Part shown: piece after piece, positions 1 to 64,000 of the stretch | How positions within the stretch are numbered: position 1 is the stretch's first letter | Layout of the letters: each line of letters begins with the position of its first letter | Assembly (NCBI RefSeq): GCF_029223525.1 | Contig: NZ_JARHTQ010000032.1 | Coordinates: forward strand, 1-64,000 | Direction of reading: 5' to 3' | Origin: Streptantibioticus ferralitis | Lineage (GTDB): Bacteria > Actinomycetota > Actinomycetes > Streptomycetales > Streptomycetaceae | Length of the DNA: 64,000 bases | Translations under genes and position numbers: made by a program | The notes under the pieces: model-generated | The model's database searches: none | The model's input: the letters and a program-made list of their open reading frames with translations, nothing else | What the model was told of the DNA's origin: nothing

Positions 1-5
1 ACACA

Positions 6-61
6 GCGGCCGTTCTCTTGTACTTCGTGACTCGACATCTCGAAGCGTGGAGAACGGCCGC
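6..61. repeat. Large inverted repeat, possible bidirectional terminator
   Basis: The arms GCGGCCGTTCTC (6-17) and GAGAACGGCCGC (50-61) are perfect 12-bp complements. Inside the 32-nt loop a second pair, CTTCG (23-27) and CGAAG (40-44), can stack. It lies just downstream of the leftward TetR gene and at the window edge, so it may terminate that gene or one entering from the left. No clear T-tract follows either arm. Confidence 0.5.
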
Positions 62-126
62 CTCCGCTGTCCCGGAAAGAACCGCAGATCAGCAGGTCGG
101 GTGACCTGCGACGTTAAACGTCAAGC

Positions 127-885
127 TCAGCTGGCGCGCGCGGCGCCAGCCACCTCCATCAGATCCGCCGGGCTCGACGGACCCGGCACGCTGGGCGTCA
201 ACTCCCGTACTTCCCCGAGGCGTTCCCGTTCCGGGGCGGGCCCGGTCTCCCGGTGGTGCGCCGTCTCCGGCTCCCCGGTCAGCCGTGTGACCTGCTCCGG
301 CTGCTGCTGCGGACCGGCGAACAGCATCAGCAACTGCCAGATGCCGCTGGTGACTTCCGGGTCCCACCATGAATCGTCCTCGCGGCCCAGCGACTCCAGG
401 CCCACGGTGACGGCGGCCAACAGGTTGGCGGTGTCCCGAGCGTCCGCGCCCTGGCGCAGCGCGCCCTCGGCGGCGTCCTTGGCGAGACGGCCGCGCAGCG
501 TGGACAGCCAGGTCTCGCGCAGCGACTCCCCTCCCGTCACCTTGCTCACGGCGCCCTCCGACTCCAGACGCAGCCCGGCGCGCAGAACATGGTCCTCGCG
601 CATCCGGCGTGACATGGCGGCGGTGAACCGGGCGGCGCCCGCGAGCGTTGATGACTGACCGTCGAGATGCTCGGCGGCGAGCGCGCGCACCGAGCAGCGG
701 GCCTCGTCGGTGACCGCCGTGATCAGTTCGTCCTTGGAAGCGAAGTGGAAGTACAGAGCCCCTTTGCTTACCCCGGCCGCCCGGCTGACGTCGAGAAGAC
801 CGGTGCCTTTCATACCGCGATCGTCGATCAGCTTCGCGGCGGCGTTGATGAGGGCCTGGCGAGTTCGAGCGGCACGGACCTGCAT
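127..885 (-). CDS. TetR family regulator, ScbR/gamma-butyrolactone-receptor type
   Basis: Predicted DNA-binding repressor of 252 aa. The N-terminal helix-turn-helix (residues about 5-52) carries GVSKGALYFHFASKDEL, which is characteristic of the ScbR/ArpA branch of TetR proteins that sense autoregulatory lactones. The remaining helical part is the ligand and dimerisation domain. The last 50 residues are Pro/Glu-rich and probably disordered, longer than in ScbR (about 215 aa). ATG start at 885 with an AAAGGA upstream at a rather long spacing. No butenolide synthase (ScbA/AfsA) gene is near, so it may be an orphan pseudo-receptor. An AT-rich operator-like sequence lies about 150 bp upstream. Family assignment is firm; the ligand is unknown. 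Confidence 0.85.
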   Translation of the reverse strand: MQVRAARTRQALINAAAKLIDDRGMKGTGLLDVSRAAGVSKGALYFHFASKDELITAVTDEARCSVRALAAEHLDGQSSTLAGAARFTAAMSRRMREDHVLRAGLRLESEGAVSKVTGGESLRETWLSTLRGRLAKDAAEGALRQGADARDTANLLAAVTVGLESLGREDDSWWDPEVTSGIWQLLMLFAGPQQQPEQVTRLTGEPETAHHRETGPAPERERLGEVRELTPSVPGPSSPADLMEVAGAARAS

Positions 886-1639
886 CGGCCGGTACCCGTC
901 CTTTCGTCGTGAGGGAGGTTACGCGTTGTCGGCAGGTCGCTACGGGGTGCTTCCTGGAGCGAACGGCACGGTGCTCCGCCGCAACGGCCTGTGTGCGGTT
1001 TCCGTGGGCATCTTGCCACTGTCTCGGGGAAAAACAAACAATACTGTCGGGTTGATTCCGCAACGCTGACGGGCGCACGCCGGAGCGCGCGCGGTGCGCT
1101 CCGATGCTGGCGAGAAGGTGATAGTCGCAGGTCAGTTGACGGATTGGGAGGTCGTTCCGGTGGGCGGCCGCGGGTCCTGCGGTGGTCGGCGGCGCCTGGC
1201 AGGATGGGGTTGCGGGCCCACAGGGGGGCGTACCGGGCGCCACAAACAGGCGGGTCGGTTTCCATATACATGGATCTCGGTGAAGTAAGCGGTTTCCATG
1301 AGTGACATCAAGGCACCGCTCGAAACGCGCCATCTGTGAGTCGCTCGCCGCGGTGGCGCGAAACGGCCGTCCGGCGGGGGCGCGTGGTGGTGCGGGAGGG
1401 CGCGGCCGGGCACAACGCGTCGGCGTACCCGGTCCGGCCGTCGGGCGGGGGCTGAGTGCCTGTCAGGATGGCGTGGCCGGGCAACGGCTGTGCGGCGCAA
1501 GTTCAGTTGGCCGGTCGGGGCGGCGCCGCGCTGCCTGGATCAGCGCGGCATCGCGCAACCGGCCGCGCGGGTAACGCCGTTGGTCACCTGAGGTCCGCTG
1601 CGGGATGCTGGGTCTGCGGTACTGCTCGGAAGGGGCCGG
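886..1639. other. 754-bp stretch without a convincing gene
   Basis: No reading frame here has actinobacterial codon bias or recognisable motifs. What is visible: the ARE-like box at 1032-1057, the decamer CGGTTTCCAT occurring twice (near 1257 and 1290), and the small palindrome TCCAT-ATAC-ATGGA in the first of these. It reads as a long regulatory or decayed region upstream of the TetR gene. Confidence 0.5.
1032..1057. promoter_or_regulatory. ARE-like operator candidate upstream of the TetR gene
   Basis: A 26-nt AT-rich stretch starts AAACAAACAATAC and ends with CGGGTTGATT. It is the most AT-rich piece of the region and has the length and imperfect two-fold symmetry of autoregulatory elements bound by ScbR-type receptors. 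It sits about 150 bp upstream of the ScbR-like gene, consistent with autoregulation. This is pattern similarity only. Confidence 0.35.
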
Positions 1640-1993
1640 TCAGTCGTCCATGGAGGCGCGGACTTCGGCCATGTCCAGCTCGCGGGCCTGCGCGATGACG
1701 CTCTCCAGCGCCTCCTCGGGAAGCGCGCCCGGCTGGCCGAACACGGCGATCTTCTCGCGGATGACCATCAGCGTGGGAATCGACTGGATGTCGAAGGCGG
1801 CGGCCAGCTCCGGCTGTGCCTCGGTGTCCACCTTGCCGAAGACCAGGTCGCAGTGGCGCTCCGCCGCACCTTCGAAGACCGGGGCGAAATTCCGGCACGG
1901 CCCGCACCACGAGGCCCAGAAGTCGATGAGGACGATCTCGTTGTCGGAGACGACCTCGTTGAAGTTGTCCTTGGTGAGCTCGACCGTGCTCAT
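1640..1993 (-). CDS. trxA: Thioredoxin
   Basis: A 117-aa single-domain thioredoxin, the cytosolic dithiol reductant that keeps protein thiols reduced. The active site WCGPC has its cysteines at residues 30 and 33, preceded by the usual FWASW strand. The cis-proline loop reads IQSIPTLM. Length matches classical thioredoxins. ATG at 1993 is chosen because AGGAG lies about 7 nt upstream; extending further gives a non-thioredoxin Arg/Pro-rich leader. No reductase gene is adjacent. The C-terminal tail (LDMAEVRASMDD) is slightly longer than in E. coli TrxA. Confidence 0.95.
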   Translation of the reverse strand: MSTVELTKDNFNEVVSDNEIVLIDFWASWCGPCRNFAPVFEGAAERHCDLVFGKVDTEAQPELAAAFDIQSIPTLMVIREKIAVFGQPGALPEEALESVIAQARELDMAEVRASMDD

Positions 1994-2087
1994 ACCCGCA
2001 CTCCTGCCTTCCGGACGCCTCTTCGTCCCACGTGGATCACGGTCGACGATACGTGTGCGCGCCGACCTCCGCGTAGCCGTCGGCCGG

Positions 2088-2969
2088 TCAGCCCTCGGGG
2101 AGCCGGTTGATGGGGTGGTTCCCGGTCGCCCACAGGTACTGGACGGCATAGGCGCGCCAGGGGCGCCACGGCTCGGCATGGCGGGCCAGCGCGGCCGGGG
2201 TGCCGGGCAGCCCCAACTCCCGTGCCGCCAGCCGCACTCCGAGGTCGGTCGGGAGGAAGGCGTCCGGGTCGCCGAGCGCGCGCATCGCGATCACCTCGAC
2301 CGTCCACGGCCCGAAGCCCGGGAGCGCGCCGAGCTGCTGACGCGTGCGGGCCCAGTCGCCGTCCGCGTCGAGGTCGATCTTTCCGTCGGCCAGTGCGGTC
2401 ACCAGCTCGATCAGCGTCCTGCGGCGGGTCCTGGGCATCGCCAGGGCCGCCGGATCCAGCGCGGCCAGCGCCTCGGCGGAAGGGAACACATGCGTCAGCC
2501 CGCCCACCGGATCGTCGATCGGCTCACCGTGGGCGATGACCAGCCGCCCGGCGAGGGTACGGGCCGCCGCGGTCGACACCTGCTGGCCGAGCACCGCGCG
2601 CACCGCGAACTCCGGGCCGTCCACGGTCCGCGGCACCCGGCGGCCGGGGTGCCGGTCGACATGCGGTGCGAGCAGCGGGTCGCGACGCAGCAGATCGTCG
2701 ATGACGGCCGGATCGGCGTCCAGGTCCAGCAGCCGGCGGCAGTGGCCGACCGCGAGCGACCGGTCCCGCGGGTCGGTGAGACGCAGCTCACAGGCCACAT
2801 GGTCGGCCTGCGGCCGCAACGACACGATGCCCGGCCCGTGCGGTAGGCGCAGTGTGCGGCGGTAGGCGCCGTCCCGCCACTCCTCCACGCCCGGTACGGC
2901 GGTCGCCACCAGATGCCCGAACAGGTTGTCCGGGCACAGCGGTGCCCTGAACGGAAGCTTCAGTTTCAC
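2088..2969 (-). CDS. alkA: DNA-3-methyladenine glycosylase AlkA, without the usual Ada part
   Basis: Base-excision glycosylase of about 293 aa that removes alkylated purines. It begins with the AlkA N-terminal fold (LPFRAPLCPDNLFGHLVATAVPGVEEW, given here in two parts: LPFRAPLCPDNLF and GHLVATAVPGVEEW) and continues with the HhH-GPD core: FAVRAVLGQQVSTAAA, then LPGFGPWTVEVIAMR with the hairpin, then the catalytic Asp in FLPTDLGVR. In many streptomycetes this domain is the C-terminal half of an Ada-AlkA fusion; no Ada methyltransferase or AraC-type HTH is encoded upstream. GTG at 2969 is chosen for the GGGAAGG 8 nt upstream; an ATG at 3206 would add about 79 residues of low-complexity sequence. 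Enzyme call firm, start uncertain. Confidence 0.85.
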   Translation of the reverse strand: MKLKLPFRAPLCPDNLFGHLVATAVPGVEEWRDGAYRRTLRLPHGPGIVSLRPQADHVACELRLTDPRDRSLAVGHCRRLLDLDADPAVIDDLLRRDPLLAPHVDRHPGRRVPRTVDGPEFAVRAVLGQQVSTAAARTLAGRLVIAHGEPIDDPVGGLTHVFPSAEALAALDPAALAMPRTRRRTLIELVTALADGKIDLDADGDWARTRQQLGALPGFGPWTVEVIAMRALGDPDAFLPTDLGVRLAARELGLPGTPAALARHAEPWRPWRAYAVQYLWATGNHPINRLPEG

Positions 2970-3210
2970 CGGTCCAGCCTTCCCGCTCGCCCGTGCGGTG
3001 ACTGGCGGGAATCGGACGTCGTCGTCGCCGGCACCAGTGAAGTCCGTCACCGGCGCGCGAGCGCTCCCAGGCCTGGAGCCGGTGCGCCGCGTGGAGAGGG
3101 GGTGCGCGACGGCTTGCATGGTGGCGCGGAAATGCGGAGACAGCATCGCAATGCCCCCATAACGCCTCAGTGAATGGAACCGCAAGGCGTTCCGTCGCGT
3201 TTTCACCCGT

Positions 3211-4407
3211 ATGAACCTGCTGGACCTTCTGCTCCTGCTCGCGGCCCTCGGCTACGCCGTCTCCGGCTACCGCCGGGGCCTGGTCGCGAGCTGCATCCTG
3301 CTGGCCGGGTTCCTCGGCGGCGCGGTGATCGGCGTATGGCTGCTGCCGTTCGCCCTGCGGCCGGTGGCCGCGGGCACGGCCGCCGCGGGCCTCGTCGCGC
3401 TGCTGGTGGTGCTGGTCCCGGCCGGGCTCGGGCACGCCCTGGCCGGGCGGCTGGCCTGGAAGGTGCGGCAGGGCCTGGACTGGGGTCCGGTCCGCTGGGT
3501 GGACGGCGTCGGCGGCGCGGCGGCCGGTGCCCTGGCGCTGTGCGCGGTGGCGTGGCTGATGGCGAGCGTGCTGGTGACCGCGCCGATTCCGGTGCTGAGC
3601 CAGCAGATCCGGAACTCGGCGGTGCTCGGTGCGGTGGACCGGGCCATGCCCGCGCAGACCCCGGCATGGTTCAGCCGGGCCACCGACGCGCTGTCCGGAG
3701 CGGGCTTCCCGCAGGTGTTCAACCCGTTCGAGAACGAGCCCACCACCCAGGTGCCCGCTCCCTCCGGCGACGCCGTCACCGCCTCCGCGACCGCGGCGGC
3801 GAAGCAGAGCGTGGTCAAGGTGGTGGGCGTCGCCGCCGTTGACGGCGGGGATCGCGGCCAGGAGGGCAGCGGGTTCGTCTACTCAAGCGATCACGTGATG
3901 ACCAACGCCCATGTGGTCGCCGGTGTCCAGGACCCGACCGTGCAGATCGGCGGCGTGGGGCGCAAGTACGACGCGAAGGTCGTGCTGTTCGACCCGCAGG
4001 CCGATGTGGCGGTGCTCGACGTGCCGGGGCTGCCCGCGCCCGCGCTGCACTTCGTCTCGGAGGCGCACCGCGGCGGCCCCGCGGTGGTCGCCGGGTACCC
4101 CGAGGACGGCGGTCTGGATCTGCGCGCGGCCACGGTGGCAGGCCGGATCACCGCCAAGGGCCAGGACATCTACGGCGACAACACCACGACGCGCGACATC
4201 TACCAGATCCGCTCCGACGTACGGCACGGAAACTCCGGTGGACCGCTGCTCACCACCAGCGGCCGGGTCTACGGGGTGGTGTTCGCCCGCTCCACCGCTG
4301 ACGCGGACACCGGGTACGCACTGACCGCGCAGCAGGTGGCCGCCGACGCTCAGCGCGCCGCGACCGCCACCGAGCCGGTCGGCACCGGAAACCGCGCCGC
4401 GCTGTGA
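3211..4407 (+). CDS. MarP-like membrane-anchored serine protease (CvpA + trypsin-like)
   Basis: A 398-aa periplasm-facing protease. Residues 1-165 hold four hydrophobic segments in a CvpA/colicin V production-like arrangement. Residues about 190-390 are a chymotrypsin-fold domain with the triad His234 (TNAHVVAG), Asp265 (DPQADVAVLDV) and Ser342 (HGNSGGPL). The M. tuberculosis homologue MarP (Rv3671c) has the same architecture and is needed for acid resistance. Start ATG 3211 directly precedes the first membrane helix; no strong Shine-Dalgarno is seen. Its stop overlaps a possible GTG of the next gene, suggesting cotranscription. Confidence 0.93.
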   Translation: MNLLDLLLLLAALGYAVSGYRRGLVASCILLAGFLGGAVIGVWLLPFALRPVAAGTAAAGLVALLVVLVPAGLGHALAGRLAWKVRQGLDWGPVRWVDGVGGAAAGALALCAVAWLMASVLVTAPIPVLSQQIRNSAVLGAVDRAMPAQTPAWFSRATDALSGAGFPQVFNPFENEPTTQVPAPSGDAVTASATAAAKQSVVKVVGVAAVDGGDRGQEGSGFVYSSDHVMTNAHVVAGVQDPTVQIGGVGRKYDAKVVLFDPQADVAVLDVPGLPAPALHFVSEAHRGGPAVVAGYPEDGGLDLRAATVAGRITAKGQDIYGDNTTTRDIYQIRSDVRHGNSGGPLLTTSGRVYGVVFARSTADADTGYALTAQQVAADAQRAATATEPVGTGNRAAL

Positions 4408-4583
4408 CCGCTGAGCGCGGCCGGCGGCGGGTGCCCGTACCCCTGAGGGGCGGGGATGCCTCCGTCAGGGCACGGAACGGCGTCATTGGCGCGACGTCGC
4501 GCGCAGTTCATCGTATGGTCACCTCAGCGCGGGTCGGTAACGGCAGGCTTCCCCGCGGCGGACGGCGGAGAGGCCTGAGAGCT

Positions 4584-5843
4584 GTGTGGCGGAGAACGAC
4601 GGGCGAGGCACCCGCCTCGCGTAACACCCGCGGGACGCTGTGGGTGGTGCTGGCCTGGGCGGTGACCCGGGCGGTACTGCTGCTCGCGTTGTTCGGCGTC
4701 TGGCGCTACCCCGGCGAGGACGTACGGCCGGATGTCGCCGTCATCTACCACGGCTGGTACGAGCACCTGCTGACCGGCAGCTTCCCGGTGGGCGATGTCA
4801 CCTGGCAGTACCCGCCCGCGGCGGCCGCGGCGTTCCTGGCCCCCGCCGTGCTGCCGTTCCTGTCCTACGCGTCCGCCTTCTACCTGCTGGCCTGCGCCGC
4901 CGACGCCGTCGTCTTCGCCCTGCTGCTGCGCGCCGCCCGGGCGCCCGGCGGCCGACTTGAGGGGGCGTGGCTGTGGGTCGTCGGGGTGGCGGTGCTCGGG
5001 CCGATCGCACTGGCCCGTTACGACGTGATGGCCACCGCGCTCGCGGTGGCGGCGCTGCTGGCCGTCGCCCGGCATCCGCGGGTCGCGGGGGTGCTGGCCG
5101 GGATCGGCGCGATGGTCAAGGTCTGGCCGGTGCTGGTGCTGGCCGGGGTGATGCCCGGTCGGGCCACCCGCCGGTCATGGATTTCCGCGGCCGCCACCGT
5201 GGTCGCGCTCGGCCTGGTCTTCCTGGCGTTCACCCGGGGAGCGTTCGCGTTCCTCACCGAACAGCGCGAACGCGGCATCGAGATCGAGTCGTTGGGCGCG
5301 CTGCCCTTCCACGTCGCCCGCTATCTCGGACTGTGGTCGGGGACTTCGCAGCTGCACTACGGTTCCTTCGAGTTCCTCGGCCCGTATGTGCGCACCATGA
5401 GCGAGGTCGTGCTGGCCGTCACCGTGCTCGCCTTCGGCTGGCTGGTGTGGTGGCGGCTGCGGGCCCGCGCGTTCAGCCACGCGGTGCTGTACGACGCGGC
5501 GTTCACGGCGGTGCTGGTCTTCATCACCACCAGCCGGGTGATCAGCCCGCAGTACCTGATCTGGCTGCTCGGGCTCGGCGGTCTGTGCCTGGCCCACCGG
5601 TGCACGGCGCAGCGGCTGCCCATCGTGCTGATCCTGGCCGCCTGTGCCTTCACCGTGCTGGAGTTCCCCATCGGGTTCGGGCCGGTGGTGCGCAGCAATC
5701 TGCCGGGCATCGTCGTCCTGCTGGCCAGGGACGGACTGCTGCTGGTGGCGAGTGTTTCCGCGTGCCGCCGACTGTGGCGCAGCACCGCGCCGCCGCGGAT
5801 CCCGGCGGCGGCGCCGAAGCAGGCCGTACGGGTAAACGCCTGA
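4584..5843 (+). CDS. Polytopic GT87-type (DUF2029) glycosyltransferase
   Basis: A membrane protein of about 419 aa with nine to ten transmembrane segments, resembling polyprenyl-phosphate-sugar-dependent GT87 mannosyltransferases. After the first helix the extracytoplasmic loop reads WRYPGEDVRPDVAVIYHGWY and then TWQYPPAAA, and a later loop has SPQYLIWL, all typical of this family. These enzymes extend lipomannan-like or other envelope glycans in actinobacteria. GTG 4584 is taken as the start; in-frame alternatives are ATG 4515 and GTG 4404, the latter overlapping the protease stop by 4 nt but adding an Arg-rich leader. It converges with the MerR gene with a 3-bp gap. Substrate unknown. Confidence 0.8.
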   Translation: MWRRTTGEAPASRNTRGTLWVVLAWAVTRAVLLLALFGVWRYPGEDVRPDVAVIYHGWYEHLLTGSFPVGDVTWQYPPAAAAAFLAPAVLPFLSYASAFYLLACAADAVVFALLLRAARAPGGRLEGAWLWVVGVAVLGPIALARYDVMATALAVAALLAVARHPRVAGVLAGIGAMVKVWPVLVLAGVMPGRATRRSWISAAATVVALGLVFLAFTRGAFAFLTEQRERGIEIESLGALPFHVARYLGLWSGTSQLHYGSFEFLGPYVRTMSEVVLAVTVLAFGWLVWWRLRARAFSHAVLYDAAFTAVLVFITTSRVISPQYLIWLLGLGGLCLAHRCTAQRLPIVLILAACAFTVLEFPIGFGPVVRSNLPGIVVLLARDGLLLVASVSACRRLWRSTAPPRIPAAAPKQAVRVNA

Positions 5844-5846
5844 CGT

Positions 5847-6617
5847 TCAGGGCCGGTTCGGGTTGTGCCGGTGCAGCCAGTCGTCGAGTTCGGCGCGTAC
5901 CCGCCGGTCCATGGCCATCGACAACTCGGCGTCGACCACGTTCTTCGCCAGCGGGCGCAGCCGGTCCAGCGCCTCGGCCAGTCGGGTCGCCTCGCCGGGC
6001 GGCAGTCCCTCGCAGTTCTCCGCGACCGGGTCGATGACGTGCCTGCGGATCAGCACGGTGAACAGGTCGGCCAGCGCGTCGACATGCGCCCGTACCTCGC
6101 GGCCCGCCGCCAACACGGCGGACAGCGGCACCCCTTCACGGACCAGTGCGGCGGAGGCGTCCAGCAATCGGCGGCTGGTGTGCACGATGTGCTCGCCGTC
6201 GACGGCGACGTAGCCGAGCTCGACCGCGGCGGCGAGGTTCTCCGCGGTGACCTCGGAGCCGAAGGAGTCGGCGAGTTCCCCGGGCGCCAGGCGTACCGGG
6301 GTCTCCTGCGACCAGGGCGCGGCGATGGCGTTCTCCAGGCCGAGCAGTTCGCCGACGTCGCGGCCGCTCTCCCAGGCGGCGAGCAGTTCGGCGATGCCGC
6401 CCAGGGTGTGGCCGCGCTCCAGCAAGGTGGCGATGGTGCGCAGCCGGGTCAGATGGGCCTCGGAGTACCAGACGATCCGCCCTTCCCGGCGTGGCGGCGG
6501 GAGCAGCTTGCGCTCGCGGTAGAAGCGCAGCGTTCGCACGCTGATTCCGGCCTCCTTGGCCAGCTCCGGCATCCGGTACTCGCGTCCGGCCCGCTGTGTC
6601 CCGCGTGACTCCTCCAC
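5847..6617 (-). CDS. MerR family transcriptional regulator
   Basis: A 256-aa regulator. The winged HTH (residues about 13-80) starts YRMPELAKEAGISVRTLRFY and continues with RERKLLPPPRREGR, a classic MerR DNA-binding domain. It is followed by the dimerisation helix and a long helical C-terminal part with no cysteine cluster, arguing against a metal sensor. It resembles the Streptomyces group whose C-terminus has no assigned ligand. The start is GTG 6617; ATG 6572 would also leave a complete HTH. It is divergent from the DUF2637 gene and may regulate it. Confidence 0.88.
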   Translation of the reverse strand: MEESRGTQRAGREYRMPELAKEAGISVRTLRFYRERKLLPPPRREGRIVWYSEAHLTRLRTIATLLERGHTLGGIAELLAAWESGRDVGELLGLENAIAAPWSQETPVRLAPGELADSFGSEVTAENLAAAVELGYVAVDGEHIVHTSRRLLDASAALVREGVPLSAVLAAGREVRAHVDALADLFTVLIRRHVIDPVAENCEGLPPGEATRLAEALDRLRPLAKNVVDAELSMAMDRRVRAELDDWLHRHNPNRP

Positions 6618-6965
6618 GTCGGCCAGCTTACGACCGGCCTGCCCGCGCCCCAGGTCGTCGGCGGATGCGGTCGGGTAATCGGGCCGGTTCGGGGCAACGG
6701 GGCGGACAATTCACCCAGGTGGTCCAAATCCCTGCATACGCTTCCTCGTTGGTGGGTGCGTGACGACAGATTGCCTGCGGGGCACAGCGGCCGGTCGCCG
6801 CGACGAGAGGGTAGAGGCGTCTCTTCGCTATGGGGGATGGGGCCTGCCCGGGGCGGTGGGGTATGAGCACAGTGCCGATCTGCTGGAGACATTGTTCGGC
6901 GTGCTGGACGGGCTGCAAGGCGAGTTCGTCCGGCGCTACGGCCCCGCCGTGCCGGGCGGGCGCCC
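6618..6965. other. 348-bp divergent intergenic region
   Basis: Separates the leftward MerR gene from the rightward DUF2637 gene. Apart from the doubtful 69-codon frame at 6760-6969 I see no gene. The region must hold both promoters; no clear operator palindrome was found. Confidence 0.5.
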
Positions 6966-6969
6966 GTGA
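6760..6969 (+). CDS. Doubtful small ORF coupled to the DUF2637 gene
   Basis: A 69-codon frame starting GTG at 6760 and ending in a TGA that overlaps the next GTG by 4 nt. The second half (YEHSADLLETLFGVLDGL, then QGEFVRRYG) looks amphipathic and protein-like, while the first half is Arg/Gly-rich and unconvincing. A shorter version could begin at GTG 6856. No family recognised; the only argument for it is the GTGA overlap. It may be a chance frame in a 5' leader. Confidence 0.3.
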   Translation: MTTDCLRGTAAGRRDERVEASLRYGGWGLPGAVGYEHSADLLETLFGVLDGLQGEFVRRYGPAVPGGRP

Positions 6970-7946
6970 GGGGGTACCGGGGCGCCCCCGGTGACGGGTG
7001 GGACACGGCCGGTGCGCCGTACGGGACGACATACGGCACCTCGTACGACACGTACGACACCACGTACGACACGTATGACACGTACGACAGCTCGTACGGC
7101 GCGGCTTCGACCTACGGTGCGGCGTCTTCCCACGGCCCCGGCACGGCCTACGGCGCGCCCTCGACCTATCGGATGCCACTCGACGAGCCGTCCTACGAGG
7201 CGTCCTATGAGGCGTCCTTCGAGGCGCCGTACGCCGCGCCCTGCGAACCGGTCTACGAGGCGCCGCACTTCGCGCCCGAGCCGCTGGACGGACAGGACCT
7301 GGCCGACGCCGAAGTGTTCGACGGTTCCTGGGACTTCGACGCCGACCTGGCCCAACTCCTGCAGTCCGCGGCGCCGGAGCCCACCGAGGAGGAACTCGAC
7401 GACGACTGCGCCGACCCGCCCCCGCCCGCCATCCCCCGGCAGCGGGGCGCCCGTCGGCGGCCGAGTCGGCTGATCCGGCTCGTTGGTCTGCTGCGGGCCA
7501 TGCGCCCCAAGCAGTTTCCCTGGCTGAGGGTGCTCAGCCTCGTCATCGCCGCGGCCACGGCCGTGCTCGTCGCCATGCTGAGTGTTCTGGGAGGGGTCAT
7601 CTCCTACGATCCGCTGCGCCGCCTAGCCTCCCCCGACGCCCCGCAAGGGGTGGTCGCGCTGTGGCCCCTGCTGGTCTACGGGCCGTGGATGGTCGGGTCG
7701 CTGTCGATTCTGCGAGCCGCCGTGCACCGGCGCCGCGCCGGGCACTCATGGGCCGTGGTGGTGATGTTCTCCGCCATCGCCGTGTACCTGTGCGTCGCCC
7801 ACGCGCCCAGGACGGTGCTCGGCATGGCCGTCGCCGGACTGCCGCCGGTCACCGCCCTGGTCTCGTTCCACCAACTCGTCCGCCAGATCACCCTCACCAA
7901 CCCGCCGCGCCATGCGCTGCCCCGGCAGCGGCACGGCCGCGGCTGA
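6966..7946 (+). CDS. DUF2637-like membrane protein with Tyr/Asp-Thr repeat tract
   Basis: A 326-aa protein of unknown function. Residues about 20-60 form a low-complexity tract of YDT/YGT repeats (GTSYDTYDTTYDTYDTYDS). Residues 60-160 are acidic and disordered. The C-terminal half starts at PKQFPWLRVLSLVIAA and has four hydrophobic segments with LLVYGPWMVGSLSILRAA and FHQLVRQITLT, which matches the Streptomyces DUF2637 membrane-domain family as I remember it. GTG 6966 is the only good start before the repeat tract. The acidic, Tyr-rich cytoplasmic tail suggests an interaction platform; that is inference. Confidence 0.7.
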   Translation: MRGYRGAPGDGWDTAGAPYGTTYGTSYDTYDTTYDTYDTYDSSYGAASTYGAASSHGPGTAYGAPSTYRMPLDEPSYEASYEASFEAPYAAPCEPVYEAPHFAPEPLDGQDLADAEVFDGSWDFDADLAQLLQSAAPEPTEEELDDDCADPPPPAIPRQRGARRRPSRLIRLVGLLRAMRPKQFPWLRVLSLVIAAATAVLVAMLSVLGGVISYDPLRRLASPDAPQGVVALWPLLVYGPWMVGSLSILRAAVHRRRAGHSWAVVVMFSAIAVYLCVAHAPRTVLGMAVAGLPPVTALVSFHQLVRQITLTNPPRHALPRQRHGRG

Positions 7947-8069
7947 GCCGGTGATTGACGGCGCCGACCCCTACCGCTGGTAACGCCACTGCTCTACGCT
8001 CCGGACTGTGCCAGTGATTGCTGGCGCGATTGACCGTGGGTGGCGACCGGGACGGCAGGAGGCAGCGGC

Positions 8070-9560
8070 ATGGCCGAGCGCGAGCACAAACGGGTGGCGG
8101 TGATCGGATCCGGCTTCGGCGGGCTGGGGTCGGGGGTACGGCTGCGCCGCGAGGGCGTCACCGACTTCGTCATCCTGGAGCGGGCCGACGCGGTCGGCGG
8201 CACCTGGCGGGACAACGACTATCCGGGGTGCGCCTGCGATGTGCCGTCCCATCTGTACTCGTTCTCGTTCGCGCCCAACGCGGGCTGGCCGCGCACCTTC
8301 TCCGGCCAGCCGCACATCCGCGACTACCTGGAGCGGGTCACCGACGCCTTCGGACTGCGCCCGCACCTGCGGTTCGACTCGGAGGTGCAGCAGGCCCGTT
8401 GGAACCCCGAGGCGGCGCACTGGGAGCTGCGCACGGCGAGCGGTGAGCTCACCGCCGACGTCCTGATATCCGCCGCCGGACCGCTGTCCGACCCGAAGAT
8501 CCCCGACATACCCGGTCTGGCCGACTTCCCCGGCCGGGTCTTCCACTCCTCACGCTGGGACCACGACTTCGACCTCGACGGCAAGCGCGTCGCCATGGTC
8601 GGCACCGGCGCCTCCGCGATCCAGATCGTGCCCTCGATCCAGCCCCGGGCAGGCCGGCTGACCGTGGTGCAGCGCACCCCGCCGTGGGTCATGCCGCGCA
8701 TGGACCGCGGTGTCAACGCCGTGGAGAAGTGGCTGCACGGCACCATCCCGGCCACCCACCAGGCGCGCCGCGGACTGCTCTGGCTGATCAGGGAGTTCCA
8801 GGTCGGCGCGTTCGTCAAACGGCCGCAGCTGATGAAGGCCACCGAGCAGATCGCCAAGTCCCATCTGCGCAGGGCGATCAAGGACCCGGCGCTACGGGCC
8901 GAGCTCACCCCCGACTACACCATCGGCTGCAAGCGCATCCTGCTCTCCAACGACTACTATCCGGCCCTGGCCCAGCCCAACACCGAGGTCGTCACCTCGG
9001 CGCTCACCGAGGTGCGCGGCTCGACGATCGTCACCGCCGACGGCACCGAGCGCGAGGTGGACGCCATCGTCTTCGGCACCGGCTTCCACGTCCAGGACAT
9101 GCCGATCGGGGACCGTGTCGTCGGCGCCGACGGCCGGACGCTGGCCGAGCACTGGAAGGACGGGATGGCCGCGCTGCGCGGCATCACGGTGGACGGCTTC
9201 CCCAACCTGCTGCTGGTCATCGGGCCCAACACCGGTCTGGGCAACAGCTCGATGATCCTGATGATCGAGTCGACGCTCAACTACATCGCGGACTACCTGC
9301 GCACCCTGGACCGCACCGGCGCCGCCGCCCTCGACGCCCGGCCGCAGGCCGTGCGCTCCTGGAACGAGGCGCTTCAGCGGCGGATGGGGCGCACGGTGTG
9401 GAACAGCGGCGGCTGCACCAGTTGGTATCTCGACGCGGCGGGCCGCAACACCACCGCCTGGCCCGGCACCACCGCCGAGTTCCGGCGCGCCACGCGGCAG
9501 GTGCGGCTGGCGGAGTACGACGTGCTGCGCACCTCGGTGCCGGAGGAGGCCGGAGTATGA
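8070..9560 (+). CDS. Baeyer-Villiger-type flavin monooxygenase
   Basis: A 496-aa FAD/NADPH-dependent monooxygenase. The FAD-binding Rossmann motif GSGFGGLGSG is at residues 13-22, the family fingerprint FPGRVFHSSRWDHD near residue 153, and the NADPH motif VGTGASAIQ near residue 176. FGTGFHVQDMP and IGPNTGLGNSS near the C-terminus are also typical of this class. ATG 8070 is preceded by AGGAGG at 7-nt spacing. It is the first gene of an operon coupled by 4-bp overlaps to a hydrolase and an SDR. Together they suggest oxidation of a lipophilic ketone or long-chain substrate to an ester, then hydrolysis and alcohol/ketone interconversion. The substrate is unknown. Confidence 0.92.
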   Translation: MAEREHKRVAVIGSGFGGLGSGVRLRREGVTDFVILERADAVGGTWRDNDYPGCACDVPSHLYSFSFAPNAGWPRTFSGQPHIRDYLERVTDAFGLRPHLRFDSEVQQARWNPEAAHWELRTASGELTADVLISAAGPLSDPKIPDIPGLADFPGRVFHSSRWDHDFDLDGKRVAMVGTGASAIQIVPSIQPRAGRLTVVQRTPPWVMPRMDRGVNAVEKWLHGTIPATHQARRGLLWLIREFQVGAFVKRPQLMKATEQIAKSHLRRAIKDPALRAELTPDYTIGCKRILLSNDYYPALAQPNTEVVTSALTEVRGSTIVTADGTEREVDAIVFGTGFHVQDMPIGDRVVGADGRTLAEHWKDGMAALRGITVDGFPNLLLVIGPNTGLGNSSMILMIESTLNYIADYLRTLDRTGAAALDARPQAVRSWNEALQRRMGRTVWNSGGCTSWYLDAAGRNTTAWPGTTAEFRRATRQVRLAEYDVLRTSVPEEAGV

Positions 9561-10528
9561 CAACGGTGCGGAACACCTCGGTTGACGGCGGCGGTGGGCG
9601 ACGGGAGGAAGGCGGCGCCTACGCGCCGCTGCCCGCCCGGCGTACCGGCTGTGCCACGTCCGCCGACGGCACTCGGCTGTACTGGGAGGAACACGGCCCG
9701 AAGGACGCCCCAGCCGTGGTGCTCAGCCACGGCTGGACCTGCTCGACGCTGTTCTGGGCGGCCGTCATCCGCGAACTGCCCGACGATCTGCGGGTGATCG
9801 CGTACGACCAGCGCGGCCACGGCCGCAGCCAGCGGCCGCGCCGCTCCGGCTACCGCACGACCGCGCTCGCCGACGACCTCACCGCCGTGCTGGAAGACGC
9901 CCTGCCGAACGGTGAACGGGCGGTGCTCGCCGGGCACTCCATGGGCGGCATGACGCTGCTGGCCGCCGCCGACCGGCCCGCGGTACGGGACCGCACCGCC
10001 GCCGCGCTGCTGTGCAGCACCGGCAGCGGGCGGCTGCTCGCCGAGACCCGGGTGCTGCCGCCGGGCATCCGCAACAAGCGGGTACGGCACTTCGTCCACC
10101 GTCGCATCCTGGTCTCCGCCGCCCCGCTCGGTCCGCAGAGCCGGGTGACGCGGTCCGCCCTCAAGTACGGCGTGCTGGGGGCCGGTTCGACCGCCGAACA
10201 GATTGCCGCCACCGCACGCCTCGTGCACGCCTGCGGTACCGCGCCGCGTGCCGGGTGGGGTCGGGTGATGGCCGGTCTCGACCTCGACGCGGGCGTGGCC
10301 GCGCTGCGCGCGCCCACCGCCGTCATCGTCGGCACCGCCGACAAGCTCACGCCTCCGGTGCACGCGCACGGCATGGCGGCGCGGCTGCCGCACTGCGTCG
10401 GGCTGACCGAGTTGCCGGGGCTCGGCCATATGACACCGATCGAGGACCCGCGGGCGGTCGCGGGTGTGATCCGCGGCCTGGCGGTCGACCATCTGAACAC
10501 CTCGGGGAGCAAGGGGAATTCACAGTGA
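9557..10528 (+). CDS. Alpha/beta hydrolase
   Basis: A 323-aa hydrolase of the alpha/beta fold. The nucleophile elbow GHSMGG places Ser at residue 128; the oxyanion strand reads LSHGWTCS; the acid lies in GTADKLTPP and the His in LPGLGHMTPIED. The start ATG overlaps the monooxygenase stop (ATGA), and the stop overlaps the next GTG, so expression is translationally coupled. In this context it is the likely esterase or lactonase acting on the monooxygenase product. The first 30 residues are Gly/Arg-rich and poorly conserved in type. Family firm, reaction inferred. Confidence 0.9.
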   Translation: MTTVRNTSVDGGGGRREEGGAYAPLPARRTGCATSADGTRLYWEEHGPKDAPAVVLSHGWTCSTLFWAAVIRELPDDLRVIAYDQRGHGRSQRPRRSGYRTTALADDLTAVLEDALPNGERAVLAGHSMGGMTLLAAADRPAVRDRTAAALLCSTGSGRLLAETRVLPPGIRNKRVRHFVHRRILVSAAPLGPQSRVTRSALKYGVLGAGSTAEQIAATARLVHACGTAPRAGWGRVMAGLDLDAGVAALRAPTAVIVGTADKLTPPVHAHGMAARLPHCVGLTELPGLGHMTPIEDPRAVAGVIRGLAVDHLNTSGSKGNSQ

Positions 10529-11421
10529 GCAGGCCCATCAGCGGACAGGTCGTGGTGATCACCGGAGCGGCGCGCGGGGTCGGCGCGCTGCTGGCCCGCA
10601 AGCTGGCCGCGCGCGGTGCGCGGGTGGCGCTGGTCGGACTGGAGCCCGCCGAACTCGCCAAGGTGGCGGGTGATCTGGGGGCGGACGGCGCGGCGTGGGA
10701 GGCGGACGTCACGGATGGCGAGGCGATGGCGCGGGTGGCGGCCGAGATCACCGGGCGCTACGGGCGGGTGGACACCGTCGTGGCCAACGCGGGCATCGCC
10801 ACCGGTGCGCCGTTCCTCGACGCGGATCCGGTGACCTTCGACCGGGTCATCGAGGTGAACCTGCTGGGCAGCGTCGCGACCGCCCGTGCCTTCATGCCCG
10901 CGTTGGTGGCCGCACGCGGCTACTACCTGCAGATAGCGTCGCTCGCGGCGCTGGCCCCGGCGCCGATGATGGCCGCGTACTGCGCGAGCAAGGCGGGCGT
11001 TGAGGCATTCGCGCACAGTCTGCGTGCCGAAGTCGGCCACCAGGGCGTCAAGGTGGGCGTCGGCTATCTGAGTTGGACGGACACCGACATGGTGCGCGGT
11101 GCCGATCAGGACGCCGTACTGCGGGAGTTGCGCGCCGGGCTGCCGTGGCCGCTGAACCGCACCTATCCGCTGGGACCCGCGGTGGACCGGATCGCGGCCG
11201 GTGTGGAGCGGCGTGCACCGCATGTGTATGCCCAGTGGTGGCTGCGCGGCATGCAGGCGGTGCGCGGCTGTCTGCCGTCGGTGGTGGGCCTGGTGGGGCA
11301 GCGTGAGATGCGGCGGGCCGAGCCCCGGCTGCGGGCGACGGCGGCGGACCGGCGGGGCCTGGTCGGTGCCGGTGGCCAGGCCGACGAGGCGATCCGCGAG
11401 GTCTTCCGCGCGGATCCGTGA
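10525..11421 (+). CDS. Short-chain dehydrogenase/reductase
   Basis: A 298-aa classical SDR. The cofactor motif TGAARGVG lies at residues 13-20, NAG near residue 90, and the catalytic set is Ser139, Tyr152 and Lys156 (YCASK). The C-terminal extension (PAVDRIAAGVERRAPHVY) resembles SDRs of the SadH/Rv3085 type in the mycobacterial mymA operon, which also joins a flavin monooxygenase and a lipase-like hydrolase. GTG 10525 overlaps the hydrolase stop by 4 nt, with AAGGGGAA upstream. It probably interconverts an alcohol and ketone in the same pathway. Function by analogy only. Confidence 0.9.
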   Translation: MSRPISGQVVVITGAARGVGALLARKLAARGARVALVGLEPAELAKVAGDLGADGAAWEADVTDGEAMARVAAEITGRYGRVDTVVANAGIATGAPFLDADPVTFDRVIEVNLLGSVATARAFMPALVAARGYYLQIASLAALAPAPMMAAYCASKAGVEAFAHSLRAEVGHQGVKVGVGYLSWTDTDMVRGADQDAVLRELRAGLPWPLNRTYPLGPAVDRIAAGVERRAPHVYAQWWLRGMQAVRGCLPSVVGLVGQREMRRAEPRLRATAADRRGLVGAGGQADEAIREVFRADP

Positions 11422-11522
11422 ACTGGAGCCGGTCCGGGGCGGCCTGACCGGATCGCGGCCGGTGCGGACCGCCGGTCCGCGCCGCGGGACGCTGCCCGGC
11501 ACGGCGGCGACGATCTTCCGCC

Positions 11523-11546
11523 GTGAACAATTGGTAAACCATTCAC
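11523..11546. promoter_or_regulatory. Imperfect palindrome in an AT-rich gap
   Basis: GTGAACAATTGG and TAAACCATTCAC form an imperfect 24-nt inverted repeat in the 269-bp gap between the SDR gene and the small protein gene. It stands out for its AT content and is a plausible operator. No known binding consensus is matched. Confidence 0.35.
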
Positions 11547-11690
11547 GAAGCGCTTGCCAATCAACGGAAAAATCTCTGCGGGCGGTGATGTGTCCGGGAG
11601 GTTACACGTGGTGACGTTCCGAGATGCGGGGTGCTGGAGGGCGTGTTTCGCTGAAGGGGGGCCGTTCTCCCGCACGCGCTAGGAGCGATC

Positions 11691-11891
11691 ATGGGCATAC
11701 GCGACCAGTTCCATGACAAGGCCGCCAATATGGCCCGCAAGCACCTCAAACGCCGGGGCCAGGACCAGGATCCGTCGCTGGAGGACACGCTGGACCTGGG
11801 GCGCAGCCCCGCGCGCGGCTCCCGCGAGCCGGACGACGGGTACCCGGAGCAGGAGATACCCGACGACCTGCAGGACCGGTTCGACAACTGA
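11691..11891 (+). CDS. Small acidic/basic conserved hypothetical protein
   Basis: A 66-aa hydrophilic protein of unknown function. The N-terminal third is basic (MARKHLKRRGQDQD) and the C-terminal third acidic (PDDGYPEQEIPDDL), with no membrane segment or cysteines. GGAG lies 7 nt before the ATG at 11691, and a strong hairpin with a C/T-rich tail follows the stop, so this is a monocistronic unit. Small proteins of this look are common in streptomycetes; I cannot assign a role. Confidence 0.7.
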   Translation: MGIRDQFHDKAANMARKHLKRRGQDQDPSLEDTLDLGRSPARGSREPDDGYPEQEIPDDLQDRFDN

Positions 11892-11919
11892 CCCGCCTTG
11901 CCGGGGCGGACATAACGGA

Positions 11920-11960
11920 GAAGGGCGCGTCCCCCCACGGGCGCGCCCTTCCCCCTTTCT
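11920..11960 (+). terminator. Rho-independent terminator of the small protein gene
   Basis: GAAGGGCGCG (11920-11929) pairs perfectly with CGCGCCCTTC (11942-11951) across a 12-nt loop, followed by CCCCTTTCT. It begins 28 nt after the stop codon at 11891. Confidence 0.8.
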
Positions 11961-12046
11961 GATTCCGCCCTGCCGGAATCAGCCGGATCGTCGGGCCGGC
12001 GGCCGCTGGCCCGGCGTTAGTAGCGAGACGGTGTGCCGCCACACGA

Positions 12047-12087
12047 CCGCACGCGATCGCTGACGCGGGTAGGGCGACCGCGTGCGG
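12047..12087. repeat. Strong hairpin upstream of the AfsR-like gene
   Basis: CCGCACGCG (12047-12055) pairs with CGCGTGCGG (12079-12087). After one mismatch the stem continues with TCGC (12057-12060) and GCGA (12074-12077), leaving a 13-nt loop. No T-tract follows. It may be a back-up terminator or part of the regulator's control region. Confidence 0.5.
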
Positions 12088-12357
12088 GGCTCGTGGCTGA
12101 CACTCCGTCATATCCCGTAACGGCCGGGAGGCTTGGCCCCTACGGGAATCCGGCGACACGCACTCTGCCGCACGGCCATGACGCCCCGCTGACTGCTGGC
12201 TGACGCGACCCTGACACGCTCCGTAGTCGCCGGACAGGGTCAGGGGCGTGTCCCGATCCGGGTCGACACCATGCTTGGCGGAAAAGACGAGGTTTTCACG
12301 GCATCCCCACAAGGCAGGATGGTGCCGGATGGCTGACCTCATCCGGTGGGGACTCAT

Positions 12358-14499
12358 ATGACAACAGAAGCTGTGTACTTCGGCCTGCTCGGGCCGCTGG
12401 ACATTCGGTGTGCCGCGCGGCAGATCCCGCTCGGGGCCGGGCGCCAGCGATCCGTGCTGGCGTTGATGCTCCTGCAGACCAATCAGGAGGTGACCGTTGA
12501 GAGTTTAATCAAGCGACTCTGGGACGGGGAACCCCCTGGCGGCGCCCGCAACGCCGTGCAGGCCTATGTCGCGCGGCTGCGCCGGACGTTGCGCGAGGCC
12601 ACCGGTACCGACCATCTCATCCGCAGCGGACCCGGCGGATACGCGCTCACCGTTCCCGATGACACCGTCGACCTGACCCGGTTCCGCTCCCGTACGGCGG
12701 TGGCGGAGCGCTGCCTGGCGCGCGGTGAACTCGGCCTGGCGGCCCGCAACTTCACCGAGTCGCTGAGCCTGTGGCGGGGTGCGGCATTGCAGGATGTGCC
12801 GTGCGAGACGCTGCAGCGGGACGAGGCGCCCGCGTTGGAGGACGAGCGCTTACACGTCGTGGAGCGGCTGTGCGACCTGGACCTGATGCAGGGCGCCGCG
12901 GCCAACGCCCTGTCGGTGCTGCGTGGTGTGGTGGCCGAGCGGCCGCTGCGCGAGCGGCCCTGGTGCCAGCTGATCACCGCCCTGTGCCAGTGCGGACGCC
13001 GGGCCGAGGCGCTCACCGCGTACCACGACATCGCCCAACTCCTCTACGCCGAACTGGGCGTTGAGCCGGGACCCGATCTGCGTACCGTGCACCAGTGCCT
13101 GCTCGACGACGTGGACATCGAGTGGCCGCCGGCGCGCGATCGAATACCCCAGGCCCGCCCCGCCGCACAGGCGCCGTGGGCCGAGCCGCGGCAGCTTCCC
13201 TGCGGACCGGCGGAACTGGCGGGCCGCGAGGCCGCCGAGGAACAGGCCGTCCGGCTGCTCGGCACCCCCACGGCGGCCGGGACCGTCCCCGTCGTGGTGC
13301 TCACCGGCGCACCCGGCTGCGGCAAGACCGCGCTGGCGGTACGGGTCGCGCACCGTCTCGCCGCCCGGTTCCCCGACGGGCAGATGTTCCTGCCGCTCGC
13401 CGCACCGGACGGCGCGCCGCGCGACGCGGACGATCTGCTGGCCGACGCCCTGCACGCGACCGGGCTGACCGCCACCGGGGACGGTCAGGGCTGTGTGCCG
13501 CCCGGGGCGATGGCCCGCTCATCGCTGCTACGGGCCCGGCTCGCCGGGCGCCGGGTGCTGCTGGTGCTCGACAACGCCGGCGACCCGGCGCAGGTCACGC
13601 CGCTGCTACCGGGCGAGCTCGGATGCGCGGTGCTGGTCACCGCACGGACCGAACTGCCCGAGCTGACGGCCTTCCACGGCGCCCATCGGATGCCGCTCGA
13701 CTGCCTGGAACCGGGTGCCTCGCTCGACCTGCTGGCCCGCATCGTCGGCCGTGACCGCGTCGCCACCGAGTCCGAGGCGGCGGCCGAACTCGCCGCGGAG
13801 TGCGGCCATCTGCCGCTCGCCCTGTGCACCGCCGCGGCCAATCTGGCGAGCCACCGCTTCTCCTCCTTCCGCGCCTACGCCAACCGGCTGCGCACCGGTG
13901 ACCGGCTCACCCTGCTCTCGCTGGGCGGCGGCGCCGGCGGACCGGCGGACGGCGGGGGCTGTGCGGTACGTACCGCCTTCGAGCACTCCTACCGGGCCCT
14001 GCCCGTCCCCGCCCGTCGGCTGTTCCGGCTGCTGGGGGCCGCCCACCTGCCGGAGACCGGCACCGAGGCGGTGGCCGCGCTCGCCGATCTGCCGGTGGAG
14101 GAGGCCGCCGGGTACGTCCAGCGGCTGGCCGCCGCCCATCTGGTCACCGAGACCGCCCGCGGACGGCTGCGGCTGCCAGGACTGCTGCGTGACTACGCGG
14201 CGGAACGCGCCCGCGCCGAGGACGACCCCGAGCAGCTGCGGGCCGCCCGCGCCCGCCTGGTGTGCTGGTACGCGTCGCGCACCGCCGCCGCCGTACGCGC
14301 CTGCCTGGCCGTGCCCAAGCGGACCTCCGCCGCCTTCACCGGATCGCGGCAGGCGGGCGAGTGGCTGGAGTCGGAGGCGGCGAACCTTGCCGCGCTGTCG
14401 CGGTGGACGGACGGCCACGGACCGCAGGACGCCGCCGTGCTGTTCCCCGAAGGCGCCCGGTGGCGATCCCCGGGAGCCGGGTCGGACGGCGCGGCGTGA
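12358..14499 (+). CDS. AfsR/SARP-type regulator with NB-ARC domain and two TTA codons
   Basis: A 713-aa pathway-type activator. Residues 1-95 are the OmpR-like winged helix (FGLLGPLDI, LDLT-type DNA-binding end), 100-245 the bacterial transcriptional activation domain, and from about 290 an NB-ARC ATPase with P-loop GAPGCGKTA near residue 317 and LVLDNA as Walker B. AfsR itself is about 990 aa with C-terminal TPRs; here the protein ends just after the ATPase helical part, so the TPR half is absent. TTA leucine codons occur at 12505 and 12850, making translation likely dependent on the bldA tRNA and hence developmentally timed. ATG 12358 has GGTGGGGA upstream. No biosynthetic cluster adjoins it, so the targets are unknown. 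Confidence 0.9.
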   Translation: MTTEAVYFGLLGPLDIRCAARQIPLGAGRQRSVLALMLLQTNQEVTVESLIKRLWDGEPPGGARNAVQAYVARLRRTLREATGTDHLIRSGPGGYALTVPDDTVDLTRFRSRTAVAERCLARGELGLAARNFTESLSLWRGAALQDVPCETLQRDEAPALEDERLHVVERLCDLDLMQGAAANALSVLRGVVAERPLRERPWCQLITALCQCGRRAEALTAYHDIAQLLYAELGVEPGPDLRTVHQCLLDDVDIEWPPARDRIPQARPAAQAPWAEPRQLPCGPAELAGREAAEEQAVRLLGTPTAAGTVPVVVLTGAPGCGKTALAVRVAHRLAARFPDGQMFLPLAAPDGAPRDADDLLADALHATGLTATGDGQGCVPPGAMARSSLLRARLAGRRVLLVLDNAGDPAQVTPLLPGELGCAVLVTARTELPELTAFHGAHRMPLDCLEPGASLDLLARIVGRDRVATESEAAAELAAECGHLPLALCTAAANLASHRFSSFRAYANRLRTGDRLTLLSLGGGAGGPADGGGCAVRTAFEHSYRALPVPARRLFRLLGAAHLPETGTEAVAALADLPVEEAAGYVQRLAAAHLVTETARGRLRLPGLLRDYAAERARAEDDPEQLRAARARLVCWYASRTAAAVRACLAVPKRTSAAFTGSRQAGEWLESEAANLAALSRWTDGHGPQDAAVLFPEGARWRSPGAGSDGAA

Positions 14500-14547
14500 G
14501 CGGCTCCGGGGAGCGCCCCGCAACCGGCGGGGCCCGGGGACGGGGAA

Positions 14548-17500
14548 CTACCGCGGCGGCAGCGGTGGACGACTGCGGTTGGGACGGTCGGAAAGGTCCG
14601 GTGGCGTGCCCGCCGGATGCCGTTCCAGCAGGTCGAGCGCGGTGCGTACCGCCACCGCGAGCTGCGAGGGGCGGCCCTCGGCCCAGTCCAGCGGAGTACG
14701 CAGCGCCTCGATGTCCGGTGCCACGCCCTCGTTCTCGACCCGCCAGCCGTACTCCTCGAACCAGGCGGCGTTCATCGGCACGGTGATCACCGTGCCGTCG
14801 ATCAGCCGGTGGCGGCCGGTCATTCCCACCACCCCGCCCCAGGTGCGGGTGCCGACCACCGGTCCGAGGCCGAGCAGCCGGAAGGCTGCGGTGATCATGT
14901 CGCCGTCGGACGCGGTCGCCTCGTCGGCGAGTGCGACGATCGGCCCGCGCGGGGCGTTGCTGGTGTAGCTCACCGGTTGGGCGTTGCGGGTCAGGTCCCA
15001 GCCGAGGATGGTACGGGTCAGCTTCTCGATGACCAACTCGCTGATGTTGCCACCCGCGTTGCCCCGGACGTCCACGATCAGCGCGGGCCGGGAGACCTCC
15101 ATCCGCAGGTCGCGGTTGAACTGCGCCCAGCCGGAACCGCCCATGTCCGGGATGTGCAGATAGCCGCACCGGCCGTCGCTCAACCCGCGTACCACCGCCC
15201 GGCGTTTGGCGACCCAGTCCTGGTAGCGCAGCGGCCGCTCGTCGACCAGCGGCGCCACCGCGACCCGGCGCGGCGGGCCGGTGAACCCCTTCGGCGGCGC
15301 GAACGTCAACTCGACGGTGGTCCCGCCCGCCCCCGCCAGCAGCGGGTACGGTCCGGCCACCGGGTCCACCGGGCGGCCGTCGACATGGGTCAGCACCGCG
15401 CCCTCCCGGATCCCGGTACCGGCCAGCGGCGAACGCGCCTTGGAGTCCGAGGACTCACCCGGCAGGATCCGCCGCAGCGACCACGAACCGTCCTTGTCAT
15501 GCTGGAAGTTGACACCCAGCAGCCCCATCGGCCGCTGGTAGTGCGGCGGCCCCTCGTTGCGCCGGGCGGCGGTGCAGTACGCGTGCGAGGTGCCCAGCTC
15601 GCCGAGGACCTCGCGCAGCAGGTCGGCGAACTCCTCGGGAGACGCGACCCGTTCGACCAGCGGCCGGTACTGGGCGAGCACCCCTGGCCAGTCGATCCCG
15701 CACATGTCGGGCGCCCAGAAGTAGTCCCGGATGATCCGCCCGGCCTCCTCGTAACCCTGCCGCCACTCGGCCGCCGGGTCGACCTCGTGCAGGATCCGGC
15801 GCATGTCCAGCAGGACCGTCGAGTCGTCGTCGCCGCGCTCGTACGCCGGCACGACGGCCAGATCCCCGTCGTCGTACACCACCAGACGGCGGCCGTCGCC
15901 ACTGACCGCGTACCAGTCCATGTGGCGCAGCAGCTCGGTGCGCCGCGACTTGAACAGGTCGAAGTACTCCAACGTCGGCCGGGGGGACGGATCCGCCGGG
16001 TTGGCGAACGTCTCGCCGAGCGCCCCGGAGATCGGCCAGCGCAGCCAGACCAGCCCACCGCGCACCGGCGAGAGCGCCGAGTACTTCGAGGCCGCGACCG
16101 GGAACGGCGTCACCCGGTTCGGCAGCCCCTCCGCCTCCACCACGACCGGCCCCTCGCTGCCGTTGACCGTGTCGAGGCCGCCGGTGATCGGCCGCCCCTC
16201 GACGGGCAGCGCGAACGGTGACGGCGTCGCGGAGTTGAGCGGGACGAGATAGGGGCGGCAGCCCAGCGGGAAGGACAGGTCACCGGTGTGCACGTCGTAG
16301 ACCGGGTCGAAGCCGCGCCAGGACAGGAACGCGAGATAGCGGCCGTCGCGGGTGAACACCGGGCGTTCGTCCTCGAAGCGGCCGTTGGTGACGTCGATGA
16401 CGGTGCGGTCCGCCAGCTTCGCGATCTTGATCAGCCGCAGCGAACGTCCGATTCCGGGATGCGACCAGGTCAGCCAGGCCGAGTCCGGCGAGAAGGCGAG
16501 ATCGCGCACCGGCCCGTTGTCCGAGCGGACCAGCTCGATCACGGTCCCCGCCGGGGCGGTACGCCGCGGCTCCTCGGACGGCAGCGTGTCGTCCAGGTCC
16601 GTGCTGGTGCGCAGCGGCTCGCCTTCGCCGGTCGCCACCAGCAGCAGCCGCCCGTCGTTCGACGCGACGGCGAGCGTCGTGCCGTCCGGCGAGGCCACCA
16701 GCTCGTGCACCCGCCCCAACTTCCCCTGCGCGAGCCGCCGTCCACCCGCCTCGACGGGCGACCACCCGGGATGCTCGGCGACCGCGCTGCCCGCCGCGTC
16801 GTCACCGGGCAGCGTCGGGTCGTCCACGGCACCAGGCGCCCGGCCGGGCCCGCTGGCACCGGCGTCGGGCCTTCTGGCGCCGCGCGCGCCGGTCCGGGAC
16901 GCCGCGCCCGCCCCCGCGTCGGGCGCGGCGTCGTCTGCCCCGGGACCGGTCCTCATGGCACCCGGGAATCCAGAACCCGCCGCACGGCTGCCCGCGCCGA
17001 GGGGCTCCCCCGTTGGCATGTCGTCCCGCGGGGCGGAATCGTCGTCGGGGGAGGGCTCCACACGGGACGGAACCGTGCCGGTGATCCCGGTGACCGCGGC
17101 GGGGAAGCGGGCCGCGCGGCCCGGCAGCTCGACGACTTCGATGCCGTCCTCGCCGCCCGCGTCCGAGACGAACGCGACGCGACCGGTGTCGCCCAGCATC
17201 TCCGGCAGCCGCACCCGGGCGCCCGGCCGGTCGAAGATGGTGCGCGCCGGGCCGTCGCGGTGGGTGAGCCAGTACAGGCTGCCGCGTACGCACACCGCGC
17301 TCGCCCGACCGGTGGTGTCGCACGCCAGGCCGGTCAGATTGGCGGCGGCCGGGACCTGGTAGGGGCGGCGGCCGTTGCGGGCCCCACCGAGCCGCACTTC
17401 GAGGCAGCGCGGCACCCCGGCCGTATCGAGGTCCTCCGCGAGCCACAGCCTGCCCGCGCACTGGTACACCACACGCTGGCCGTCGCTCGACGCGTTGCGG

Positions 17501-18207
17501 GCGTAGAACTCCGCGTGATCGGTGTGCCGCCGCAGGTCGGAGCCGTCCGGCAGACAGGAGTACAGGTTCCCGATGCCCTCGTGGTCGGAGAGGAAGGCGA
17601 TCCGCCCGGCGACGAACATCGGGCAGTCCAGATGTCCGCGCAGATCCTCCAGCAGCCGTGTGCCCTGCAACCACAGCCGTCCGGTCGCCCCTCCCCGGTA
17701 CCGCTTCCAGGACGCGGGCTCATGCGGTGGCGTGGCGTTCAGGATCAGGGTGAGGTGGTCGCCGTCGACGTCGGAGACCGCGATGTCGGAGACCTGCCCC
17801 CAGGGCAGCCGCTTGCCGGGCGAGCCGTCCGGCGTGATCGCGTACGCCCACGAGAAGTGCGAGAACGGCTGCCCGTGCGAGGAGACGGCCAGGATGCGCC
17901 CGTCGGGCGTCCAGGAGCAGACCCGGGCGTCCGGGCTGCCCCAGTAAGTGAGGCGGGTCGCCGGTCCGCCGCCCACCGGCACCACATGCACCTCGGGGTC
18001 CAGGCTGCGCCAGGTGGTGAACGCGATGGAGTCGCCGTCCGGCGAGAAGCGGGGCGGCCCGAGCCGGGTGCGGTCAGCGGTGATCCGCCAGGCCCGTTCC
18101 GGCACGGTCCCGGCCGCGACCAGCGGTGCGACCCACAGATCGTCCTCGGCGACGAAGCACAGCAGGTCGCCGTTCAGATGCGGAAACCTGAGATATGTGT
18201 CGTCCAT
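14548..18207 (-). CDS. Tricorn protease homologue (S41 peptidase)
   Basis: A very large cytosolic protease of about 1219 aa. The N-terminus (YLRFPHLNGDLLCFVAEDDLW) opens a six-bladed propeller, and a second propeller follows. The C-terminal core has His in LGTSHAY, a PDZ domain (ILPGESSDSKA ... LTHVDGRPVD), GNAGGN, the nucleophile Ser in ATASDGD and Glu in VENEGVAPD, as in archaeal Tricorn. Streptomyces homologues are usually near 1070 aa; the excess is largely a 110-120-residue Ala/Gly/Asp/Pro-rich segment between the propellers (encoded near 16720-17080). ATG 18207 fits homologues; ATG 18228 is possible. It converges with the AfsR-like gene and diverges from the serine hydrolase. Confidence 0.93.
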   Translation of the reverse strand: MDDTYLRFPHLNGDLLCFVAEDDLWVAPLVAAGTVPERAWRITADRTRLGPPRFSPDGDSIAFTTWRSLDPEVHVVPVGGGPATRLTYWGSPDARVCSWTPDGRILAVSSHGQPFSHFSWAYAITPDGSPGKRLPWGQVSDIAVSDVDGDHLTLILNATPPHEPASWKRYRGGATGRLWLQGTRLLEDLRGHLDCPMFVAGRIAFLSDHEGIGNLYSCLPDGSDLRRHTDHAEFYARNASSDGQRVVYQCAGRLWLAEDLDTAGVPRCLEVRLGGARNGRRPYQVPAAANLTGLACDTTGRASAVCVRGSLYWLTHRDGPARTIFDRPGARVRLPEMLGDTGRVAFVSDAGGEDGIEVVELPGRAARFPAAVTGITGTVPSRVEPSPDDDSAPRDDMPTGEPLGAGSRAAGSGFPGAMRTGPGADDAAPDAGAGAASRTGARGARRPDAGASGPGRAPGAVDDPTLPGDDAAGSAVAEHPGWSPVEAGGRRLAQGKLGRVHELVASPDGTTLAVASNDGRLLLVATGEGEPLRTSTDLDDTLPSEEPRRTAPAGTVIELVRSDNGPVRDLAFSPDSAWLTWSHPGIGRSLRLIKIAKLADRTVIDVTNGRFEDERPVFTRDGRYLAFLSWRGFDPVYDVHTGDLSFPLGCRPYLVPLNSATPSPFALPVEGRPITGGLDTVNGSEGPVVVEAEGLPNRVTPFPVAASKYSALSPVRGGLVWLRWPISGALGETFANPADPSPRPTLEYFDLFKSRRTELLRHMDWYAVSGDGRRLVVYDDGDLAVVPAYERGDDDSTVLLDMRRILHEVDPAAEWRQGYEEAGRIIRDYFWAPDMCGIDWPGVLAQYRPLVERVASPEEFADLLREVLGELGTSHAYCTAARRNEGPPHYQRPMGLLGVNFQHDKDGSWSLRRILPGESSDSKARSPLAGTGIREGAVLTHVDGRPVDPVAGPYPLLAGAGGTTVELTFAPPKGFTGPPRRVAVAPLVDERPLRYQDWVAKRRAVVRGLSDGRCGYLHIPDMGGSGWAQFNRDLRMEVSRPALIVDVRGNAGGNISELVIEKLTRTILGWDLTRNAQPVSYTSNAPRGPIVALADEATASDGDMITAAFRLLGLGPVVGTRTWGGVVGMTGRHRLIDGTVITVPMNAAWFEEYGWRVENEGVAPDIEALRTPLDWAEGRPSQLAVAVRTALDLLERHPAGTPPDLSDRPNRSRPPLPPR

Positions 18208-18337
18208 CACGACTGTCACGACTTCCATGGTTCTGGGATGGATTGCGGAGGGCAACTTTTGGCGGCGAGACCGGGCCGTGCACCATTGGGGGGACGGTCT
18301 GACAGAAGCACGGCCGGGGCAGGAGCGGGAGCGGGCA

Positions 18338-19675
18338 GTGGTGGAGGTCCACGGGACGGTGGCGGACGGCTTCGAGCCGGTCCGGGAGGCGTTCCGACAG
18401 GGGTTTGAGCAGCGCGGGGAGCGGGGGGCGGCGGTAGCCGTGCACCAGGACGGCCGCCTGGTCGTCGACCTGTGGGCCGGTGCCGCACGGGCCGACCAGC
18501 CCGAGGGCCCGCGCTGGGAGCGGGACACCGCGCAGATCATCCGGTCCGCGGGAAAGGGCCCGGCCGCCGCCTGCCTGCTTCTGCTGCACCAGCGCGGCCA
18601 GCTCGACCTGGACGCGCCGGTCGGCACCTACTGGCCGGAGTTCAAGGCGGCGGGCAAGGAACGCGCCCTCGTGCGCCATCTGCTCACCCACCGCGTCGGT
18701 GTGCCCGCCCTGGACACCCCGCTCACCGTCGCCCAGGCCCTGGACGGGGTCAGCGGGCCGCGCGCGGTCGCCGCGCAGCGCCCGCAGTGGCAGCCGGGCA
18801 CCGACCACGGCTACCACGCGCAGACGTTCAGCTGGCTGCTGGGCGAACTGGTGCTACGGGCCACCGGCCGCACCCTCGGCCAGTGGTTCGCCCAGGAGGT
18901 CGCCGGCCCGCTCGGCCTGGACCTGTGGTTCGGCCTGCCGCCGGATCGCACCGCACGGGTCGGCCGGGTCGCCGCCGTGGAACCACCGCCGGTACCCGCC
19001 GTGGCGGGCCTGCGCACCCGGCCCAAACGATCGGTCACCGAGGCGTACGCCGACCCCGAGTCGCTGACCCGGCGCGCCTTCGAGGCGATACTCCCGCCCG
19101 TCTCCCACCACCACCCTCAGCGGGGGCGCTCCGCGCCGCAGTTCCCTCTGCCCGTCTCCCACCACCACCCTCAGGAGGGGCGCTCCGCGGCGCAGTTCCC
19201 TCCGCCCGTCGCCCACCACGACCCTCAGCCGGGGCGCTTCGCGGCGCAGTTCCCGATGTCGGTCGACGAGAACGACCCCGCCTACCAGGCCGGCGAGTTG
19301 GCGGCCTCCAACGCCATCGCCACCGCCCGCTCCCTCTCCCGCTGCTACGCGGCGCTCACCACCGGCGTCGACGGCGCCCAGCCGCTGTTCACCCCGGCGA
19401 CGCTCACCGCCGCCCGCAGCCGGGAGTCCGACGGCCCCGACCGGGTGCTGGTGGTCAACACCCGGTTCGGTCACGGCTTCATGCTGCACGGTCCGTCCTG
19501 CCCGCTGCTCGCCCCCGGCTCCTTCGGTCACCCCGGCCGGGGCGGCTCGCTCGGCTTCGCCGACCCCGAAGCGGGCATCGGCTTCGGCTACGTCACCAAC
19601 GGACTGCAGAAGTCCGTGACCGCCGATCCGCGCGCACAGGCTCTGGTCCGCGCCGTGAGGTCCTGCCTACGCTGA
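18338..19675 (+). CDS. EstB/class C beta-lactamase-like serine hydrolase carrying the 54-bp repeat
   Basis: A 445-aa serine hydrolase of the beta-lactamase fold, probably an esterase or peptidase. The S-x-x-K motif is SAGK (Ser70, Lys73), the second motif is the Tyr of GYHAQTFSW, and HGFMLHG with FGHPGRGGSLGF gives the C-terminal active-site region. Residues 254-307 (PVSHHHPQRGRS-type repeats) are encoded by three tandem 54-bp units and interrupt the sequence between RRAFEAIL and SVDENDPAYQ, which are near-contiguous in the homologues I remember. The start is GTG 18338 or 18341, with GGGAG upstream; further upstream the frame has no similarity. No signal peptide is seen. Whether the insert affects activity cannot be judged. 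Confidence 0.88.
   Translation: MVEVHGTVADGFEPVREAFRQGFEQRGERGAAVAVHQDGRLVVDLWAGAARADQPEGPRWERDTAQIIRSAGKGPAAACLLLLHQRGQLDLDAPVGTYWPEFKAAGKERALVRHLLTHRVGVPALDTPLTVAQALDGVSGPRAVAAQRPQWQPGTDHGYHAQTFSWLLGELVLRATGRTLGQWFAQEVAGPLGLDLWFGLPPDRTARVGRVAAVEPPPVPAVAGLRTRPKRSVTEAYADPESLTRRAFEAILPPVSHHHPQRGRSAPQFPLPVSHHHPQEGRSAAQFPPPVAHHDPQPGRFAAQFPMSVDENDPAYQAGELAASNAIATARSLSRCYAALTTGVDGAQPLFTPATLTAARSRESDGPDRVLVVNTRFGHGFMLHGPSCPLLAPGSFGHPGRGGSLGFADPEAGIGFGYVTNGLQKSVTADPRAQALVRAVRSCLR
19097..19258 (+). repeat. Three tandem 54-bp ORF-tolerant repeats inside the serine hydrolase gene
   Basis: Copies start at 19097, 19151 and 19205, exactly 54 bp apart. Each opens CCCGTCTCCCACCACCACC (copy 3: CCCGTCGCCCACCACGACC) followed by CTCAG. 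The hairpin block is GGCGC-TCC-GCGCC in copy 1; copies 2 and 3 have one mismatch (3' arm GCGGC). The frame read is P-V-S-H-H-H-P-Q, shifted by one base relative to the copies in galE and the WHH-SUKH gene. Confidence 0.92.
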
Positions 19676-19679
19676 GCGC

Positions 19680-19850
19680 ATGACGCGATACGCCGGGTAC
19701 GGGGTGCTGGTCACCGGCGCCGGACAGGGCATCGGCGAGGCCGTCGCACGTCGCTTCGCGGCCGGGTGCCGGGGGCTTCGCCCCGGGCACCTTGTTCGGG
19801 GGCTGCGTCCCCGAGCCCCCGAGCTGACCGGGAGTTCGCGCCGGACCTGA
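19680..19850 (+). pseudogene. 5' fragment of a short-chain dehydrogenase gene
   Basis: The ATG at 19680 opens a frame whose first 29 residues are a good SDR N-terminus: GYGVLVTGAGQGIGEAVARR contains the TGxxxGIG cofactor motif. From about 19766 the sequence becomes a G/C palindrome and the frame reads meaningless Arg/Pro/Gly-rich sequence to a TGA at 19848. Nothing resembling the rest of an SDR follows in any frame before the penicillin-binding protein gene. It is therefore a truncated remnant whose 3' part has been replaced by palindromic DNA. Confidence 0.7.
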
Positions 19851-20031
19851 GTAGCCGCTGGGAGATTGTCGATCTGCGGTCAGGCTTCGTCCTCGGGCTT
19901 GGGATCGCTCGCTGGGGGGCCGCGCCTCCAACGTCCCATCAGCTCTGGGGCTTTGCCTGGGGGCCGGGCGGTCGTCCGGGGGCGAAGTCCCCGAACGCCC
20001 CTGTTCCGGGGCTTCGCCCCCGAAGCCCCGG
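19765..20031. repeat. Cluster of REP-like palindromes
   Basis: Several strong G/C stems follow each other: 19765-19791 around GGGGGCTTCGCCCC, 19796-19822 (TCGGGGGC / GCCCCCGA), and between 19966 and 20031 further units with GGGGGCGAAGTCCCC and GGGGCTTCGCCCCC. The recurring core is GGGGCTTCGCCCC. Such elements are frequent between streptomycete genes. Here they start exactly where the SDR remnant loses its coding character and end at the stop codon of the penicillin-binding protein gene. Confidence 0.7.
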
Positions 20032-21654
20032 TCAGTTCGCGGAAAGCAGGGCCGCGACGATCTTTCCGGCGAACTTGTAGCCCTCGCCGGTGTTCGGGAC
20101 GACCGCGGCCGCTGCGACGTCGTCGCGGTAGGCGAGGAACCAGCTGTTGGGCTTGGTCTGGCCGTCCACCTCCGCCGTGCCGGTCTTGGCGCCCACGTCG
20201 CCGCTCAGCGTGCCCACGGTCGGCGCGGCGGTGCCCTGGCGCGCCGTGAGCACCATCATCGAGCGCAGATCCGCGTCGACCGACGAGGGCAACTGCTGCG
20301 GAGCCTGTGCGATCTGCCGGTTGTCGACCGAGACCGGGACGATCACCGGCTGGTGGAAGACCCCGGACCTGGCGGTGGCCGCGACCGACGCCATGTCCAG
20401 CGGGTTCACCTGCACCTGGCCCTGACCGATCATGGTCATCGCCTTCTCCGACCCGCTGCCCACCGGAACCTTCCCGTCCCAGGACGGCACACCGGTCGAC
20501 CAGCTGAGGCCGAGGCCGAACACGTCATGTGCCTCGTTCTCCACCGCGCCGTCGGGCAGCACGTTCGCCGTGGAGATGAACGCGGTGTTGCAGGAGGCCG
20601 CGAAGTCCTGGGCGAGCGTGGCCCTGTCGATCTGCATGCCCTCCACGTTGTGGAAGCTGCGCCCGCCGTAGGAGATGGTCTTCGGGCAGTCAAGCGGCGT
20701 ACCGGGGGTGACCTTGCCGGTCGTCAGCAGGGTGGACGCGGTGATCACCTTGAAGGTGGAGCCGGGCGCGTAGGTGCCCATCATCGCCTTGTTGTAGCCG
20801 CCCGCCGGGTTGTCGGCGACGGCGAGCACGCCGCCGGTACTCGGCTGGATCGCGACCACCGCGGCGTCCGGGCCCTGTGTCGTGACCGCCTTCTCCGCCT
20901 GTGCCTGCAGGTTGGCGTCGATGGTGGTGCGCAGCGGCTTGCCCGGCTTGCCCTGGGAGAGCGGGTGCAGCGAGTCGCCCGCCTTGCCGTCGGCGCCCTT
21001 GACCCGGATGTCCATGCCCGGCGTGCCCTGCAGCGTGTTGCCGTACTTGGCCTGCAGCTCGGTGAGGATCCCGGCCAGCGACGGGTACTTGGCGGCGGTC
21101 AGCACCTGGCCGTTGCGGTCGACGGCGGTGACCGGGGGCGGGGTGCTGGACGGCGCGGCCTCCAGCGTCTGCCCGGCGGCCAGTTTGGGGTGGAGCACCG
21201 CGGGAGTCCACTTGACCACCGGTTTGCCCGAAGGGTCCCGCACCACGGTCAGCGCCGAGTCGTAGTCCCACGTGGAGTCCTGCCCGTCGTACGAGACACC
21301 GGCCCGTACCGAGAACGGGACGCGCGCGCCGGTCGCGGGCTTGTCCGTCAGCGTCAACCGGCTGACGTGCAGATCACTTCGATAGGAGGTCAGTTCGGCG
21401 GTCGCCTGAGATCCGTTGTCCGTCAGCGCGGCGGCCTTGGCGACATCGCCGGACGCCCATGCGGTGAGGAAGTCATGTGCGGCGGTGCGTACTTCGGCCG
21501 CGGACGGGGGAGGGGTCACCTTCGGGGCGGGCACGGCGTCGGCGGCCGGCTTGCTCGACACGCTCCGGTACAGGTCATATCCACCGAAGCCGGCAGCCGC
21601 GACCACCACGGCGACCGCACCACCGATCACGACGCCCTTGGTCGCTCGCTGCAT
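20032..21654 (-). CDS. Class B penicillin-binding protein (transpeptidase)
   Basis: A 540-aa peptidoglycan transpeptidase anchored by one N-terminal helix (residues about 8-30). Residues 50-170 form an NTF2-like MecA-N-type domain (FLTAWASGDVAKAAALT), followed by a dimerisation region and the transpeptidase domain. Catalytic motifs are STFK (in APGSTFKVI), SCN (SxN) and KTGTAEV. The architecture corresponds to the PbpA/MecA-like class B enzymes common in Streptomyces. ATG 21654 immediately precedes the membrane helix. It lies downstream of the O-mannosyltransferase gene on the same strand, with a 148-bp gap. It probably acts at the growing tip or during sporulation, but this is not determined by the sequence. 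Confidence 0.93.
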   Translation of the reverse strand: MQRATKGVVIGGAVAVVVAAAGFGGYDLYRSVSSKPAADAVPAPKVTPPPSAAEVRTAAHDFLTAWASGDVAKAAALTDNGSQATAELTSYRSDLHVSRLTLTDKPATGARVPFSVRAGVSYDGQDSTWDYDSALTVVRDPSGKPVVKWTPAVLHPKLAAGQTLEAAPSSTPPPVTAVDRNGQVLTAAKYPSLAGILTELQAKYGNTLQGTPGMDIRVKGADGKAGDSLHPLSQGKPGKPLRTTIDANLQAQAEKAVTTQGPDAAVVAIQPSTGGVLAVADNPAGGYNKAMMGTYAPGSTFKVITASTLLTTGKVTPGTPLDCPKTISYGGRSFHNVEGMQIDRATLAQDFAASCNTAFISTANVLPDGAVENEAHDVFGLGLSWSTGVPSWDGKVPVGSGSEKAMTMIGQGQVQVNPLDMASVAATARSGVFHQPVIVPVSVDNRQIAQAPQQLPSSVDADLRSMMVLTARQGTAAPTVGTLSGDVGAKTGTAEVDGQTKPNSWFLAYRDDVAAAAVVPNTGEGYKFAGKIVAALLSAN

Positions 21655-21802
21655 GTGTCCCTCCCCAACTCATCGCCTCCGCACCGACCGTCGAGGAGCG
21701 TGACGCGGGGGCACTCTATGGCACAGATGTGTCCAAGGGGTCAAGATTCCACAACTGGACGCAATCACTGCGTCATGCTCGGGCCGAAACCCGCCAGATC
21801 CA

Positions 21803-23542
21803 TCAGATCCAGGTATCCAGCCACATCCGGGCCCGCCAGGCGTCCATCGGGATCGTCATACCGGTGTAGACCGGGAAGAAGTAGATGAAGTTCCAGACGA
21901 TCAGCAGGACGAGCGTGCCCGCGCCCACCGCGCCCCACATCCGCCGTCGTTCGGTCGCACCGGCCGGGCCCAGCATCGCGCCCACCATCATGGCGACCGC
22001 CAGGCACAGGAACGGTACGAACACCACCGCGTAGAACAGGAAGATGGTCCGTTCCTGGTAGTTGAACCACGGCAGGTATCCCGCCGCGACCCCGCACAGG
22101 ATCGCACCGGCCCGCCAGTCGCGCCGCAACGCCCAGCGGAACAGCAGGAAGAGCAGCGCCAAGCAAGCCGCCCACCACAGCAGCGGAGTGCCCAGCGCCA
22201 GTACCTCACGGGCACAGCCGCCGGGGGCCGTACAACCGCTCTGCCCGCGCTTGGGCGACTCGTAGAAGTACGACACCGGGCGGCCCAGCACCAGCCAACT
22301 CCACGGGTTGGACTGGTAGGTGTGCGGCTGGGTCAGATGGATGTTGAAGTCGTACACCTGGTGCTGGTAATGCCACAGGGAGCGCAGTGGAGCCGGGATC
22401 CACGACCAGGTGCCGCCGCGGCCGTCCGCCCAGTGCCGGAAGTAGCCGTTGTCCGTGGCGAACCAGCCGCTCCACGAGGCGAGATAGGTGGCCAGGGCCA
22501 CCGGCACCAAGGACAGGAACGCCGGGCTCGCGTCGCGCCGCAGCATCGCCCGGAACGGGTGCGGGGCACCCGCCGCCCGGCGCGCACCGGCGTCCCACAG
22601 CACCGCCATGATCCCGAACGCCGCCAGATACGGCGCGCCGTTCCACTTCGTGGCGCAGGCCAGGCCCAGCAGTACGCCCGCCGCGATCCGCCACGGCCGC
22701 CAGCCGAGCCGGGTGCCGGCCGCGGCCCGCGCGTCCGGGCGGCCGTCCTCCGGCAGTGCGGCCGCCAACCGGGCCCGCGAGGCGTCCCGGTCGATCAGCA
22801 GCGCGCCGAACGCCGCCAGCACCCAGAACATCACGATCAGGTCGAGCAGCGAGGTGCGGCTCATCACGAACTGCAGCCCGTCCACCGCCATCAGGCCACC
22901 GGCCAGGCAGCCCAGGGCGGTCGACCGGAGTAGCCGCCGCCCGATCCGGCAGAGCATGAACACGGCCAGCGTCCCCAGCACCGCCACCGAGAAGCGCCAG
23001 CCGAACGGGGTCAGCCCGAAGAGCCACTCGCCGAGCGCGATCACCCACTTGCCCATGGGCGGGTGCACCACGTACGACGGGTCGACGCCCAGCGGAATGC
23101 GCTGTGGGTGGCCGAGGATCAGCTGGTTGGCGTTGTCGGGCCAGGCGCCCTCATAGCCGTGCTGGAGAAGCGCCCACGCGTCCTTGGCGTAGTACGTCTC
23201 GTCGAATATCACCGCACGCGGGCTGCCGAGGTGCCAGAAGCGGAGCGCTCCCGCCAGCAGCGCGACGAGCAGCGGTCCGGCCCAGCCGGACCAACGGGCC
23301 AGCCGGTCCGCTACCGCGGGGGTGAGCCCGACGGCCTGCCAGACCCTGGTCCGCGGTGCGGGGAAAGGGGCGATCAGGCGTTCGCGGGCGGTCCGCTGCC
23401 CGGCCCCGGCGTAGCCGAACCGGCGCAGGCGCTGCGCCCACGGGTTCGGTGCCTCGGGCGCGGGAGTCGCCCCCGCGGGAGGTGCGGCGTCAGTCGCGGT
23501 GTCACTGCTCACCGAGCCATCGTAGGGAACCGTTCCGCTCAC
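21803..23542 (-). CDS. pmt: Protein O-mannosyltransferase
   Basis: A 579-aa polytopic GT39 enzyme that transfers mannose from polyprenyl-phosphate-mannose to Ser/Thr of secreted proteins. The first extracytoplasmic loop contains the catalytic DETYYAKDAWALLQHGYE (DE motif), later loops have HPPMGKWVIALGE and MSRTSLLDL, and about ten membrane helices are visible. In S. coelicolor Pmt glycosylates the PstS protein that serves as the phiC31 receptor and many lipoproteins. GTG 23542 is used; GTG 23512 is an alternative because the first 50 residues are disordered. Divergent from rsmI, a neighbourhood conserved in actinobacteria as I recall. Confidence 0.95.
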   Translation of the reverse strand: MSGTVPYDGSVSSDTATDAAPPAGATPAPEAPNPWAQRLRRFGYAGAGQRTARERLIAPFPAPRTRVWQAVGLTPAVADRLARWSGWAGPLLVALLAGALRFWHLGSPRAVIFDETYYAKDAWALLQHGYEGAWPDNANQLILGHPQRIPLGVDPSYVVHPPMGKWVIALGEWLFGLTPFGWRFSVAVLGTLAVFMLCRIGRRLLRSTALGCLAGGLMAVDGLQFVMSRTSLLDLIVMFWVLAAFGALLIDRDASRARLAAALPEDGRPDARAAAGTRLGWRPWRIAAGVLLGLACATKWNGAPYLAAFGIMAVLWDAGARRAAGAPHPFRAMLRRDASPAFLSLVPVALATYLASWSGWFATDNGYFRHWADGRGGTWSWIPAPLRSLWHYQHQVYDFNIHLTQPHTYQSNPWSWLVLGRPVSYFYESPKRGQSGCTAPGGCAREVLALGTPLLWWAACLALLFLLFRWALRRDWRAGAILCGVAAGYLPWFNYQERTIFLFYAVVFVPFLCLAVAMMVGAMLGPAGATERRRMWGAVGAGTLVLLIVWNFIYFFPVYTGMTIPMDAWRARMWLDTWI

Positions 23543-23841
23543 GCTGGTGTCGCCGTTCGGGGAAATCGCCGTCCCGCCCGCCCCTTACCGGGACCTTTCG
23601 GGCGCCGGGGAGCTCGCCCGGCGTCGGGGCGATTGCCCGCCCGTCCACCCGTAACCGCCGGTCTTCGCGTGCCCTCGCGCCTGGTCGGCTTGGCTGCGCC
23701 GGGTTTCCGCGCTGCGGATGTGTTCGGAGGGATGGCCCGCCCTCCGCCGGTTGCCGCTGCCTTCGGGGTCGGTCGGTCTGTCACGGCGGTGGAAAACCCC
23801 GGGCGCCGGGGTGCGGGCTCGGGTAGGGGACACTGGTCGGC

Positions 23842-24687
23842 GTGAGCGGAACCCTCGTACTGGCCGGAACCCCGATCGGCGACCCGGAAGACGCGCCCCC
23901 GCGCCTGTCGGCGGAGCTGGTGGCGGCCGATGTGATCGCGGCGGAGGACACCCGGCGGCTGCGCCGCCTGACGGCCGCGCTCGGGGTGACCCCGGCCGGG
24001 CGGGTGGTCTCGTACTTCGAGGGCAACGAAAGCGCCCGCACCCCGGAACTGGTCGAGGCGCTCGCCGGGGGCAGCCGGGTGCTGCTGGTCACCGACGCCG
24101 GAATGCCGTCGGTCTCCGACCCCGGCTACCGCCTGGTGGCGGCGGCGGTCGAGCACGACATCCGGGTGACGGCCGTGCCCGGGCCGTCGGCCGTCCTCAC
24201 CGCGCTGGCGCTGTCCGGCCTGCCGGTGGACCGCTTCTGCTTCGAGGGCTTCCTTCCGCGCAAGACCGGCGAGCGCCTGACCCGGCTGCGGGAGGTCGCG
24301 GACGAACGCCGCACGCTGGTGTACTTCGAGGCCCCGCACCGCCTGGACGACACCCTCACCGCGATGGCGGAGGTCTTCGGCGCGGACCGCCGCGCCGCGG
24401 TCTGCCGCGAGCTGACCAAGACCTACGAGGAGGTCAAGCGCGGTCCGCTGAAGGACCTGGCGGCCTGGGCGGCCGAGGGCGTACGCGGCGAGATCACCGT
24501 GGTCGTCGAGGGCGCCCCGGCGGTGCCCCCGCAGGCGCTGGAACCGGCCGAGCTCGCCCGCCGGGTCGCGGTCCGGGAGTCCGCGGGCGAAGCCCGCAAG
24601 GCCGCCATCGCGGCCGTCGCCGCCGAGGCCGGAGTGCCGAAGCGCCAGGTGTTCGACGCCGTCGTGGCCGCCAAAACCGCCCGCTGA
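23842..24687 (+). CDS. rsmI: 16S rRNA (cytidine-1402-2'-O) methyltransferase RsmI
   Basis: A 281-aa SAM-dependent tetrapyrrole-methylase-fold enzyme that 2'-O-methylates C1402 of 16S rRNA. Signature stretches are LVLAGTPIGDPEDAP at the N-terminus, AAEDTRRLRRL, LVTDAGMPSVSDPGYRLV, AVPGPSAVLTAL and FEGFLPRK, all in the expected order. GTG start at 23842. The length matches RsmI/YraL. It faces the divergent pmt gene over a 299-bp gap in which I recognise no further gene. Confidence 0.96.
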   Translation: MSGTLVLAGTPIGDPEDAPPRLSAELVAADVIAAEDTRRLRRLTAALGVTPAGRVVSYFEGNESARTPELVEALAGGSRVLLVTDAGMPSVSDPGYRLVAAAVEHDIRVTAVPGPSAVLTALALSGLPVDRFCFEGFLPRKTGERLTRLREVADERRTLVYFEAPHRLDDTLTAMAEVFGADRRAAVCRELTKTYEEVKRGPLKDLAAWAAEGVRGEITVVVEGAPAVPPQALEPAELARRVAVRESAGEARKAAIAAVAAEAGVPKRQVFDAVVAAKTAR

Positions 24688-24748
24688 CCAGCGCCCCCGG
24701 CAGCCCGTCACAAGTCGCGGTAAAGGTCTAACGTGGACGGGTAAAGGC

Positions 24749-24884
24749 GCTGTGGCGAAAGCGTCGGCCACAGCCCACAAACAGCCCAAATCTGGCTCAA
24801 GAGACGGGAACCACTGCTGCGCCGCGCCATCGAGAGGCGTTCGCTGGTAGTGGGAAAGTCCCGCTCCGGACACCTTGTCCGGAG
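24749..24884 (+). promoter_or_regulatory. Structured 5' leader of the zinc-ribbon gene
   Basis: Two hairpins lie between rsmI and the ATG at 24901. The first pairs GCTGTGGC (24749-24756) with GCCACAGC (24767-24774). The second is CTCCGGAC-ACCTT-GTCCGGAG (24864-24884), ending 6 nt before the AGGAG. Between them CCACT and AGTGG can also pair. The spacing to the ribosome site would allow translational control. No known riboswitch consensus is matched. Confidence 0.4.
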
Positions 24885-24900
24885 GGCATCAGGAGCTGCC

Positions 24901-25383
24901 ATGAGCGAGGCCATCGGCACCCCGTACGGAGACCCCGCCCCCGGCTCGGCGTCGGCCGAGACCGTTCACGAGGCCTATGCGTTCGCGTGCTTGCGCTGCG
25001 GGCACGGATGGGAGCAGTCGTACGACATAGTGCACACCACCGACGAGACCGGTCGGACGACCGTCACCTACTACGACGCGGGTCATGCGCGAGTGCCCTC
25101 GCCGCTGACCCGACCGGTATGCCAGAACTGCGGCGGCCACACGGTCCGCATCATGCGGTCCGGGCGGGTGTCCGTCGCCCGCCGCTGGGATCCGATGATC
25201 CTGCCGTTCCCCGAGCAGTACGGGGCCGTCTCCGAGCGGCACGACGCCGCCTACGAAAGCGGTGGGCCCGACCAGGGTGCGTCCGGCGACTCGGCGGCCA
25301 AGCCGCGCCACCACTGGAGCCTCGCGGACCTCTTCCACCTCTTCCATCGCGGCCACGGCCGCGACCGGGACCGCGCGGCCTGA
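24901..25383 (+). CDS. Small zinc-ribbon hypothetical protein
   Basis: A 160-aa cytosolic protein of unknown function. Two CxxC knuckles, CLRCGHGWEQ near residue 30 and CQNCGGH near residue 78, frame about 45 residues with a hydrophobic DIVHTTDETGRTTVTYYDAG strand pair, a zinc-ribbon arrangement. The C-terminal third is charged and His-rich (HLFHRGHGRDRDR). ATG 24901 has AGGAG 5 nt upstream. It precedes tatD by 57 bp and may be cotranscribed. Conserved hypothetical in streptomycetes as far as I recall; no role can be assigned. Confidence 0.75.
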   Translation: MSEAIGTPYGDPAPGSASAETVHEAYAFACLRCGHGWEQSYDIVHTTDETGRTTVTYYDAGHARVPSPLTRPVCQNCGGHTVRIMRSGRVSVARRWDPMILPFPEQYGAVSERHDAAYESGGPDQGASGDSAAKPRHHWSLADLFHLFHRGHGRDRDRAA

Positions 25384-25440
25384 TCCGGTCGGCCACTCCC
25401 GCGTACCGCCCCCGGACACGGCGTCCGTAGACTCCGGGGC

Positions 25441-26337
25441 ATGGCGGCACAAGGATCCCCCAAGCAGGACAAGGCGGCGGCTCCGCCGCTCCCGGAGCCG
25501 TTGCGGGTACCGGTCGCCGATTCGCACACCCACCTGGACATGCAGGACGGCACGGTCGAGGAGGCCCTGGCCAAGGCCGCCTCGGTCGGTGTCACCACCC
25601 TGGTACAGGTCGGCTGCGACCTCGCCGGATCGCGCTGGGCGGCCGAAACCGCGGCCGCCCACGAGAGCGTGCACGCCACCGTGGCGCTGCACCCCAACGA
25701 GGCGCCGCGCATCGTCCACGGGGACCCGGACGGCTGGTCCCGGCAGGGCGCCAGGCAACCGGGCGGCCTCGCCGCCCTTGACGCGGCGCTGGAGGAGATC
25801 GCGGCGCTCGCCGCGCTCCCGCAGGTGCGCGGGGTCGGCGAGACCGGGCTCGACTACTTCCGTACCGGCCCCGACGGCGTCGAGGCGCAGACGTACTCCT
25901 TCCGCCGGCACGTCGAGATCGCCAAGCGGTACGACAAGGCGCTGGTCATCCACGATCGCGAGGCGCACGCGGACGTCCTGCGGGTGCTTGCGGAGGAGGG
26001 CGCTCCGCGGATCGTGGTCTTCCACTGCTACTCGGGCGACGCGCAGATGGCCAAGGTCTGTGCCGAGGCCGGGTACTACATGTCCTTCGCGGGCAACGTC
26101 ACCTTCAAGTCCGCGCAGCCGCTGCGCGACGCGCTGGCGGTCGCACCGCTCGACCTGCTGCTCGTGGAGACCGACGCGCCGTTCCTCACCCCTGCGCCGT
26201 ACCGGGGGCGGCCCAACGCGCCGTATCTGGTTCCGGTGACGCTGCGGGCGATGGCGGCGGCCAAGGGCGTCGACGAGGACGAGCTGGCCGCGGCCATCGG
26301 CGCCAACACCGCGCGGGCGTTCGGCTATGCGCCGTAA
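25441..26337 (+). CDS. tatD: TatD family metal-dependent deoxyribonuclease
   Basis: A 298-aa TIM-barrel hydrolase. The metal-binding motif DSHTHLD is near residue 27, GVGETGLDY supplies the bridging Glu near residue 132, VIHDREAHAD and VFHCYSGD give the barrel histidines, and LLVETDAPFLTP the final Asp. TatD enzymes are 3'-5' exonucleases acting on damaged or fragmented DNA. The first 20 residues are a Pro/Ala-rich extension. It sits immediately upstream of rpfB, rsmA and ispE, the classical actinobacterial order. Confidence 0.95.
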   Translation: MAAQGSPKQDKAAAPPLPEPLRVPVADSHTHLDMQDGTVEEALAKAASVGVTTLVQVGCDLAGSRWAAETAAAHESVHATVALHPNEAPRIVHGDPDGWSRQGARQPGGLAALDAALEEIAALAALPQVRGVGETGLDYFRTGPDGVEAQTYSFRRHVEIAKRYDKALVIHDREAHADVLRVLAEEGAPRIVVFHCYSGDAQMAKVCAEAGYYMSFAGNVTFKSAQPLRDALAVAPLDLLLVETDAPFLTPAPYRGRPNAPYLVPVTLRAMAAAKGVDEDELAAAIGANTARAFGYAP

Positions 26338-26456
26338 TTTTCCCGAACTTCCCCGATTTTCACTACACGGGGTGACATAGCCGCTTTGGAGAGTGGCGAC
26401 GGTGTTCGCTAGGGTCCTCCTCCCGACAACGGGGGAGCCGGACCTGTGGAGTCGTC

Positions 26457-27812
26457 GTGAGCAGTTCGCAGGGCAGTCATCGAGGGGGCCGCGGCACCCG
26501 CGTCGCACCCCGGCCCGCACCGCCGTTCGCTGATTCCGCGGGCGGCACCGCGACCGCCGTGCTCCCGCGCCAGTCCGCCCACCAGGCCGCGCCCCCGCCG
26601 CCCTACCCGCCCCCGTACGAGGGAACTCGCGCGGCCGCCCGGCAGAGCCGCAAGGCCGCCTCCGGCCGGACCGTGCGCCAGGGCACCCGAAAGGCGGGGC
26701 GGGGCAGACGCGCGGTGCGACCGGATCCGCTGCGCCAGCTGCTGCCGCGGGCCCTGGTGGTCGCCTTCCTCGCCGGGGGCACCAGCGCGTACCTGTCCGG
26801 TGAGAAGGACGTCGAACTCACCGTCGACGGCACCCCGCGCACCCTGCACACCTTCGCCGGCGACGTGCCGGAACTCCTGCGGCGGCAGCACATCCCGGTC
26901 GGCGACCACGACATCGTCGCCCCGGCCCCGGACGCCGGACTGCACGACGGTGACGATGTCGCCGTGCGCTACGGCCGCCCCATCGCCCTCACCCTCGACG
27001 GGCAGCCGCACCGGGTGTGGACCACCGCCCGCACGGTCGACGAGGCGCTGCGGCAACTCGGGGTACGGGCCGAAGGGGCCCATCTGTCCGCCTCCCGAGA
27101 CGCGGCGATCGGCCGGGCGGGCCTGCGGCTCGACGTACGCACCGAGCGGACCGTGACGTTCCTTGCGGACGGCAGGGAGCACACCGTCCGCACCAACGCC
27201 GCCACCGTGCGCCAGGCGGCATCCGAGGCGGGCATCGTCTTCGGCGCCCAGGACACCACCTCCGTCGACCCGGGCAGCTATCCGCGCGACGGTCAGACCG
27301 TCTCCGTCATGCGCATCACCGGCAGCACCCAGGTCCGCGAGGAGCCGATCCCGTTCCACACCGTCAGGCAGCCGGACCCGACGCAGTTCAAGGGCACCGA
27401 GGTGGTGGTGATCCCCGGTGAGGTCGGCGTGCGCCAGGTCACCTACGAGCAGCGGACCGTCAACGGCGTCAAGGGCAGGCCGCGGCGGACCGCCGCCCGG
27501 GTGCTGAAGGAACCCATCGACGAGGTCATCGCCGTCGGCACCAGGGCGCGGCCCGGCTCCGTCGCCGGAGCCGACGGCCTCAACTGGTCGGGCCTCGCCC
27601 GCTGCGAGGCGGGCGGGCGGCCGAACGCCGTCGACCCGTCCGGCACCTACGGCGGCCTCTACCAGTTCGACACCCGCACCTGGCACGCCCTCGGCGGCAC
27701 GGGTCGGCCGCAGGACGCCCCAGCGGCCGAGCAGACCTACCGCGCCAAGAAGCTGTACGTGCGACGCGGTGCCAGCCCCTGGCCGGTGTGCGGGCGCAAG
27801 CTGATGTCCTAG
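26457..27812 (+). CDS. rpfB: Resuscitation-promoting factor RpfB
   Basis: A 451-aa secreted or anchored muralytic enzyme. After 95 disordered basic residues there is one membrane/signal segment (ALVVAFLAGGTSAYL), then three DUF348 ubiquitin-like repeats (about 118-155, 176-205, 228-262), a G5 domain (about 295-365) and the transglycosylase-like Rpf domain from about 378. The Rpf domain reads LNWSGLARCEAGG, with the catalytic Glu, then GTYGGLYQFDTRTW and the paired Cys in the C-terminal PVCG. RpfB cleaves peptidoglycan during germination and regrowth. GTG 26457 has GTGGAG 6 nt upstream. The 120-bp leader is too short to hold a c-di-AMP riboswitch like those found before some rpf genes. Confidence 0.95.
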   Translation: MSSSQGSHRGGRGTRVAPRPAPPFADSAGGTATAVLPRQSAHQAAPPPPYPPPYEGTRAAARQSRKAASGRTVRQGTRKAGRGRRAVRPDPLRQLLPRALVVAFLAGGTSAYLSGEKDVELTVDGTPRTLHTFAGDVPELLRRQHIPVGDHDIVAPAPDAGLHDGDDVAVRYGRPIALTLDGQPHRVWTTARTVDEALRQLGVRAEGAHLSASRDAAIGRAGLRLDVRTERTVTFLADGREHTVRTNAATVRQAASEAGIVFGAQDTTSVDPGSYPRDGQTVSVMRITGSTQVREEPIPFHTVRQPDPTQFKGTEVVVIPGEVGVRQVTYEQRTVNGVKGRPRRTAARVLKEPIDEVIAVGTRARPGSVAGADGLNWSGLARCEAGGRPNAVDPSGTYGGLYQFDTRTWHALGGTGRPQDAPAAEQTYRAKKLYVRRGASPWPVCGRKLMS

Positions 27813-27857
27813 CCGGGCGGGTCCTGGCGGGGTTGCGACCGGTTCGACACGCCGGTC

Positions 27858-27897
27858 GACGCCGTCGTTGCCCGCGGCAGCGGGCAACCACGGCGTC
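27858..27897. terminator. Strong hairpin between rpfB and rsmA
   Basis: GACGCCG (27858-27864) pairs with CGGCGTC (27891-27897), and the inner TTGCCCGC (27868-27875) with GCGGGCAA (27880-27887) over a GGCA loop. There is no T-tract, so it may terminate by stem strength alone or only attenuate. It separates the secreted Rpf gene from the RNA/isoprenoid pair. Confidence 0.5.
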
Positions 27898-27971
27898 GGG
27901 AACCGGTGGTATCGAACGCACCGAGACCCCGACCAGAGCCCTGCCGCCGAGCGCGAGCATAAACTTCTGCG

Positions 27972-28868
27972 GTGAGCTCCAGCCCCAGCACCACCCCCGC
28001 CCCCGATGAGCCCGGTCCGCTGCTCGGTCCCGCCGACATCCGCGAACTGGCCGCCGCGCTGGGCGTACGCCCCACCAAGCAGCGCGGCCAGAACTTCGTC
28101 ATCGACGCCAACACGGTGCGCCGCATCGTGCGGACCGCCGGGGTGCGGCCCGAGGACGTGGTGGTCGAGGTCGGCCCCGGGCTCGGCTCGCTGACCCTGG
28201 CCCTGCTGGAGGTCGCCGACCGGGTCACCGCGGTGGAGATCGACGATGTGCTCGCCGCCGCGCTGCCCGCCACGATCGCCGGCCAGCTACCGCAGCGCGC
28301 CGACCGCTTCGCGCTGGTGCACCGGGACGCGATGCGGGTCACCGAGCTGCCGGGGCCCGCGCCGACCGCGCTGGTCGCCAACCTCCCGTACAACGTGGCC
28401 GTCCCGGTGCTGCTGCACATGCTGGAGACCTTCCCGTCCATCGAGCGCACCCTGGTGATGGTGCAGTCCGAGGTCGCCGACCGGCTCGCGGCCGCGCCCG
28501 GCTCGAAGGTGTACGGGGTCCCGTCGGTGAAGGCGGCCTGGTACGCGGAGGTCAAGCGGGCGGGCGCGATCGGCCGCAATGTCTTCTGGCCCGCCCCGAA
28601 CGTCGACTCCGGGCTGGTGTCCCTGGTGCGGCGCGCGGAGCCGCCGAAGACCACGGTGGCTCGTGAGGAGGTCTTCGCGGTGATCGACGCGGCCTTCGCC
28701 CAGCGCCGCAAGACGCTGCGCGCCGCGCTCGCCGGGTGGGCGGGATCGGCGGCGGCGGCCGAGGCGGCGCTGACCGCCGCCGGGGTGTCGCCGCAGGCCC
28801 GCGGTGAGTCGCTGACCATCGACGAGTTCGCCCGTATCGCCGAGAACAAGGGGGCAGCAGCCCAGTGA
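27972..28868 (+). CDS. rsmA: 16S rRNA dimethyladenosine transferase
   Basis: A 298-aa KsgA-type enzyme that dimethylates A1518 and A1519 of 16S rRNA late in 30S maturation. The N-terminal [18 protein letters not shown] motif [16 protein letters not shown] and catalytic loop [10 protein letters not shown] are all present. GTG 27972 is used; the first 25 residues are Ser/Pro-rich. Its TGA overlaps the GTG of ispE by 4 nt, so the two are translationally coupled, as in many actinobacteria. Confidence 0.97.
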
Positions 28869-29788
28869 CCGCGTCCGTCGTCGTCCGTGCGCCCGCCAAG
28901 GTCAACGTCCAACTGGCCGTCGGCGGGCTGCGCCCGGACGGCTTCCACGACCTGGCGAACGTCTTCCTCGCCGTCGGCCTCCACGACGAGGTCACCGCCA
29001 CCCCCGCCGACCGGCTGCGGATCACCGCCTCCGGCCCGGACGCCGACCAGGTGCCGCTGGACGAGACCAACCTGGCGGCCCGTGCCGCCCTCGCCCTCGC
29101 CGCGCGACGCGGTGTTCCCGCCGACGTGCATCTGCACATCGCCAAGGACATCCCCGTCGCGGGCGGCATGGCGGGCGGCAGCGCGGACGGTGCGGCGGCG
29201 CTGCTCGCCTGCGACGCGCTGTGGGGTACCGGCGCGAGCCGCACCGAACTCCTGGAGATCTGTGCGGAGTTGGGCAGCGATGTGCCGTTCAGTCTGGTGG
29301 GCGGCGCCGCGCTCGGCCGGGGGCGCGGCGAACTGCTCGAACCCCTGGAGACCGGCGGCACCTTCCACTGGGCCTTCGCGGTCGCCGACGGCGGCCTGTC
29401 CACCCCGGCCGTCTACCGCGAGTGCGACCGCCTTCGCGAGGCGTCCGGCCATGGCTGCACCGCGGTCGAGCTGCCCGACCCGCAGCCCTCCCCGGCGCTG
29501 CTGGACGCGCTGCGCACGGGGGACACCGGCGCCCTCGCCGGTGCCCTGGCCAACGACCTCCAGGCCGCCGCGGTCTCCCTGCGCCCCTCCCTCGCCGACA
29601 CCCTGCGCGCGGGCAGCACGGGCGGCGCCCTGGCCGCTCTGGTCTCCGGCTCCGGCCCCACCTGCGCCTTTCTGGCCAAGGACCCGGAGAACGCCGAGGC
29701 CGTCGCCGAAGCGCTGCTGGCCTCCGGCACTTGCCGCGCGGTACGGGTGACCTCCGGTCCGGCCCCGGGGGCGATGGTCGTGGGCTGA
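28865..29788 (+). CDS. ispE: 4-diphosphocytidyl-2-C-methyl-D-erythritol kinase
   Basis: A 307-aa GHMP kinase of the MEP isoprenoid pathway that phosphorylates CDP-ME at the 2-hydroxyl. The N-terminal [14 protein letters not shown] motif [15 protein letters not shown], the [10 protein letters not shown] loop and C-terminal SGSGPTCAF are diagnostic. It overlaps rsmA by 4 nt. Length is normal for the family. Confidence 0.97.
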
Positions 29789-29843
29789 CGCTCTCGGGGC
29801 CGCGGTTGGCTTGGCACCGCCGGGCCACGCCGTGGGGGTTACC

Positions 29844-29858
29844 CCGCCGCTGCGGCGG
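29844..29858. repeat. REP-like hairpin in the ispE - ABC-F gap
   Basis: CCGCCG-CTG-CGGCGG is a perfect 6-bp stem with a 3-nt loop, followed by GTCCGGGGCAAGCCCCCAG, which can also fold. It resembles the other G/C intergenic palindromes of the window. It could terminate ispE transcription. Confidence 0.45.
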
Positions 29859-29968
29859 ATTTGTCCGGGGCAAGCCCCCAGACCCCCGGTCCCGCGGCCG
29901 CCACCCTGGCGCACCCGCGCCCATCGGTACGCTGGAAAGCCCGACGCAGTCGCCACGCATGGAGAAAA

Positions 29969-31771
29969 ATGGCAGTCAACCTCGTCAACGCCGAGTCCAT
30001 CGGCAAGGTGTACGGGACCCGTACCCTGCTCGACGGCACATCCCTCGGCGTATCGGAGGGCGACCGCATCGGCGTCGTCGGCCGCAACGGTGACGGCAAG
30101 ACCACTCTCATCCGCATCCTCGCCAAGCTGGAGGAGCCGGACCGCGGCCGGGTCACCCATGTCAGTGATCTACGGCTCGGCGTGCTCACCCAGCACGACT
30201 CGCTCGACCCGGCGGCCACCATCCGGCACGAGGTGGTCGGCGACCTCGCCGACCACGAGTGGGCGGGCAACGCCAAGATCCGGGACGTACTGACCGGGCT
30301 GTTCGGCGGCCTTGACCTGCCCGGCTTCGCACAGGGCCTGGACACCGTGATCGGCCCGCTCTCCGGTGGCGAGCGCCGCCGCATCGCGCTGGCCAAGCTG
30401 CTCATCGCCGAGCAGGACCTGCTGGTGCTCGACGAGCCCACCAACCACCTCGACGTGGAGGGCATCGCCTGGCTCGCCGCCCACCTGCAGGTGCGGCGCA
30501 CCGCACTGGTGTGCGTCACCCACGATCGCTGGTTCCTCGACCAGGTGTGCACCCGGATGTGGGACGTACAGCGCGCCGAGGTCTACGAGTACGAGGGCGG
30601 TTACTCCGACTACGTCTTCGCCCGCGCCGAACGCGAGCGCCGCGCCGCCACCGAGGAGGCCAAGCGGCAGAACCTGGCCCGCAAGGAGTTGGCGTGGCTG
30701 CGCCGGGGCGCCCCGGCGCGTACCAGTAAGCCGCGCTTCCGCATCGAGGCGGCGAACGAGCTGATCGCCGATGTGCCGCCGCCCCGGGACTCCGCCGAGC
30801 TGATGAAGTTCGCCAACTCCCGGCTCGGCAAGACGGTCTTCGACCTGGAGAACGTGACCGTCAACGCCGGTGACAAGCTGCTGCTCAAGCACCTGACCTG
30901 GCAGCTGGGCCCCGGCGACCGGATCGGCCTGGTCGGCGTCAACGGCGCGGGCAAGACCTCGCTGCTGCGGGCGCTCGCCGACGCCGCGTACTCCGGCGGC
31001 GAGCGGCAGCCCGCGGGCGGACGGGTGACGGTCGGCAGGACGGTCAAGCTCGCCTACCTCTCACAGGAGGTCGCCGAACTCGACCCGAACTGGCGGGTGT
31101 TGGAGGCGGTCGAGCGGGTACGGCAGCGCGTCGACCTGGGCAAGGGCCGGGAGATGACCGCCTCGCAGCTGTGCGAGCGGTTCGGCTTCACGAAGGAGAA
31201 GCAGTGGACACCGGTCGGCGACCTGTCCGGCGGTGAGCGGCGCCGACTGCAGTTGCTGCGGCTGCTGATGGACGAGCCGAACGTCCTCTTCCTCGACGAG
31301 CCGACCAACGACCTGGACATCGAGACCCTCACCCAGCTCGAAGACCTGCTGGACGGCTGGCCCGGATCGCTGGTGGTGATCAGCCATGACCGCTACTTCA
31401 TAGAGCGCACCACGGACCGGGTGTTCGCGCTGCTCGGCGACGCGACGCTGCGGATGCTGCCGCGCGGCATCGACGAGTACCTGGAGCGGCGGCGTGCCGC
31501 GATCGAGGCCGCGTCGGCCACCACCGCGTCCGCGGGCCCCGCCAAGCGCAAGTCGTCGGCGGCCGACGCCCGCGCCGCGAAGAAGGAACTGCAGCGGATC
31601 GAGCGCCAACTCGACAAGATCGGCGAGAAGGAAGCGAAGCTGCACGCCCAAATCGCCGACAACCCCACGGACTTCGAGAACGTGGCGAAGCTGGACGCCG
31701 AGTTGCGTGGACTGCGTGATGAGCGCGAGGAGTTGGAGATGCGCTGGCTGGAGCTGGCGGACGAGGTGTAA
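29969..31771 (+). CDS. ABC-F family ATPase (Uup-like)
   Basis: A 600-aa soluble protein with two ABC cassettes and no membrane domain. The first cassette has P-loop GRNGDGKTT, signature LSGGERRRIALA and Walker B LLVLDEPTNHLD. The second has GVNGAGKTS, LSGGERRRLQLL and LFLDEPTNDLD. The linker (about residues 215-275) is rich in Arg/Lys/Glu, and the C-terminal 75 residues form a coiled coil, as in Uup. ABC-F proteins act on ribosomes or nucleic acids rather than in transport. ATG 29969 follows GGAG by 4 nt. It is a housekeeping paralogue rather than an obvious antibiotic-resistance factor; that is inference from context. Confidence 0.95.
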   Translation: MAVNLVNAESIGKVYGTRTLLDGTSLGVSEGDRIGVVGRNGDGKTTLIRILAKLEEPDRGRVTHVSDLRLGVLTQHDSLDPAATIRHEVVGDLADHEWAGNAKIRDVLTGLFGGLDLPGFAQGLDTVIGPLSGGERRRIALAKLLIAEQDLLVLDEPTNHLDVEGIAWLAAHLQVRRTALVCVTHDRWFLDQVCTRMWDVQRAEVYEYEGGYSDYVFARAERERRAATEEAKRQNLARKELAWLRRGAPARTSKPRFRIEAANELIADVPPPRDSAELMKFANSRLGKTVFDLENVTVNAGDKLLLKHLTWQLGPGDRIGLVGVNGAGKTSLLRALADAAYSGGERQPAGGRVTVGRTVKLAYLSQEVAELDPNWRVLEAVERVRQRVDLGKGREMTASQLCERFGFTKEKQWTPVGDLSGGERRRLQLLRLLMDEPNVLFLDEPTNDLDIETLTQLEDLLDGWPGSLVVISHDRYFIERTTDRVFALLGDATLRMLPRGIDEYLERRRAAIEAASATTASAGPAKRKSSAADARAAKKELQRIERQLDKIGEKEAKLHAQIADNPTDFENVAKLDAELRGLRDEREELEMRWLELADEV

Positions 31772-31942
31772 AGGCCTCGTGGAGGGGGTTGGCGCGGGCA
31801 TAACGGCGGTGTTACGCGATCGGACCGGCCCGCTGCGGTGTCCGTATCGGGTGATACAAAGAGTGCCCGCTTGATCCCAAGCCTTAACGAGTACGAGGTC
31901 TGCCCTGGGCGGGCCTACAGACGCATACGGGGGAAACCGCTC

Positions 31943-33763
31943 ATGTCCCAGCCGCCTGGCGGTCCTGGAAATCCTGGCGCGTCCGCAGCGCCGGAACCAC
32001 CGGCGGACCGGCCGCAGTCCCCGGCCGCGCCGCACGAGATGCCGACCCAGATGGCGGGCGCGGCCGTTCCGCCGCCGCCCGCACCCCAGGGTCAGCCGCC
32101 GCAGGCACCGCCGCCGCCTCCTCCGGGCCAGCCGCAGCAGCCCCCGCCGCCTCCGGGCCAGCCGCAGTACGGCTATCCGCCGCAGCCCGGTTACGGCTAC
32201 CCGCAGCAGCCCCCGGCCCAGGGCGGCCAGAACCCGTACCAGCCGCCGCCGCAGTACGGCTATCCGCAGCAGCAGTCCCCGTACGCCCAGCAGCCGGCGA
32301 CCCAGCCGATGCCGCAGCAGGGTTGGGGCGGCAATCTCTACGGCCAACCGCAGCAGCCGCCCTACCCGGGCGTGCCCGGCGCCCCTTCGGGCAACCGCCT
32401 GTCGGGCGGCAAGCTGGCCGGGGTGATCGCGGGCATCGTCGCGGCGGTGCTGGCGATCTCCGGTGGCGTGTGGATGCTGACGTCGTCGGGGAACGGGCCG
32501 AACTCGAAGCCCACGGCCAGTGGTTCGGGCGGCACCAACCCCGGCTCCGGGGACAACGGCCCGCACAACGCCGTGGGCAAGGTCGCCTGGACGGTGCCCG
32601 CACCCACGGTGACGAAGGACCAGAACATCGCCGCCACACCGGGCATGTGGTTCAGCGGCGACGATGTCGTCAAGCAGACGCCGAACGCCGTCACCGCGTA
32701 CAACCTCGGCTCCGGCCAGCAGCACTGGACGGTGCCGTCCCCGTCGGGCAAGACCTGCGACGCCGCAAACGACATCGTGAACAACAAGATCGCCGTGCAG
32801 TACGGAGCGCACTGCGAGAACGTGATGGTCATCGACGCGTCGACCGGCAAGATGGCGTGGAACAAGCCTCTCGGCCTCTCCGCCGGCTCCATCCTCGACT
32901 ACACGGACATGGCGATCAGCGGTGACGTGCTCGCCCTGGAGGCATCGAGCCAGACGGCGTCGTTCCAGGTGAGCACCGGAAAGCCGCTGTGGCACTCCAA
33001 CAACGGCTCCGACTGCAACGACAAGGGCTTCGCCGGTGGTTCGCAGATGGTCGAGGTGTACTACTGCGGTGGCGACTCGGAGAAGAACAACCACGTCTCC
33101 CTGATCGACCCGATGTCCGGCAAGCCCAAGTGGACGTGGGACGCCCCGGCCGGTACGCAGGTGGTCAGCGTGGTCTCGGTCAACCCGGTGGTCGTCGGCA
33201 TCAGCGCGGGCGACCTGTCGATGACCGACATCTGGAGCATCGACGGCGGTCGGCTCGGCGGCAAGATCTCGCTGGGCAAGGGCGGTTCGGGCCAGGGCAA
33301 GTACGCGGTCAGCTGCCCGCCGAACAGGATGACCCCGTGCACCAACGTCGCCGTGTCCGGCGGCACGCTCTACATGGCGACCACCGAGCACTCCGGCAGC
33401 AGCAGCTCGGTCAGGTCCACCAACGAGATCGCGGCGTTCAACCTGTCGGACGGCAACGGCAAGTGGCTCTCCAAGAGCGGGGACAACACCATGGATCTGG
33501 TGACCATGGACGGCAACTCCCTGATCGCCTACCAGAAGTCCGACTTCGAACACGCAGGCAAGGTCCTCAAGGTCGACGTGTCCAACGGGGCGCTGTCCAC
33601 GTACACGACGTTCGACGACTCCACCCAGCAGCAGGAGCACGACCTGGACTCCGCGGGTCTGAACGACGTGGTCTTCGGGTGGCACAACAACACCCTGGCG
33701 ATGTCCATGACCCAGATCTACAGCGGCGGCTTGGACAAGTACCTCATCGGCGCACTGCACTGA
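31943..33763 (+). CDS. Membrane-anchored PQQ-like beta-propeller protein
   Basis: A 606-aa protein of unknown function. Residues 1-150 are a Pro/Gln/Gly/Tyr-rich cytoplasmic tail (PPPPPPGQPQQP, GYGYPQQ repeats). One membrane helix (AGVIAGIVAAVLAISGGVWM) lies near residues 157-177, and the extracytoplasmic part from about 205 is a PQQ-type beta-propeller with repeated W-related blades (VAWTVPAP, QHWTVPSPS, MAWNKPLG, PLWHSNNG, KWTWDAP). Such proteins are common in Streptomyces and are thought to be scaffolds or sensors. GGGGGAAA lies before ATG 31943. A very strong terminator follows. Confidence 0.85.
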   Translation: MSQPPGGPGNPGASAAPEPPADRPQSPAAPHEMPTQMAGAAVPPPPAPQGQPPQAPPPPPPGQPQQPPPPPGQPQYGYPPQPGYGYPQQPPAQGGQNPYQPPPQYGYPQQQSPYAQQPATQPMPQQGWGGNLYGQPQQPPYPGVPGAPSGNRLSGGKLAGVIAGIVAAVLAISGGVWMLTSSGNGPNSKPTASGSGGTNPGSGDNGPHNAVGKVAWTVPAPTVTKDQNIAATPGMWFSGDDVVKQTPNAVTAYNLGSGQQHWTVPSPSGKTCDAANDIVNNKIAVQYGAHCENVMVIDASTGKMAWNKPLGLSAGSILDYTDMAISGDVLALEASSQTASFQVSTGKPLWHSNNGSDCNDKGFAGGSQMVEVYYCGGDSEKNNHVSLIDPMSGKPKWTWDAPAGTQVVSVVSVNPVVVGISAGDLSMTDIWSIDGGRLGGKISLGKGGSGQGKYAVSCPPNRMTPCTNVAVSGGTLYMATTEHSGSSSSVRSTNEIAAFNLSDGNGKWLSKSGDNTMDLVTMDGNSLIAYQKSDFEHAGKVLKVDVSNGALSTYTTFDDSTQQQEHDLDSAGLNDVVFGWHNNTLAMSMTQIYSGGLDKYLIGALH

Positions 33764-33788
33764 CCCTGCCCGCACCTCCCTGGCACCC

Positions 33789-33838
33789 ACGGCCGCCCGG
33801 CCCGCCCGCACCCCAAGTGCGGGCGGCCGGGCGGCCGT
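33789..33838 (+). terminator. Strong terminator after the PQQ-propeller gene
   Basis: ACGGCCGCCCGGCC followed by GCCCGCA pairs with TGCGGGC and GCCGGGCGGCCGT across the loop CCCCAAG, giving over 20 bp with one mismatch. TTCGTGT follows. Confidence 0.8.
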
Positions 33839-33888
33839 TCGTGTCGGGTTGACGGGGGAGTGGCGGTGTAGCGACATCTCCCTATCGG

Positions 33889-33919
33889 CATGCGACAGAA
33901 ACGGACTTTCTGTCGCATG
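33889..33919. promoter_or_regulatory. Perfect 31-nt palindrome before the atypical response regulator
   Basis: CATGCGACAGAAA (33889-33901) and TTTCTGTCGCATG (33907-33919) are perfect inverted repeats around CGGAC. It lies 50 bp past the preceding terminator and 200 bp before the regulator's ATG, in a 355-bp gap that otherwise shows no gene. It is far more AT-rich than local terminators and has no T-tract, so an operator is more likely. Confidence 0.5.
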
Positions 33920-34118
33920 TTCCGAACCCATCCGGACGGTTTCGCGCATGAACCGGCCAGGTAGGGAGGGATTTTCGGTATACGGGGATGCTTCTGACGG
34001 GTATGGGGCGCGGTATGTCGAACAAGCGTGTAGCTTCCGGGGCTATACCCGGGGCCGCAGGGGGTGTGGCGTGGGCGGGACGCCGGGAGGGGCTCGCGGG
34101 GAATGGGGGAGTGCCCAG

Positions 34119-34796
34119 ATGGGCGTACGGATCGTGGTGGTCGACGACCACCGGTTGCTCGCGGAGGCGCTGGCCTCCGCGTTGAAGTTGCGTGGGCACC
34201 GGGTGCTCGCGGCCGGTGCGCCGAGTTCGGGTGCGGCGGACCTGGCGATCGCGCGGGCACCCGAGGTGTGCCTGATGGGCACGTCCACGCCCGCCGAGCC
34301 GGGCGTGTTCGACCCCGTGACGCGGATCAAGCGTGAGCGTCCCGCGATCGCGGTCATCGTGCTGGGGCCGGTGCCCAACCCGCGCGGTATCGCCGCCGCG
34401 TTCGCCGCCGGGGCATCCGGTTACGTACGCCACGACGAGCGCATCGAAGGCGTGGAGCGGGCGATGGCCAAGGCGCGGGCCGGGGAGGTCGCGGTCGCGC
34501 CGCAGTTGCTCCAGGGGGCGTTCGCCGAACTGCTGCACCCGGCGGCGGAGCCCGACGACGAGGGCAGCAGGCTGCTGCAGATGCTCACCCCGCGCGAGGT
34601 CGAGGTGCTGGTACGGGTCGCGGAGGGCGAGGACACCCGGCTGATCGCAGCCGGAATGGGGATCGCGCCGAGCACCGCCCGCACCCACGTGCAGCGGGTA
34701 CTGATGAAGCTCGGCGTCGGATCACGTCTTGAGGCGGCGGCCCTCGCGGCCCGTACCGGACTGCTCGACCGGGCCGCGGGCCAGCCCGGCGGCTGA
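34119..34796 (+). CDS. NarL/LuxR-type response regulator lacking the phosphoacceptor
   Basis: A 225-aa protein. Residues 1-120 are a receiver fold (VRIVVVDDHRLLAEAL keeps the acidic pair Asp9/Asp10), but the position of the phosphorylated Asp is Gly54 (EVCLMGTSTP), and the usual switch Lys is replaced in GYVRHDE. Residues 155-215 are an intact LuxR helix-turn-helix (LTPREVEVLVRVAEGED, then TARTHVQRVLMKLGV). It must therefore act independently of phosphorylation, like other atypical receivers that bind ligands or dimerise constitutively. ATG 34119 follows GGGGGAG. No kinase gene is adjacent. Confidence 0.9.
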   Translation: MGVRIVVVDDHRLLAEALASALKLRGHRVLAAGAPSSGAADLAIARAPEVCLMGTSTPAEPGVFDPVTRIKRERPAIAVIVLGPVPNPRGIAAAFAAGASGYVRHDERIEGVERAMAKARAGEVAVAPQLLQGAFAELLHPAAEPDDEGSRLLQMLTPREVEVLVRVAEGEDTRLIAAGMGIAPSTARTHVQRVLMKLGVGSRLEAAALAARTGLLDRAAGQPGG

Positions 34797-34833
34797 CCGC
34801 CGGGTCCCGCGGCCCGCGGTCGGACCGCCACCG

Positions 34834-35112
34834 CTATTCGGCGTCGTCACCCTGCGGCGGCGTGGTGGGGCTGAGCTTCAGCCAGACCAGGAAGGCGAGA
34901 CCGAGCAGCAGCATGCCGAGTCCCGTCCACAGGTTGATGTTGATGCCCTGCGCCTTGTGGATGTCGGCATCGGAGGCGGTGATCCCGGCGATCGTGACGA
35001 TCACGCCGTAGACCACGAACAGACCGCCGATGATGCGGCGTACGTCGAAGAGGCGGGCCGCCGTCGCGGACTTGCGCTCCAGCTCCTCGACCTCGTGCTG
35101 ATAGTCACTCAT
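34834..35112 (-). CDS. Small two-helix membrane protein paired with the symporter
   Basis: A 92-aa protein with two membrane helices (IGGLFVVYGVIVTIAGI and WTGLGMLLLGLAFLVWL) preceded by a charged, possibly coiled N-terminus (SDYQHEVEELERKSA). It begins 35 bp after the stop of the sodium:solute symporter gene on the same strand, so the two are probably cotranscribed and this may be an accessory subunit. No named family recognised. Confidence 0.8.
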   Translation of the reverse strand: MSDYQHEVEELERKSATAARLFDVRRIIGGLFVVYGVIVTIAGITASDADIHKAQGININLWTGLGMLLLGLAFLVWLKLSPTTPPQGDDAE

Positions 35113-35147
35113 GGTGCGTTGCTCCTACGCGTTGGGCCGAAGGGACG

Positions 35148-36818
35148 TCAGAACGAGAACGGGACGTACAACGCCGCGGCGATGACCAGCGCGGCGGTGC
35201 CCAGCAGCGCGGGCCTGCGGTACCAGGCCTCGTCGCCCTCGGCGGGCGGTTCCTCCATACCCGGCGAGCGGGTCCCGTAGACGAGCCCGGCGAGCTCCTC
35301 CTCCGGCTTGGGCTTGGTGACCATGCTGACCGCGACCATGACCACCGCTCCGGCGACGAAGCCGACGATCGCGGAGACGAAGTTGGCGCCCTGGTCGCTG
35401 GGGATGGCGATGACGTGCTGCTTGTAGATGTAGAAGTAGTTGACCATCGCCGCGACGGTGCCCGCGAGCAGTCCCCAGAATCCGGCCTGTGCCGTGGTCC
35501 GCTTCCAGAACATGCCGATGATGAAGACCACGAACAACGGCACGTTGAAGAACGAGAACAGCGTCTGCAGATACGCCATGATGTTGCCGAAGCTGGAGGC
35601 CAGGAACGCGGTACCGATGCTGACCAGGACCCCGATGACGGTGATGATCCGGCCGAACCGCAGGTAGTACGCGTCCGATTCGCCGCGCTTGACGTACCGC
35701 GACCAGATGTCGTTGGTGAACACGGTGTTGAACGAGGAGACGTTGGCCGCCATGCCCGCCATGAACGCGGCCAGCAGTCCGGTCACGGCGATGCCCAGCA
35801 CACCATTGGGCAGCAGGTCCTGCATCAGCAGCGGGATCGCGTCGTTGTAGGTCAGGTTCGAGCCGGGGGTGCCGATCTTGGGCGCGATGGCCGCCGCGAT
35901 CAGGCCCGGTATCAGCACGCCGAAGACGATGAACACCTTCGGGAACGCCGCGATCAGCGGGGTGCGCCGGGCGGCGGAGAGGTTCTTGGCGGACAGCGCG
36001 CGCTGCACCTCGGCGAAGTTGGTGGTCCAGTAGCCGAAGCTGAGCACGAAACCGAGACCGAGCACGATGGTCAGCCAGTTGGCGCCCAGCGGGTTGGTCT
36101 CACCGATCGCCGTACCGCCCCAGGCGGTCACGAAGTTGTGGCCGTGCGAGTGGTCCAGGGTGGTGGTCAGGCCGTGCCAGCCGCCGACGCGCTTGAGGCC
36201 GACGATGACCAGCGGGATGAGCGCGGCGAGGATCACGAAGAACTGCAGCACCTCGTTGTAGATCGCCGAGGACAGCCCGCCGACCGTGATGTAGACGAGC
36301 ACGAACAGTCCGGCGACCAGGATCGCCACCCAGATGGGCCAGCCGAGCAGGGCCTGGACCACGATCGCCATGGCGTACAGGTTGACGCCCGCGATCAGTA
36401 CCGCGGACAGGGCGAACAGGACGGAGCTGAGCAGATGCGCGTTCTTGTCGAAGCGGTGCAGCAGGAACTCCGGCACCGACCGCACCTTCGAGCCGTAGTA
36501 GAACGGCATCATCACCAGGCCGAGGAAGACCATCGCGGGGATCGCGCCGATCCAGTACCAGTGGACGGTGTAGGCGCCGTACTGTGCGCCGTTGGCTGCC
36601 ATGCCCAGGATCTCGGTGGCACCGAGGTTGGCGGCCACGAACGCCAGGCCGGTGACCCAGGCGGGAAGTGACCTTCCGGAGAGGAAGAAGTCGAGGCTGG
36701 TCTTCACGCTGCGTTTGGCAGCGAAACCAATGCCGAGGACTACCGCGAAGTAGATCACCAGGATCGCGTAGTCCAGTCCATTGGTGGGGAGCCGAAGCCC
36801 ATCGGCCAGGTAAGGCAT
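35148..36818 (-). CDS. Sodium:solute symporter (SSS/SGLT family), probable galactose uptake
   Basis: A polytopic permease of about 556 aa with 13-14 helices. Family signatures include DFFLSGRSLPAWVTGLAFVA near the N-terminus, GATEILGMAANGAQYG, and FMAGMAANVSSFNTVFTNDIW in the helix 8 region that carries the sodium-site hydroxyls. The closest known type is the SGLT sugar transporter group. It is divergent from galT-galE-galK, so galactose or a galactoside is the likely substrate (inference). ATG 36818 is chosen to fit the family; ATG 36842 would add eight residues. Confidence 0.88.
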   Translation of the reverse strand: MPYLADGLRLPTNGLDYAILVIYFAVVLGIGFAAKRSVKTSLDFFLSGRSLPAWVTGLAFVAANLGATEILGMAANGAQYGAYTVHWYWIGAIPAMVFLGLVMMPFYYGSKVRSVPEFLLHRFDKNAHLLSSVLFALSAVLIAGVNLYAMAIVVQALLGWPIWVAILVAGLFVLVYITVGGLSSAIYNEVLQFFVILAALIPLVIVGLKRVGGWHGLTTTLDHSHGHNFVTAWGGTAIGETNPLGANWLTIVLGLGFVLSFGYWTTNFAEVQRALSAKNLSAARRTPLIAAFPKVFIVFGVLIPGLIAAAIAPKIGTPGSNLTYNDAIPLLMQDLLPNGVLGIAVTGLLAAFMAGMAANVSSFNTVFTNDIWSRYVKRGESDAYYLRFGRIITVIGVLVSIGTAFLASSFGNIMAYLQTLFSFFNVPLFVVFIIGMFWKRTTAQAGFWGLLAGTVAAMVNYFYIYKQHVIAIPSDQGANFVSAIVGFVAGAVVMVAVSMVTKPKPEEELAGLVYGTRSPGMEEPPAEGDEAWYRRPALLGTAALVIAAALYVPFSF

Positions 36819-36908
36819 AGGTGGTCTCGCTTCTGGCGGCATCGTGGACGGAATCGCCTGAACGTAACGCCGGATGTTTGGAAAATGAACAGGCCTGGTG
36901 AAGTTCTT

Positions 36909-37020
36909 TGTTGGATCGTGATCGGAGTGGCGAGATTGCCCCGTTCTGGGTGCTATGCGCCTCGCCGTTGACGGGGACTGTTGGGTCGTGCTTCATTGTG
37001 TTGGATTCTGTTTGGAGTGG
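36909..37020. promoter_or_regulatory. Direct repeats in the divergent symporter/gal promoter region
   Basis: The 22-mers at 36909-36930 and 36999-37020 share TGTTGGAT at the start and GGAGTGG at the end, exactly 90 bp apart. A third related half, TGTTGGGTCGTG, is at 36979-36990. They lie between the divergent symporter and galT starts and are good candidates for binding sites of a gal regulator; S. lividans galP1 is also controlled through repeated hexamers. The segment is unusually T/G-rich. Confidence 0.5.
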
Positions 37021-37038
37021 AAGTGAGGAGCTCAGCGG

Positions 37039-38169
37039 GTGAAGAAGACGACGACCCGGCTGGCCGACGGTCGCGAACTGGTCCACTACGACGCCCGTGA
37101 CGACGCGGTGCGCGACGCCGTCGACCGCCGCCCGCTGGAGCCCACCACCACCGCCTCCGAGATCCGCCACGACCCGCTGCTGGACGAATGGGTCGCCGTC
37201 GCCTCCCACCGGCAGACCCGCACCTACCACCCGCCCGCCGACGAGTGCCCGCTGTGCCCCTCCCGGGACGGCAGGCACAGCGAGATCCCCGCATCCGACT
37301 ACGACGTCGTCGTCTTCGAGAACCGCTTCCCCTCGCTGACCGGCGGACCGGGTGCGCGCACCGCCGAGGACCCCGGCGGTCTGCTCGCCCACCGCCCCGG
37401 CGCCGGGCGCTGCGAAGTGGTCTGCTTCACCCCCGACCACGACGCCTCCTTCGCCGACCTCACCCCCGACCAGGCCCGCCTGGTCCTCGACGCCTGGACC
37501 GACCGCACCGCCGAACTGTGCCAACTCCCCGGTGTGCGGCAGGTCTTCTGCTTCGAGAACCGCGGCCCGGAGATCGGCGTCACCCTCAGCCACCCGCACG
37601 GCCAGATCTACGCCTACCCGTTCACCACCCCGCGCACCGACCGCATGCTCCACTCCGTGGCCGCACACCGCGGACGCACCGGCCGCAACCTCTTCGACGA
37701 CGTACTGGCCGCCGAACGAGCCGACGGCAACCGCCTGGTGATCACCGGCGACCACTGGACGGCCTTCGTCCCGCACGCCGCGCACTGGCCGTACGAGGTC
37801 CACCTCTACCCCAACCGGCGCGTCCCCGACCTGCTCGGTCTGGACGAGGCCGCCCGCGCCGAGTTCCCGCACATATACCTGGAGCTCTTGCGGCGCTTCG
37901 ACCGGATCTTCGGCACCGGCGAGCCCCCCACCCCGTACATCGCCGCCTGGCACCAGGCGCCGGTCGGCCATGAACACCGCCGGGACTTCGCCCTCCACCT
38001 AGAGCTTTTCACCATCCGCCGCACTTCCGGCAAGCTGAAGTTCCTCGCCGGTTCCGAGTCCGGCATGAACGTGTTCATCAACGACGTACCCCCGGAAGCC
38101 GCCGCCGCGCGACTGCGCGAGATCGCCACACCGGGATACGACAGCCGGCACACAGCCCGCCCCCAGTGA
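37039..38169 (+). CDS. galT: Galactose-1-phosphate uridylyltransferase
   Basis: A 376-aa Leloir-pathway enzyme exchanging UMP between UDP-glucose and galactose-1-phosphate. The active-site triplet is HPHGQIYAY with the nucleophilic His187. CPLCPSR near residue 75 matches the zinc-binding N-terminal Cys pair, and NRFPSLTGG and [14 protein letters not shown] are also typical. GTG 37039 has GAGGAG upstream. It is the first gene of galTEK and is divergent from the symporter. Confidence 0.96.
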
Positions 38170-38236
38170 GCACCACTACGGTGCGGGCAGCCGGACGACC
38201 AGTGGGCCGGGCACGGAAGAAGGCAGGACAACAGCA

Positions 38237-39313
38237 GTGAGCAGCAGCGCCAGCAAGATTCTCGTCACCGGCGGGGCAGGCTACGTCGGCAGCGTCGTCG
38301 CCGCGCATCTCCTGGAGACGGGACACCAGGTCACCGTCCTCGACGACCTGTCCACCGGGCACCGCGAAGGGGTTCCGGCGGGCGCGGAGTTCATCGAGGG
38401 CCGCATCCAGGACGCCCGCGACGTCCTCGACCCCTCGTACGGCGCCGTACTGCACTTCGCCGCCTTCTCCCAGGTCGGCGAGTCCGTCGCGCACCCCGAG
38501 AAGTACTGGCGCAACAACGTCGGCGGCACGCTGGACCTGCTGGACGCCATGCGCCGGGCGGATGTGCGCACCCTGGTCTTCTCCTCCACCGCCGCCACCT
38601 ACGGCGAACCGGCGTCCGTCCCCATCACCGAGACCGACCCGACCGTTCCGACCAGCCCGTACGGAGCGTCGAAACTCGCCGTCGACCAGATGATCGGCGC
38701 CGAGTGCGCGGCGCACGGCCTGGCCGCCGTCTCCCTGCGGTACTTCAACGTCGCGGGCGCCTACGGGCCGTACGGCGAGCGGCACAACCCGGAGTCGCAT
38801 CTGATCCCGCTGGTTCTGCAAGTGGCCTCCGGTAAACGCGAATCGATCGCCATCTACGGTGACGACTACTCCACGCCGGACGGCACCTGCGTCCGCGACT
38901 ACATCCACGTCGCCGACCTCGCGGAAGCCCACCTGCTCGCCCTCGAAGCGGCCCGCCCGTCGCCCACCACCACCCTCAACGGAGACGCTGCGCGTCACGG
39001 CAATGCCCGCCCGTCGCCCACCACCACCCTCAGCGGAGACGCCGCGCGCCGCAGCGTCGAGCGCGGCGAACACCTCATCTGTAACCTCGGCAACGGCAAC
39101 GGCTTCTCCGTCCGCGAAGTCATCGAAACCGTACGGAAGACCACCGGACACCCGATCCCGGAAGTCGTCGCGCCCCGCCGGGCCGGCGACCCGGCGGTAC
39201 TCGTCGCCTCGGCCGAACGCGCCCGCACCCGGCTGGGCTGGAAACCATCCCGCGCCGACCTCGCCTCGATCGTCGAAGACGCGTGGGAGTTCGCGAAGGA
39301 GCACGGAAAGTGA
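38237..39313 (+). CDS. galE: UDP-glucose 4-epimerase carrying two 54-bp repeats
   Basis: A 358-aa SDR-family epimerase interconverting UDP-galactose and UDP-glucose. The NAD motif TGGAGYVGS is at residues 10-18, and the catalytic YGASK has Tyr142 and Lys146. GalE is normally about 320-330 aa; the excess is residues about 241-276 ([18 protein letters not shown], then [16 protein letters not shown]), encoded by two 54-bp units. They split HLLALEAA from [15 protein letters not shown], which are near-contiguous in homologues, a surface stretch between the sugar-binding domain elements. Its TGA overlaps the galK GTG. Whether the enzyme tolerates the insert is unknown; the frame is preserved. Confidence 0.95.
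38956..39063 (+). repeat. Two tandem 54-bp ORF-tolerant repeats inside galE
   Basis: Copies begin at 38956 and 39010. Both open with CCCGTCGCCCACCACCACC, then CTCAACGGA or CTCAGCGGA. The stem-loop is GACGC-TGC-GCGTC in copy 1 and GACGC-CGC-GCGCC (one A-C mismatch) in copy 2. The frame read is P-S-P-T-T-T-L. Confidence 0.93.
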
Positions 39314-40449
39314 CGCAGAGCGAGTTCCGCAGGGTCTACCAGGCCGACCCCGAAGGGGTCTGGGCGGCCCCCGGACGCGTCAACCTCATCGGTGAACACA
39401 CCGACTACAACGACGGCTTCGTGATGCCCTTCGCCCTGCCGCACACCACGACCGCCGCCGTCTCCCGGCGGACCGACGGCCTGCTGCGCCTGCACTCCTC
39501 CAACGCCCCCGCGCCGGTGGCCGAGTTGCGGATCGCGGACCTGGAGCCCGGAACGGCCGACGGCTGGACCGGGTACCCGGCGGGCGTGCTCTGGGCCCTG
39601 CGCGGCGCGGGCCACCACATCACCGGCGCCGACATCCACTACGACAGCACGGTCCCGGTCGGCGCCGGACTGTCCTCGTCCGCCGCACTGGAGGTCGTCA
39701 CCGCACTGGCGCTCAGCGACCTGTACGAACTGGGGCTGCAGCGCTGGCAGTTGGCGCGGCTGTGCCAGCGCGCCGAGAACGTCTTCGTCGGCGCGCCCAC
39801 CGGCATCATGGACCAGACCGCGTCCGCCTGCTGCCAGCCGGGGCACGCCCTGTACCTGGACACCCGCGACCTCTCGCAGCGACAGATCCCCTTCGACCTC
39901 GCGGCCGAAGGCCTGCGCCTGCTCGTCGTCGACACCCGCGTCAAACACGCCCACAGCGACGGGGCGTACGGCGAGCGGCGGCGCGGATGCGAGGAGGCGG
40001 CCGCGGCCCTGGGCGTGGTGGCGTTGCGCGACATCCCGCACGACGAGCTGGACGCGGCGCTCGGCCGGTTGGCGGACGACGGGCTGCGACGGCTGGTCCG
40101 CCACATCGTCACCGAGAACCACCGGGTGGAGCAGGTCGTCGAACGCCTGGAGGCCGGCGACACCCGCGCCATCGGTCCCGTGCTGACGGCCGGACACGCC
40201 TCACTGCGGGATGACTTCCGCATCTCCTGCGCCGAGTTGGACCTGGCGGTGGAGACGGCGCTGTCCTCCGGTGCGCTGGGTGCCCGGATGACCGGAGGCG
40301 GCTTCGGTGGCTCGGCGATCGCCCTCGTCGAGGACGCGGCCACCGACAAGGTCACCGAGGCGATCACCGGCGCCTTCGCCGCGGAGAATCATCTGGCGCC
40401 GCGAGTCTTCACCGCCGTCCCCGGCGCGGGCGCTCGCCGCATCGACTGA
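39310..40449 (+). CDS. galK: Galactokinase
   Basis: A 379-aa GHMP kinase phosphorylating galactose at C1. The galactokinase signature [17 protein letters not shown] is near residue 22, the ATP loop [14 protein letters not shown] near residue 116, and the third motif [14 protein letters not shown] near residue 320. GTG 39310 overlaps the galE stop by 4 nt, so the two are translationally coupled. It is the last gene of the operon; a small hairpin follows. Confidence 0.97.
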
Positions 40450-40464
40450 CGGCGCACCCGAAAT

Positions 40465-40485
40465 CCCCTACCGCGCAAAGGGGTT
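40465..40485 (+). terminator. Weak terminator candidate after galK
   Basis: CCCCT (40465-40469) pairs with AGGGG (40479-40483) across a 9-nt loop and is followed by TT. It starts 16 nt after the galK stop. The stem is short, so the call is tentative. Confidence 0.35.
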
Positions 40486-40970
40486 GGCGGCGCCGTCCCG
40501 GGGAGGCGCGCGGGATACCCTCACGCGCCGCTTACCGCGTCACCGGACAAGCGCGTACTTTCTCGTACGCGCCCCCCCGGGGGGGCGCCGGGCACGCACG
40601 GCCGCCGCCGCGCTTCGCCTCGCGTCGGCACCGGGTGGCCGAATGCCGTCCATGGGCGCATGCGTGCGGGCGTCCACGGGCCGCACTTCGGGCTCGCAAA
40701 CGCTCCGCCTTTCACGCCCCTTCACGCCAAAAGCAACCGTCACCCGCCCGAGTTCGGTGTTCCGGCCCCGATTGTCGGTGATTCGCCCTACGCTTTTTCG
40801 TGGTGCCGGTGGGGGCCGACACCGATCAGGGGGTGAGGCACGCGGGTACGGCGCCCGCGGCCAGGGTAGGCAGCACCGCACGACGGCGGTCGCGCGGCTG
40901 TGGAGCGGCGCCCGCGGCCAAGGTGTCGACCCGCGCCCGTCCGCCACCTGCCAAGGGGGAGAGTGATCGC
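40486..40970. other. About 485 bp without a gene between galK and the LuxR regulator
   Basis: Frames crossing this stretch lack coding character. It holds the perfect GC palindrome at 40569-40588 and the upstream region of the following response regulator. Confidence 0.5.
40569..40588. repeat. C7G7 perfect palindrome
   Basis: GCG followed by seven C, then seven G followed by CGC, forms a loop-less 20-nt palindrome. Long C/G homopolymer runs of this kind are rare and potentially slippery. Confidence 0.8.
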
Positions 40971-41840
40971 GTGGCCCGTATTCGCGTTCTGGTCGTCGAT
41001 GACCACCGCATCTTCGCCGAGTCGCTCGCCGCCGCGCTCGCGGCCGAACCCGACGTCGACGTCTCGGCGGCGGGCAGCGGCCCGGCCGCCCAGCGCTGCC
41101 TGGAACGCGCCGCCGCCGACGGCAGGCGGTACGACGTCCTGCTGGTGGACGCCGACCTCGGCAGCGTCGGCCCGGCCGCCGCCACAGCACACGCGCCAAG
41201 CCCCCAGGCGTCCAGCGCCCCTGCCCTCGCCAAGCCGCCCGCACCGCAGGTCCCCGCACCGCGCGGCCCCGAACCACGCGACCAGCGCCTCGACACCCCC
41301 CGTATGACGCCACCGCCCACCGCCGACCCCTACGACGGCATAGGCCTGGTCGAGAGGGTCCGCGCCAACCATCCCGGGACCCGCACGGTGGTGCTCGCCG
41401 GGCGCGACGACCCTCGTCGGGCCGCCCGCGCCCTGCAGGCGGGCGCCTGCGGCTGGGTGGCCAAGGACAGCTCGCTCTCCCGTCTGCTGGTCGTCGTACG
41501 CGGTGTGCTGCGTGACGAGACCCATCTGCCTCCCGCGCTGCTCACCGGCGTGCTGCGGGAGCTGACCGCCGCCCGCCGGCACCGCACCGAGAGCGAACGG
41601 CTGGTGGAGTCACTCACTCCGCGCGAGCAGGAAGTACTGCGCTGCATGGTCGCCGGGCTCGGCCGCAAGGCCGTCGCCGAGCGGCTCTACCTCTCCCCGC
41701 ACACCGTCCGCACCCATATGCAGAACGTGCTGGGCAAGCTCGGAGTGCACTCGACCCTGGCCGCGGTGGCGCTCGCCCGGCGCGCCGGGGTGGGGCCCGC
41801 CGATCTCGCGGTGCCAGCGGGCAGCGGCACGTCCGCCTAG
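40971..41840 (+). CDS. LuxR-type response regulator with an interrupted receiver domain
   Basis: A 289-aa regulator. The receiver begins VRVLVVDDHRIFAESLA (as IRVLVVDDHRIF) and keeps the acidic pair, the phosphoacceptor region YDVLLVDADLG (Asp60) and the switch Lys in GWVAKDSS. Between about residues 65 and 122 there is a Pro/Ala-rich, disordered insert (APALAKPPAPQVPAPRGPEP), placed directly after the phosphorylation site. The C-terminus is a normal LuxR HTH (LTPREQEVLRCMVAGL, then SPHTVRTHMQNVLGKL). GTG 40971 is chosen because GGGGGAGAG lies upstream. No kinase adjoins it. It sits between the gal operon and tamR, as its homologue does in S. coelicolor from memory. Confidence 0.9.
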   Translation: MARIRVLVVDDHRIFAESLAAALAAEPDVDVSAAGSGPAAQRCLERAAADGRRYDVLLVDADLGSVGPAAATAHAPSPQASSAPALAKPPAPQVPAPRGPEPRDQRLDTPRMTPPPTADPYDGIGLVERVRANHPGTRTVVLAGRDDPRRAARALQAGACGWVAKDSSLSRLLVVVRGVLRDETHLPPALLTGVLRELTAARRHRTESERLVESLTPREQEVLRCMVAGLGRKAVAERLYLSPHTVRTHMQNVLGKLGVHSTLAAVALARRAGVGPADLAVPAGSGTSA

Positions 41841-41898
41841 TGCCGTCTGGTCAAACCATCACCGCGGGAAAGCGGTCGCTTAGCCGGGGAAGCCCCGG

Positions 41899-42396
41899 TC
41901 AGCTGGGGAAGTTGTCGAACGGTGCGGTCAACTGCCGTAGCAGGTCGGCGAGTTCACTACGCTGCTGCGGCGACAACTCGCTGAGGATCGCCCGCTCCTG
42001 CGCCAGCAGTCCGGCCAACGCCTCATCCGCCTGGTCCTGCCCCTCGGCGGTGAGGCGCACCAGCACGCCGCGCCGGTCAGTGGGATCCGGCAGCCGCTCG
42101 ACCAGACCCTTTTTGGCCAGCCTGTCGATGCGGTTGGTCATCGTCCCCGAGGTCACCAACGTCTGGGTGAGCAACTGCCCAGGTGAGAGCTGATACGGCG
42201 GTCCGGCTCGGCGCAGTGAGGTGAGGACGTCGAACTCCCACGGCTCCAGGCTGTGCTCGGCGAACGCCAGCCGCCGCGCCCGATCCAGATGCCGCGCCAG
42301 CCTGCTGACCCGGCTGAGCACTTCAAGCGGTCCCACATCGAGGTCAGGGCGCTCGCGGCGCCACGCAGCCACCAGCCGATCGACCTCGTCCTCCAT
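41899..42396 (-). CDS. tamR: MarR family regulator TamR
   Basis: A 165-aa winged-helix repressor. The HTH and wing read TSGTMTNRIDRLAKKGLVERLPDP, followed by DRRGVLVRLT, typical of MarR/UrtR-type proteins, with an extended N-terminal helix (VDRLVAAWRRERPDLD) as in the HucR/TamR/PecS group. It is divergent from a trans-aconitate methyltransferase gene with an MarR-type operator between them, the arrangement described for S. coelicolor TamR (SCO3133), which is de-repressed by aconitate-type metabolites under oxidative stress. ATG 42396 is chosen by homology; the Shine-Dalgarno is poor. Confidence 0.88.
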   Translation of the reverse strand: MEDEVDRLVAAWRRERPDLDVGPLEVLSRVSRLARHLDRARRLAFAEHSLEPWEFDVLTSLRRAGPPYQLSPGQLLTQTLVTSGTMTNRIDRLAKKGLVERLPDPTDRRGVLVRLTAEGQDQADEALAGLLAQERAILSELSPQQRSELADLLRQLTAPFDNFPS

Positions 42397-42418
42397 GCCG
42401 ATCAGTGTAGTGGTTGTG

Positions 42419-42447
42419 TCGACATGAAGTCTCTTGATGTCGAGAGA
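42419..42447. promoter_or_regulatory. TamR operator candidate
   Basis: TCTCTTGATGTCGAGAGA (42430-42447) is an 18-bp near-palindrome with the TTGA/TC core of MarR/PecS-type operators. TCGACAT and ATGTCGA at 42419-42443 add an overlapping inverted repeat. It lies between tamR and tam, about 90 bp from the tam start. Confidence 0.65.
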
Positions 42448-42537
42448 ATAAAAGTTGGATCGCATGGGCAATGTCGGCCACAGGAGGCCCCCTGCGCCTC
42501 TCGCACAGAACGAGCACCTCACCTGAGGGGATCCGCC

Positions 42538-43347
42538 ATGCACCAGGCGACCTGGGATCCGCAGCAGTATCTCCGCCACTCCGGGCACCGGACCCGACCC
42601 TTCCACGACCTCCTATCCCGCATACCCGAACTCCCCCACACCCCCGCACACATCGCCGACCTGGGCTGCGGCCCCGGCAACGTCACCGCCGTCCTCGCCG
42701 ACCGCTGGCCCGACGCCCACATCACCGGTCTCGACAGCTCCGCCGAAATGCTCGAAGCCGCCCAGGAGTACGCGGGCCCCACCCCCGGCGGCGGCAGCCT
42801 GCACTTCCGGCGCGCCGACGCGGCCACCTGGACCCCCGACCAGCGCTACGACCTCATCGTCTCCAACGCCGCACTCCAATGGGTCCCCAACCACCCGGAC
42901 ATGATGCCCACCTGGATCGAGGCCCTCGCCCCCGGCGGCACCATCGCCCTCCAGGTGCCCGGCAACTTCACCTCACCCAGCCACGCCCTGCTCGCCGAAC
43001 TCTGCGACGCCCCGCAGTGGCGCGACCGACTCCCCGGCCACGGCCGCGGCTATGTACACATCCTGGAACCCGCCGGATACCTCGAACTCTTCGACACCCT
43101 CGACTGCACGGTCGACGCCTGGGAAACCACCTACGTCCAACTGCTGCCCGGTGACGACCCCGTACTCGACTGGACCAAGGGCACCGCACTGCGCCCCATC
43201 CTCACCGCACTCACCGATGACCCGGCCGCCCGCGACGAATTCCTCGCCCAATACCGCGACCTACTGCGCAAGGCCTACCCCGCAGGACCGCGCGGGACCG
43301 CCTTCCCCTTCCGTCGCGTCTTCGCCGTGGCAACCAAGAAGAGCTGA
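42538..43347 (+). CDS. tam: Trans-aconitate 2-methyltransferase
   Basis: A 269-aa class I SAM methyltransferase that methylates trans-aconitate, removing an inhibitor of aconitase. SAM motif I is IADLGCGPGNVTAVLA near residue 38, then ITGLDSSAEML and DLIVSNAALQWVPNH. The N-terminal WDPQQYLRH and FPFRRVFAVA end are typical of Tam. ATG 42538 has GAGGGG upstream; the frame is open further upstream but lacks similarity. Divergent from tamR and probably repressed by it. Confidence 0.95.
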   Translation: MHQATWDPQQYLRHSGHRTRPFHDLLSRIPELPHTPAHIADLGCGPGNVTAVLADRWPDAHITGLDSSAEMLEAAQEYAGPTPGGGSLHFRRADAATWTPDQRYDLIVSNAALQWVPNHPDMMPTWIEALAPGGTIALQVPGNFTSPSHALLAELCDAPQWRDRLPGHGRGYVHILEPAGYLELFDTLDCTVDAWETTYVQLLPGDDPVLDWTKGTALRPILTALTDDPAARDEFLAQYRDLLRKAYPAGPRGTAFPFRRVFAVATKKS

Positions 43348-43419
43348 CCCCGAATAAAAGGAGCCCCCGGACAGCCGTCACCGGCCCGGAGCCCACGCCA
43401 CGCGGTCACACCCCGGCCG

Positions 43420-44121
43420 CTACGCCTTACGGTGACCTATCAACCGCGGCTTGGGCTCCAGGCCGGACAGTCCGTTCCATGCCAGATTCACCAGATGCGC
43501 GGCCACCTCGGCCTTCTTCGGGCGCCGCGCGTCCAGCCACCACTGCCCGGTCAGCGCGACCATCCCGACCAGCGCCTGCGCGTACATCGGCGCCAGCTTG
43601 GCATCAAAACCGCGCTGTTTGAACTCCAGCCCCAAAATGTCCTCGACCTGCGTCGCGATATCACTGATCAATGACGCGAACGTACCGGTCGACTGCGCCA
43701 CCGGAGAATCCCGCACCAGAATACGGAAACCATCCGTCGACTGCTCGATGTAATCCAGCAACGCGAACGCCGCCTGCTCCAGCAACTCCCGCGGATGGCC
43801 ACCGGTCAACGCACTCGTCACCATATCGAGCAGTACCCGCATCTCGCGGTCCACCACAACCGCGTACAGGCCTTCCTTGCCACCGAAATGCTCGTACACC
43901 ACCGGCTTGGAGACACCCGCCTGATGCGCGATCTCCTCCACCGAAGTGCCCTCGAAACCACGCTCCGCGAACAGCGCCCGGCCAATGTCCAAAAGCTGCT
44001 CGCGACGCTCCTTGCCGGTCATCCGCACCCTGCGGCCGCGCCGCGCCGACGCGGTGGCCGTCCTGCTCGCGCCCTTGACTTCGCTACCGGTGCTGCTGTC
44101 GCTCCCCACAGCACTCATCAT
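43420..44121 (-). CDS. TetR family regulator coupled to the desaturase gene
   Basis: A 233-aa repressor. The HTH (residues about 38-85) contains GVSKPVVYEHFGGKEGLY. The C-terminal helical domain (FRILVRDSPVAQSTGTF, WWLDARRPKKAEVAAHLV) is typical of lipid-responsive TetR proteins found next to desaturases. The first 30 residues are a Ser/Arg-rich tail. Its ATG at 44121 overlaps the desaturase stop by 4 nt, so it is cotranscribed downstream of the enzyme it most likely regulates. Confidence 0.9.
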   Translation of the reverse strand: MMSAVGSDSSTGSEVKGASRTATASARRGRRVRMTGKERREQLLDIGRALFAERGFEGTSVEEIAHQAGVSKPVVYEHFGGKEGLYAVVVDREMRVLLDMVTSALTGGHPRELLEQAAFALLDYIEQSTDGFRILVRDSPVAQSTGTFASLISDIATQVEDILGLEFKQRGFDAKLAPMYAQALVGMVALTGQWWLDARRPKKAEVAAHLVNLAWNGLSGLEPKPRLIGHRKA

Positions 44122-45101
44122 GCCGCCTTGGCGACATCTTCCTTACGCCGGGCAGCGATCCGATCCGAGTCCGGCCAGCGCACATCCGTGGCCCAGCCCA
44201 GCCGCTCGAACCATCGAATGATCCGCGCACTGGAGTCGATCTGGCCGCGCAGCACACCATGCCGCGCGCACGTCGGATCGGCGTGGTGCAGGTTGTGCCA
44301 CGACTCACCGCACGACAGCACCGCCAGCCACCACACGTTGCCGGACCGGTCCCGCGACTTGAACGGACGCTTGCCCACCGCGTGGCAGATCGAGTTGATC
44401 GACCACGTCACATGGTGCAGCAGCGCCACCCGTACCAGAGAGCCCCAGAAGAACGCCGCGAACGCCCCGGTCCACGACATCGTCACCAGACCACCGACCA
44501 GCGGCGGGAACAACAGCGAAGCCGACGTCCACCACACGAACTGCCGCGAGATCGCGCGAATCGCCGGGTCCTTGATCAGATCCGGCGCGTACTTGTGCTG
44601 CGGGGTCCGCTCCTCGTCGAACATCCAGCCCACATGCGCCCACCACAGCCCCTTCAACAGGGCCGGAACCGTTTCGCCATAACGCCACGGCGAATGCGGA
44701 TCACCCTCCGCGTCGGAGAACTTGTGGTGCCGTCGGTGGTCCGCCACCCACCGCACGATCGGCCCCTCCACCGCCAGCGACCCGGCGATCGCCAATGCGA
44801 TCCGCAACGGCCGGTTCGCCTTGAACGAGCCGTGCGTGAAGTACCGGTGGAAACCGACGGTAATCCCGTGGCAACCGAGGAAGTACATCCCCACCATCAG
44901 CCCGAGATCCAGCCAGCTCATCCCCCAACCCCAGGCGAACGGGATCGCCGCCAGCAGCGCCACGAACGGCACGCCGATGAACAGGGCCAGGGTGACCTGC
45001 TCGATCGAGCCTTTCCTGTCGCCGCCAAGCGTGGCAAGCGGCAGTTCCTCCTCGGGCCCGGGTTCCCGGGACTCGGTGATCACGTCCGGCTGTGTGGTCA
45101 T
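44118..45101 (-). CDS. Acyl-CoA delta-9 fatty acid desaturase
   Basis: A 327-aa membrane di-iron enzyme introducing a double bond into saturated acyl-CoA, adjusting membrane fluidity. The three His boxes are HRYFTH, HRRHH and HNLHH, with four hydrophobic segments between them; this matches DesA3/stearoyl-CoA desaturases. ATG 45101 is followed by a 30-residue acidic tail. It forms an operon with the downstream TetR gene. A TACGG/CCGTA-rich region upstream is the likely operator. Confidence 0.94.
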   Translation of the reverse strand: MTTQPDVITESREPGPEEELPLATLGGDRKGSIEQVTLALFIGVPFVALLAAIPFAWGWGMSWLDLGLMVGMYFLGCHGITVGFHRYFTHGSFKANRPLRIALAIAGSLAVEGPIVRWVADHRRHHKFSDAEGDPHSPWRYGETVPALLKGLWWAHVGWMFDEERTPQHKYAPDLIKDPAIRAISRQFVWWTSASLLFPPLVGGLVTMSWTGAFAAFFWGSLVRVALLHHVTWSINSICHAVGKRPFKSRDRSGNVWWLAVLSCGESWHNLHHADPTCARHGVLRGQIDSSARIIRWFERLGWATDVRWPDSDRIAARRKEDVAKAA

Positions 45102-45124
45102 GGATGTCCCTCGGATGGGAAGCG

Positions 45125-45164
45125 GCTACGGAGCTACGGAACCGTAACCTACGGCGTCGTAAGT
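45125..45164. promoter_or_regulatory. Operator candidate upstream of the desaturase
   Basis: GCTACGGA occurs twice in tandem (45125-45140), followed by CCGTAACCTACGG, itself an inverted repeat (CCGTA-ACC-TACGG), and CGTCGTAAG. The cluster lies 24-63 bp upstream of the desaturase ATG, where the TetR partner would be expected to bind. Confidence 0.5.
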
Positions 45165-45373
45165 ATGGCAGGGCCAAACGCAACGAGCACATAACGCACA
45201 CCCGGCCACCAGAGGAATCTGCCCGCCCCAGATGGCCTTCAAGGGGCCGGGCGAAAGAACTTCCTACGAACCGAACGTGTGAGGGGTGCGGCTGATCGGG
45301 TGAGTGCACTCGATCGGTTGATTGGGATTCGAACTTCTTGGGTGGGTGCTGGGTTCGAATGCATGCTCGGTGC

Positions 45374-46054
45374 ATGACTGCTGCAAAGCATGAACTGCAG
45401 GTGCGGGCAAGGGAGTTGAGGCTCGCGGGGAAGACGTACGACGAGATCGTCGAAAAGTTGGGGGTGTCGAAGAGTTCGGTTTCGTTGTGGGTGCGGGACC
45501 TGCCCCGGCCTCAACCTTCACCGGAGCGGACGCGCCGAATGCGGGAGGCGAGCTGGGCGTCGTACCGAAGGCGGCAGGCGCTGTTGCGGAGGCAGGTGAA
45601 GACTGCCGCCGCGGCCGAGATCGGGCCGATGACGGACCGCGAGCTGTTCCTGGTGGGGGTGGGCCTCTATTGGGCTGAGGGTGAGAAGGACAAGCCTCAC
45701 CAGCTGCGTGAAAGGCTCACATTCGTCAACAGTGATCCCGACGTGATCCGTGTCCACTTGGCGTGGCTCTCTCTGTTGGGAGTCGAAGCTGAACGGCTGC
45801 GGTTCCGCGTGATGATCCACGAGTCTGCGGACGTGGCGGCGGCAGAGCGCTACTGGGCCGATCTGGCGGGCGTGGACGTCGCGTCGCTGGACAAGACCAC
45901 GCTGAAGAAGCACAACCCGAAGACGGTCCGGAAGAACGTGGGAGAGGGGTATCGCGGCTGCTTTGTGATCCGGGTGTTGAACAGTGCGGACCTATACCGT
46001 CGCGTCGAAGGCTGGTGGTACGGCATAGTAGGGGGAGCCAGCCGGACGGAGTGA
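45374..46054 (+). CDS. HTH protein with LAGLIDADG-like domain beside tRNA-Gln
   Basis: A 226-aa protein. Residues about 8-45 form a homeodomain-like HTH (RELRLAGKTYDEIVEKLGVS, then KSSVSLWV). From about residue 95 the sequence FLVGVGLYWAEGEK, FVNSDPDVIRVHLAWLSLLG and FRVMIHESADVAAAERYW has the spacing of a single LAGLIDADG-type half, with WAEGEK in place of the canonical acidic motif. It could be a homing-endonuclease-derived DNA-binding protein. ATG 45374 is one of several possible starts (also 45359) and lacks a good ribosome site. It ends 29 bp before the tRNA gene, and its codon use is less GC-biased than neighbours, which suggests acquisition. Function unproven. Confidence 0.7.
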   Translation: MTAAKHELQVRARELRLAGKTYDEIVEKLGVSKSSVSLWVRDLPRPQPSPERTRRMREASWASYRRRQALLRRQVKTAAAAEIGPMTDRELFLVGVGLYWAEGEKDKPHQLRERLTFVNSDPDVIRVHLAWLSLLGVEAERLRFRVMIHESADVAAAERYWADLAGVDVASLDKTTLKKHNPKTVRKNVGEGYRGCFVIRVLNSADLYRRVEGWWYGIVGGASRTE

Positions 46055-46083
46055 GCGATTGTCCGTTTTGGTTATCTTTGCTA

Positions 46084-46155
46084 TCCGCTGTGGTGTAATC
46101 GGCAGCACGGGGGTTTTTGGTGCCCCTTGTCCAGGTTCGAGTCCTGGCAGCGGAG
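46084..46155 (+). tRNA. tRNA-Gln (TTG anticodon)
   Basis: The acceptor arms TCCGCTG (46084-46090) and CAGCGGA (46148-46154) pair fully, with G46155 as discriminator; CCA is not encoded. The D-arm region is GGTGTAATCGGCAGCAC. The anticodon stem GGGGT/GCCCC holds the loop TTTTGGT with anticodon TTG, and the T-arm contains GGTTCGAGTCC. A 12-bp hairpin downstream probably terminates the transcript. Confidence 0.95.
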
Positions 46156-46170
46156 CTCAAAGTTCGAATC

Positions 46171-46198
46171 CGGGTCCTGACCGCCAGGTCGGGACCCG
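46171..46198 (+). terminator. Hairpin downstream of tRNA-Gln
   Basis: CGGGTCCTGACC pairs with GGTCGGGACCCG over the loop GCCA, with one T-G wobble. The preceding AGTTCGAATCC looks like a stray tRNA T-arm piece. No T-run follows. Confidence 0.55.
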
Positions 46199-46269
46199 TC
46201 CGCATGTGTGACCCTCTACCCCTCGGTATCCTGCGGATGTCCACACCCCAAACGCCGAGGAGCCCCCCC

Positions 46270-47724
46270 GTGAGCCCCATCCGTCCGGCTGCCGTCGTCG
46301 TCCTCGCCGCGGGTGAGGGCACCCGTATGAAGTCGGCCACGCCCAAGGTCCTGCATGAGATCGGCGGGCGGTCGCTGGTCGGCCATGTTGTCGCCGCGGC
46401 GCGTGAACTGGCGCCCGAGCACCTCGTCGTGGTCGTCGGCCATGGACGTGAGCAGGTCACCGCGCACCTCGCCGGGATCGACCAGGCCGTCCGCACCGCC
46501 GTCCAGGAGGAGCAGAAGGGCACCGGGAACGCCGTCCGTACGGCGCTTGACTCGCTCGCCGAACAGGGCACCACGCTCGACGGGACCGTCATCATCACCT
46601 GCGGTGACACCCCGCTGCTGACCGCCGACACGCTGCACGCGCTGGCCGCCGCGCACGAGAACGACGGCAACGCCGTCACCGTGCTGACCGCCGAGGTGCC
46701 CGACTCCACCGGTTACGGGCGGATCGTGCGGGACGGCGGCGGCGCCGTCGCGGCGATCGTCGAGCAGAAGGACGCCACCGAGGCGCAGCGCGCGATCACC
46801 GAGATCAACTCGGGGGTGTTCGCCTTCGACGCCAAGCTGCTCGCCGAGGCGCTGTCCAAGATCACCACGGATAACGCACAGGGTGAGGAGTACCTCACCG
46901 ACACCCTGGCCATCCTGCGGGCGGCCGGTCACCGGGCGGGCGCGGCGGTGGCCGCCGACCACCGGGAGATCCTGGGGATCAACAACCGGGTGCAGCTCGC
47001 CGAGGCGCGCCGGCTGCTGAACGACCGGATCCTGAACGCGGCGATGCTCGCCGGTGTCACGGTCGTTGATCCGGCGTCGACGTGGGTGGACGTGTCCGTG
47101 GAGTTCGCACCGGACACCGTGGTGCACCCGGGGACGCAGCTGCACGGTGCGACCCGGTTGGCGGCGGGTGCCGAGGTCGGTCCCGAGTGCACGCTGACCG
47201 ACACGGTCGTGGGTGAGAACGCCCGGGTGATCAAGTCGGTGACGGAGGGCGCTCAGATCGGTCCGGGCGCCAGCGTCGGCCCGTACGCGTATCTGCGGCC
47301 GGGGACGAAGCTGGGGCCGCAGAGCAAGGCCGGCACCTACGTCGAGATGAAGAACGCCGTGATCGGTGAGGGCACGAAGGTGCCGCACCTTTCGTATGTG
47401 GGTGACGCAACGATCGGTGAATACACCAATATCGGTGCGGCGAGTGTCTTTGTGAACTACGACGGTGAGCGTAAGCACCACAGCACGGTCGGCAGTTACT
47501 GCCGGACCGGCGCGGACAATATGTTCGTGGCGCCGGTCACGGTGGGGGACGGGGTGTACACCGCGGCCGGGTCGGTGGTCATCAAGGATGTGCCGGCCGG
47601 CGCGTTGGCCGTTGCCCGTGGTCAGCAGCGGAATATCGAGGGCTGGGTGGTCCGCAAGCGCCCGGGAAGCGCGGCCGCGAAGGCGGCGGAGCGGGCCTCT
47701 GGACAGCCGGAACAGGGTGAGTGA
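46270..47724 (+). CDS. glmU: Bifunctional GlcNAc-1-phosphate uridylyltransferase / glucosamine-1-phosphate acetyltransferase
   Basis: A 484-aa enzyme making UDP-GlcNAc for peptidoglycan. The N-terminal nucleotidyltransferase domain has VLAAGEGTRMKSATPKVLHE. The C-terminal half is a left-handed beta-helix with hexapeptide repeats (IGPGASVGPYAYLRPG, ENARV) and the acetyltransferase YVEMKNAVIGEGTK and FVNYDGERKHH. GTG 46270 is preceded by GAGGAG. The last 25 residues are an Ala/Glu-rich actinobacterial tail. It is upstream of prs with the same orientation. Confidence 0.97.
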   Translation: MSPIRPAAVVVLAAGEGTRMKSATPKVLHEIGGRSLVGHVVAAARELAPEHLVVVVGHGREQVTAHLAGIDQAVRTAVQEEQKGTGNAVRTALDSLAEQGTTLDGTVIITCGDTPLLTADTLHALAAAHENDGNAVTVLTAEVPDSTGYGRIVRDGGGAVAAIVEQKDATEAQRAITEINSGVFAFDAKLLAEALSKITTDNAQGEEYLTDTLAILRAAGHRAGAAVAADHREILGINNRVQLAEARRLLNDRILNAAMLAGVTVVDPASTWVDVSVEFAPDTVVHPGTQLHGATRLAAGAEVGPECTLTDTVVGENARVIKSVTEGAQIGPGASVGPYAYLRPGTKLGPQSKAGTYVEMKNAVIGEGTKVPHLSYVGDATIGEYTNIGAASVFVNYDGERKHHSTVGSYCRTGADNMFVAPVTVGDGVYTAAGSVVIKDVPAGALAVARGQQRNIEGWVVRKRPGSAAAKAAERASGQPEQGE

Positions 47725-47855
47725 CGGAGGTCTCGTCGGTGCACGGCGGTGCCGGTGGGGGCGTACCGTATGAGTGCACGTAAATTCCGCCAGCTTCCCG
47801 ACGAGTGGGCGAAGCTGCGTCGAACACCAGTCGAAGTCATCAAGGAGACGGTGCA

Positions 47856-48833
47856 GTGACCGGGATCAAGACGACCGGTGAGAAGAAATTGATGCTCTTC
47901 TCCGGCCGCGCCCACCCCGAGCTGGCGGAGGAGGTGGCGCATCAACTGGGTGCTCAGTTGGTGCCGACGAAGGCCTTCGACTTCGCGAACGGCGAGATCT
48001 ACGTGCGGTTCGAGGAGTCGGCGCGTGGTTCGGACGCGTTCGTGATCCAGAGCCACACCGCTCCGATCAACAAGTGGATCATGGAGCAGCTGATCATGAT
48101 CGATGCGCTGAAGCGGGCATCCGCGAAGCGCATCACCGTGGTCGTGCCGTTCTACGGCTACGCCCGCCAGGACAAGAAGCACCGTGGCCGTGAGCCGATC
48201 TCCGCGCGGCTGATGGCCGATCTGATGAAGACGGCGGGCGCGGACCGGATCTTGACGGTGGATCTGCACACCGACCAGATCCAGGGCTTCTTCGACGGTC
48301 CGGTGGACCACCTGTTCGCGCTGCCGCTGCTGGCGGACTACGTGGGCACCAAGGTGGACCGCAGCAAGCTGACCGTGGTGTCGCCGGACGCGGGCCGGGT
48401 GCGGGTCGCGGACCGCTGGTGCGACCGGCTGGGCGCGCCGCTGGCCATCGTCCACAAGCGGCGTGACCCGGATGTGGCGAACCAGGTCACGGTGCACGAG
48501 GTCGTCGGTGATGTGAAGGGCCGGATCTGCGTCCTGGTCGACGACATGATCGACACCGGTGGCACGATCTGCGCCGCGGCGGACGCGCTGTTCGCGAACG
48601 GCGCCGAGGACGTGATCGTGACGGCGACGCACGGTGTGCTGTCGGGTCCGGCCGCCGATCGGTTGAAGAACTCGAAGGTGAGCGAGTTCGTCTTCACGGA
48701 CACCCTGCCCACGCCGGGCGAGTTGGAGCTGGACAAGATCACGGTGCTGTCGATCGCGCCGATGATCGCGAGCGCGATCCGCGAGGTGTTCGAGGACGGC
48801 TCGGTGACGAGCCTGTTCAACGGCGCCCACTGA
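47856..48833 (+). CDS. prs: Ribose-phosphate pyrophosphokinase
   Basis: A 325-aa PRPP synthetase converting ribose-5-phosphate and ATP into PRPP for nucleotide, His and Trp synthesis. Diagnostic segments are MLFSGRAHPELAEEVA, FANGEIYVRFEES, the PRPP-synthetase signature DLHTDQIQGFF and the PRPP-binding VLVDDMIDTGGT. GTG 47856 has AAGGAG at 8-nt spacing. glmU-prs linkage is common in bacteria. A strong terminator follows. Confidence 0.97.
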   Translation: MTGIKTTGEKKLMLFSGRAHPELAEEVAHQLGAQLVPTKAFDFANGEIYVRFEESARGSDAFVIQSHTAPINKWIMEQLIMIDALKRASAKRITVVVPFYGYARQDKKHRGREPISARLMADLMKTAGADRILTVDLHTDQIQGFFDGPVDHLFALPLLADYVGTKVDRSKLTVVSPDAGRVRVADRWCDRLGAPLAIVHKRRDPDVANQVTVHEVVGDVKGRICVLVDDMIDTGGTICAAADALFANGAEDVIVTATHGVLSGPAADRLKNSKVSEFVFTDTLPTPGELELDKITVLSIAPMIASAIREVFEDGSVTSLFNGAH

Positions 48834-48865
48834 GCGCCTGCGGCGCGCGGTGTGAAGGGGTTCTT

Positions 48866-48912
48866 CCGGGGGCCCCGCCCCCGGACCCCGGGGGCGGGGC
48901 CCCCGGCTTTTG
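48866..48912 (+). terminator. Rho-independent terminator after prs
   Basis: CCGGGGGCCCCGCCCCC (48866-48882) pairs perfectly with GGGGGCGGGGCCCCCGG (48890-48906) over a 7-nt loop, followed by CTTTTGG. A 17-bp all-GC stem. Confidence 0.88.
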
Positions 48913-49056
48913 GCAGCGGGTAGACTCCTTGAGTTGCTCGGCGAGGGAGACCGCTTCGGCGGTGATCCGTTATCGACGCGCTTTCGAGATTTCGAGGCAG
49001 GTCCGTCGTGGACCGAGCGGCAGATTCCGTATCCGTCGTCCACGAGGAGTGCCGAC

Positions 49057-49635
49057 ATGTCCGAGGTGAAGATCGCCGCCCAGCTGCGGTCCGAGTTTGG
49101 TAAGGGTTCCGCGCGCCGCGCCCGTCGTGAGGGCAAGGTTCCGGGCGTTGTCTACGGTCACGGTGCCGCGCCGGTGCACGTGGCGCTGCCGGGCCACGAC
49201 CTGATGCTCGCGCTGAAGACCCCGAACGTCCTGATCAGCCTGGAGATCGACGGCAAGTCCGAGCTGGTCATCCCGAAGGCCGTGCAGAAGGACGCGATCA
49301 AGGGCTTCCTGGAGCATGTCGACCTGCTGCAGGTCAAGCGGGGCGAGAAGGTCTCCGTCGAGATTCCGATCCACGTCGATGGTGAGCTGGCCCCGGGCGG
49401 CAACCTGCTTGAGCACGTGCTGAACGCGCTGCCGGTCGAGGCCGAGGCCACCCACATCCCGGAGTCGGTGACCGTCTCCGTGGCGGGTCTGGAGGCCGGT
49501 GCTTCGGTGCTCGCCAAGGACATCGCGCTGCCGCAGGGCACCACGCTGGCCGTTGAGGCGGACACCGTGGTCCTCCAGGTCGTGGCCGCGCAGGCCGAGG
49601 GCGAGGCCGCCGAGGCCGAGGGCGCGGACGCCTAA
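49057..49635 (+). CDS. rplY: 50S ribosomal protein L25 / general stress protein Ctc
   Basis: A 192-aa two-domain bL25 that binds 5S rRNA. The N-terminal L25 domain has LRSEFGKGSARRARREGKVPGVVYG written here as LRSEFGKGSARRARREG and KVPGVVYG, and the C-terminal Ctc/TL5 domain has VPLDI-like strands (VEIPIHVDGELAPGGNL). The tail is Ala/Glu-rich. ATG 49057 has GAGGAG upstream. It precedes pth, the usual bacterial order. Confidence 0.96.
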   Translation: MSEVKIAAQLRSEFGKGSARRARREGKVPGVVYGHGAAPVHVALPGHDLMLALKTPNVLISLEIDGKSELVIPKAVQKDAIKGFLEHVDLLQVKRGEKVSVEIPIHVDGELAPGGNLLEHVLNALPVEAEATHIPESVTVSVAGLEAGASVLAKDIALPQGTTLAVEADTVVLQVVAAQAEGEAAEAEGADA

Positions 49636-49660
49636 GGGCTGCCGGCTCGGCATGCTTGTG

Positions 49661-49700
49661 CGAACCGCCGTCCGGCCATGGCCGGACGGCGGTTCGCTTT
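49661..49700 (+). terminator. 36-nt perfect palindrome between rplY and pth
   Basis: CGAACCGCCGTCCGGCCA (49661-49678) and its exact complement (49679-49696) form an 18-bp inverted repeat followed by CTTT. It starts 25 nt after rplY and is probably a terminator or strong attenuator before pth. Confidence 0.7.
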
Positions 49701-49725
49701 GCGGTACGTTCCAGGAGAGGTGAGC

Positions 49726-50313
49726 ATGAGCGCGACGCAGAGTGCCCCTGAGGGACCGTGGCTGGTGGCCGGTCTGGGTAACCCGGGGCCCGAGTTCGCG
49801 GGCAACCGCCACAACATCGGCTTCATGGTGGCGGATTTGCTGGCCGAGCGGATGGGTGGCCGGTTCAAGTCGCACAAGGCCAGGGCCCAGGTGGCGGAGG
49901 GGCGCATCAGCGGCCGGCGGGTGGTGCTGGCCAAGCCGATGACGTTCATGAATCTGTCGGGTGGGCCGGTGACGGCGCTGCGCGACTTCTACAAGATCCC
50001 GGTGGACCGGCTGATCGTCGTCCATGACGAGTTGGACATCGACTACGCCACGCTGCGGTTGAAGAAGGGCGGCGGTGACAACGGTCACAACGGGCTGAAG
50101 TCGATCACCAAGTCGTTGGGTCCCGACTATCTGCGGGTGCGGTGCGGGATCGGGCGTCCGCCGGGGCGGATGGAGGTGGCGACGTTCGTGCTCAGGGACT
50201 TCTCCTCCACGGAGCGCAAGGAGTTGGACTGGTTCGTGGACCGTTCGGCCGATGCGGTGGAGGCGCTGATGGCCGAGGGGCTGGAGCGCGCGCAGAGCAC
50301 GTACAACAGCTGA
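49726..50313 (+). CDS. pth: Peptidyl-tRNA hydrolase
   Basis: A 195-aa esterase recycling peptidyl-tRNAs that drop off ribosomes. The N-terminal signature [20 protein letters not shown] contains the catalytic His and substrate-binding Asn. [13 protein letters not shown] and [16 protein letters not shown] (with the acidic partner) and [13 protein letters not shown] follow. ATG 49726 has AGGAGAGG upstream. Normal length. Confidence 0.97.
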
Positions 50314-50379
50314 CGGACGCGGTCGCCGTCGGCATGCGGCGGTTGACCGGGCGGCGGGCGATGGCCAAAGATCGCCCGC

Positions 50380-50883
50380 ATGGTCACCCGCACGGTCAAA
50401 CGGAGTCGTGCCCGCCGGATCGGCGAGAGCGCGTACGGGCTGCTGCTGCTCGGCAAGTTGTTGGTATTCGCCGCGGTGGTGCTGGTGGTGCTGGCCAGCG
50501 GGGCGTGGATGTCGTGGAGTTGGGGACAGGGCGCCTGGGCGTCGGGCCGTGAGCAGGGGGCGATGCGCGTGGTGTCGTGCGACGACAGCGTGTGTTCCGG
50601 GCCCTTCACACCGAGTGGTGCGGGTTCGCCGCGGGCGCGGGTGACCATCGACAAGTCGGTCACCAAGCGGACCGGGGAGACGATCGACGTGTGGGTCGTG
50701 CCCGGATCCGACGAGGTGGTGCGGACCGGGCTGCCGGGTATCGCGCACGCCTTGGTGCCGTTCGCCGGGGCGCTGCTGCTGGCGGCGCCGGTGATCGCGG
50801 CGGGGTTGCGGCTGCGGCGGGTGGCGTGGGGAGCGGTCGCGGCGGGGGCGGCGTTGCTGGTGGCGGCCTTCGCCCTCGGCTGA
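50380..50883 (+). CDS. Conserved two-helix membrane protein
   Basis: A 167-aa membrane protein of unknown function. A basic N-terminus (TRTVKRSRARRIGESA) leads into the first helix (LLLLGKLLVFAAVVLVVLA). The extracytoplasmic part has two Cys in VVSCDDSVCSGPF and a short basic stretch, and the C-terminus holds one or two further helices (ALVPFAGALLLAAPVIAA, WGAVAAGAALLVAAFALG). ATG 50380 lies 66 bp after pth, and it converges with ppc. No family name recognised. Confidence 0.75.
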   Translation: MVTRTVKRSRARRIGESAYGLLLLGKLLVFAAVVLVVLASGAWMSWSWGQGAWASGREQGAMRVVSCDDSVCSGPFTPSGAGSPRARVTIDKSVTKRTGETIDVWVVPGSDEVVRTGLPGIAHALVPFAGALLLAAPVIAAGLRLRRVAWGAVAAGAALLVAAFALG

Positions 50884-50908
50884 TCGCCGGGGGCGAAGGC
50901 CGGACGGG

Positions 50909-53659
50909 TCAGCCGGTGTTGCGCAGTCCGGCGGCGACGCCGTTGACGGTGAGCAGCAGGGCGCGGCCCAGGGCGGGGTCGGGTTCCTCGCCGGCTTCGA
51001 CTGCCTGCCGCTGCCGGTGCAGCAGTGCCACCTGGAGGTAGGAAATGGGGTCCAGGTAGGCGTCCCGCACATGGAAGGTCTGCTTCAACACCGGGTTGGA
51101 GTCGAGGAGTTCGGCTTCGCCGGTGAGGTGCAGGACCTCGTTCATGGTCAGTTCGTGCTCGGCCTCGATGGTGTCGAAGACGTGCTTGAGGTGGTCGGGC
51201 ACGAGGGTGTCGACGTAGTGGCGGGCGATGCGCAGGTCGGTCTTGGCCAGCGTCATCTCCACGTTGGACAGGAAGTTCCGGAAGAAGTGCCAGTGCTGCC
51301 GCATTTCGTCCAGCGTGGTGTCCAGGCCCGCTTCGCGCGCGGCCCTGAGGCCTGAGCCGACACCGAACCAGCCGGGGACGATCTGCCGGGACTGGGTCCA
51401 GCCGAACACCCACGGGATGGCCCGCAGCCCGTCGAGTCCGGCGCCCGAGTCCGGGCGGCGGGACGGGCGGGAGCCGAGGTGGAGTTCGGCGAGCTGGTCG
51501 ACGGGGGTGGCGGCGAAGAAGTAGGCGGGCAGGTCCGGGTCCTCGACCAGCCTGCGGTAGGCGGCGTGGGCGGCGTCGGAGATGTGGTCCATCGCGGCGT
51601 CCCAGCGGGCCAGCGCCTCTTCGGGCTGCCGGGGCGCGGTGTGCAGGGCGGAGGCCTGCAGGGTGGCGGCGACGGTCAGTTCCAGGTTCTCCCGGGCGAG
51701 TGAGGGGATCAGGTACTTGTCGGAGATGACCTCGCCCTGCTCGGTGACCTTGATCTCGCCCTCCAGGGTGCCCCAGGGCTGGGCGAGGATCGCCTCGTGG
51801 GTGGGGCCGCCGCCACGGCCCACGGTGCCGCCGCGGCCGTGGAAGAGGCGCAGCCGTACCCCGTAGCGGTGGGCGACGTCGCGCAGCCGCCGCTGGGCGC
51901 GGTGGATCTCCCACTGGCTGGTGGTGATGCCACCGAACTTGGAGGAGTCGGAGTAGCCGAGCATGACCTCCTGCACGTCGCCGCGGAGGGAGACGAGCTT
52001 GCGGTAGGAGGGGTCGGCGAGCATCTCGTCGAGGATGCGGTCGGCCTGCTGGAGTTCGTCGGTGGTCTCCAGCAGCGGCACGATGCCGATCCTGGCGACG
52101 CCGCCGTGCAGATCGATCAGCCCCGCTTCACGGGCGAGGACGGCGGCGGCGAACACGTCGTCGGCGCCCTGGCACATGGAGATGATGTACGACTCGACGA
52201 CCTCGGGGCCGAAGCGCTCGAACGCCTCGCGGATGGTGTGGAACACCCCGAGCGTCTTGGCGCCCGCGGCGTCCATCGGCGCGGGGGTGGGGGCGAGCGG
52301 GCGGCGGGAGCGCAGTTCCTTGGCGAGCAGCTTGCGCCGGTAGTCGCGCGGCATGTCCGCGTAGCGCCAGGACTCCTCGCCCAGGCGGTCGAACAGCTGG
52401 CCGAGGGCGTGGTGGTGGGCGTCGGCGTGCTCGCGGACGTCCATGGTGGCGAGCTGGAGGCCGAAGGAGGCGATGGTGCGCCGGACGCGCTCCAGGCGCC
52501 CGTCGGCGATCAGACCGCCGCGATGGGCACGCAGCGAGTCCTGGAGCAGGCTGAGGTCGTGCAGCAGCTCGCCGGTGCCGAGGTAGTCGCGGCCCGGCGC
52601 GTGTGCGGTGCCGGCGGCGAGCCGCTCCCGGGTGTTGATCAGCTTCTGCCGGATGCAGGTGGCCTTCAGCCGGTAGGGCTCCTCGGCGTTGAGCCGCTTG
52701 TAGCGCGGGCTGATCTCCGGCAGGTTGGCCAGGTCCTGGTCCAGGGAGGCGAGGAGCTCGTCGCTGGCACCGCAGTTGCGGATGGAGTTGGACAGTGCGG
52801 CGCGCAGGTCGTCGACGAGGGCGAGCGCGTCGTTGATCCCGTGTTCGTGCTGGAGGATCAGGACCTCCCAGGTCACCTGGGGGGTGACGTTGGGGTTGCC
52901 GTCGCGGTCACCGCCGATCCAGGTGCCGAAGGTGAGCGGGCGGGTGTCGGCGGGCAGCGGGGCGCCGACGCGCTCCAGTTCGGTGGCGAGGTCCTCCAGT
53001 ACGTCGCCGGCCGCGCCCTGGAACAGCTCGTCGAGGTAGTAGACGGCGTTGCGGGCCTCGTCGGCCGGCTCGGGGCGCACCACGCGCAGTTCGTCGGTCT
53101 GCCACAGCAGGTCGATGTTCTCGGCCAGCCGCAGGTCCTGGCGGCGGTGGTCACCGCCGGAGGCGTCCCGGGCCTCCAGCAGCGCGGCGATACGGCGCAG
53201 CTTGTTCAGTACGCTGCGGCGGGCCGCCTCGGTGGGGTGGGCGGTGAAGACCGGCCGTACGTTCAGGTGCTTGACGGTCTCGCGCAGGTGGTCGCGGTCC
53301 GCGTCCTTGAGCTGGTCGGCGGTGCGGGCCAGCAGACCGCCCTCGGCGGCGCGGTGGGCCCGCAGTTCGCGGCCGCGGTGCACCTGCTCGGTGATGTTCG
53401 CCAGGTGGAAGTAGGTGGAGAAGGCACGGACCAGCTTGGTGGCGGTCGGCAGGTCGGTCTCGCCGAGCAGCCGGGCGGCTGCTTCGCCATCGCTACGGGT
53501 CAGTGCCCGGACCCGCTCGACCAGGTCGAGCAGTTCCTGGCCCTCTTGGCGGACCAGCGTCTCCCCGAGCAGTTCTCCCAGGCGGCGGATGTCGGCGCGC
53601 AGGGCGGCGTTGTCCGCCGCGTGGTCTGTCGGGTCGGGCGTGGTGTCGGCGCTGCTCAC
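50909..53659 (-). CDS. ppc: Phosphoenolpyruvate carboxylase
   Basis: A 916-aa anaplerotic enzyme forming oxaloacetate from PEP and bicarbonate. The first active-site region is [15 protein letters not shown] (catalytic His), followed by [17 protein letters not shown]. The second signature is [19 protein letters not shown], then [20 protein letters not shown]. It ends [15 protein letters not shown], the conserved C-terminus. Full family length. GTG or ATG start at 53659. Divergent from the histidine kinase gene. Confidence 0.98.
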
Positions 53660-53875
53660 AGGTGCGGCTCCTTGGCAGGGAACGGCTGACGGTGCGGACC
53701 GCGCTGTCCGACGGGCACCAGGATATGCGCCGCCGCTGACGGCGGTCGCGGCGTCCGATGGGTGGGCAGCGGAGCGGTTTGCGCCGCCCGTTCTGTTCGC
53801 CCCACCTGCGCCGGTGGTGGGCGGGTACGGGCGGTGCCCGGCTGGTTCGGGTGCCGGGCCTTTAGGCTGACAGGT

Positions 53876-55189
53876 ATGACGATGACGGGGGTCACGGAGC
53901 CGGACGTGCCGGGAGGCGGTGCGCCCGGTGGGCCGTGGTGGTGGGCCAGACGGCGCAGCCTGGTACTGGATGCGTCACTGGCCGTGGTGTCAGCGGTGGA
54001 GTGCGCGGCGGAAGGTGTCTCGTTCGCGCACAGCAGCGGGATTCCGGTCACGCTGGGCATGGGCTTCGGGTTCGTGGTCGGCGCCACGCTGCTGTTGCGG
54101 CGGCGCTGGCCGATCGCGGTGGTGCTGATCGCGCTGGCGGTCACCCCGGCGCAGATGGGCCTGGTGCTGGGGGTGGCCAGCCTGTACACGCTGGCCGCGT
54201 CCGATGTGCCGCGGCGGATCATCGCCTCGCTGGCGGTGATGACCGGGGCCGGGACGCTGATCGTGGCGTTCATCCAGACGCATCACGACGTCGTGCGCCA
54301 TGGCAGCAGCCCGAGCGCCAAGTGGGGCGTGGTGGCGATCACGGTGCTGGTGGCGGTTGGCCTGACCGCGCCGCCGGTGCTGCTCGGCCTGTACGTGGGG
54401 GCGCGGCGGCGGCTGGTGGAGACGCTGCGGGAGCGGGCCGACGGTCTGGAGCGGGAGCTGTCGCTGCTGGCGGAGAAGGCGGGGGAGCGGGCCGAGCGGG
54501 CCCGTATCGAGGAGCGGACCCGGATCGCCCGCGAGATGCATGACGTGGTCGCGCACCGGGTGAGTCTGATGGTGGTGCACGCCTCGGCGCTGCGGTCGGT
54601 GGTGCGGGACGATCCGGACCGTGCGGTGGGCAGCGCGGAGCTGCTCGGTGACATGGGCCGCCAGGCGTTGAACGAGTTGCGGCAGATGCTGGGCGTACTG
54701 CGTACCGAACCGGCGGCGGGCGGGGCGGCGCGCCCGGCGGAGCCCGTGGTGCGGCCGGTGCCGGCGGTGACCGAGCGGTCGGCGGAACCGGACGGTGACG
54801 GTCCGTACCTGGCGCAGCTCGGTGTGCTGGTGGAGCAGTCGCGGGCGGCCGGAATGGCGGTGTCGCTGTCGGAGGAGGGTGACCGGCGGCCGTTGGCGGC
54901 GCCGGTCGAGCGGACCGCGTACCGGGTGGTGCAGGAGGCGCTGACCAACGTCCACAAGCACGCGGTCGGCGCCACGACGCTGGTACGCGTCGCGTACCGC
55001 GCCGAGGAGATAGCCGTCCTGGTGGAGAACGGCCCGCCCGACGGCCAGCCGTCGGCCGGGCTGCCCAGTGGGGGCAATGGCCTGGTCGGCATGAAGGAGC
55101 GGGTGTCCGCCCTGGGCGGCGGTTTTGTGGCGGGACCCAGCCGCAGCGGCGGGTTCCGGGTCTCCGCGGTCATTCCGGCCCGGGTCTGA
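53876..55189 (+). CDS. Orphan sensor histidine kinase (HisKA_3 type)
   Basis: A 437-aa NarX-type kinase. Five hydrophobic segments cover residues about 25-165 with short loops, so the sensing is probably intramembrane. The dimerisation/phosphorylation helix carries [18 protein letters not shown] with phosphoacceptor His222, and the ATPase domain has the N-box [15 protein letters not shown] and G-box [13 protein letters not shown] 53876 has no ribosome site and follows TTTAGGCTGACAGGT closely, so the mRNA may be leaderless. No response regulator is encoded next to it, unlike most members of the family. ATG 53882 is an alternative start. Confidence 0.9.
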
Positions 55190-55259
55190 ACCCGGGTTCG
55201 CGTCCGACGGGAGACCGCCGGTCGATGTGGCCGTCCCGGGGGGCCTCCCCCGGGACGGT

Positions 55260-55778
55260 TCAGTATCCGCTCACCGAAAGCCGAATGGGCCGGGCCCCGG
55301 TGACCAGGCCGGCCGCGGCCTGGTCGAAGGTCTCGCCCAGGTACCAGTCGCCGGTGTGGTCGATGGCGTAGACCCGCCCCTGCGCGTCGATGGCCAGATG
55401 CGCCTGGCCGTCGGACTCGATCCCCAGCGGGCATACCTCGGTGTCCAGCGCGCGGCCGAGGTCCGCGAAGGTACGGGCGAGGTGCAGCCCGCGCAGCGGG
55501 TCGACGACCAGCCCGGTCGGCGCGACCTCGCGTCCCTTCCCCTTGTGCGCCGGGATCGCCAGTTCGCCGAATTCCGCCCAGACCTCGACGGCGGCCGGGA
55601 AGACGGCGTGCCGGTGGCCGCCGGGTGAGACGTACCCGCGCAGCTCGTCGGCCCATATCTCGGCCTGCTTTATGTCCCAGCGGCTCGGCTGCCAGCCCGC
55701 CGCCCGCAGGGCGGCGTCCACGGTGTCCGGGAAGCGGGGGGTCGTGCCGCCGTCGCCGTCCATCGAGGTGCTTTGCAC
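55260..55778 (-). CDS. SUKH-3-type immunity-like protein
   Basis: A 172-aa cytosolic protein. After a short tail the sequence LRAAGWQPSRWDIKQAEIWAD, FPAAVEVWAEFGELAIP and LGIESDGQAHLAIDAQGRVY, then DWYLGETFDQA matches the SUKH-3 branch of the SUKH (SMI1/KNR4-like) superfamily, which mostly comprises toxin-neutralising proteins. GTG 55778 is chosen because AAGGAG lies 8 nt upstream; GTG 55787 would overlap the previous stop by 4 nt. It is translationally close-coupled to the deaminase gene upstream, suggesting they work as a pair. Confidence 0.75.
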   Translation of the reverse strand: MQSTSMDGDGGTTPRFPDTVDAALRAAGWQPSRWDIKQAEIWADELRGYVSPGGHRHAVFPAAVEVWAEFGELAIPAHKGKGREVAPTGLVVDPLRGLHLARTFADLGRALDTEVCPLGIESDGQAHLAIDAQGRVYAIDHTGDWYLGETFDQAAAGLVTGARPIRLSVSGY

Positions 55779-55783
55779 CGGGG

Positions 55784-56329
55784 TCACTCCTTGTCCTGGG
55801 TCGGGTCGACGGCGCGTACCCCGAAGTGGGCGAGCAGCGGGGCGCAGGTGCGGCACGGCGAGGCGTACGCCCCGTGCTCCGGGTCGCCGTCCTCGCGGAT
55901 CCGGCGGGCGGTGAGCTTGCTGTGCTTGAGGGCCTTGCGGGCTTCGCTGTGGCTGAGCGGTCTGCGGGCGGCGCGGCCGCTGCGCCCGGCGGCGAGGGCG
56001 GTCAGGAACCGGGACAGCAGTACGGGTTCCGGACATCGCCCGGTGGTGCGGGTGCGCTGCGCGATGGGCAGCCCGGCGAGGAACGCGGCCACCAGCGGAT
56101 GGTGTTCCGGCGGGGTGTCGCCCTTGGCGCCGGTGCAGGTCAGGGTTTCGCCGCGGACGGACAGGGCGGCGGCGACGGCGGGGAGGATGCCGTCGCGCCG
56201 GTGCCGCAGCACCGGCGGCGGACCGAGCGGGCGGGTTCCGGTACCACCGCCGCTGCTCCAGCTGAGCCGCGGATCGGTGGATATCGCCTCCGCCGTCGCG
56301 CCGGTTCGCGATTGTTGTGTTGTCTGCAA
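55784..56329 (-). CDS. YwqJ-like putative nucleic acid/nucleotide deaminase
   Basis: A protein of about 181 aa. After 40 disordered residues (TDPRLSWSSGGG) the core reads VLRHRRDGILPAVAAALSV, CTGAKGDTPPEHHPLVAAFL, GRCPEPVLLSRFLTAL and GAYASPCRTCAPLLAHFGV. The C-terminal PCRTC matches the zinc PCxxC motif of the deaminase superfamily, and the family is known from polymorphic toxins (YwqJ-related). The start is uncertain: TTG 56329 follows GGGAGGG, and the frame stays open upstream. No secretion signal is seen. It is followed directly by the SUKH-3 gene. Confidence 0.7.
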   Translation of the reverse strand: MQTTQQSRTGATAEAISTDPRLSWSSGGGTGTRPLGPPPVLRHRRDGILPAVAAALSVRGETLTCTGAKGDTPPEHHPLVAAFLAGLPIAQRTRTTGRCPEPVLLSRFLTALAAGRSGRAARRPLSHSEARKALKHSKLTARRIREDGDPEHGAYASPCRTCAPLLAHFGVRAVDPTQDKE

Positions 56330-56631
56330 GACCGTGCTTCCCTCCCGTGCATCCCCCGTTGAGAGGGCCAGCCTGCCAAATGTGCCTGTTGGTACGGAAG
56401 GCGGGCGTAAATACGGGAGATTCGTCACGTGACGGTGACGGGATTGTGGGGACGGTGACTGGGTTATGACGGTTTTCCATCCCAACCTGCCGCAACGCTC
56501 CCTCAACGCCACTGCCGTGACACGTCGTTGGCCGGGGCGTGACGTCCCGGCAGCGCAGGTGCCGGATCCGGGGTGTTGCCACACCCCATAGGCTGTGCTG
56601 CAAGCGACAGATCCATCAGGGGGCATCCGCC
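56330..56631. promoter_or_regulatory. Divergent control region of the SUKH/deaminase locus
   Basis: This 302-bp gap separates the leftward deaminase pair from the rightward WHH-SUKH pair. It contains the perfect 12-bp palindrome CGTCACGTGACG (56423-56434), followed by repeated GTGACGG, GACGGTGAC and TATGACGG. A shared regulator could act on both directions. Confidence 0.45.
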
Positions 56632-57804
56632 ATGACGACAGGTCGGCTCGGGGCGACGGCCGCCCCGCCGAACGCTGCCTATGCCGGGCAGGTCGTGCAC
56701 TTCCCGGACCCGATCCGGGCCGCCCGCTACCCGCAGGGCGTGTGGGTGGACGAACACGGCTATCCGGACTTCTCGCCTTATGCGCGAGCCGCCGCCGAGA
56801 TCGCCGAGCCCCCGGAGGGCTTCGGCGTCGACGAACTCCGGCTCACCGACTACGTATCGGCGAACGCCGCACTCCACCACGCGGGCCACGAGCTGTTCAC
56901 CCGCCCGTCGCCCACCACCACCCTCAACGGAGGCCCTGCGGGCCGCGGCGCCAATTCCGCGTCGCCCACCACCACCCTCAACGGAGGCCCTGCGGGCCGC
57001 GGCGCCAATTCCGCGTCGCCCACCACCACCCTCAACGGAGGCCCTGCGGGCCGCGGCGCCTATTCCGCGTCGCCGGTCGCCACCCCGCACGGCTGGACCT
57101 GGCACCACGTCGTCGGCAGCCGCCGAATGGAGCTGGTGCCGGTGGAGGTCAAGGCGCTGCTGCGGCACCACGGCGGGCTGGCGACGGCCGCGGCCGACCA
57201 GGACAAGCGCGGCACACGCCCGTTGCAGGAGACCCGGCCGGTGCACTTCGCGGTGTCAGAAGACGTCGACGCCGGCGAACCCGAGTCCGTGTTCGCAGCC
57301 CTCGGCGAGCGGCGGCTGCGCGAGGTCGAGGAGGACCTCGGCTACCGGCTGCCGGGTGCGTACCGCGGCTTCCTGAAGGCATCGGGCGGTCGCCCGGCGG
57401 TCGGCGTCGCGCTCGATCCCGACCTCGGACTCCTGATCGACCAGCCGTTCTTCGCGGTACGGGACGAAGCGGCCACCGATGACCTGCGGTACGCCAACAA
57501 GTGCCTGCGCGACCACCTCACCAAGGACTACCTGGGCATCGGATATGTGCAGGGCGGTCTGCTGGCGGTGAAGGTCAAGGGCGAGCGGATCGGCACGGTG
57601 TGGTTCTGTCCGTACGACGACGCGCGCGACACGAACGACTACTGGGACTCGCCGCAGCAGAGGGTCGGTTCGCTACTGCTGCCGTGCGGTGATGATTTCG
57701 ACGCGTTCCTGCTGCGACTCGCGGGCAATCCGCCGGAGTTGGAAACCGTGGCGAACCTGATGGTGGACGGCGGCTTCGCGCAGGCCGTCCCGGTGGAGGA
57801 GTGA
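56632..57804 (+). CDS. WHH-type nuclease domain fused to a SUKH-1 (SMI1/KNR4) domain, with 54-bp repeats
   Basis: A 390-aa protein. Residues 1-91 are a conserved leader (FPDPIRAARYPQGVW, PDFSPYARAAAEIAEPPEGF). Residues 92-145 are encoded by three 54-bp repeats ([18 protein letters not shown]). Then ATPHGWTWHHVVGSRRMEL, with RHHGG about 20 residues on, matches the WHH/HNH nuclease-toxin motif. Residues 205-380 are a SUKH-1 domain (VEEDLGYRLPGAYRGFLKASGG, VWFCPYDD, CGDDFDAFL). Homologues I remember run from the leader into TPHGWTWHH with only a few residues between. ATG 56632 has GGGGG upstream. Ten bases separate it from the next gene. Toxin-type and immunity-type domains in one chain imply a self-restrained or repurposed nuclease. 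Confidence 0.82.
   Translation: MTTGRLGATAAPPNAAYAGQVVHFPDPIRAARYPQGVWVDEHGYPDFSPYARAAAEIAEPPEGFGVDELRLTDYVSANAALHHAGHELFTRPSPTTTLNGGPAGRGANSASPTTTLNGGPAGRGANSASPTTTLNGGPAGRGAYSASPVATPHGWTWHHVVGSRRMELVPVEVKALLRHHGGLATAAADQDKRGTRPLQETRPVHFAVSEDVDAGEPESVFAALGERRLREVEEDLGYRLPGAYRGFLKASGGRPAVGVALDPDLGLLIDQPFFAVRDEAATDDLRYANKCLRDHLTKDYLGIGYVQGGLLAVKVKGERIGTVWFCPYDDARDTNDYWDSPQQRVGSLLLPCGDDFDAFLLRLAGNPPELETVANLMVDGGFAQAVPVEE
56904..57065 (+). repeat. Three tandem 54-bp ORF-tolerant repeats inside the WHH-SUKH gene
   Basis: Copies start at 56904, 56958 and 57012. They are almost identical: (G)TCGCCCACCACCACC, CTCAACGGA, the stem-loop GGCCC-TGC-GGGCC, then GCGGCGCC and AATTCCGC. The near identity suggests recent tandem duplication. 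The frame read is S-P-T-T-T-L-N-G, as in galE. Confidence 0.95.
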
Positions 57805-57813
57805 GTCGGCCCA

Positions 57814-60405
57814 GTGGTTACTTTCACGCAGGCGCGCGAGCGCGCCGAGGCCTGGGTCAACGGTGACGTACCGGCGTACGAACGCCGTGAGGTGCGGGTC
57901 CGGGAGTTCGACCTCGGTTACGTCGTCTGGGCGGAGGACCGCGAGGACGGCCCGACGTCGGACGGTGCCCGGTCGCGGCTGGTCATCGCCCGCGAGGACG
58001 GCCGCACCACGCTGTGGCCCGCGCTGCCGGTGGACGAGGTGATCCAGCAGTACGCGCTCGCGTACGGGACCGCCGAGGAGCCGGAGCCCGAAGCGGTGGC
58101 CGAGCCGCCGAAGCGGCTTGACCTGGAGGCGACTTCGTTCCTGCTGAGCCCGCCGCAGTGGCTCCAGGACGCGGCCGACAAGCTGGGCATTCCCGATCAG
58201 CGCCGGTCGTCCGGGCGCACCGGACAGGGCGCGGCCGCTTCGCCGGCGGAGGCGGCCTCGACCGCGTCCGCCGCGGCCGCCGATACCGACTCGGCCGCCT
58301 CGTCGGCGAGTTCGGCTCCGCAGGCCGCGGCAGCCGCCGGTCCGGGGGACACGGGCTCGGTCACGGCCACCGGATCGACCAGCGCGTCGTCGGCCACCCC
58401 GTGGGCGGATGCCAACGCCGACTCGGGCGCGGCCTCCGCGGCGGCGTCCGTAGCGCCGCCCGCGACCGTTTTCGCGCCGCCGATCAGCGGCTCGGACGGT
58501 CTGGACACTCCGCCGCCGGGTGCCCGTGCGGACGCCAAGACCGAACTGCTGCCGAGCGGCAGCGCGTTGCCGCCGACCCGGATCGCGCCCGCGCTCGACG
58601 ATGCGGCCTCCGGCGGCCCGGCGACGCCCCCGCCGCCCGCCACCAGCACCCCGCCGCCGGGCTGGAACGCCCCGGGCGGCCAGGCCACCCCGCATCTTCC
58701 GCCGCCCACCGGGCCCGCGGTGCACGCCACCCCGCCGCCCGGCTGGCTCACCCCGGGGGACATCGCGGACGCCGAGACGTCCAAGGCGATGCCCCGCGGT
58801 AAGACGCCGCCGCCCGCCCCCGCGGCCGGTGGCTACATCCCGACCCAGCTCATGCCGTCGTTGGACGCCGACGGCCCGAAGCCGCCGGGCGCCCCGACAC
58901 CTCCGGGTGCCCCGATGCCGCCCCCGGGTGCGGGCGGCGGCAACCATGCCGCCGCGACGATGCTCGCCACGCCGTCCGACCCGCTGGGCGGCCCCGGTGG
59001 TCCCGGCACTCCGCCGCCTCCGCCGCCTCCGCCGCCGCCGGGAGTCGCCGGTGCCGCCGGGCGTCCCGGCGGCGCGGCCACTGCGCCGCCCGCCGCGCCT
59101 GGCGTGCCGGGTATGCCCCCGCCGCCTCCGGGCGCGGGGGGCGGTGCGCATGCGGCGGCCACCATGCTCGCCAGCGGTCCCGGCGGGCCCGGTATGCCCC
59201 CGCCGCCTCCCGGCGGCCATGCGCCGGGGGGGCCGGGCATGCCCCCGCCGCCGGGTGCGGGGGGCGGTAGCCATGCCGCCGCGACGATGCTCGCCGCGCC
59301 CTCGGGCCCGCCCGGTGCACAGGGCGGTCCCGGCATGCCTCCGCCGCCGCCCCCGCCGCCCGGTGCGGCCCACGGGGCTGCCGGGGGCGGCTACGGCTTC
59401 CCGCAGCCGCCGCAGGGTGTGCCGGTCGTCGGACCCGGCTACATGGCCGTACTGCGCTACCGCGCCACAGACGGTTCCGAGCAGCAGATCATCCGCCGCT
59501 CCGCGCCCGGCACGCCGCACCCCGAGTGGCAGATACTGCACGAGCTGCGGTCGTTGAACGTTCCGCCGCAGCAAGTGCTGGAACTCCACACCGAGTTGGA
59601 GTCCTGCGAACTACCCGGCGGCTACTGCGCCCGGATGATCCGCGAGACCTGGCCGCAGGTACGGATCAGCCACACCGCGCCGTACGGCCGCGACCACGCC
59701 TCGCGCCAGCAGGGCGTGCAGCATCTGCTCACCCACCAGGGCGAGTTGGCGCAGGTCGCGGACGGTCCGGCGCGCCCGCGTCCGCAGCGTGTGCCGTTGC
59801 CCGACCCGCAGCAGGTGCAGCGCGTTCCACCGGTTCCGCTCGACGCCATCGGGCAGGAACTGGCGCAGGCGTTCGGCCCGCAGGGCGTGTTCCGTTTCGA
59901 TCAGCGGGCGGTGGCCCGCCAGGGTGTCCCCGACATCGTGGCGCAGACGCTGGTCTGGGCCGGTCTGCCGACCGACTTCGGGCCGTTCTTCTGGGCGCAG
60001 GCGCAGCCCGGGCGCCCGGTGCCGACGCTCGCCGAGGTCGCCGCGGAACGCGGTGTGCAGGCGGCGCCGGACGCGGCGTCGTACCTGGTCATGGGCAATG
60101 ACTTCGGCAGGCAGCTGTGCGTGCAGTACGGAACCGCGTACATCATGGCCGTACCGCTGGAGGCGGCGCCCGGTGCGCAGTCCAGCCCGGCGCAGTTCGT
60201 CAACTCCAGCCTGCCGGAGTTCGCCCGCTGCCTGGCGCTGCTGGGCCGAATGTGGCGGCTGCGGCTCGGCCTCACGCCCGACCAGGCGGGTCGCTGGACG
60301 GTCGACTTCCAGTCGCAGCTCGCCGCGCTCGACCCGGCGGCGCTGGCCTCGCCGGACCACTGGTGGGCGGTGCTGCTCGAGCAGATGTGGGACGGACTGC
60401 TGTAG
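57814..60405 (+). CDS. Imm35-like / deaminase / SUKH-4 three-domain protein
   Basis: An 863-aa protein. Residues 1-90 resemble the YrhB/Imm35 fold (FTQARERAEAWVNGD, YVVWAEDRE). Residues about 125-545 are an Ala- then Pro/Gly-rich linker with repeated modules GAGGGxHAAATMLA. The deaminase-like domain (about 550-650) has HPEWQILHELRSL (HxE) and LESCELPGGYCARMI, a C-x6-C variant of the zinc PCxxC motif. The C-terminal 200 residues (FGPQGVFRFDQRAVARQGVP, CVQYGTAYIMAVP) are SUKH-4-like. GTG 57814 starts 10 nt after the WHH-SUKH gene, so they are cotranscribed. One chain carries an effector-type domain between two immunity-type domains. The biological role is unknown. Confidence 0.8.
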   Translation: MVTFTQARERAEAWVNGDVPAYERREVRVREFDLGYVVWAEDREDGPTSDGARSRLVIAREDGRTTLWPALPVDEVIQQYALAYGTAEEPEPEAVAEPPKRLDLEATSFLLSPPQWLQDAADKLGIPDQRRSSGRTGQGAAASPAEAASTASAAAADTDSAASSASSAPQAAAAAGPGDTGSVTATGSTSASSATPWADANADSGAASAAASVAPPATVFAPPISGSDGLDTPPPGARADAKTELLPSGSALPPTRIAPALDDAASGGPATPPPPATSTPPPGWNAPGGQATPHLPPPTGPAVHATPPPGWLTPGDIADAETSKAMPRGKTPPPAPAAGGYIPTQLMPSLDADGPKPPGAPTPPGAPMPPPGAGGGNHAAATMLATPSDPLGGPGGPGTPPPPPPPPPPGVAGAAGRPGGAATAPPAAPGVPGMPPPPPGAGGGAHAAATMLASGPGGPGMPPPPPGGHAPGGPGMPPPPGAGGGSHAAATMLAAPSGPPGAQGGPGMPPPPPPPPGAAHGAAGGGYGFPQPPQGVPVVGPGYMAVLRYRATDGSEQQIIRRSAPGTPHPEWQILHELRSLNVPPQQVLELHTELESCELPGGYCARMIRETWPQVRISHTAPYGRDHASRQQGVQHLLTHQGELAQVADGPARPRPQRVPLPDPQQVQRVPPVPLDAIGQELAQAFGPQGVFRFDQRAVARQGVPDIVAQTLVWAGLPTDFGPFFWAQAQPGRPVPTLAEVAAERGVQAAPDAASYLVMGNDFGRQLCVQYGTAYIMAVPLEAAPGAQSSPAQFVNSSLPEFARCLALLGRMWRLRLGLTPDQAGRWTVDFQSQLAALDPAALASPDHWWAVLLEQMWDGLL

Positions 60406-60428
60406 CGGTCCGCGATCCAACGCGAAAA

Positions 60429-60468
60429 GGCGCGCCCCGTCGATCCCGGCGGGGCGCGCCGCTGTTTT
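60429..60468 (+). terminator. Rho-independent terminator after the SUKH-4 gene
   Basis: GGCGCGCCCCG (60429-60439) pairs perfectly with CGGGGCGCGCC (60450-60460), followed by GCTGTTTT. It starts 24 nt after the stop at 60405. Confidence 0.88.
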
Positions 60469-60650
60469 CCGCCGCGGGACGGCGCGGACGGCGCGCGGGC
60501 GCGCTCCGGCGCGATACCGCGACCCCGAGATGGGGCGGTTCGGGCGCGTCGTGACGCAGGCTGGGTAGAGGGTCAGCGGAGTGTTGCGGCATGAATATTT
60601 CGCCCAAATCATGAAAGATAGGGCGGGTTAGCAGAGACAAGGGGCTGAGC

Positions 60651-61556
60651 ATGGTGATGTCGATGACCCCCGAGGGCTTCAGCACCGCCGCACGGGGCCG
60701 CGGCTACCGGGTCGAGCAGGTCGATGCCTTCCTCGCCGCCCTGTCAGCGGAACGCGACGCGGCCTGGGAGCGCGCCGCGCGCCTGACGGTTCTCGCCAAC
60801 GAGATGGACGCCGAGGCCACCGGCCTGCGGGCGGCCATCGAGGCGCTCGGTCCGGTGACGTACGAGGCCCTCGGCGCGGGCGCGCAACGGCTGCTGCGGA
60901 CGGTCGAGGAGGAGGCCGCGGACGTACGGGACCGGGCGGAGGCCGAGGCCCGGCGCTCGTACGAGGCGGCGGAGCGGGCCGGGCAGGAGCTGAGAGAGCA
61001 GGCGGTCGCGGAGGCGCGGCAGCGCGGAGCCACCGCCGAGGAAGCCGCCGAGGGCGTGTGCGCCGCGGCCGAGCACTACGCCGCGCAGGTGCGCGGCGCG
61101 GCGGCGCAGGAGGCCGCCCGGACCCGCGAGGAGGCCGAACGCGCCCTCGACGGCGTCCGGCAGGACGTCGCGCGTACCGTCGCCGAGCACGAGAAGGAGC
61201 AGCGCCAGCGGCTGGCGGAGATGGGGAGCCAGCTCGCCGAGCGCGAGGCGGCGGTGGACGGCTACCTCACCGACCTCGCCGACCGGGCGGAGCGGCTGCT
61301 CGCCGACGCACAACACGCCCACGCCGACGCGGAGGAGACGGCCGCCCGCCGTGCGGCCGACGCGGACGCCGAGGCCGCGGCGATCGTCGCCCAGGCACAG
61401 GCGATGGCCGAACGCGTCGCCCGCGACAGCGAACGCGAACTGCGCGAGCACGAGGTGCGCCGCGATGAGATCAGCTCCCATCTGACCCACGTCCGCACCA
61501 GCCTGGCCACCCTCACCGGCCGCCCGCTGCCCGACCAGACCCCCGACCGCCCCTAG
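60651..61556 (+). CDS. DivIVA-like coiled-coil protein
   Basis: A 301-aa cytosolic protein. The N-terminal GFSTAARGRGYRVEQVDAFLAAL matches the DivIVA lipid-binding domain entry, and residues 60-285 are an almost unbroken Ala/Glu/Arg coiled coil (ERALDGVRQDVARTVAEHEK, EETAARRAADADAEAAAI). Proteins of this design in Streptomyces (Scy/FilP-like, cellulose-binding-protein-like) scaffold polar growth. ATG 60651 has AAGGGG 6 nt upstream; ATG 60660 is another in-frame possibility. Terminators stand on both sides, so it is monocistronic. Confidence 0.82.
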   Translation: MVMSMTPEGFSTAARGRGYRVEQVDAFLAALSAERDAAWERAARLTVLANEMDAEATGLRAAIEALGPVTYEALGAGAQRLLRTVEEEAADVRDRAEAEARRSYEAAERAGQELREQAVAEARQRGATAEEAAEGVCAAAEHYAAQVRGAAAQEAARTREEAERALDGVRQDVARTVAEHEKEQRQRLAEMGSQLAEREAAVDGYLTDLADRAERLLADAQHAHADAEETAARRAADADAEAAAIVAQAQAMAERVARDSERELREHEVRRDEISSHLTHVRTSLATLTGRPLPDQTPDRP

Positions 61557-61581
61557 CGCCCCTGGCCTGGGCCCCCCGACC

Positions 61582-61614
61582 CGCACCCCCCGTACTTCTC
61601 GGACGGGGGGTGCG
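61582..61614 (+). terminator. Terminator after the DivIVA-like gene
   Basis: CGCACCCCCCGT (61582-61593) pairs perfectly with ACGGGGGGTGCG (61603-61614) over a 9-nt loop, followed by CTCTGTGT. Confidence 0.75.
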
Positions 61615-61875
61615 CTCTGTGTCGTCCGAAAGTCGCAGACCCCTAGGGGAAGCCCCGCCCTTCCTCATACCCGTGGTTCGTCCCGGCGGAGGAGGAACGG
61701 GCCGGTGCCGCTCCCTAGCCTGAAGAGGCACTGACTGCCGCACTGATGGCGAACCGCAGGGCGGAGGGTGGGGAAAACCCCCTCCCGTTACGGAGCCCTG
61801 CCCCATCGCTTCAGCCACCCCCCGTCGGCAACGCTGAAGACGCACACACCACCACGACATTTCAGGAGAATCCAC
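61615..61875. other. Upstream region of the ABC exporter operon
   Basis: About 260 bp without a gene. The palindrome CCCCTAGGGG (61640-61649) and the promoter-like stretch near 61710-61730 (CTAGCCTGAAGAGG) are the only visible elements. Confidence 0.4.
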
Positions 61876-62664
61876 GTGACCACGGCTGTAGCAGTTCCCC
61901 GGGCGGGCGGCAGCGGAGGGCGCACGGCCGTCGCCGCGAGGGCACGGCAGGTGACCAAGGCGTACGGCAACGGGGAGACCCGGGTCGTCGCACTCGACGC
62001 CGTCGACGTCGACATCGCCCGCGGTCAGTTCACCGCGATCATGGGCCCGTCGGGCTCCGGCAAGTCCACCCTCATGCACTGCCTGGCGGGCCTGGACGCG
62101 CTCACCTCCGGCCGCATATGGATAGGCGAGACGGAGATCACCAAGCTGAAGGACAAGCAGCTCACCCGGCTGCGCCGGGACCAGATCGGCTTCATCTTCC
62201 AGGCGTTCAACCTGCTGCCCACCCTGAACGCGATGGAGAACATCACGCTGCCGATGGACATCGCGGGCCGCAAGCCCGACAAGCGGTGGCTGGAGACGGT
62301 CGTGGAGACCGTCGGCCTCGGCAGCAGGCTCAAGCACCGGCCGTCGCAGCTGTCCGGCGGCCAGCAGCAGCGCGTCGCCGTGGCCCGTGCGCTCGCCGCC
62401 CAGCCCGAGATCATCTTCGGCGACGAGCCGACCGGAAACCTCGACTCGCGCGCCGGTGCCGAGGTCCTGGGCTTCCTGCGCCGCTCGGTCGACGAACTCG
62501 GCCAGACCATCGTCATGGTCACCCACGACCCGGTCGCCGCCTCGTACGCCGACCGCGTGCTGTACCTGGCCGACGGCCGGATCGTCGACGACATGGCGAA
62601 CCCCACCGCCGAGCTGGTCTTCGAGCGGATGAAGAACTTCGAGGCCCGCGGGAGGACCTCGTGA
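61876..62664 (+). CDS. MacB/LolD-type ABC transporter ATP-binding protein
   Basis: A 262-aa ATPase. Walker A is MGPSGSGKST near residue 57, the Q-loop FIFQAFNLLPTLNAMEN is of the MacB/FtsE type, the signature is LSGGQQQRVAVARAL, and Walker B IIFGDEPTGNLDS with H-loop VTHDP. GTG 61876 has CAGGAGAA upstream. Its TGA overlaps the GTG of the permease by 4 nt. Such pairs power mechanotransmission or export of peptides, lipids or antibiotics. No dedicated regulator is visible upstream. Confidence 0.95.
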   Translation: MTTAVAVPRAGGSGGRTAVAARARQVTKAYGNGETRVVALDAVDVDIARGQFTAIMGPSGSGKSTLMHCLAGLDALTSGRIWIGETEITKLKDKQLTRLRRDQIGFIFQAFNLLPTLNAMENITLPMDIAGRKPDKRWLETVVETVGLGSRLKHRPSQLSGGQQQRVAVARALAAQPEIIFGDEPTGNLDSRAGAEVLGFLRRSVDELGQTIVMVTHDPVAASYADRVLYLADGRIVDDMANPTAELVFERMKNFEARGRTS

Positions 62665-64000
62665 CCGTCCTCAAGACCTCGCTGCGCAACTTCCTCGCGC
62701 ACAAGGGGCGGATGGCGCTGTCCGCCGTGGCCGTGCTGCTCTCGGTGGGATTCGTCTGCGGCACGCTCGTCTTCACCGACACCGTCAACGCCACCTTCGA
62801 CAAGCTGTTCGCCACCACCTCCGCGGACGTCACCGTCAAGCCCAAGGACGCGGGCAACGGCAACAACAACGACGGCGCCCCACCGGTCACCCTGCCCGCC
62901 GCGACCGTCGAGAAGATCGCCGCCGAGCCGGGCGTCAGGAACGTCTTCGGGGTGGCCGCGTCCACCTCCGTCACCCTGGTCGACCCGAAGACCAACAAGA
63001 ACATCGGCCCGACCTCCGGCGCCCCGACCATCGCCTCCAACTGGACCGTGACCCCGAACGCGGCGCTCAAGCTCACCTCGGGCCAGGCGCCGAAGGGCCC
63101 CGGCCAGGCACTGCTGGACGCCGACACCGCCAACAAGGCGCACCTGGGCATCGGCGACGAGGTCAAGGTGATGTCCGCGTTCGGGACCTTCACCCAGAAG
63201 ATCACCGGTATCGCGACCTTCCAGACCACCAACCCCGGTGCGGCGATGGTCTTCCTGGACACCCCCACCGCGCAGCGCGAACTCCTCGGCAAGAGCGGGG
63301 TGTTCACCTCGGTCGACGCCTACGGTGACGGCAGCAGGACCAACGACCAGCTGAAGTCGCAGGCGGTCGCCGGGCTCGGCGGCGGTTACCAGGTGCAGAC
63401 GAAGGCCGAGGCGGCCGCGGAGAACAAGTCGAGCGTCGGCAGCTTCCTCAACGTGCTGAAGGACAGCATGCTCGGCTTCGCCGGGATCGCCGTCCTGGTC
63501 GGCATCTTCCTGATCGTCAACACCTTCTCGATGCTGGTAGCCCAGCGCACCCGCGAGATCGGCCTGATGCGCGCCATCGGCGCGAGCCGCAGGCAGGTCA
63601 ACCGCTCGGTGCTGATCGAGGCGGTGCTGCTCGGCGTGCTCGGCTCGGCGCTCGGCGTCGCGGGCGGCATCGGCATCGCCATGGGCCTGATGCAGCTGAT
63701 GAACGGCATGGGCATGCATCTCGACACCAGCGAGCTCACCGTCAAGTGGTCGACTCCCGCCGTGGGCGGGGCCGTTGGCATCCTCGTCACCATCGTCTCG
63801 GCCTATCTGCCCGCCCGCCGCGCCGCGAAGATCTCGCCGATGGCCGCCCTCCGTGACGCCGGGAGCAGCCAGACCACCGGCAAGTCGACGGCGCTGCGGT
63901 CGGTGATCGGCCTGGTGCTGACCGGTGCCGGAGCCGCCTCGCTGGTGGCCGCGGGTGCGGCGAAGGCCGCCGCCACCGGCAGCATGTTCCTGGCCGTCGG
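62661..64000 (+). CDS. MacB/FtsX-type ABC permease (3' end beyond the window)
   Basis: Partial, at least 446 codons, open to the right edge. GTG 62661 begins VTVLKTSLRNFLAHKGRMAL with an N-terminal helix (LSAVAVLLSVGFVCGTLVF), then a large extracytoplasmic MacB-PCD domain (about residues 45-255). It continues with the FtsX core: GFAGIAVLVGIFLIVNTFSM, then QRTREIGLMRAIGASRRQV, and two more helices up to AYLPARRAAKISPMAALRDA. A further domain begins at the edge, suggesting the duplicated eight- to ten-helix form of about 850 aa. Translationally coupled to the ATPase. Confidence 0.93.
   Translation, partial: MTVLKTSLRNFLAHKGRMALSAVAVLLSVGFVCGTLVFTDTVNATFDKLFATTSADVTVKPKDAGNGNNNDGAPPVTLPAATVEKIAAEPGVRNVFGVAASTSVTLVDPKTNKNIGPTSGAPTIASNWTVTPNAALKLTSGQAPKGPGQALLDADTANKAHLGIGDEVKVMSAFGTFTQKITGIATFQTTNPGAAMVFLDTPTAQRELLGKSGVFTSVDAYGDGSRTNDQLKSQAVAGLGGGYQVQTKAEAAAENKSSVGSFLNVLKDSMLGFAGIAVLVGIFLIVNTFSMLVAQRTREIGLMRAIGASRRQVNRSVLIEAVLLGVLGSALGVAGGIGIAMGLMQLMNGMGMHLDTSELTVKWSTPAVGGAVGILVTIVSAYLPARRAAKISPMAALRDAGSSQTTGKSTALRSVIGLVLTGAGAASLVAAGAAKAAATGSMFLAV

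Follow-up and report, generated by a model that had tools for sequence, protein, structure and literature searches.

A 54-nt MIRU/REP-like repeat interspersed within and between genes of Streptantibioticus ferralitis and its relatives

The window analysed here is a stretch of 64,000 nt on contig C36 of the draft genome of Streptantibioticus ferralitis (8.8 Mb, hereafter G000). It carries three tandem arrays on the forward strand: three units (162 nt) at 19092..19253, in the gene of a serine hydrolase with a beta-lactamase fold (called ORF 18227-19675, +), two units (108 nt) at 38951..39058, in galE (38237-39313, +), and three units (162 nt) at 56899..57060, in a WHH/SUKH gene (56632-57804, +). 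Both the sequence itself and TRF gave eight units with a period of 54 and 0% indels, which confirmed the original prediction of eight 54-bp units lying in frame in these three genes. When up to three mismatches are allowed, the core CGTCGCCCACCACCACCCTCA has nine matches in the window, eight of which fall within the arrays, and none in 100 shuffles. The ninth match (9583-9603, minus strand) is part of a weaker, decayed single unit at about 9557..9610 (minus strand, 42.3 bits), located where the start codon of an alpha/beta-hydrolase gene (9557-10528, +) was called; the ATG of this gene and the stop of the ORF 8070-9560 overlap as ATGA. At this copy, the alignment with one congener (G001) reaches only 9547, and in another (G002) the downstream sequence differs.

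The reading frame of the serine hydrolase is 17948/18227-19675, which gave a Pfam Beta-lactamase match; the ORF 18472-19683, in another frame, has no Pfam match. The unit is read as PPVSHHHPQ... in the hydrolase and in another frame in galE and in the SUKH gene, a difference that had been claimed beforehand and that the translations bear out. In GalE, the insert falls in a loop, at a place where 5 residues of PDB 2c20 are left unaligned.

The unit is composed of a nearly invariant left half (CCCGTCGCCCACCACCACCCTCA) and of a covarying hairpin. A single copy would measure about 51 nt and comprises this half (approximately GCCCGCCCGTCGCCCACCACCACCCTCAACGGAG, the opposite strand being rich in G) followed by the hairpin, 13 nt long with a 5-bp stem. 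The repeat had been described as a palindromic element; this holds for its 3' third only, whereas the whole unit, in which the hairpin of 13 nt follows the conserved half, is not a palindrome. The stem is paired in 89.2% of the cells (26 units), and 22 cells are changed on both sides, as compared to 7.0 after shuffling; none of 500 shuffles reached 22, and a slid stem gave at most 7. When the number of pairs is taken alone, four stem pairs show a double change, a value equalled in 40 of 500 shuffles. In the hairpin of the first galE unit (38984..38996, +; GACGC-TGC-GCGTC), an arm pair is changed on both sides with respect to the common GGCGC-NNN-GCGCC, and the first SUKH unit has GGCCC-TGC-GGGCC (56932..56944, +). 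The folding energy was no better than that of shuffles on either strand. As inspection of the alignment revealed, the two ends of the unit are not mutual inverted repeats, and the terminal inverted repeats that are a trait of MITEs are absent. The covarying arms may derive from recognition of the folded strand or, following an established idea, template switching may correct one arm from the other. A separate observation concerns the bPH_11 gene (survey of 25 loci, 7 of which were unreadable with the motif used), where the host sequence resembles part of the hairpin, a likeness that the element model leaves unexplained.

A covariance model of the unit was used to search genomes. With a match threshold of E up to 0.01, it found 90 matches in G000, and 55 and 77 in two congeners. 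At least one match was present in 32 of 41 genomes, own genome included, although single weak matches may be due to chance. In a class-wide draw of 394 genomes (own included), at least 44 gave a match with E up to 1e-4, distributed over four families and 8 of the 138 genera; these counts are lower bounds, because 14 candidates were scored per genome. An exact 31-mer is shared by Streptomyces, Streptantibioticus, Actinacidiphila, Amycolatopsis and Allosalinactinospora. Spread by plasmids or phages was rejected, since at E 1e-5 the consensus matched a single record among 72,556 from plasmids and none among 50,697 from phages. In G000, 82 of the 90 units were grouped into 49 arrays, 33 of which are single units, the 8 weakest isolated matches being left out. 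Units of the same array are 0.91 identical, and units of different arrays 0.74.

The arrays were then compared with the corresponding sites of relatives. The hydrolase array is missing from all eight aligned orthologues, and the galE array from all six, where the two congeners retain 15 nt that the remaining four lack. The SUKH array is missing from four of six orthologues, with one decayed unit in G001 and a remnant in G002. All three arrays are absent in orthologues of other genera. The orthologue alignment also bore out the expectation that the protein segments flanking the inserts are contiguous in homologues. Outside the window, 34 of 45 arrays, namely all that reached a profile score of 24, were anchored, and a site was called empty when no unit was detected and the net difference lay between the array length -12 and +30. 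According to this rule, G001 was empty at 8 sites, occupied at 12, degenerate at 2 and partial or complex at 12; the corresponding numbers for G002 were 20, 8, 2 and 4. Twenty of the 34 sites were empty in G001 or G002. In G007, which belongs to another genus, 12 sites could be read, of which 8 were empty, 2 occupied and 2 complex. At six sites G002 and G007 are both empty, which favours gain in the G000 lineage. Two sites at which G007 carries the element and G002 is empty require precise loss or re-insertion.

The net difference is exactly 54 nt in the aroB, PAP2 and Cons_hypoth95 genes; the other single-copy ORF sites called empty differ by 57, 60 (scpB) or 66 nt, all values divisible by three. 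When empty sites were read base by base, the unit sequence was not found in them. At one site (L215), two units are present in G000, four model matches in G001 and none in G002 and G007. The repeat is dispersed, it is present in some congeners and absent from others, the differences are frame-compatible steps, and its copy number changes in place.

ORFs and gene starts were assigned with a purpose-written caller based on codon usage. Of the 49 arrays, 28 lie outside called ORFs and 21 inside, 15 in sense and 6 in antisense orientation; C19 and 9557, two copies at start codons, are among the latter. Of 65 good units, 61, 63 and 64 are open in the respective sense frames, and 49, 11 and 48 in the antisense frames. 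All five arrays with at least two units inside ORFs are spaced by 54 (core positions); outside ORFs, 5 of 11 have a spacing that is not divisible by three (53, 53, 56, 52/51 and 55). Of the 21 host proteins, 18 were tested, and all 18 match a Pfam family at 1e-5 or better. They comprise a tRNA synthetase, an aminotransferase, a sortase, SMC, an acetate kinase, a Mrp-type NTPase, a dehydroquinate synthase, a CobB/CobQ-like (purQ-like) amidotransferase, ScpB, a Mur ligase, a protein with a beta-lactamase fold, an epimerase, the WHH/SUKH protein, an abhydrolase and others. With 90 matches in G000 and orthologues that are devoid of the arrays, the original proposal of a dispersed DNA element tolerated in ORFs is supported. 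Neither of the two outcomes that had been named as arguments against mobility, the same residues at the same positions in orthologues across the genus or a lack of further copies in the genome, was obtained. The further contention that it is DNA and not a protein motif needs an amendment, because a single frame is used by 12 of the 15 copies that lie in ORFs in sense orientation (p 0.0003), so that selection on the protein is also visible.

Evidence on the insertion event comes from the flanks. In three genomes (for G001 and G002, arrays in the fetched stretches only), the flanking 3-mers are identical at 15 of 89 arrays, as compared to 3.1 in permuted data, with a maximum of 10 in 2000 permutations. 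The excess was maintained when orthologous duplicates were dropped (13 of 75 vs. 2.6) and when any CAT was left out (8 of 74 vs. 1.7, p 0.0002). Since the 3-mers differ in 74 of the 89 flank pairs, the duplication is statistical and does not hold site by site. A 4-nt duplication was rejected: the first of four positions shows no excess (22 vs. 23.0), so that 3 nt fits better. An element of 51 nt together with 3 nt of duplicated target gives the best reading of the event, 54 nt or 18 codons, the duplication being suggested by the flank statistics.

Arrays are frequent near gene starts. In fact, 18 of 49 are no more than 25 bp away from a called start, as compared to 9.5% of 15,953 random positions (p about 2.5e-7); intergenic location accounts for part of this enrichment. 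Six of the 49 G000 arrays form a start class, in which element and gene have opposite orientations and the far end of the element is CAT. Read on the gene strand, these copies consist of ATG, 17 element codons and then the old gene, and are open in 6 of 6. Five of them have a purine-rich stretch resembling a Shine-Dalgarno sequence ahead of the ATG (C55 is weak), and in each of the six, the new ATG and the TGA of the ORF called upstream overlap as ATGA. CAT is present at both ends in four, the exceptions being C19 and 9557. The same arrangement is seen in five further copies of G001 and G002, one pair being orthologous to C55, which brings the copies open into the old gene to 11 of 11; two other CAT hits of the G001/G002 scan (L270 and L284) run into a stop at codon 7 and 74, respectively. 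At C14:84535, the ATG is single in the empty sites of G001, G002 and G007.

The MIRU/REP-like element family is real. We consider it probable that it is best explained as a short, non-autonomous, interspersed family of actinobacterial elements, with about 51 nt of its own and a target duplication of about 3 nt. Insertion would duplicate the target triplet and add 18 codons, a net length that several sites show. Because the sense strand rarely has a stop in any frame, copies survive inside ORFs, where most of them would be read as a segment rich in P, S, T and G. A distinct class would insert antisense on start codons, so that the duplicated ATG becomes the one next to the ribosome-binding site, while the old gene resumes in frame 18 codons later. 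Arrays probably change their copy number in place by slippage or unequal recombination, and movement would take place in trans, by an enzyme recognising the folded strand. A bolder version, which we put forward tentatively, is that of a translation-compatible mobile element: start-codon targets, 3-nt duplication and 51-nt length would together keep the frame, so that even housekeeping genes are colonised, and the mover might be a not-yet-recognised, non-Y1 enzyme that reads either the G-rich half or the hairpin with its covarying arms.

A conserved regulatory or RNA element that is not mobile, such as an attenuator, a terminator or a device for translation control near gene starts, would account for both the enrichment at called starts and the covariation of the hairpin. 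However, positions differ among congeners, more than half of the anchored sites being empty in one of them, and copies occur in unrelated ORFs in both orientations. Moreover, the sole Rfam match at gathering score in the window is a tRNA, and a known RNA family was therefore rejected. We regard this alternative as unlikely, even though a function may have been acquired at single places.

Mobilisation by a Y1 (RAYT) transposase, in the manner of REP/REPIN-type elements, is somewhat less plausible still. The repeat is a short hairpin element of high copy number, found both between genes and in ORFs, and Y1 genes are present in some carriers: G023, with 46 element matches, has five, G022 has 18 matches and 6 of 16 further carriers have some. 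Nevertheless, Y1_Tnp (PF01797) had no match in G000, G001 and G002, which are the three richest genomes, nor in G009 (34 element matches) and in the other 10 of the 16 further carriers, and for all of these a RAYT origin is unsupported; it may still apply to G023 and the other carriers endowed with Y1 genes. In addition, the arrays are head-to-tail and the stem bears neither a GTAG nor a CGTC tag.

That the repeat is a functional protein segment, namely a linker or tandem-repeat motif kept by protein selection, is very improbable. The frame shared by most sense copies speaks in its favour, and the same frame is used by all six sense ORF units (5 arrays) found in 16 stretches from other, distant families; yet more than half of the arrays lie outside called ORFs, other frames and the antisense strand are also used, and the segment is missing from orthologous proteins. 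The non-coding copies refute the protein segment as the main cause; the purging of bad frames would have to explain the frame bias. Local tandem duplication of host sequence without dispersal, which would fit the variable copy number at L215 and the likeness of units within arrays, has hardly any probability as the sole process and is refuted as such by the same sequence at 49 separate places, by the 33 single units and by empty sites devoid of the unit, and it survives as a part of the explanation by an interspersed element.

If the interspersed-element explanation is correct, actinobacteria would possess a counterpart of the rickettsial palindromic elements (RPEs) with MIRU-like behaviour, in Streptomycetaceae and several other families, which would have added 18-codon segments to SMC, dehydroquinate synthase, the PurQ-like amidotransferase, ScpB and GalE. 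The many natural before/after pairs could be used to study how proteins absorb foreign segments, and the family would be a natural case of a repeat spreading without a visible transposase. It is also a warning for annotation, as such stretches would be encoded by the element and should not be taken for conserved domains or native N-termini.

The original prediction named RPEs as the precedent and knew of no actinobacterial equivalent. This did not hold, since mycobacterial MIRUs (PMC12548453) and REPs in ORFs (PMC3733652) also precede the element described here. A description of this element was not found in the open-licence full text searched, including searches with the core sequence on both strands and with the peptide. 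An account of intrastrand triplexes (PMC4666352) has no apparent bearing on it.

GTAG/CGTC REPs are described as hairpin repeats, some of which are located in ORFs of unrelated proteins and at N-termini, and CGTC-tagged REPs occur without an associated transposase (PMC3733652). Actinobacteria are not among the REP phyla listed in passages of that article, and the word has no match in its main text. The REP tag is located at the stem end, whereas here the bases preceding the stem are GGAG-like and a CGTC, although conserved, is about 22 nt away. The head-to-tail arrangement also differs from that of REP dimers, which the same source reports as mostly not head-to-tail, and the Y1 transposase that accompanies RAYT-type REPs in the same genome is found in carriers such as G023 but not in the genomes richest in the element.

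RPEs, according to the available description (PMC3767692), sit in pre-existing ORFs with the frame intact, are 100-150 bp long, occur in Rickettsia and Wolbachia and have insert positions that are mostly conserved among spotted-fever genomes. Insertion into ORFs with the frame kept is shared by our element, with 21 of 49 arrays in called ORFs and a Pfam domain in every tested host. In contrast, its unit is 54 nt and its positions differ between congeners.

MIRUs are reported to be apparently mobile actinobacterial repeats that insert at start codons, where a 4-nt start/stop overlap keeps translation coupled and the internal ORF of the MIRU becomes coupled to the downstream gene (PMC12548453). 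Compared by description and not by sequence, the likeness consists in short dispersed actinobacterial repeats at start codons and in tandem copy-number variation, which in MIRUs is exploited for MIRU-VNTR typing. Start-codon insertion with the 4-nt overlap is seen in the six start-class arrays of G000, most other arrays being outside this class. The MIRU internal ORF ends at the coupled downstream gene, whereas all 11 start-class copies run on into the old gene; the 54-nt step is here an in-frame N-terminal extension, and many copies lie inside ORFs. The element departs from REPs in tag and, in these genomes, in Y1 transposase, and from RPEs in length, and its start copies are in-frame extensions. 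Hence it behaves like a MIRU and is tolerated like an RPE, with membership established in neither group; its nearest kinds are mycobacterial MIRUs, ORF-dwelling REPs and RPEs, and among these MIRUs come nearest in behaviour.

Copies of the element were found in frame, in several genera, within a bacterial PH-like protein (PF25362; loci L098, L103, L107, L110, L112, L378, L379 and L383). These in-frame copies lie in the linker of the protein, at what seem to be two different positions. When 25 loci from relatives were inspected for the element in this protein, it was present in 3 and absent from 15, the remaining 7 being unreadable. At one of the PF25362 loci, L383, each unit is flanked by host bases that resemble the hairpin, forming an 18-nt repeat.

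Two further sites (loci L223 and L227, with L361, L338, L363 and L342) are occupied both in the source genome and in G007, which belongs to another genus, and are empty in the congener G002. This distribution implies either that the element was precisely lost or that it inserted more than once into the same position.

In the source genome, an SMC gene and an scpB gene (L213 and L224) contain one copy of the element each, a co-occurrence that is possibly a coincidence. The longest array of this genome (L230, contig C25, positions 83400-83741) is located between genes and consists of six units with a period of 57, in which the hairpin region is longer. In the carrier genome G023 (L053, contig C196, position 8371), the 5' end of one unit is repeated in inverted orientation directly after that unit, so that the two together form a near-palindrome.
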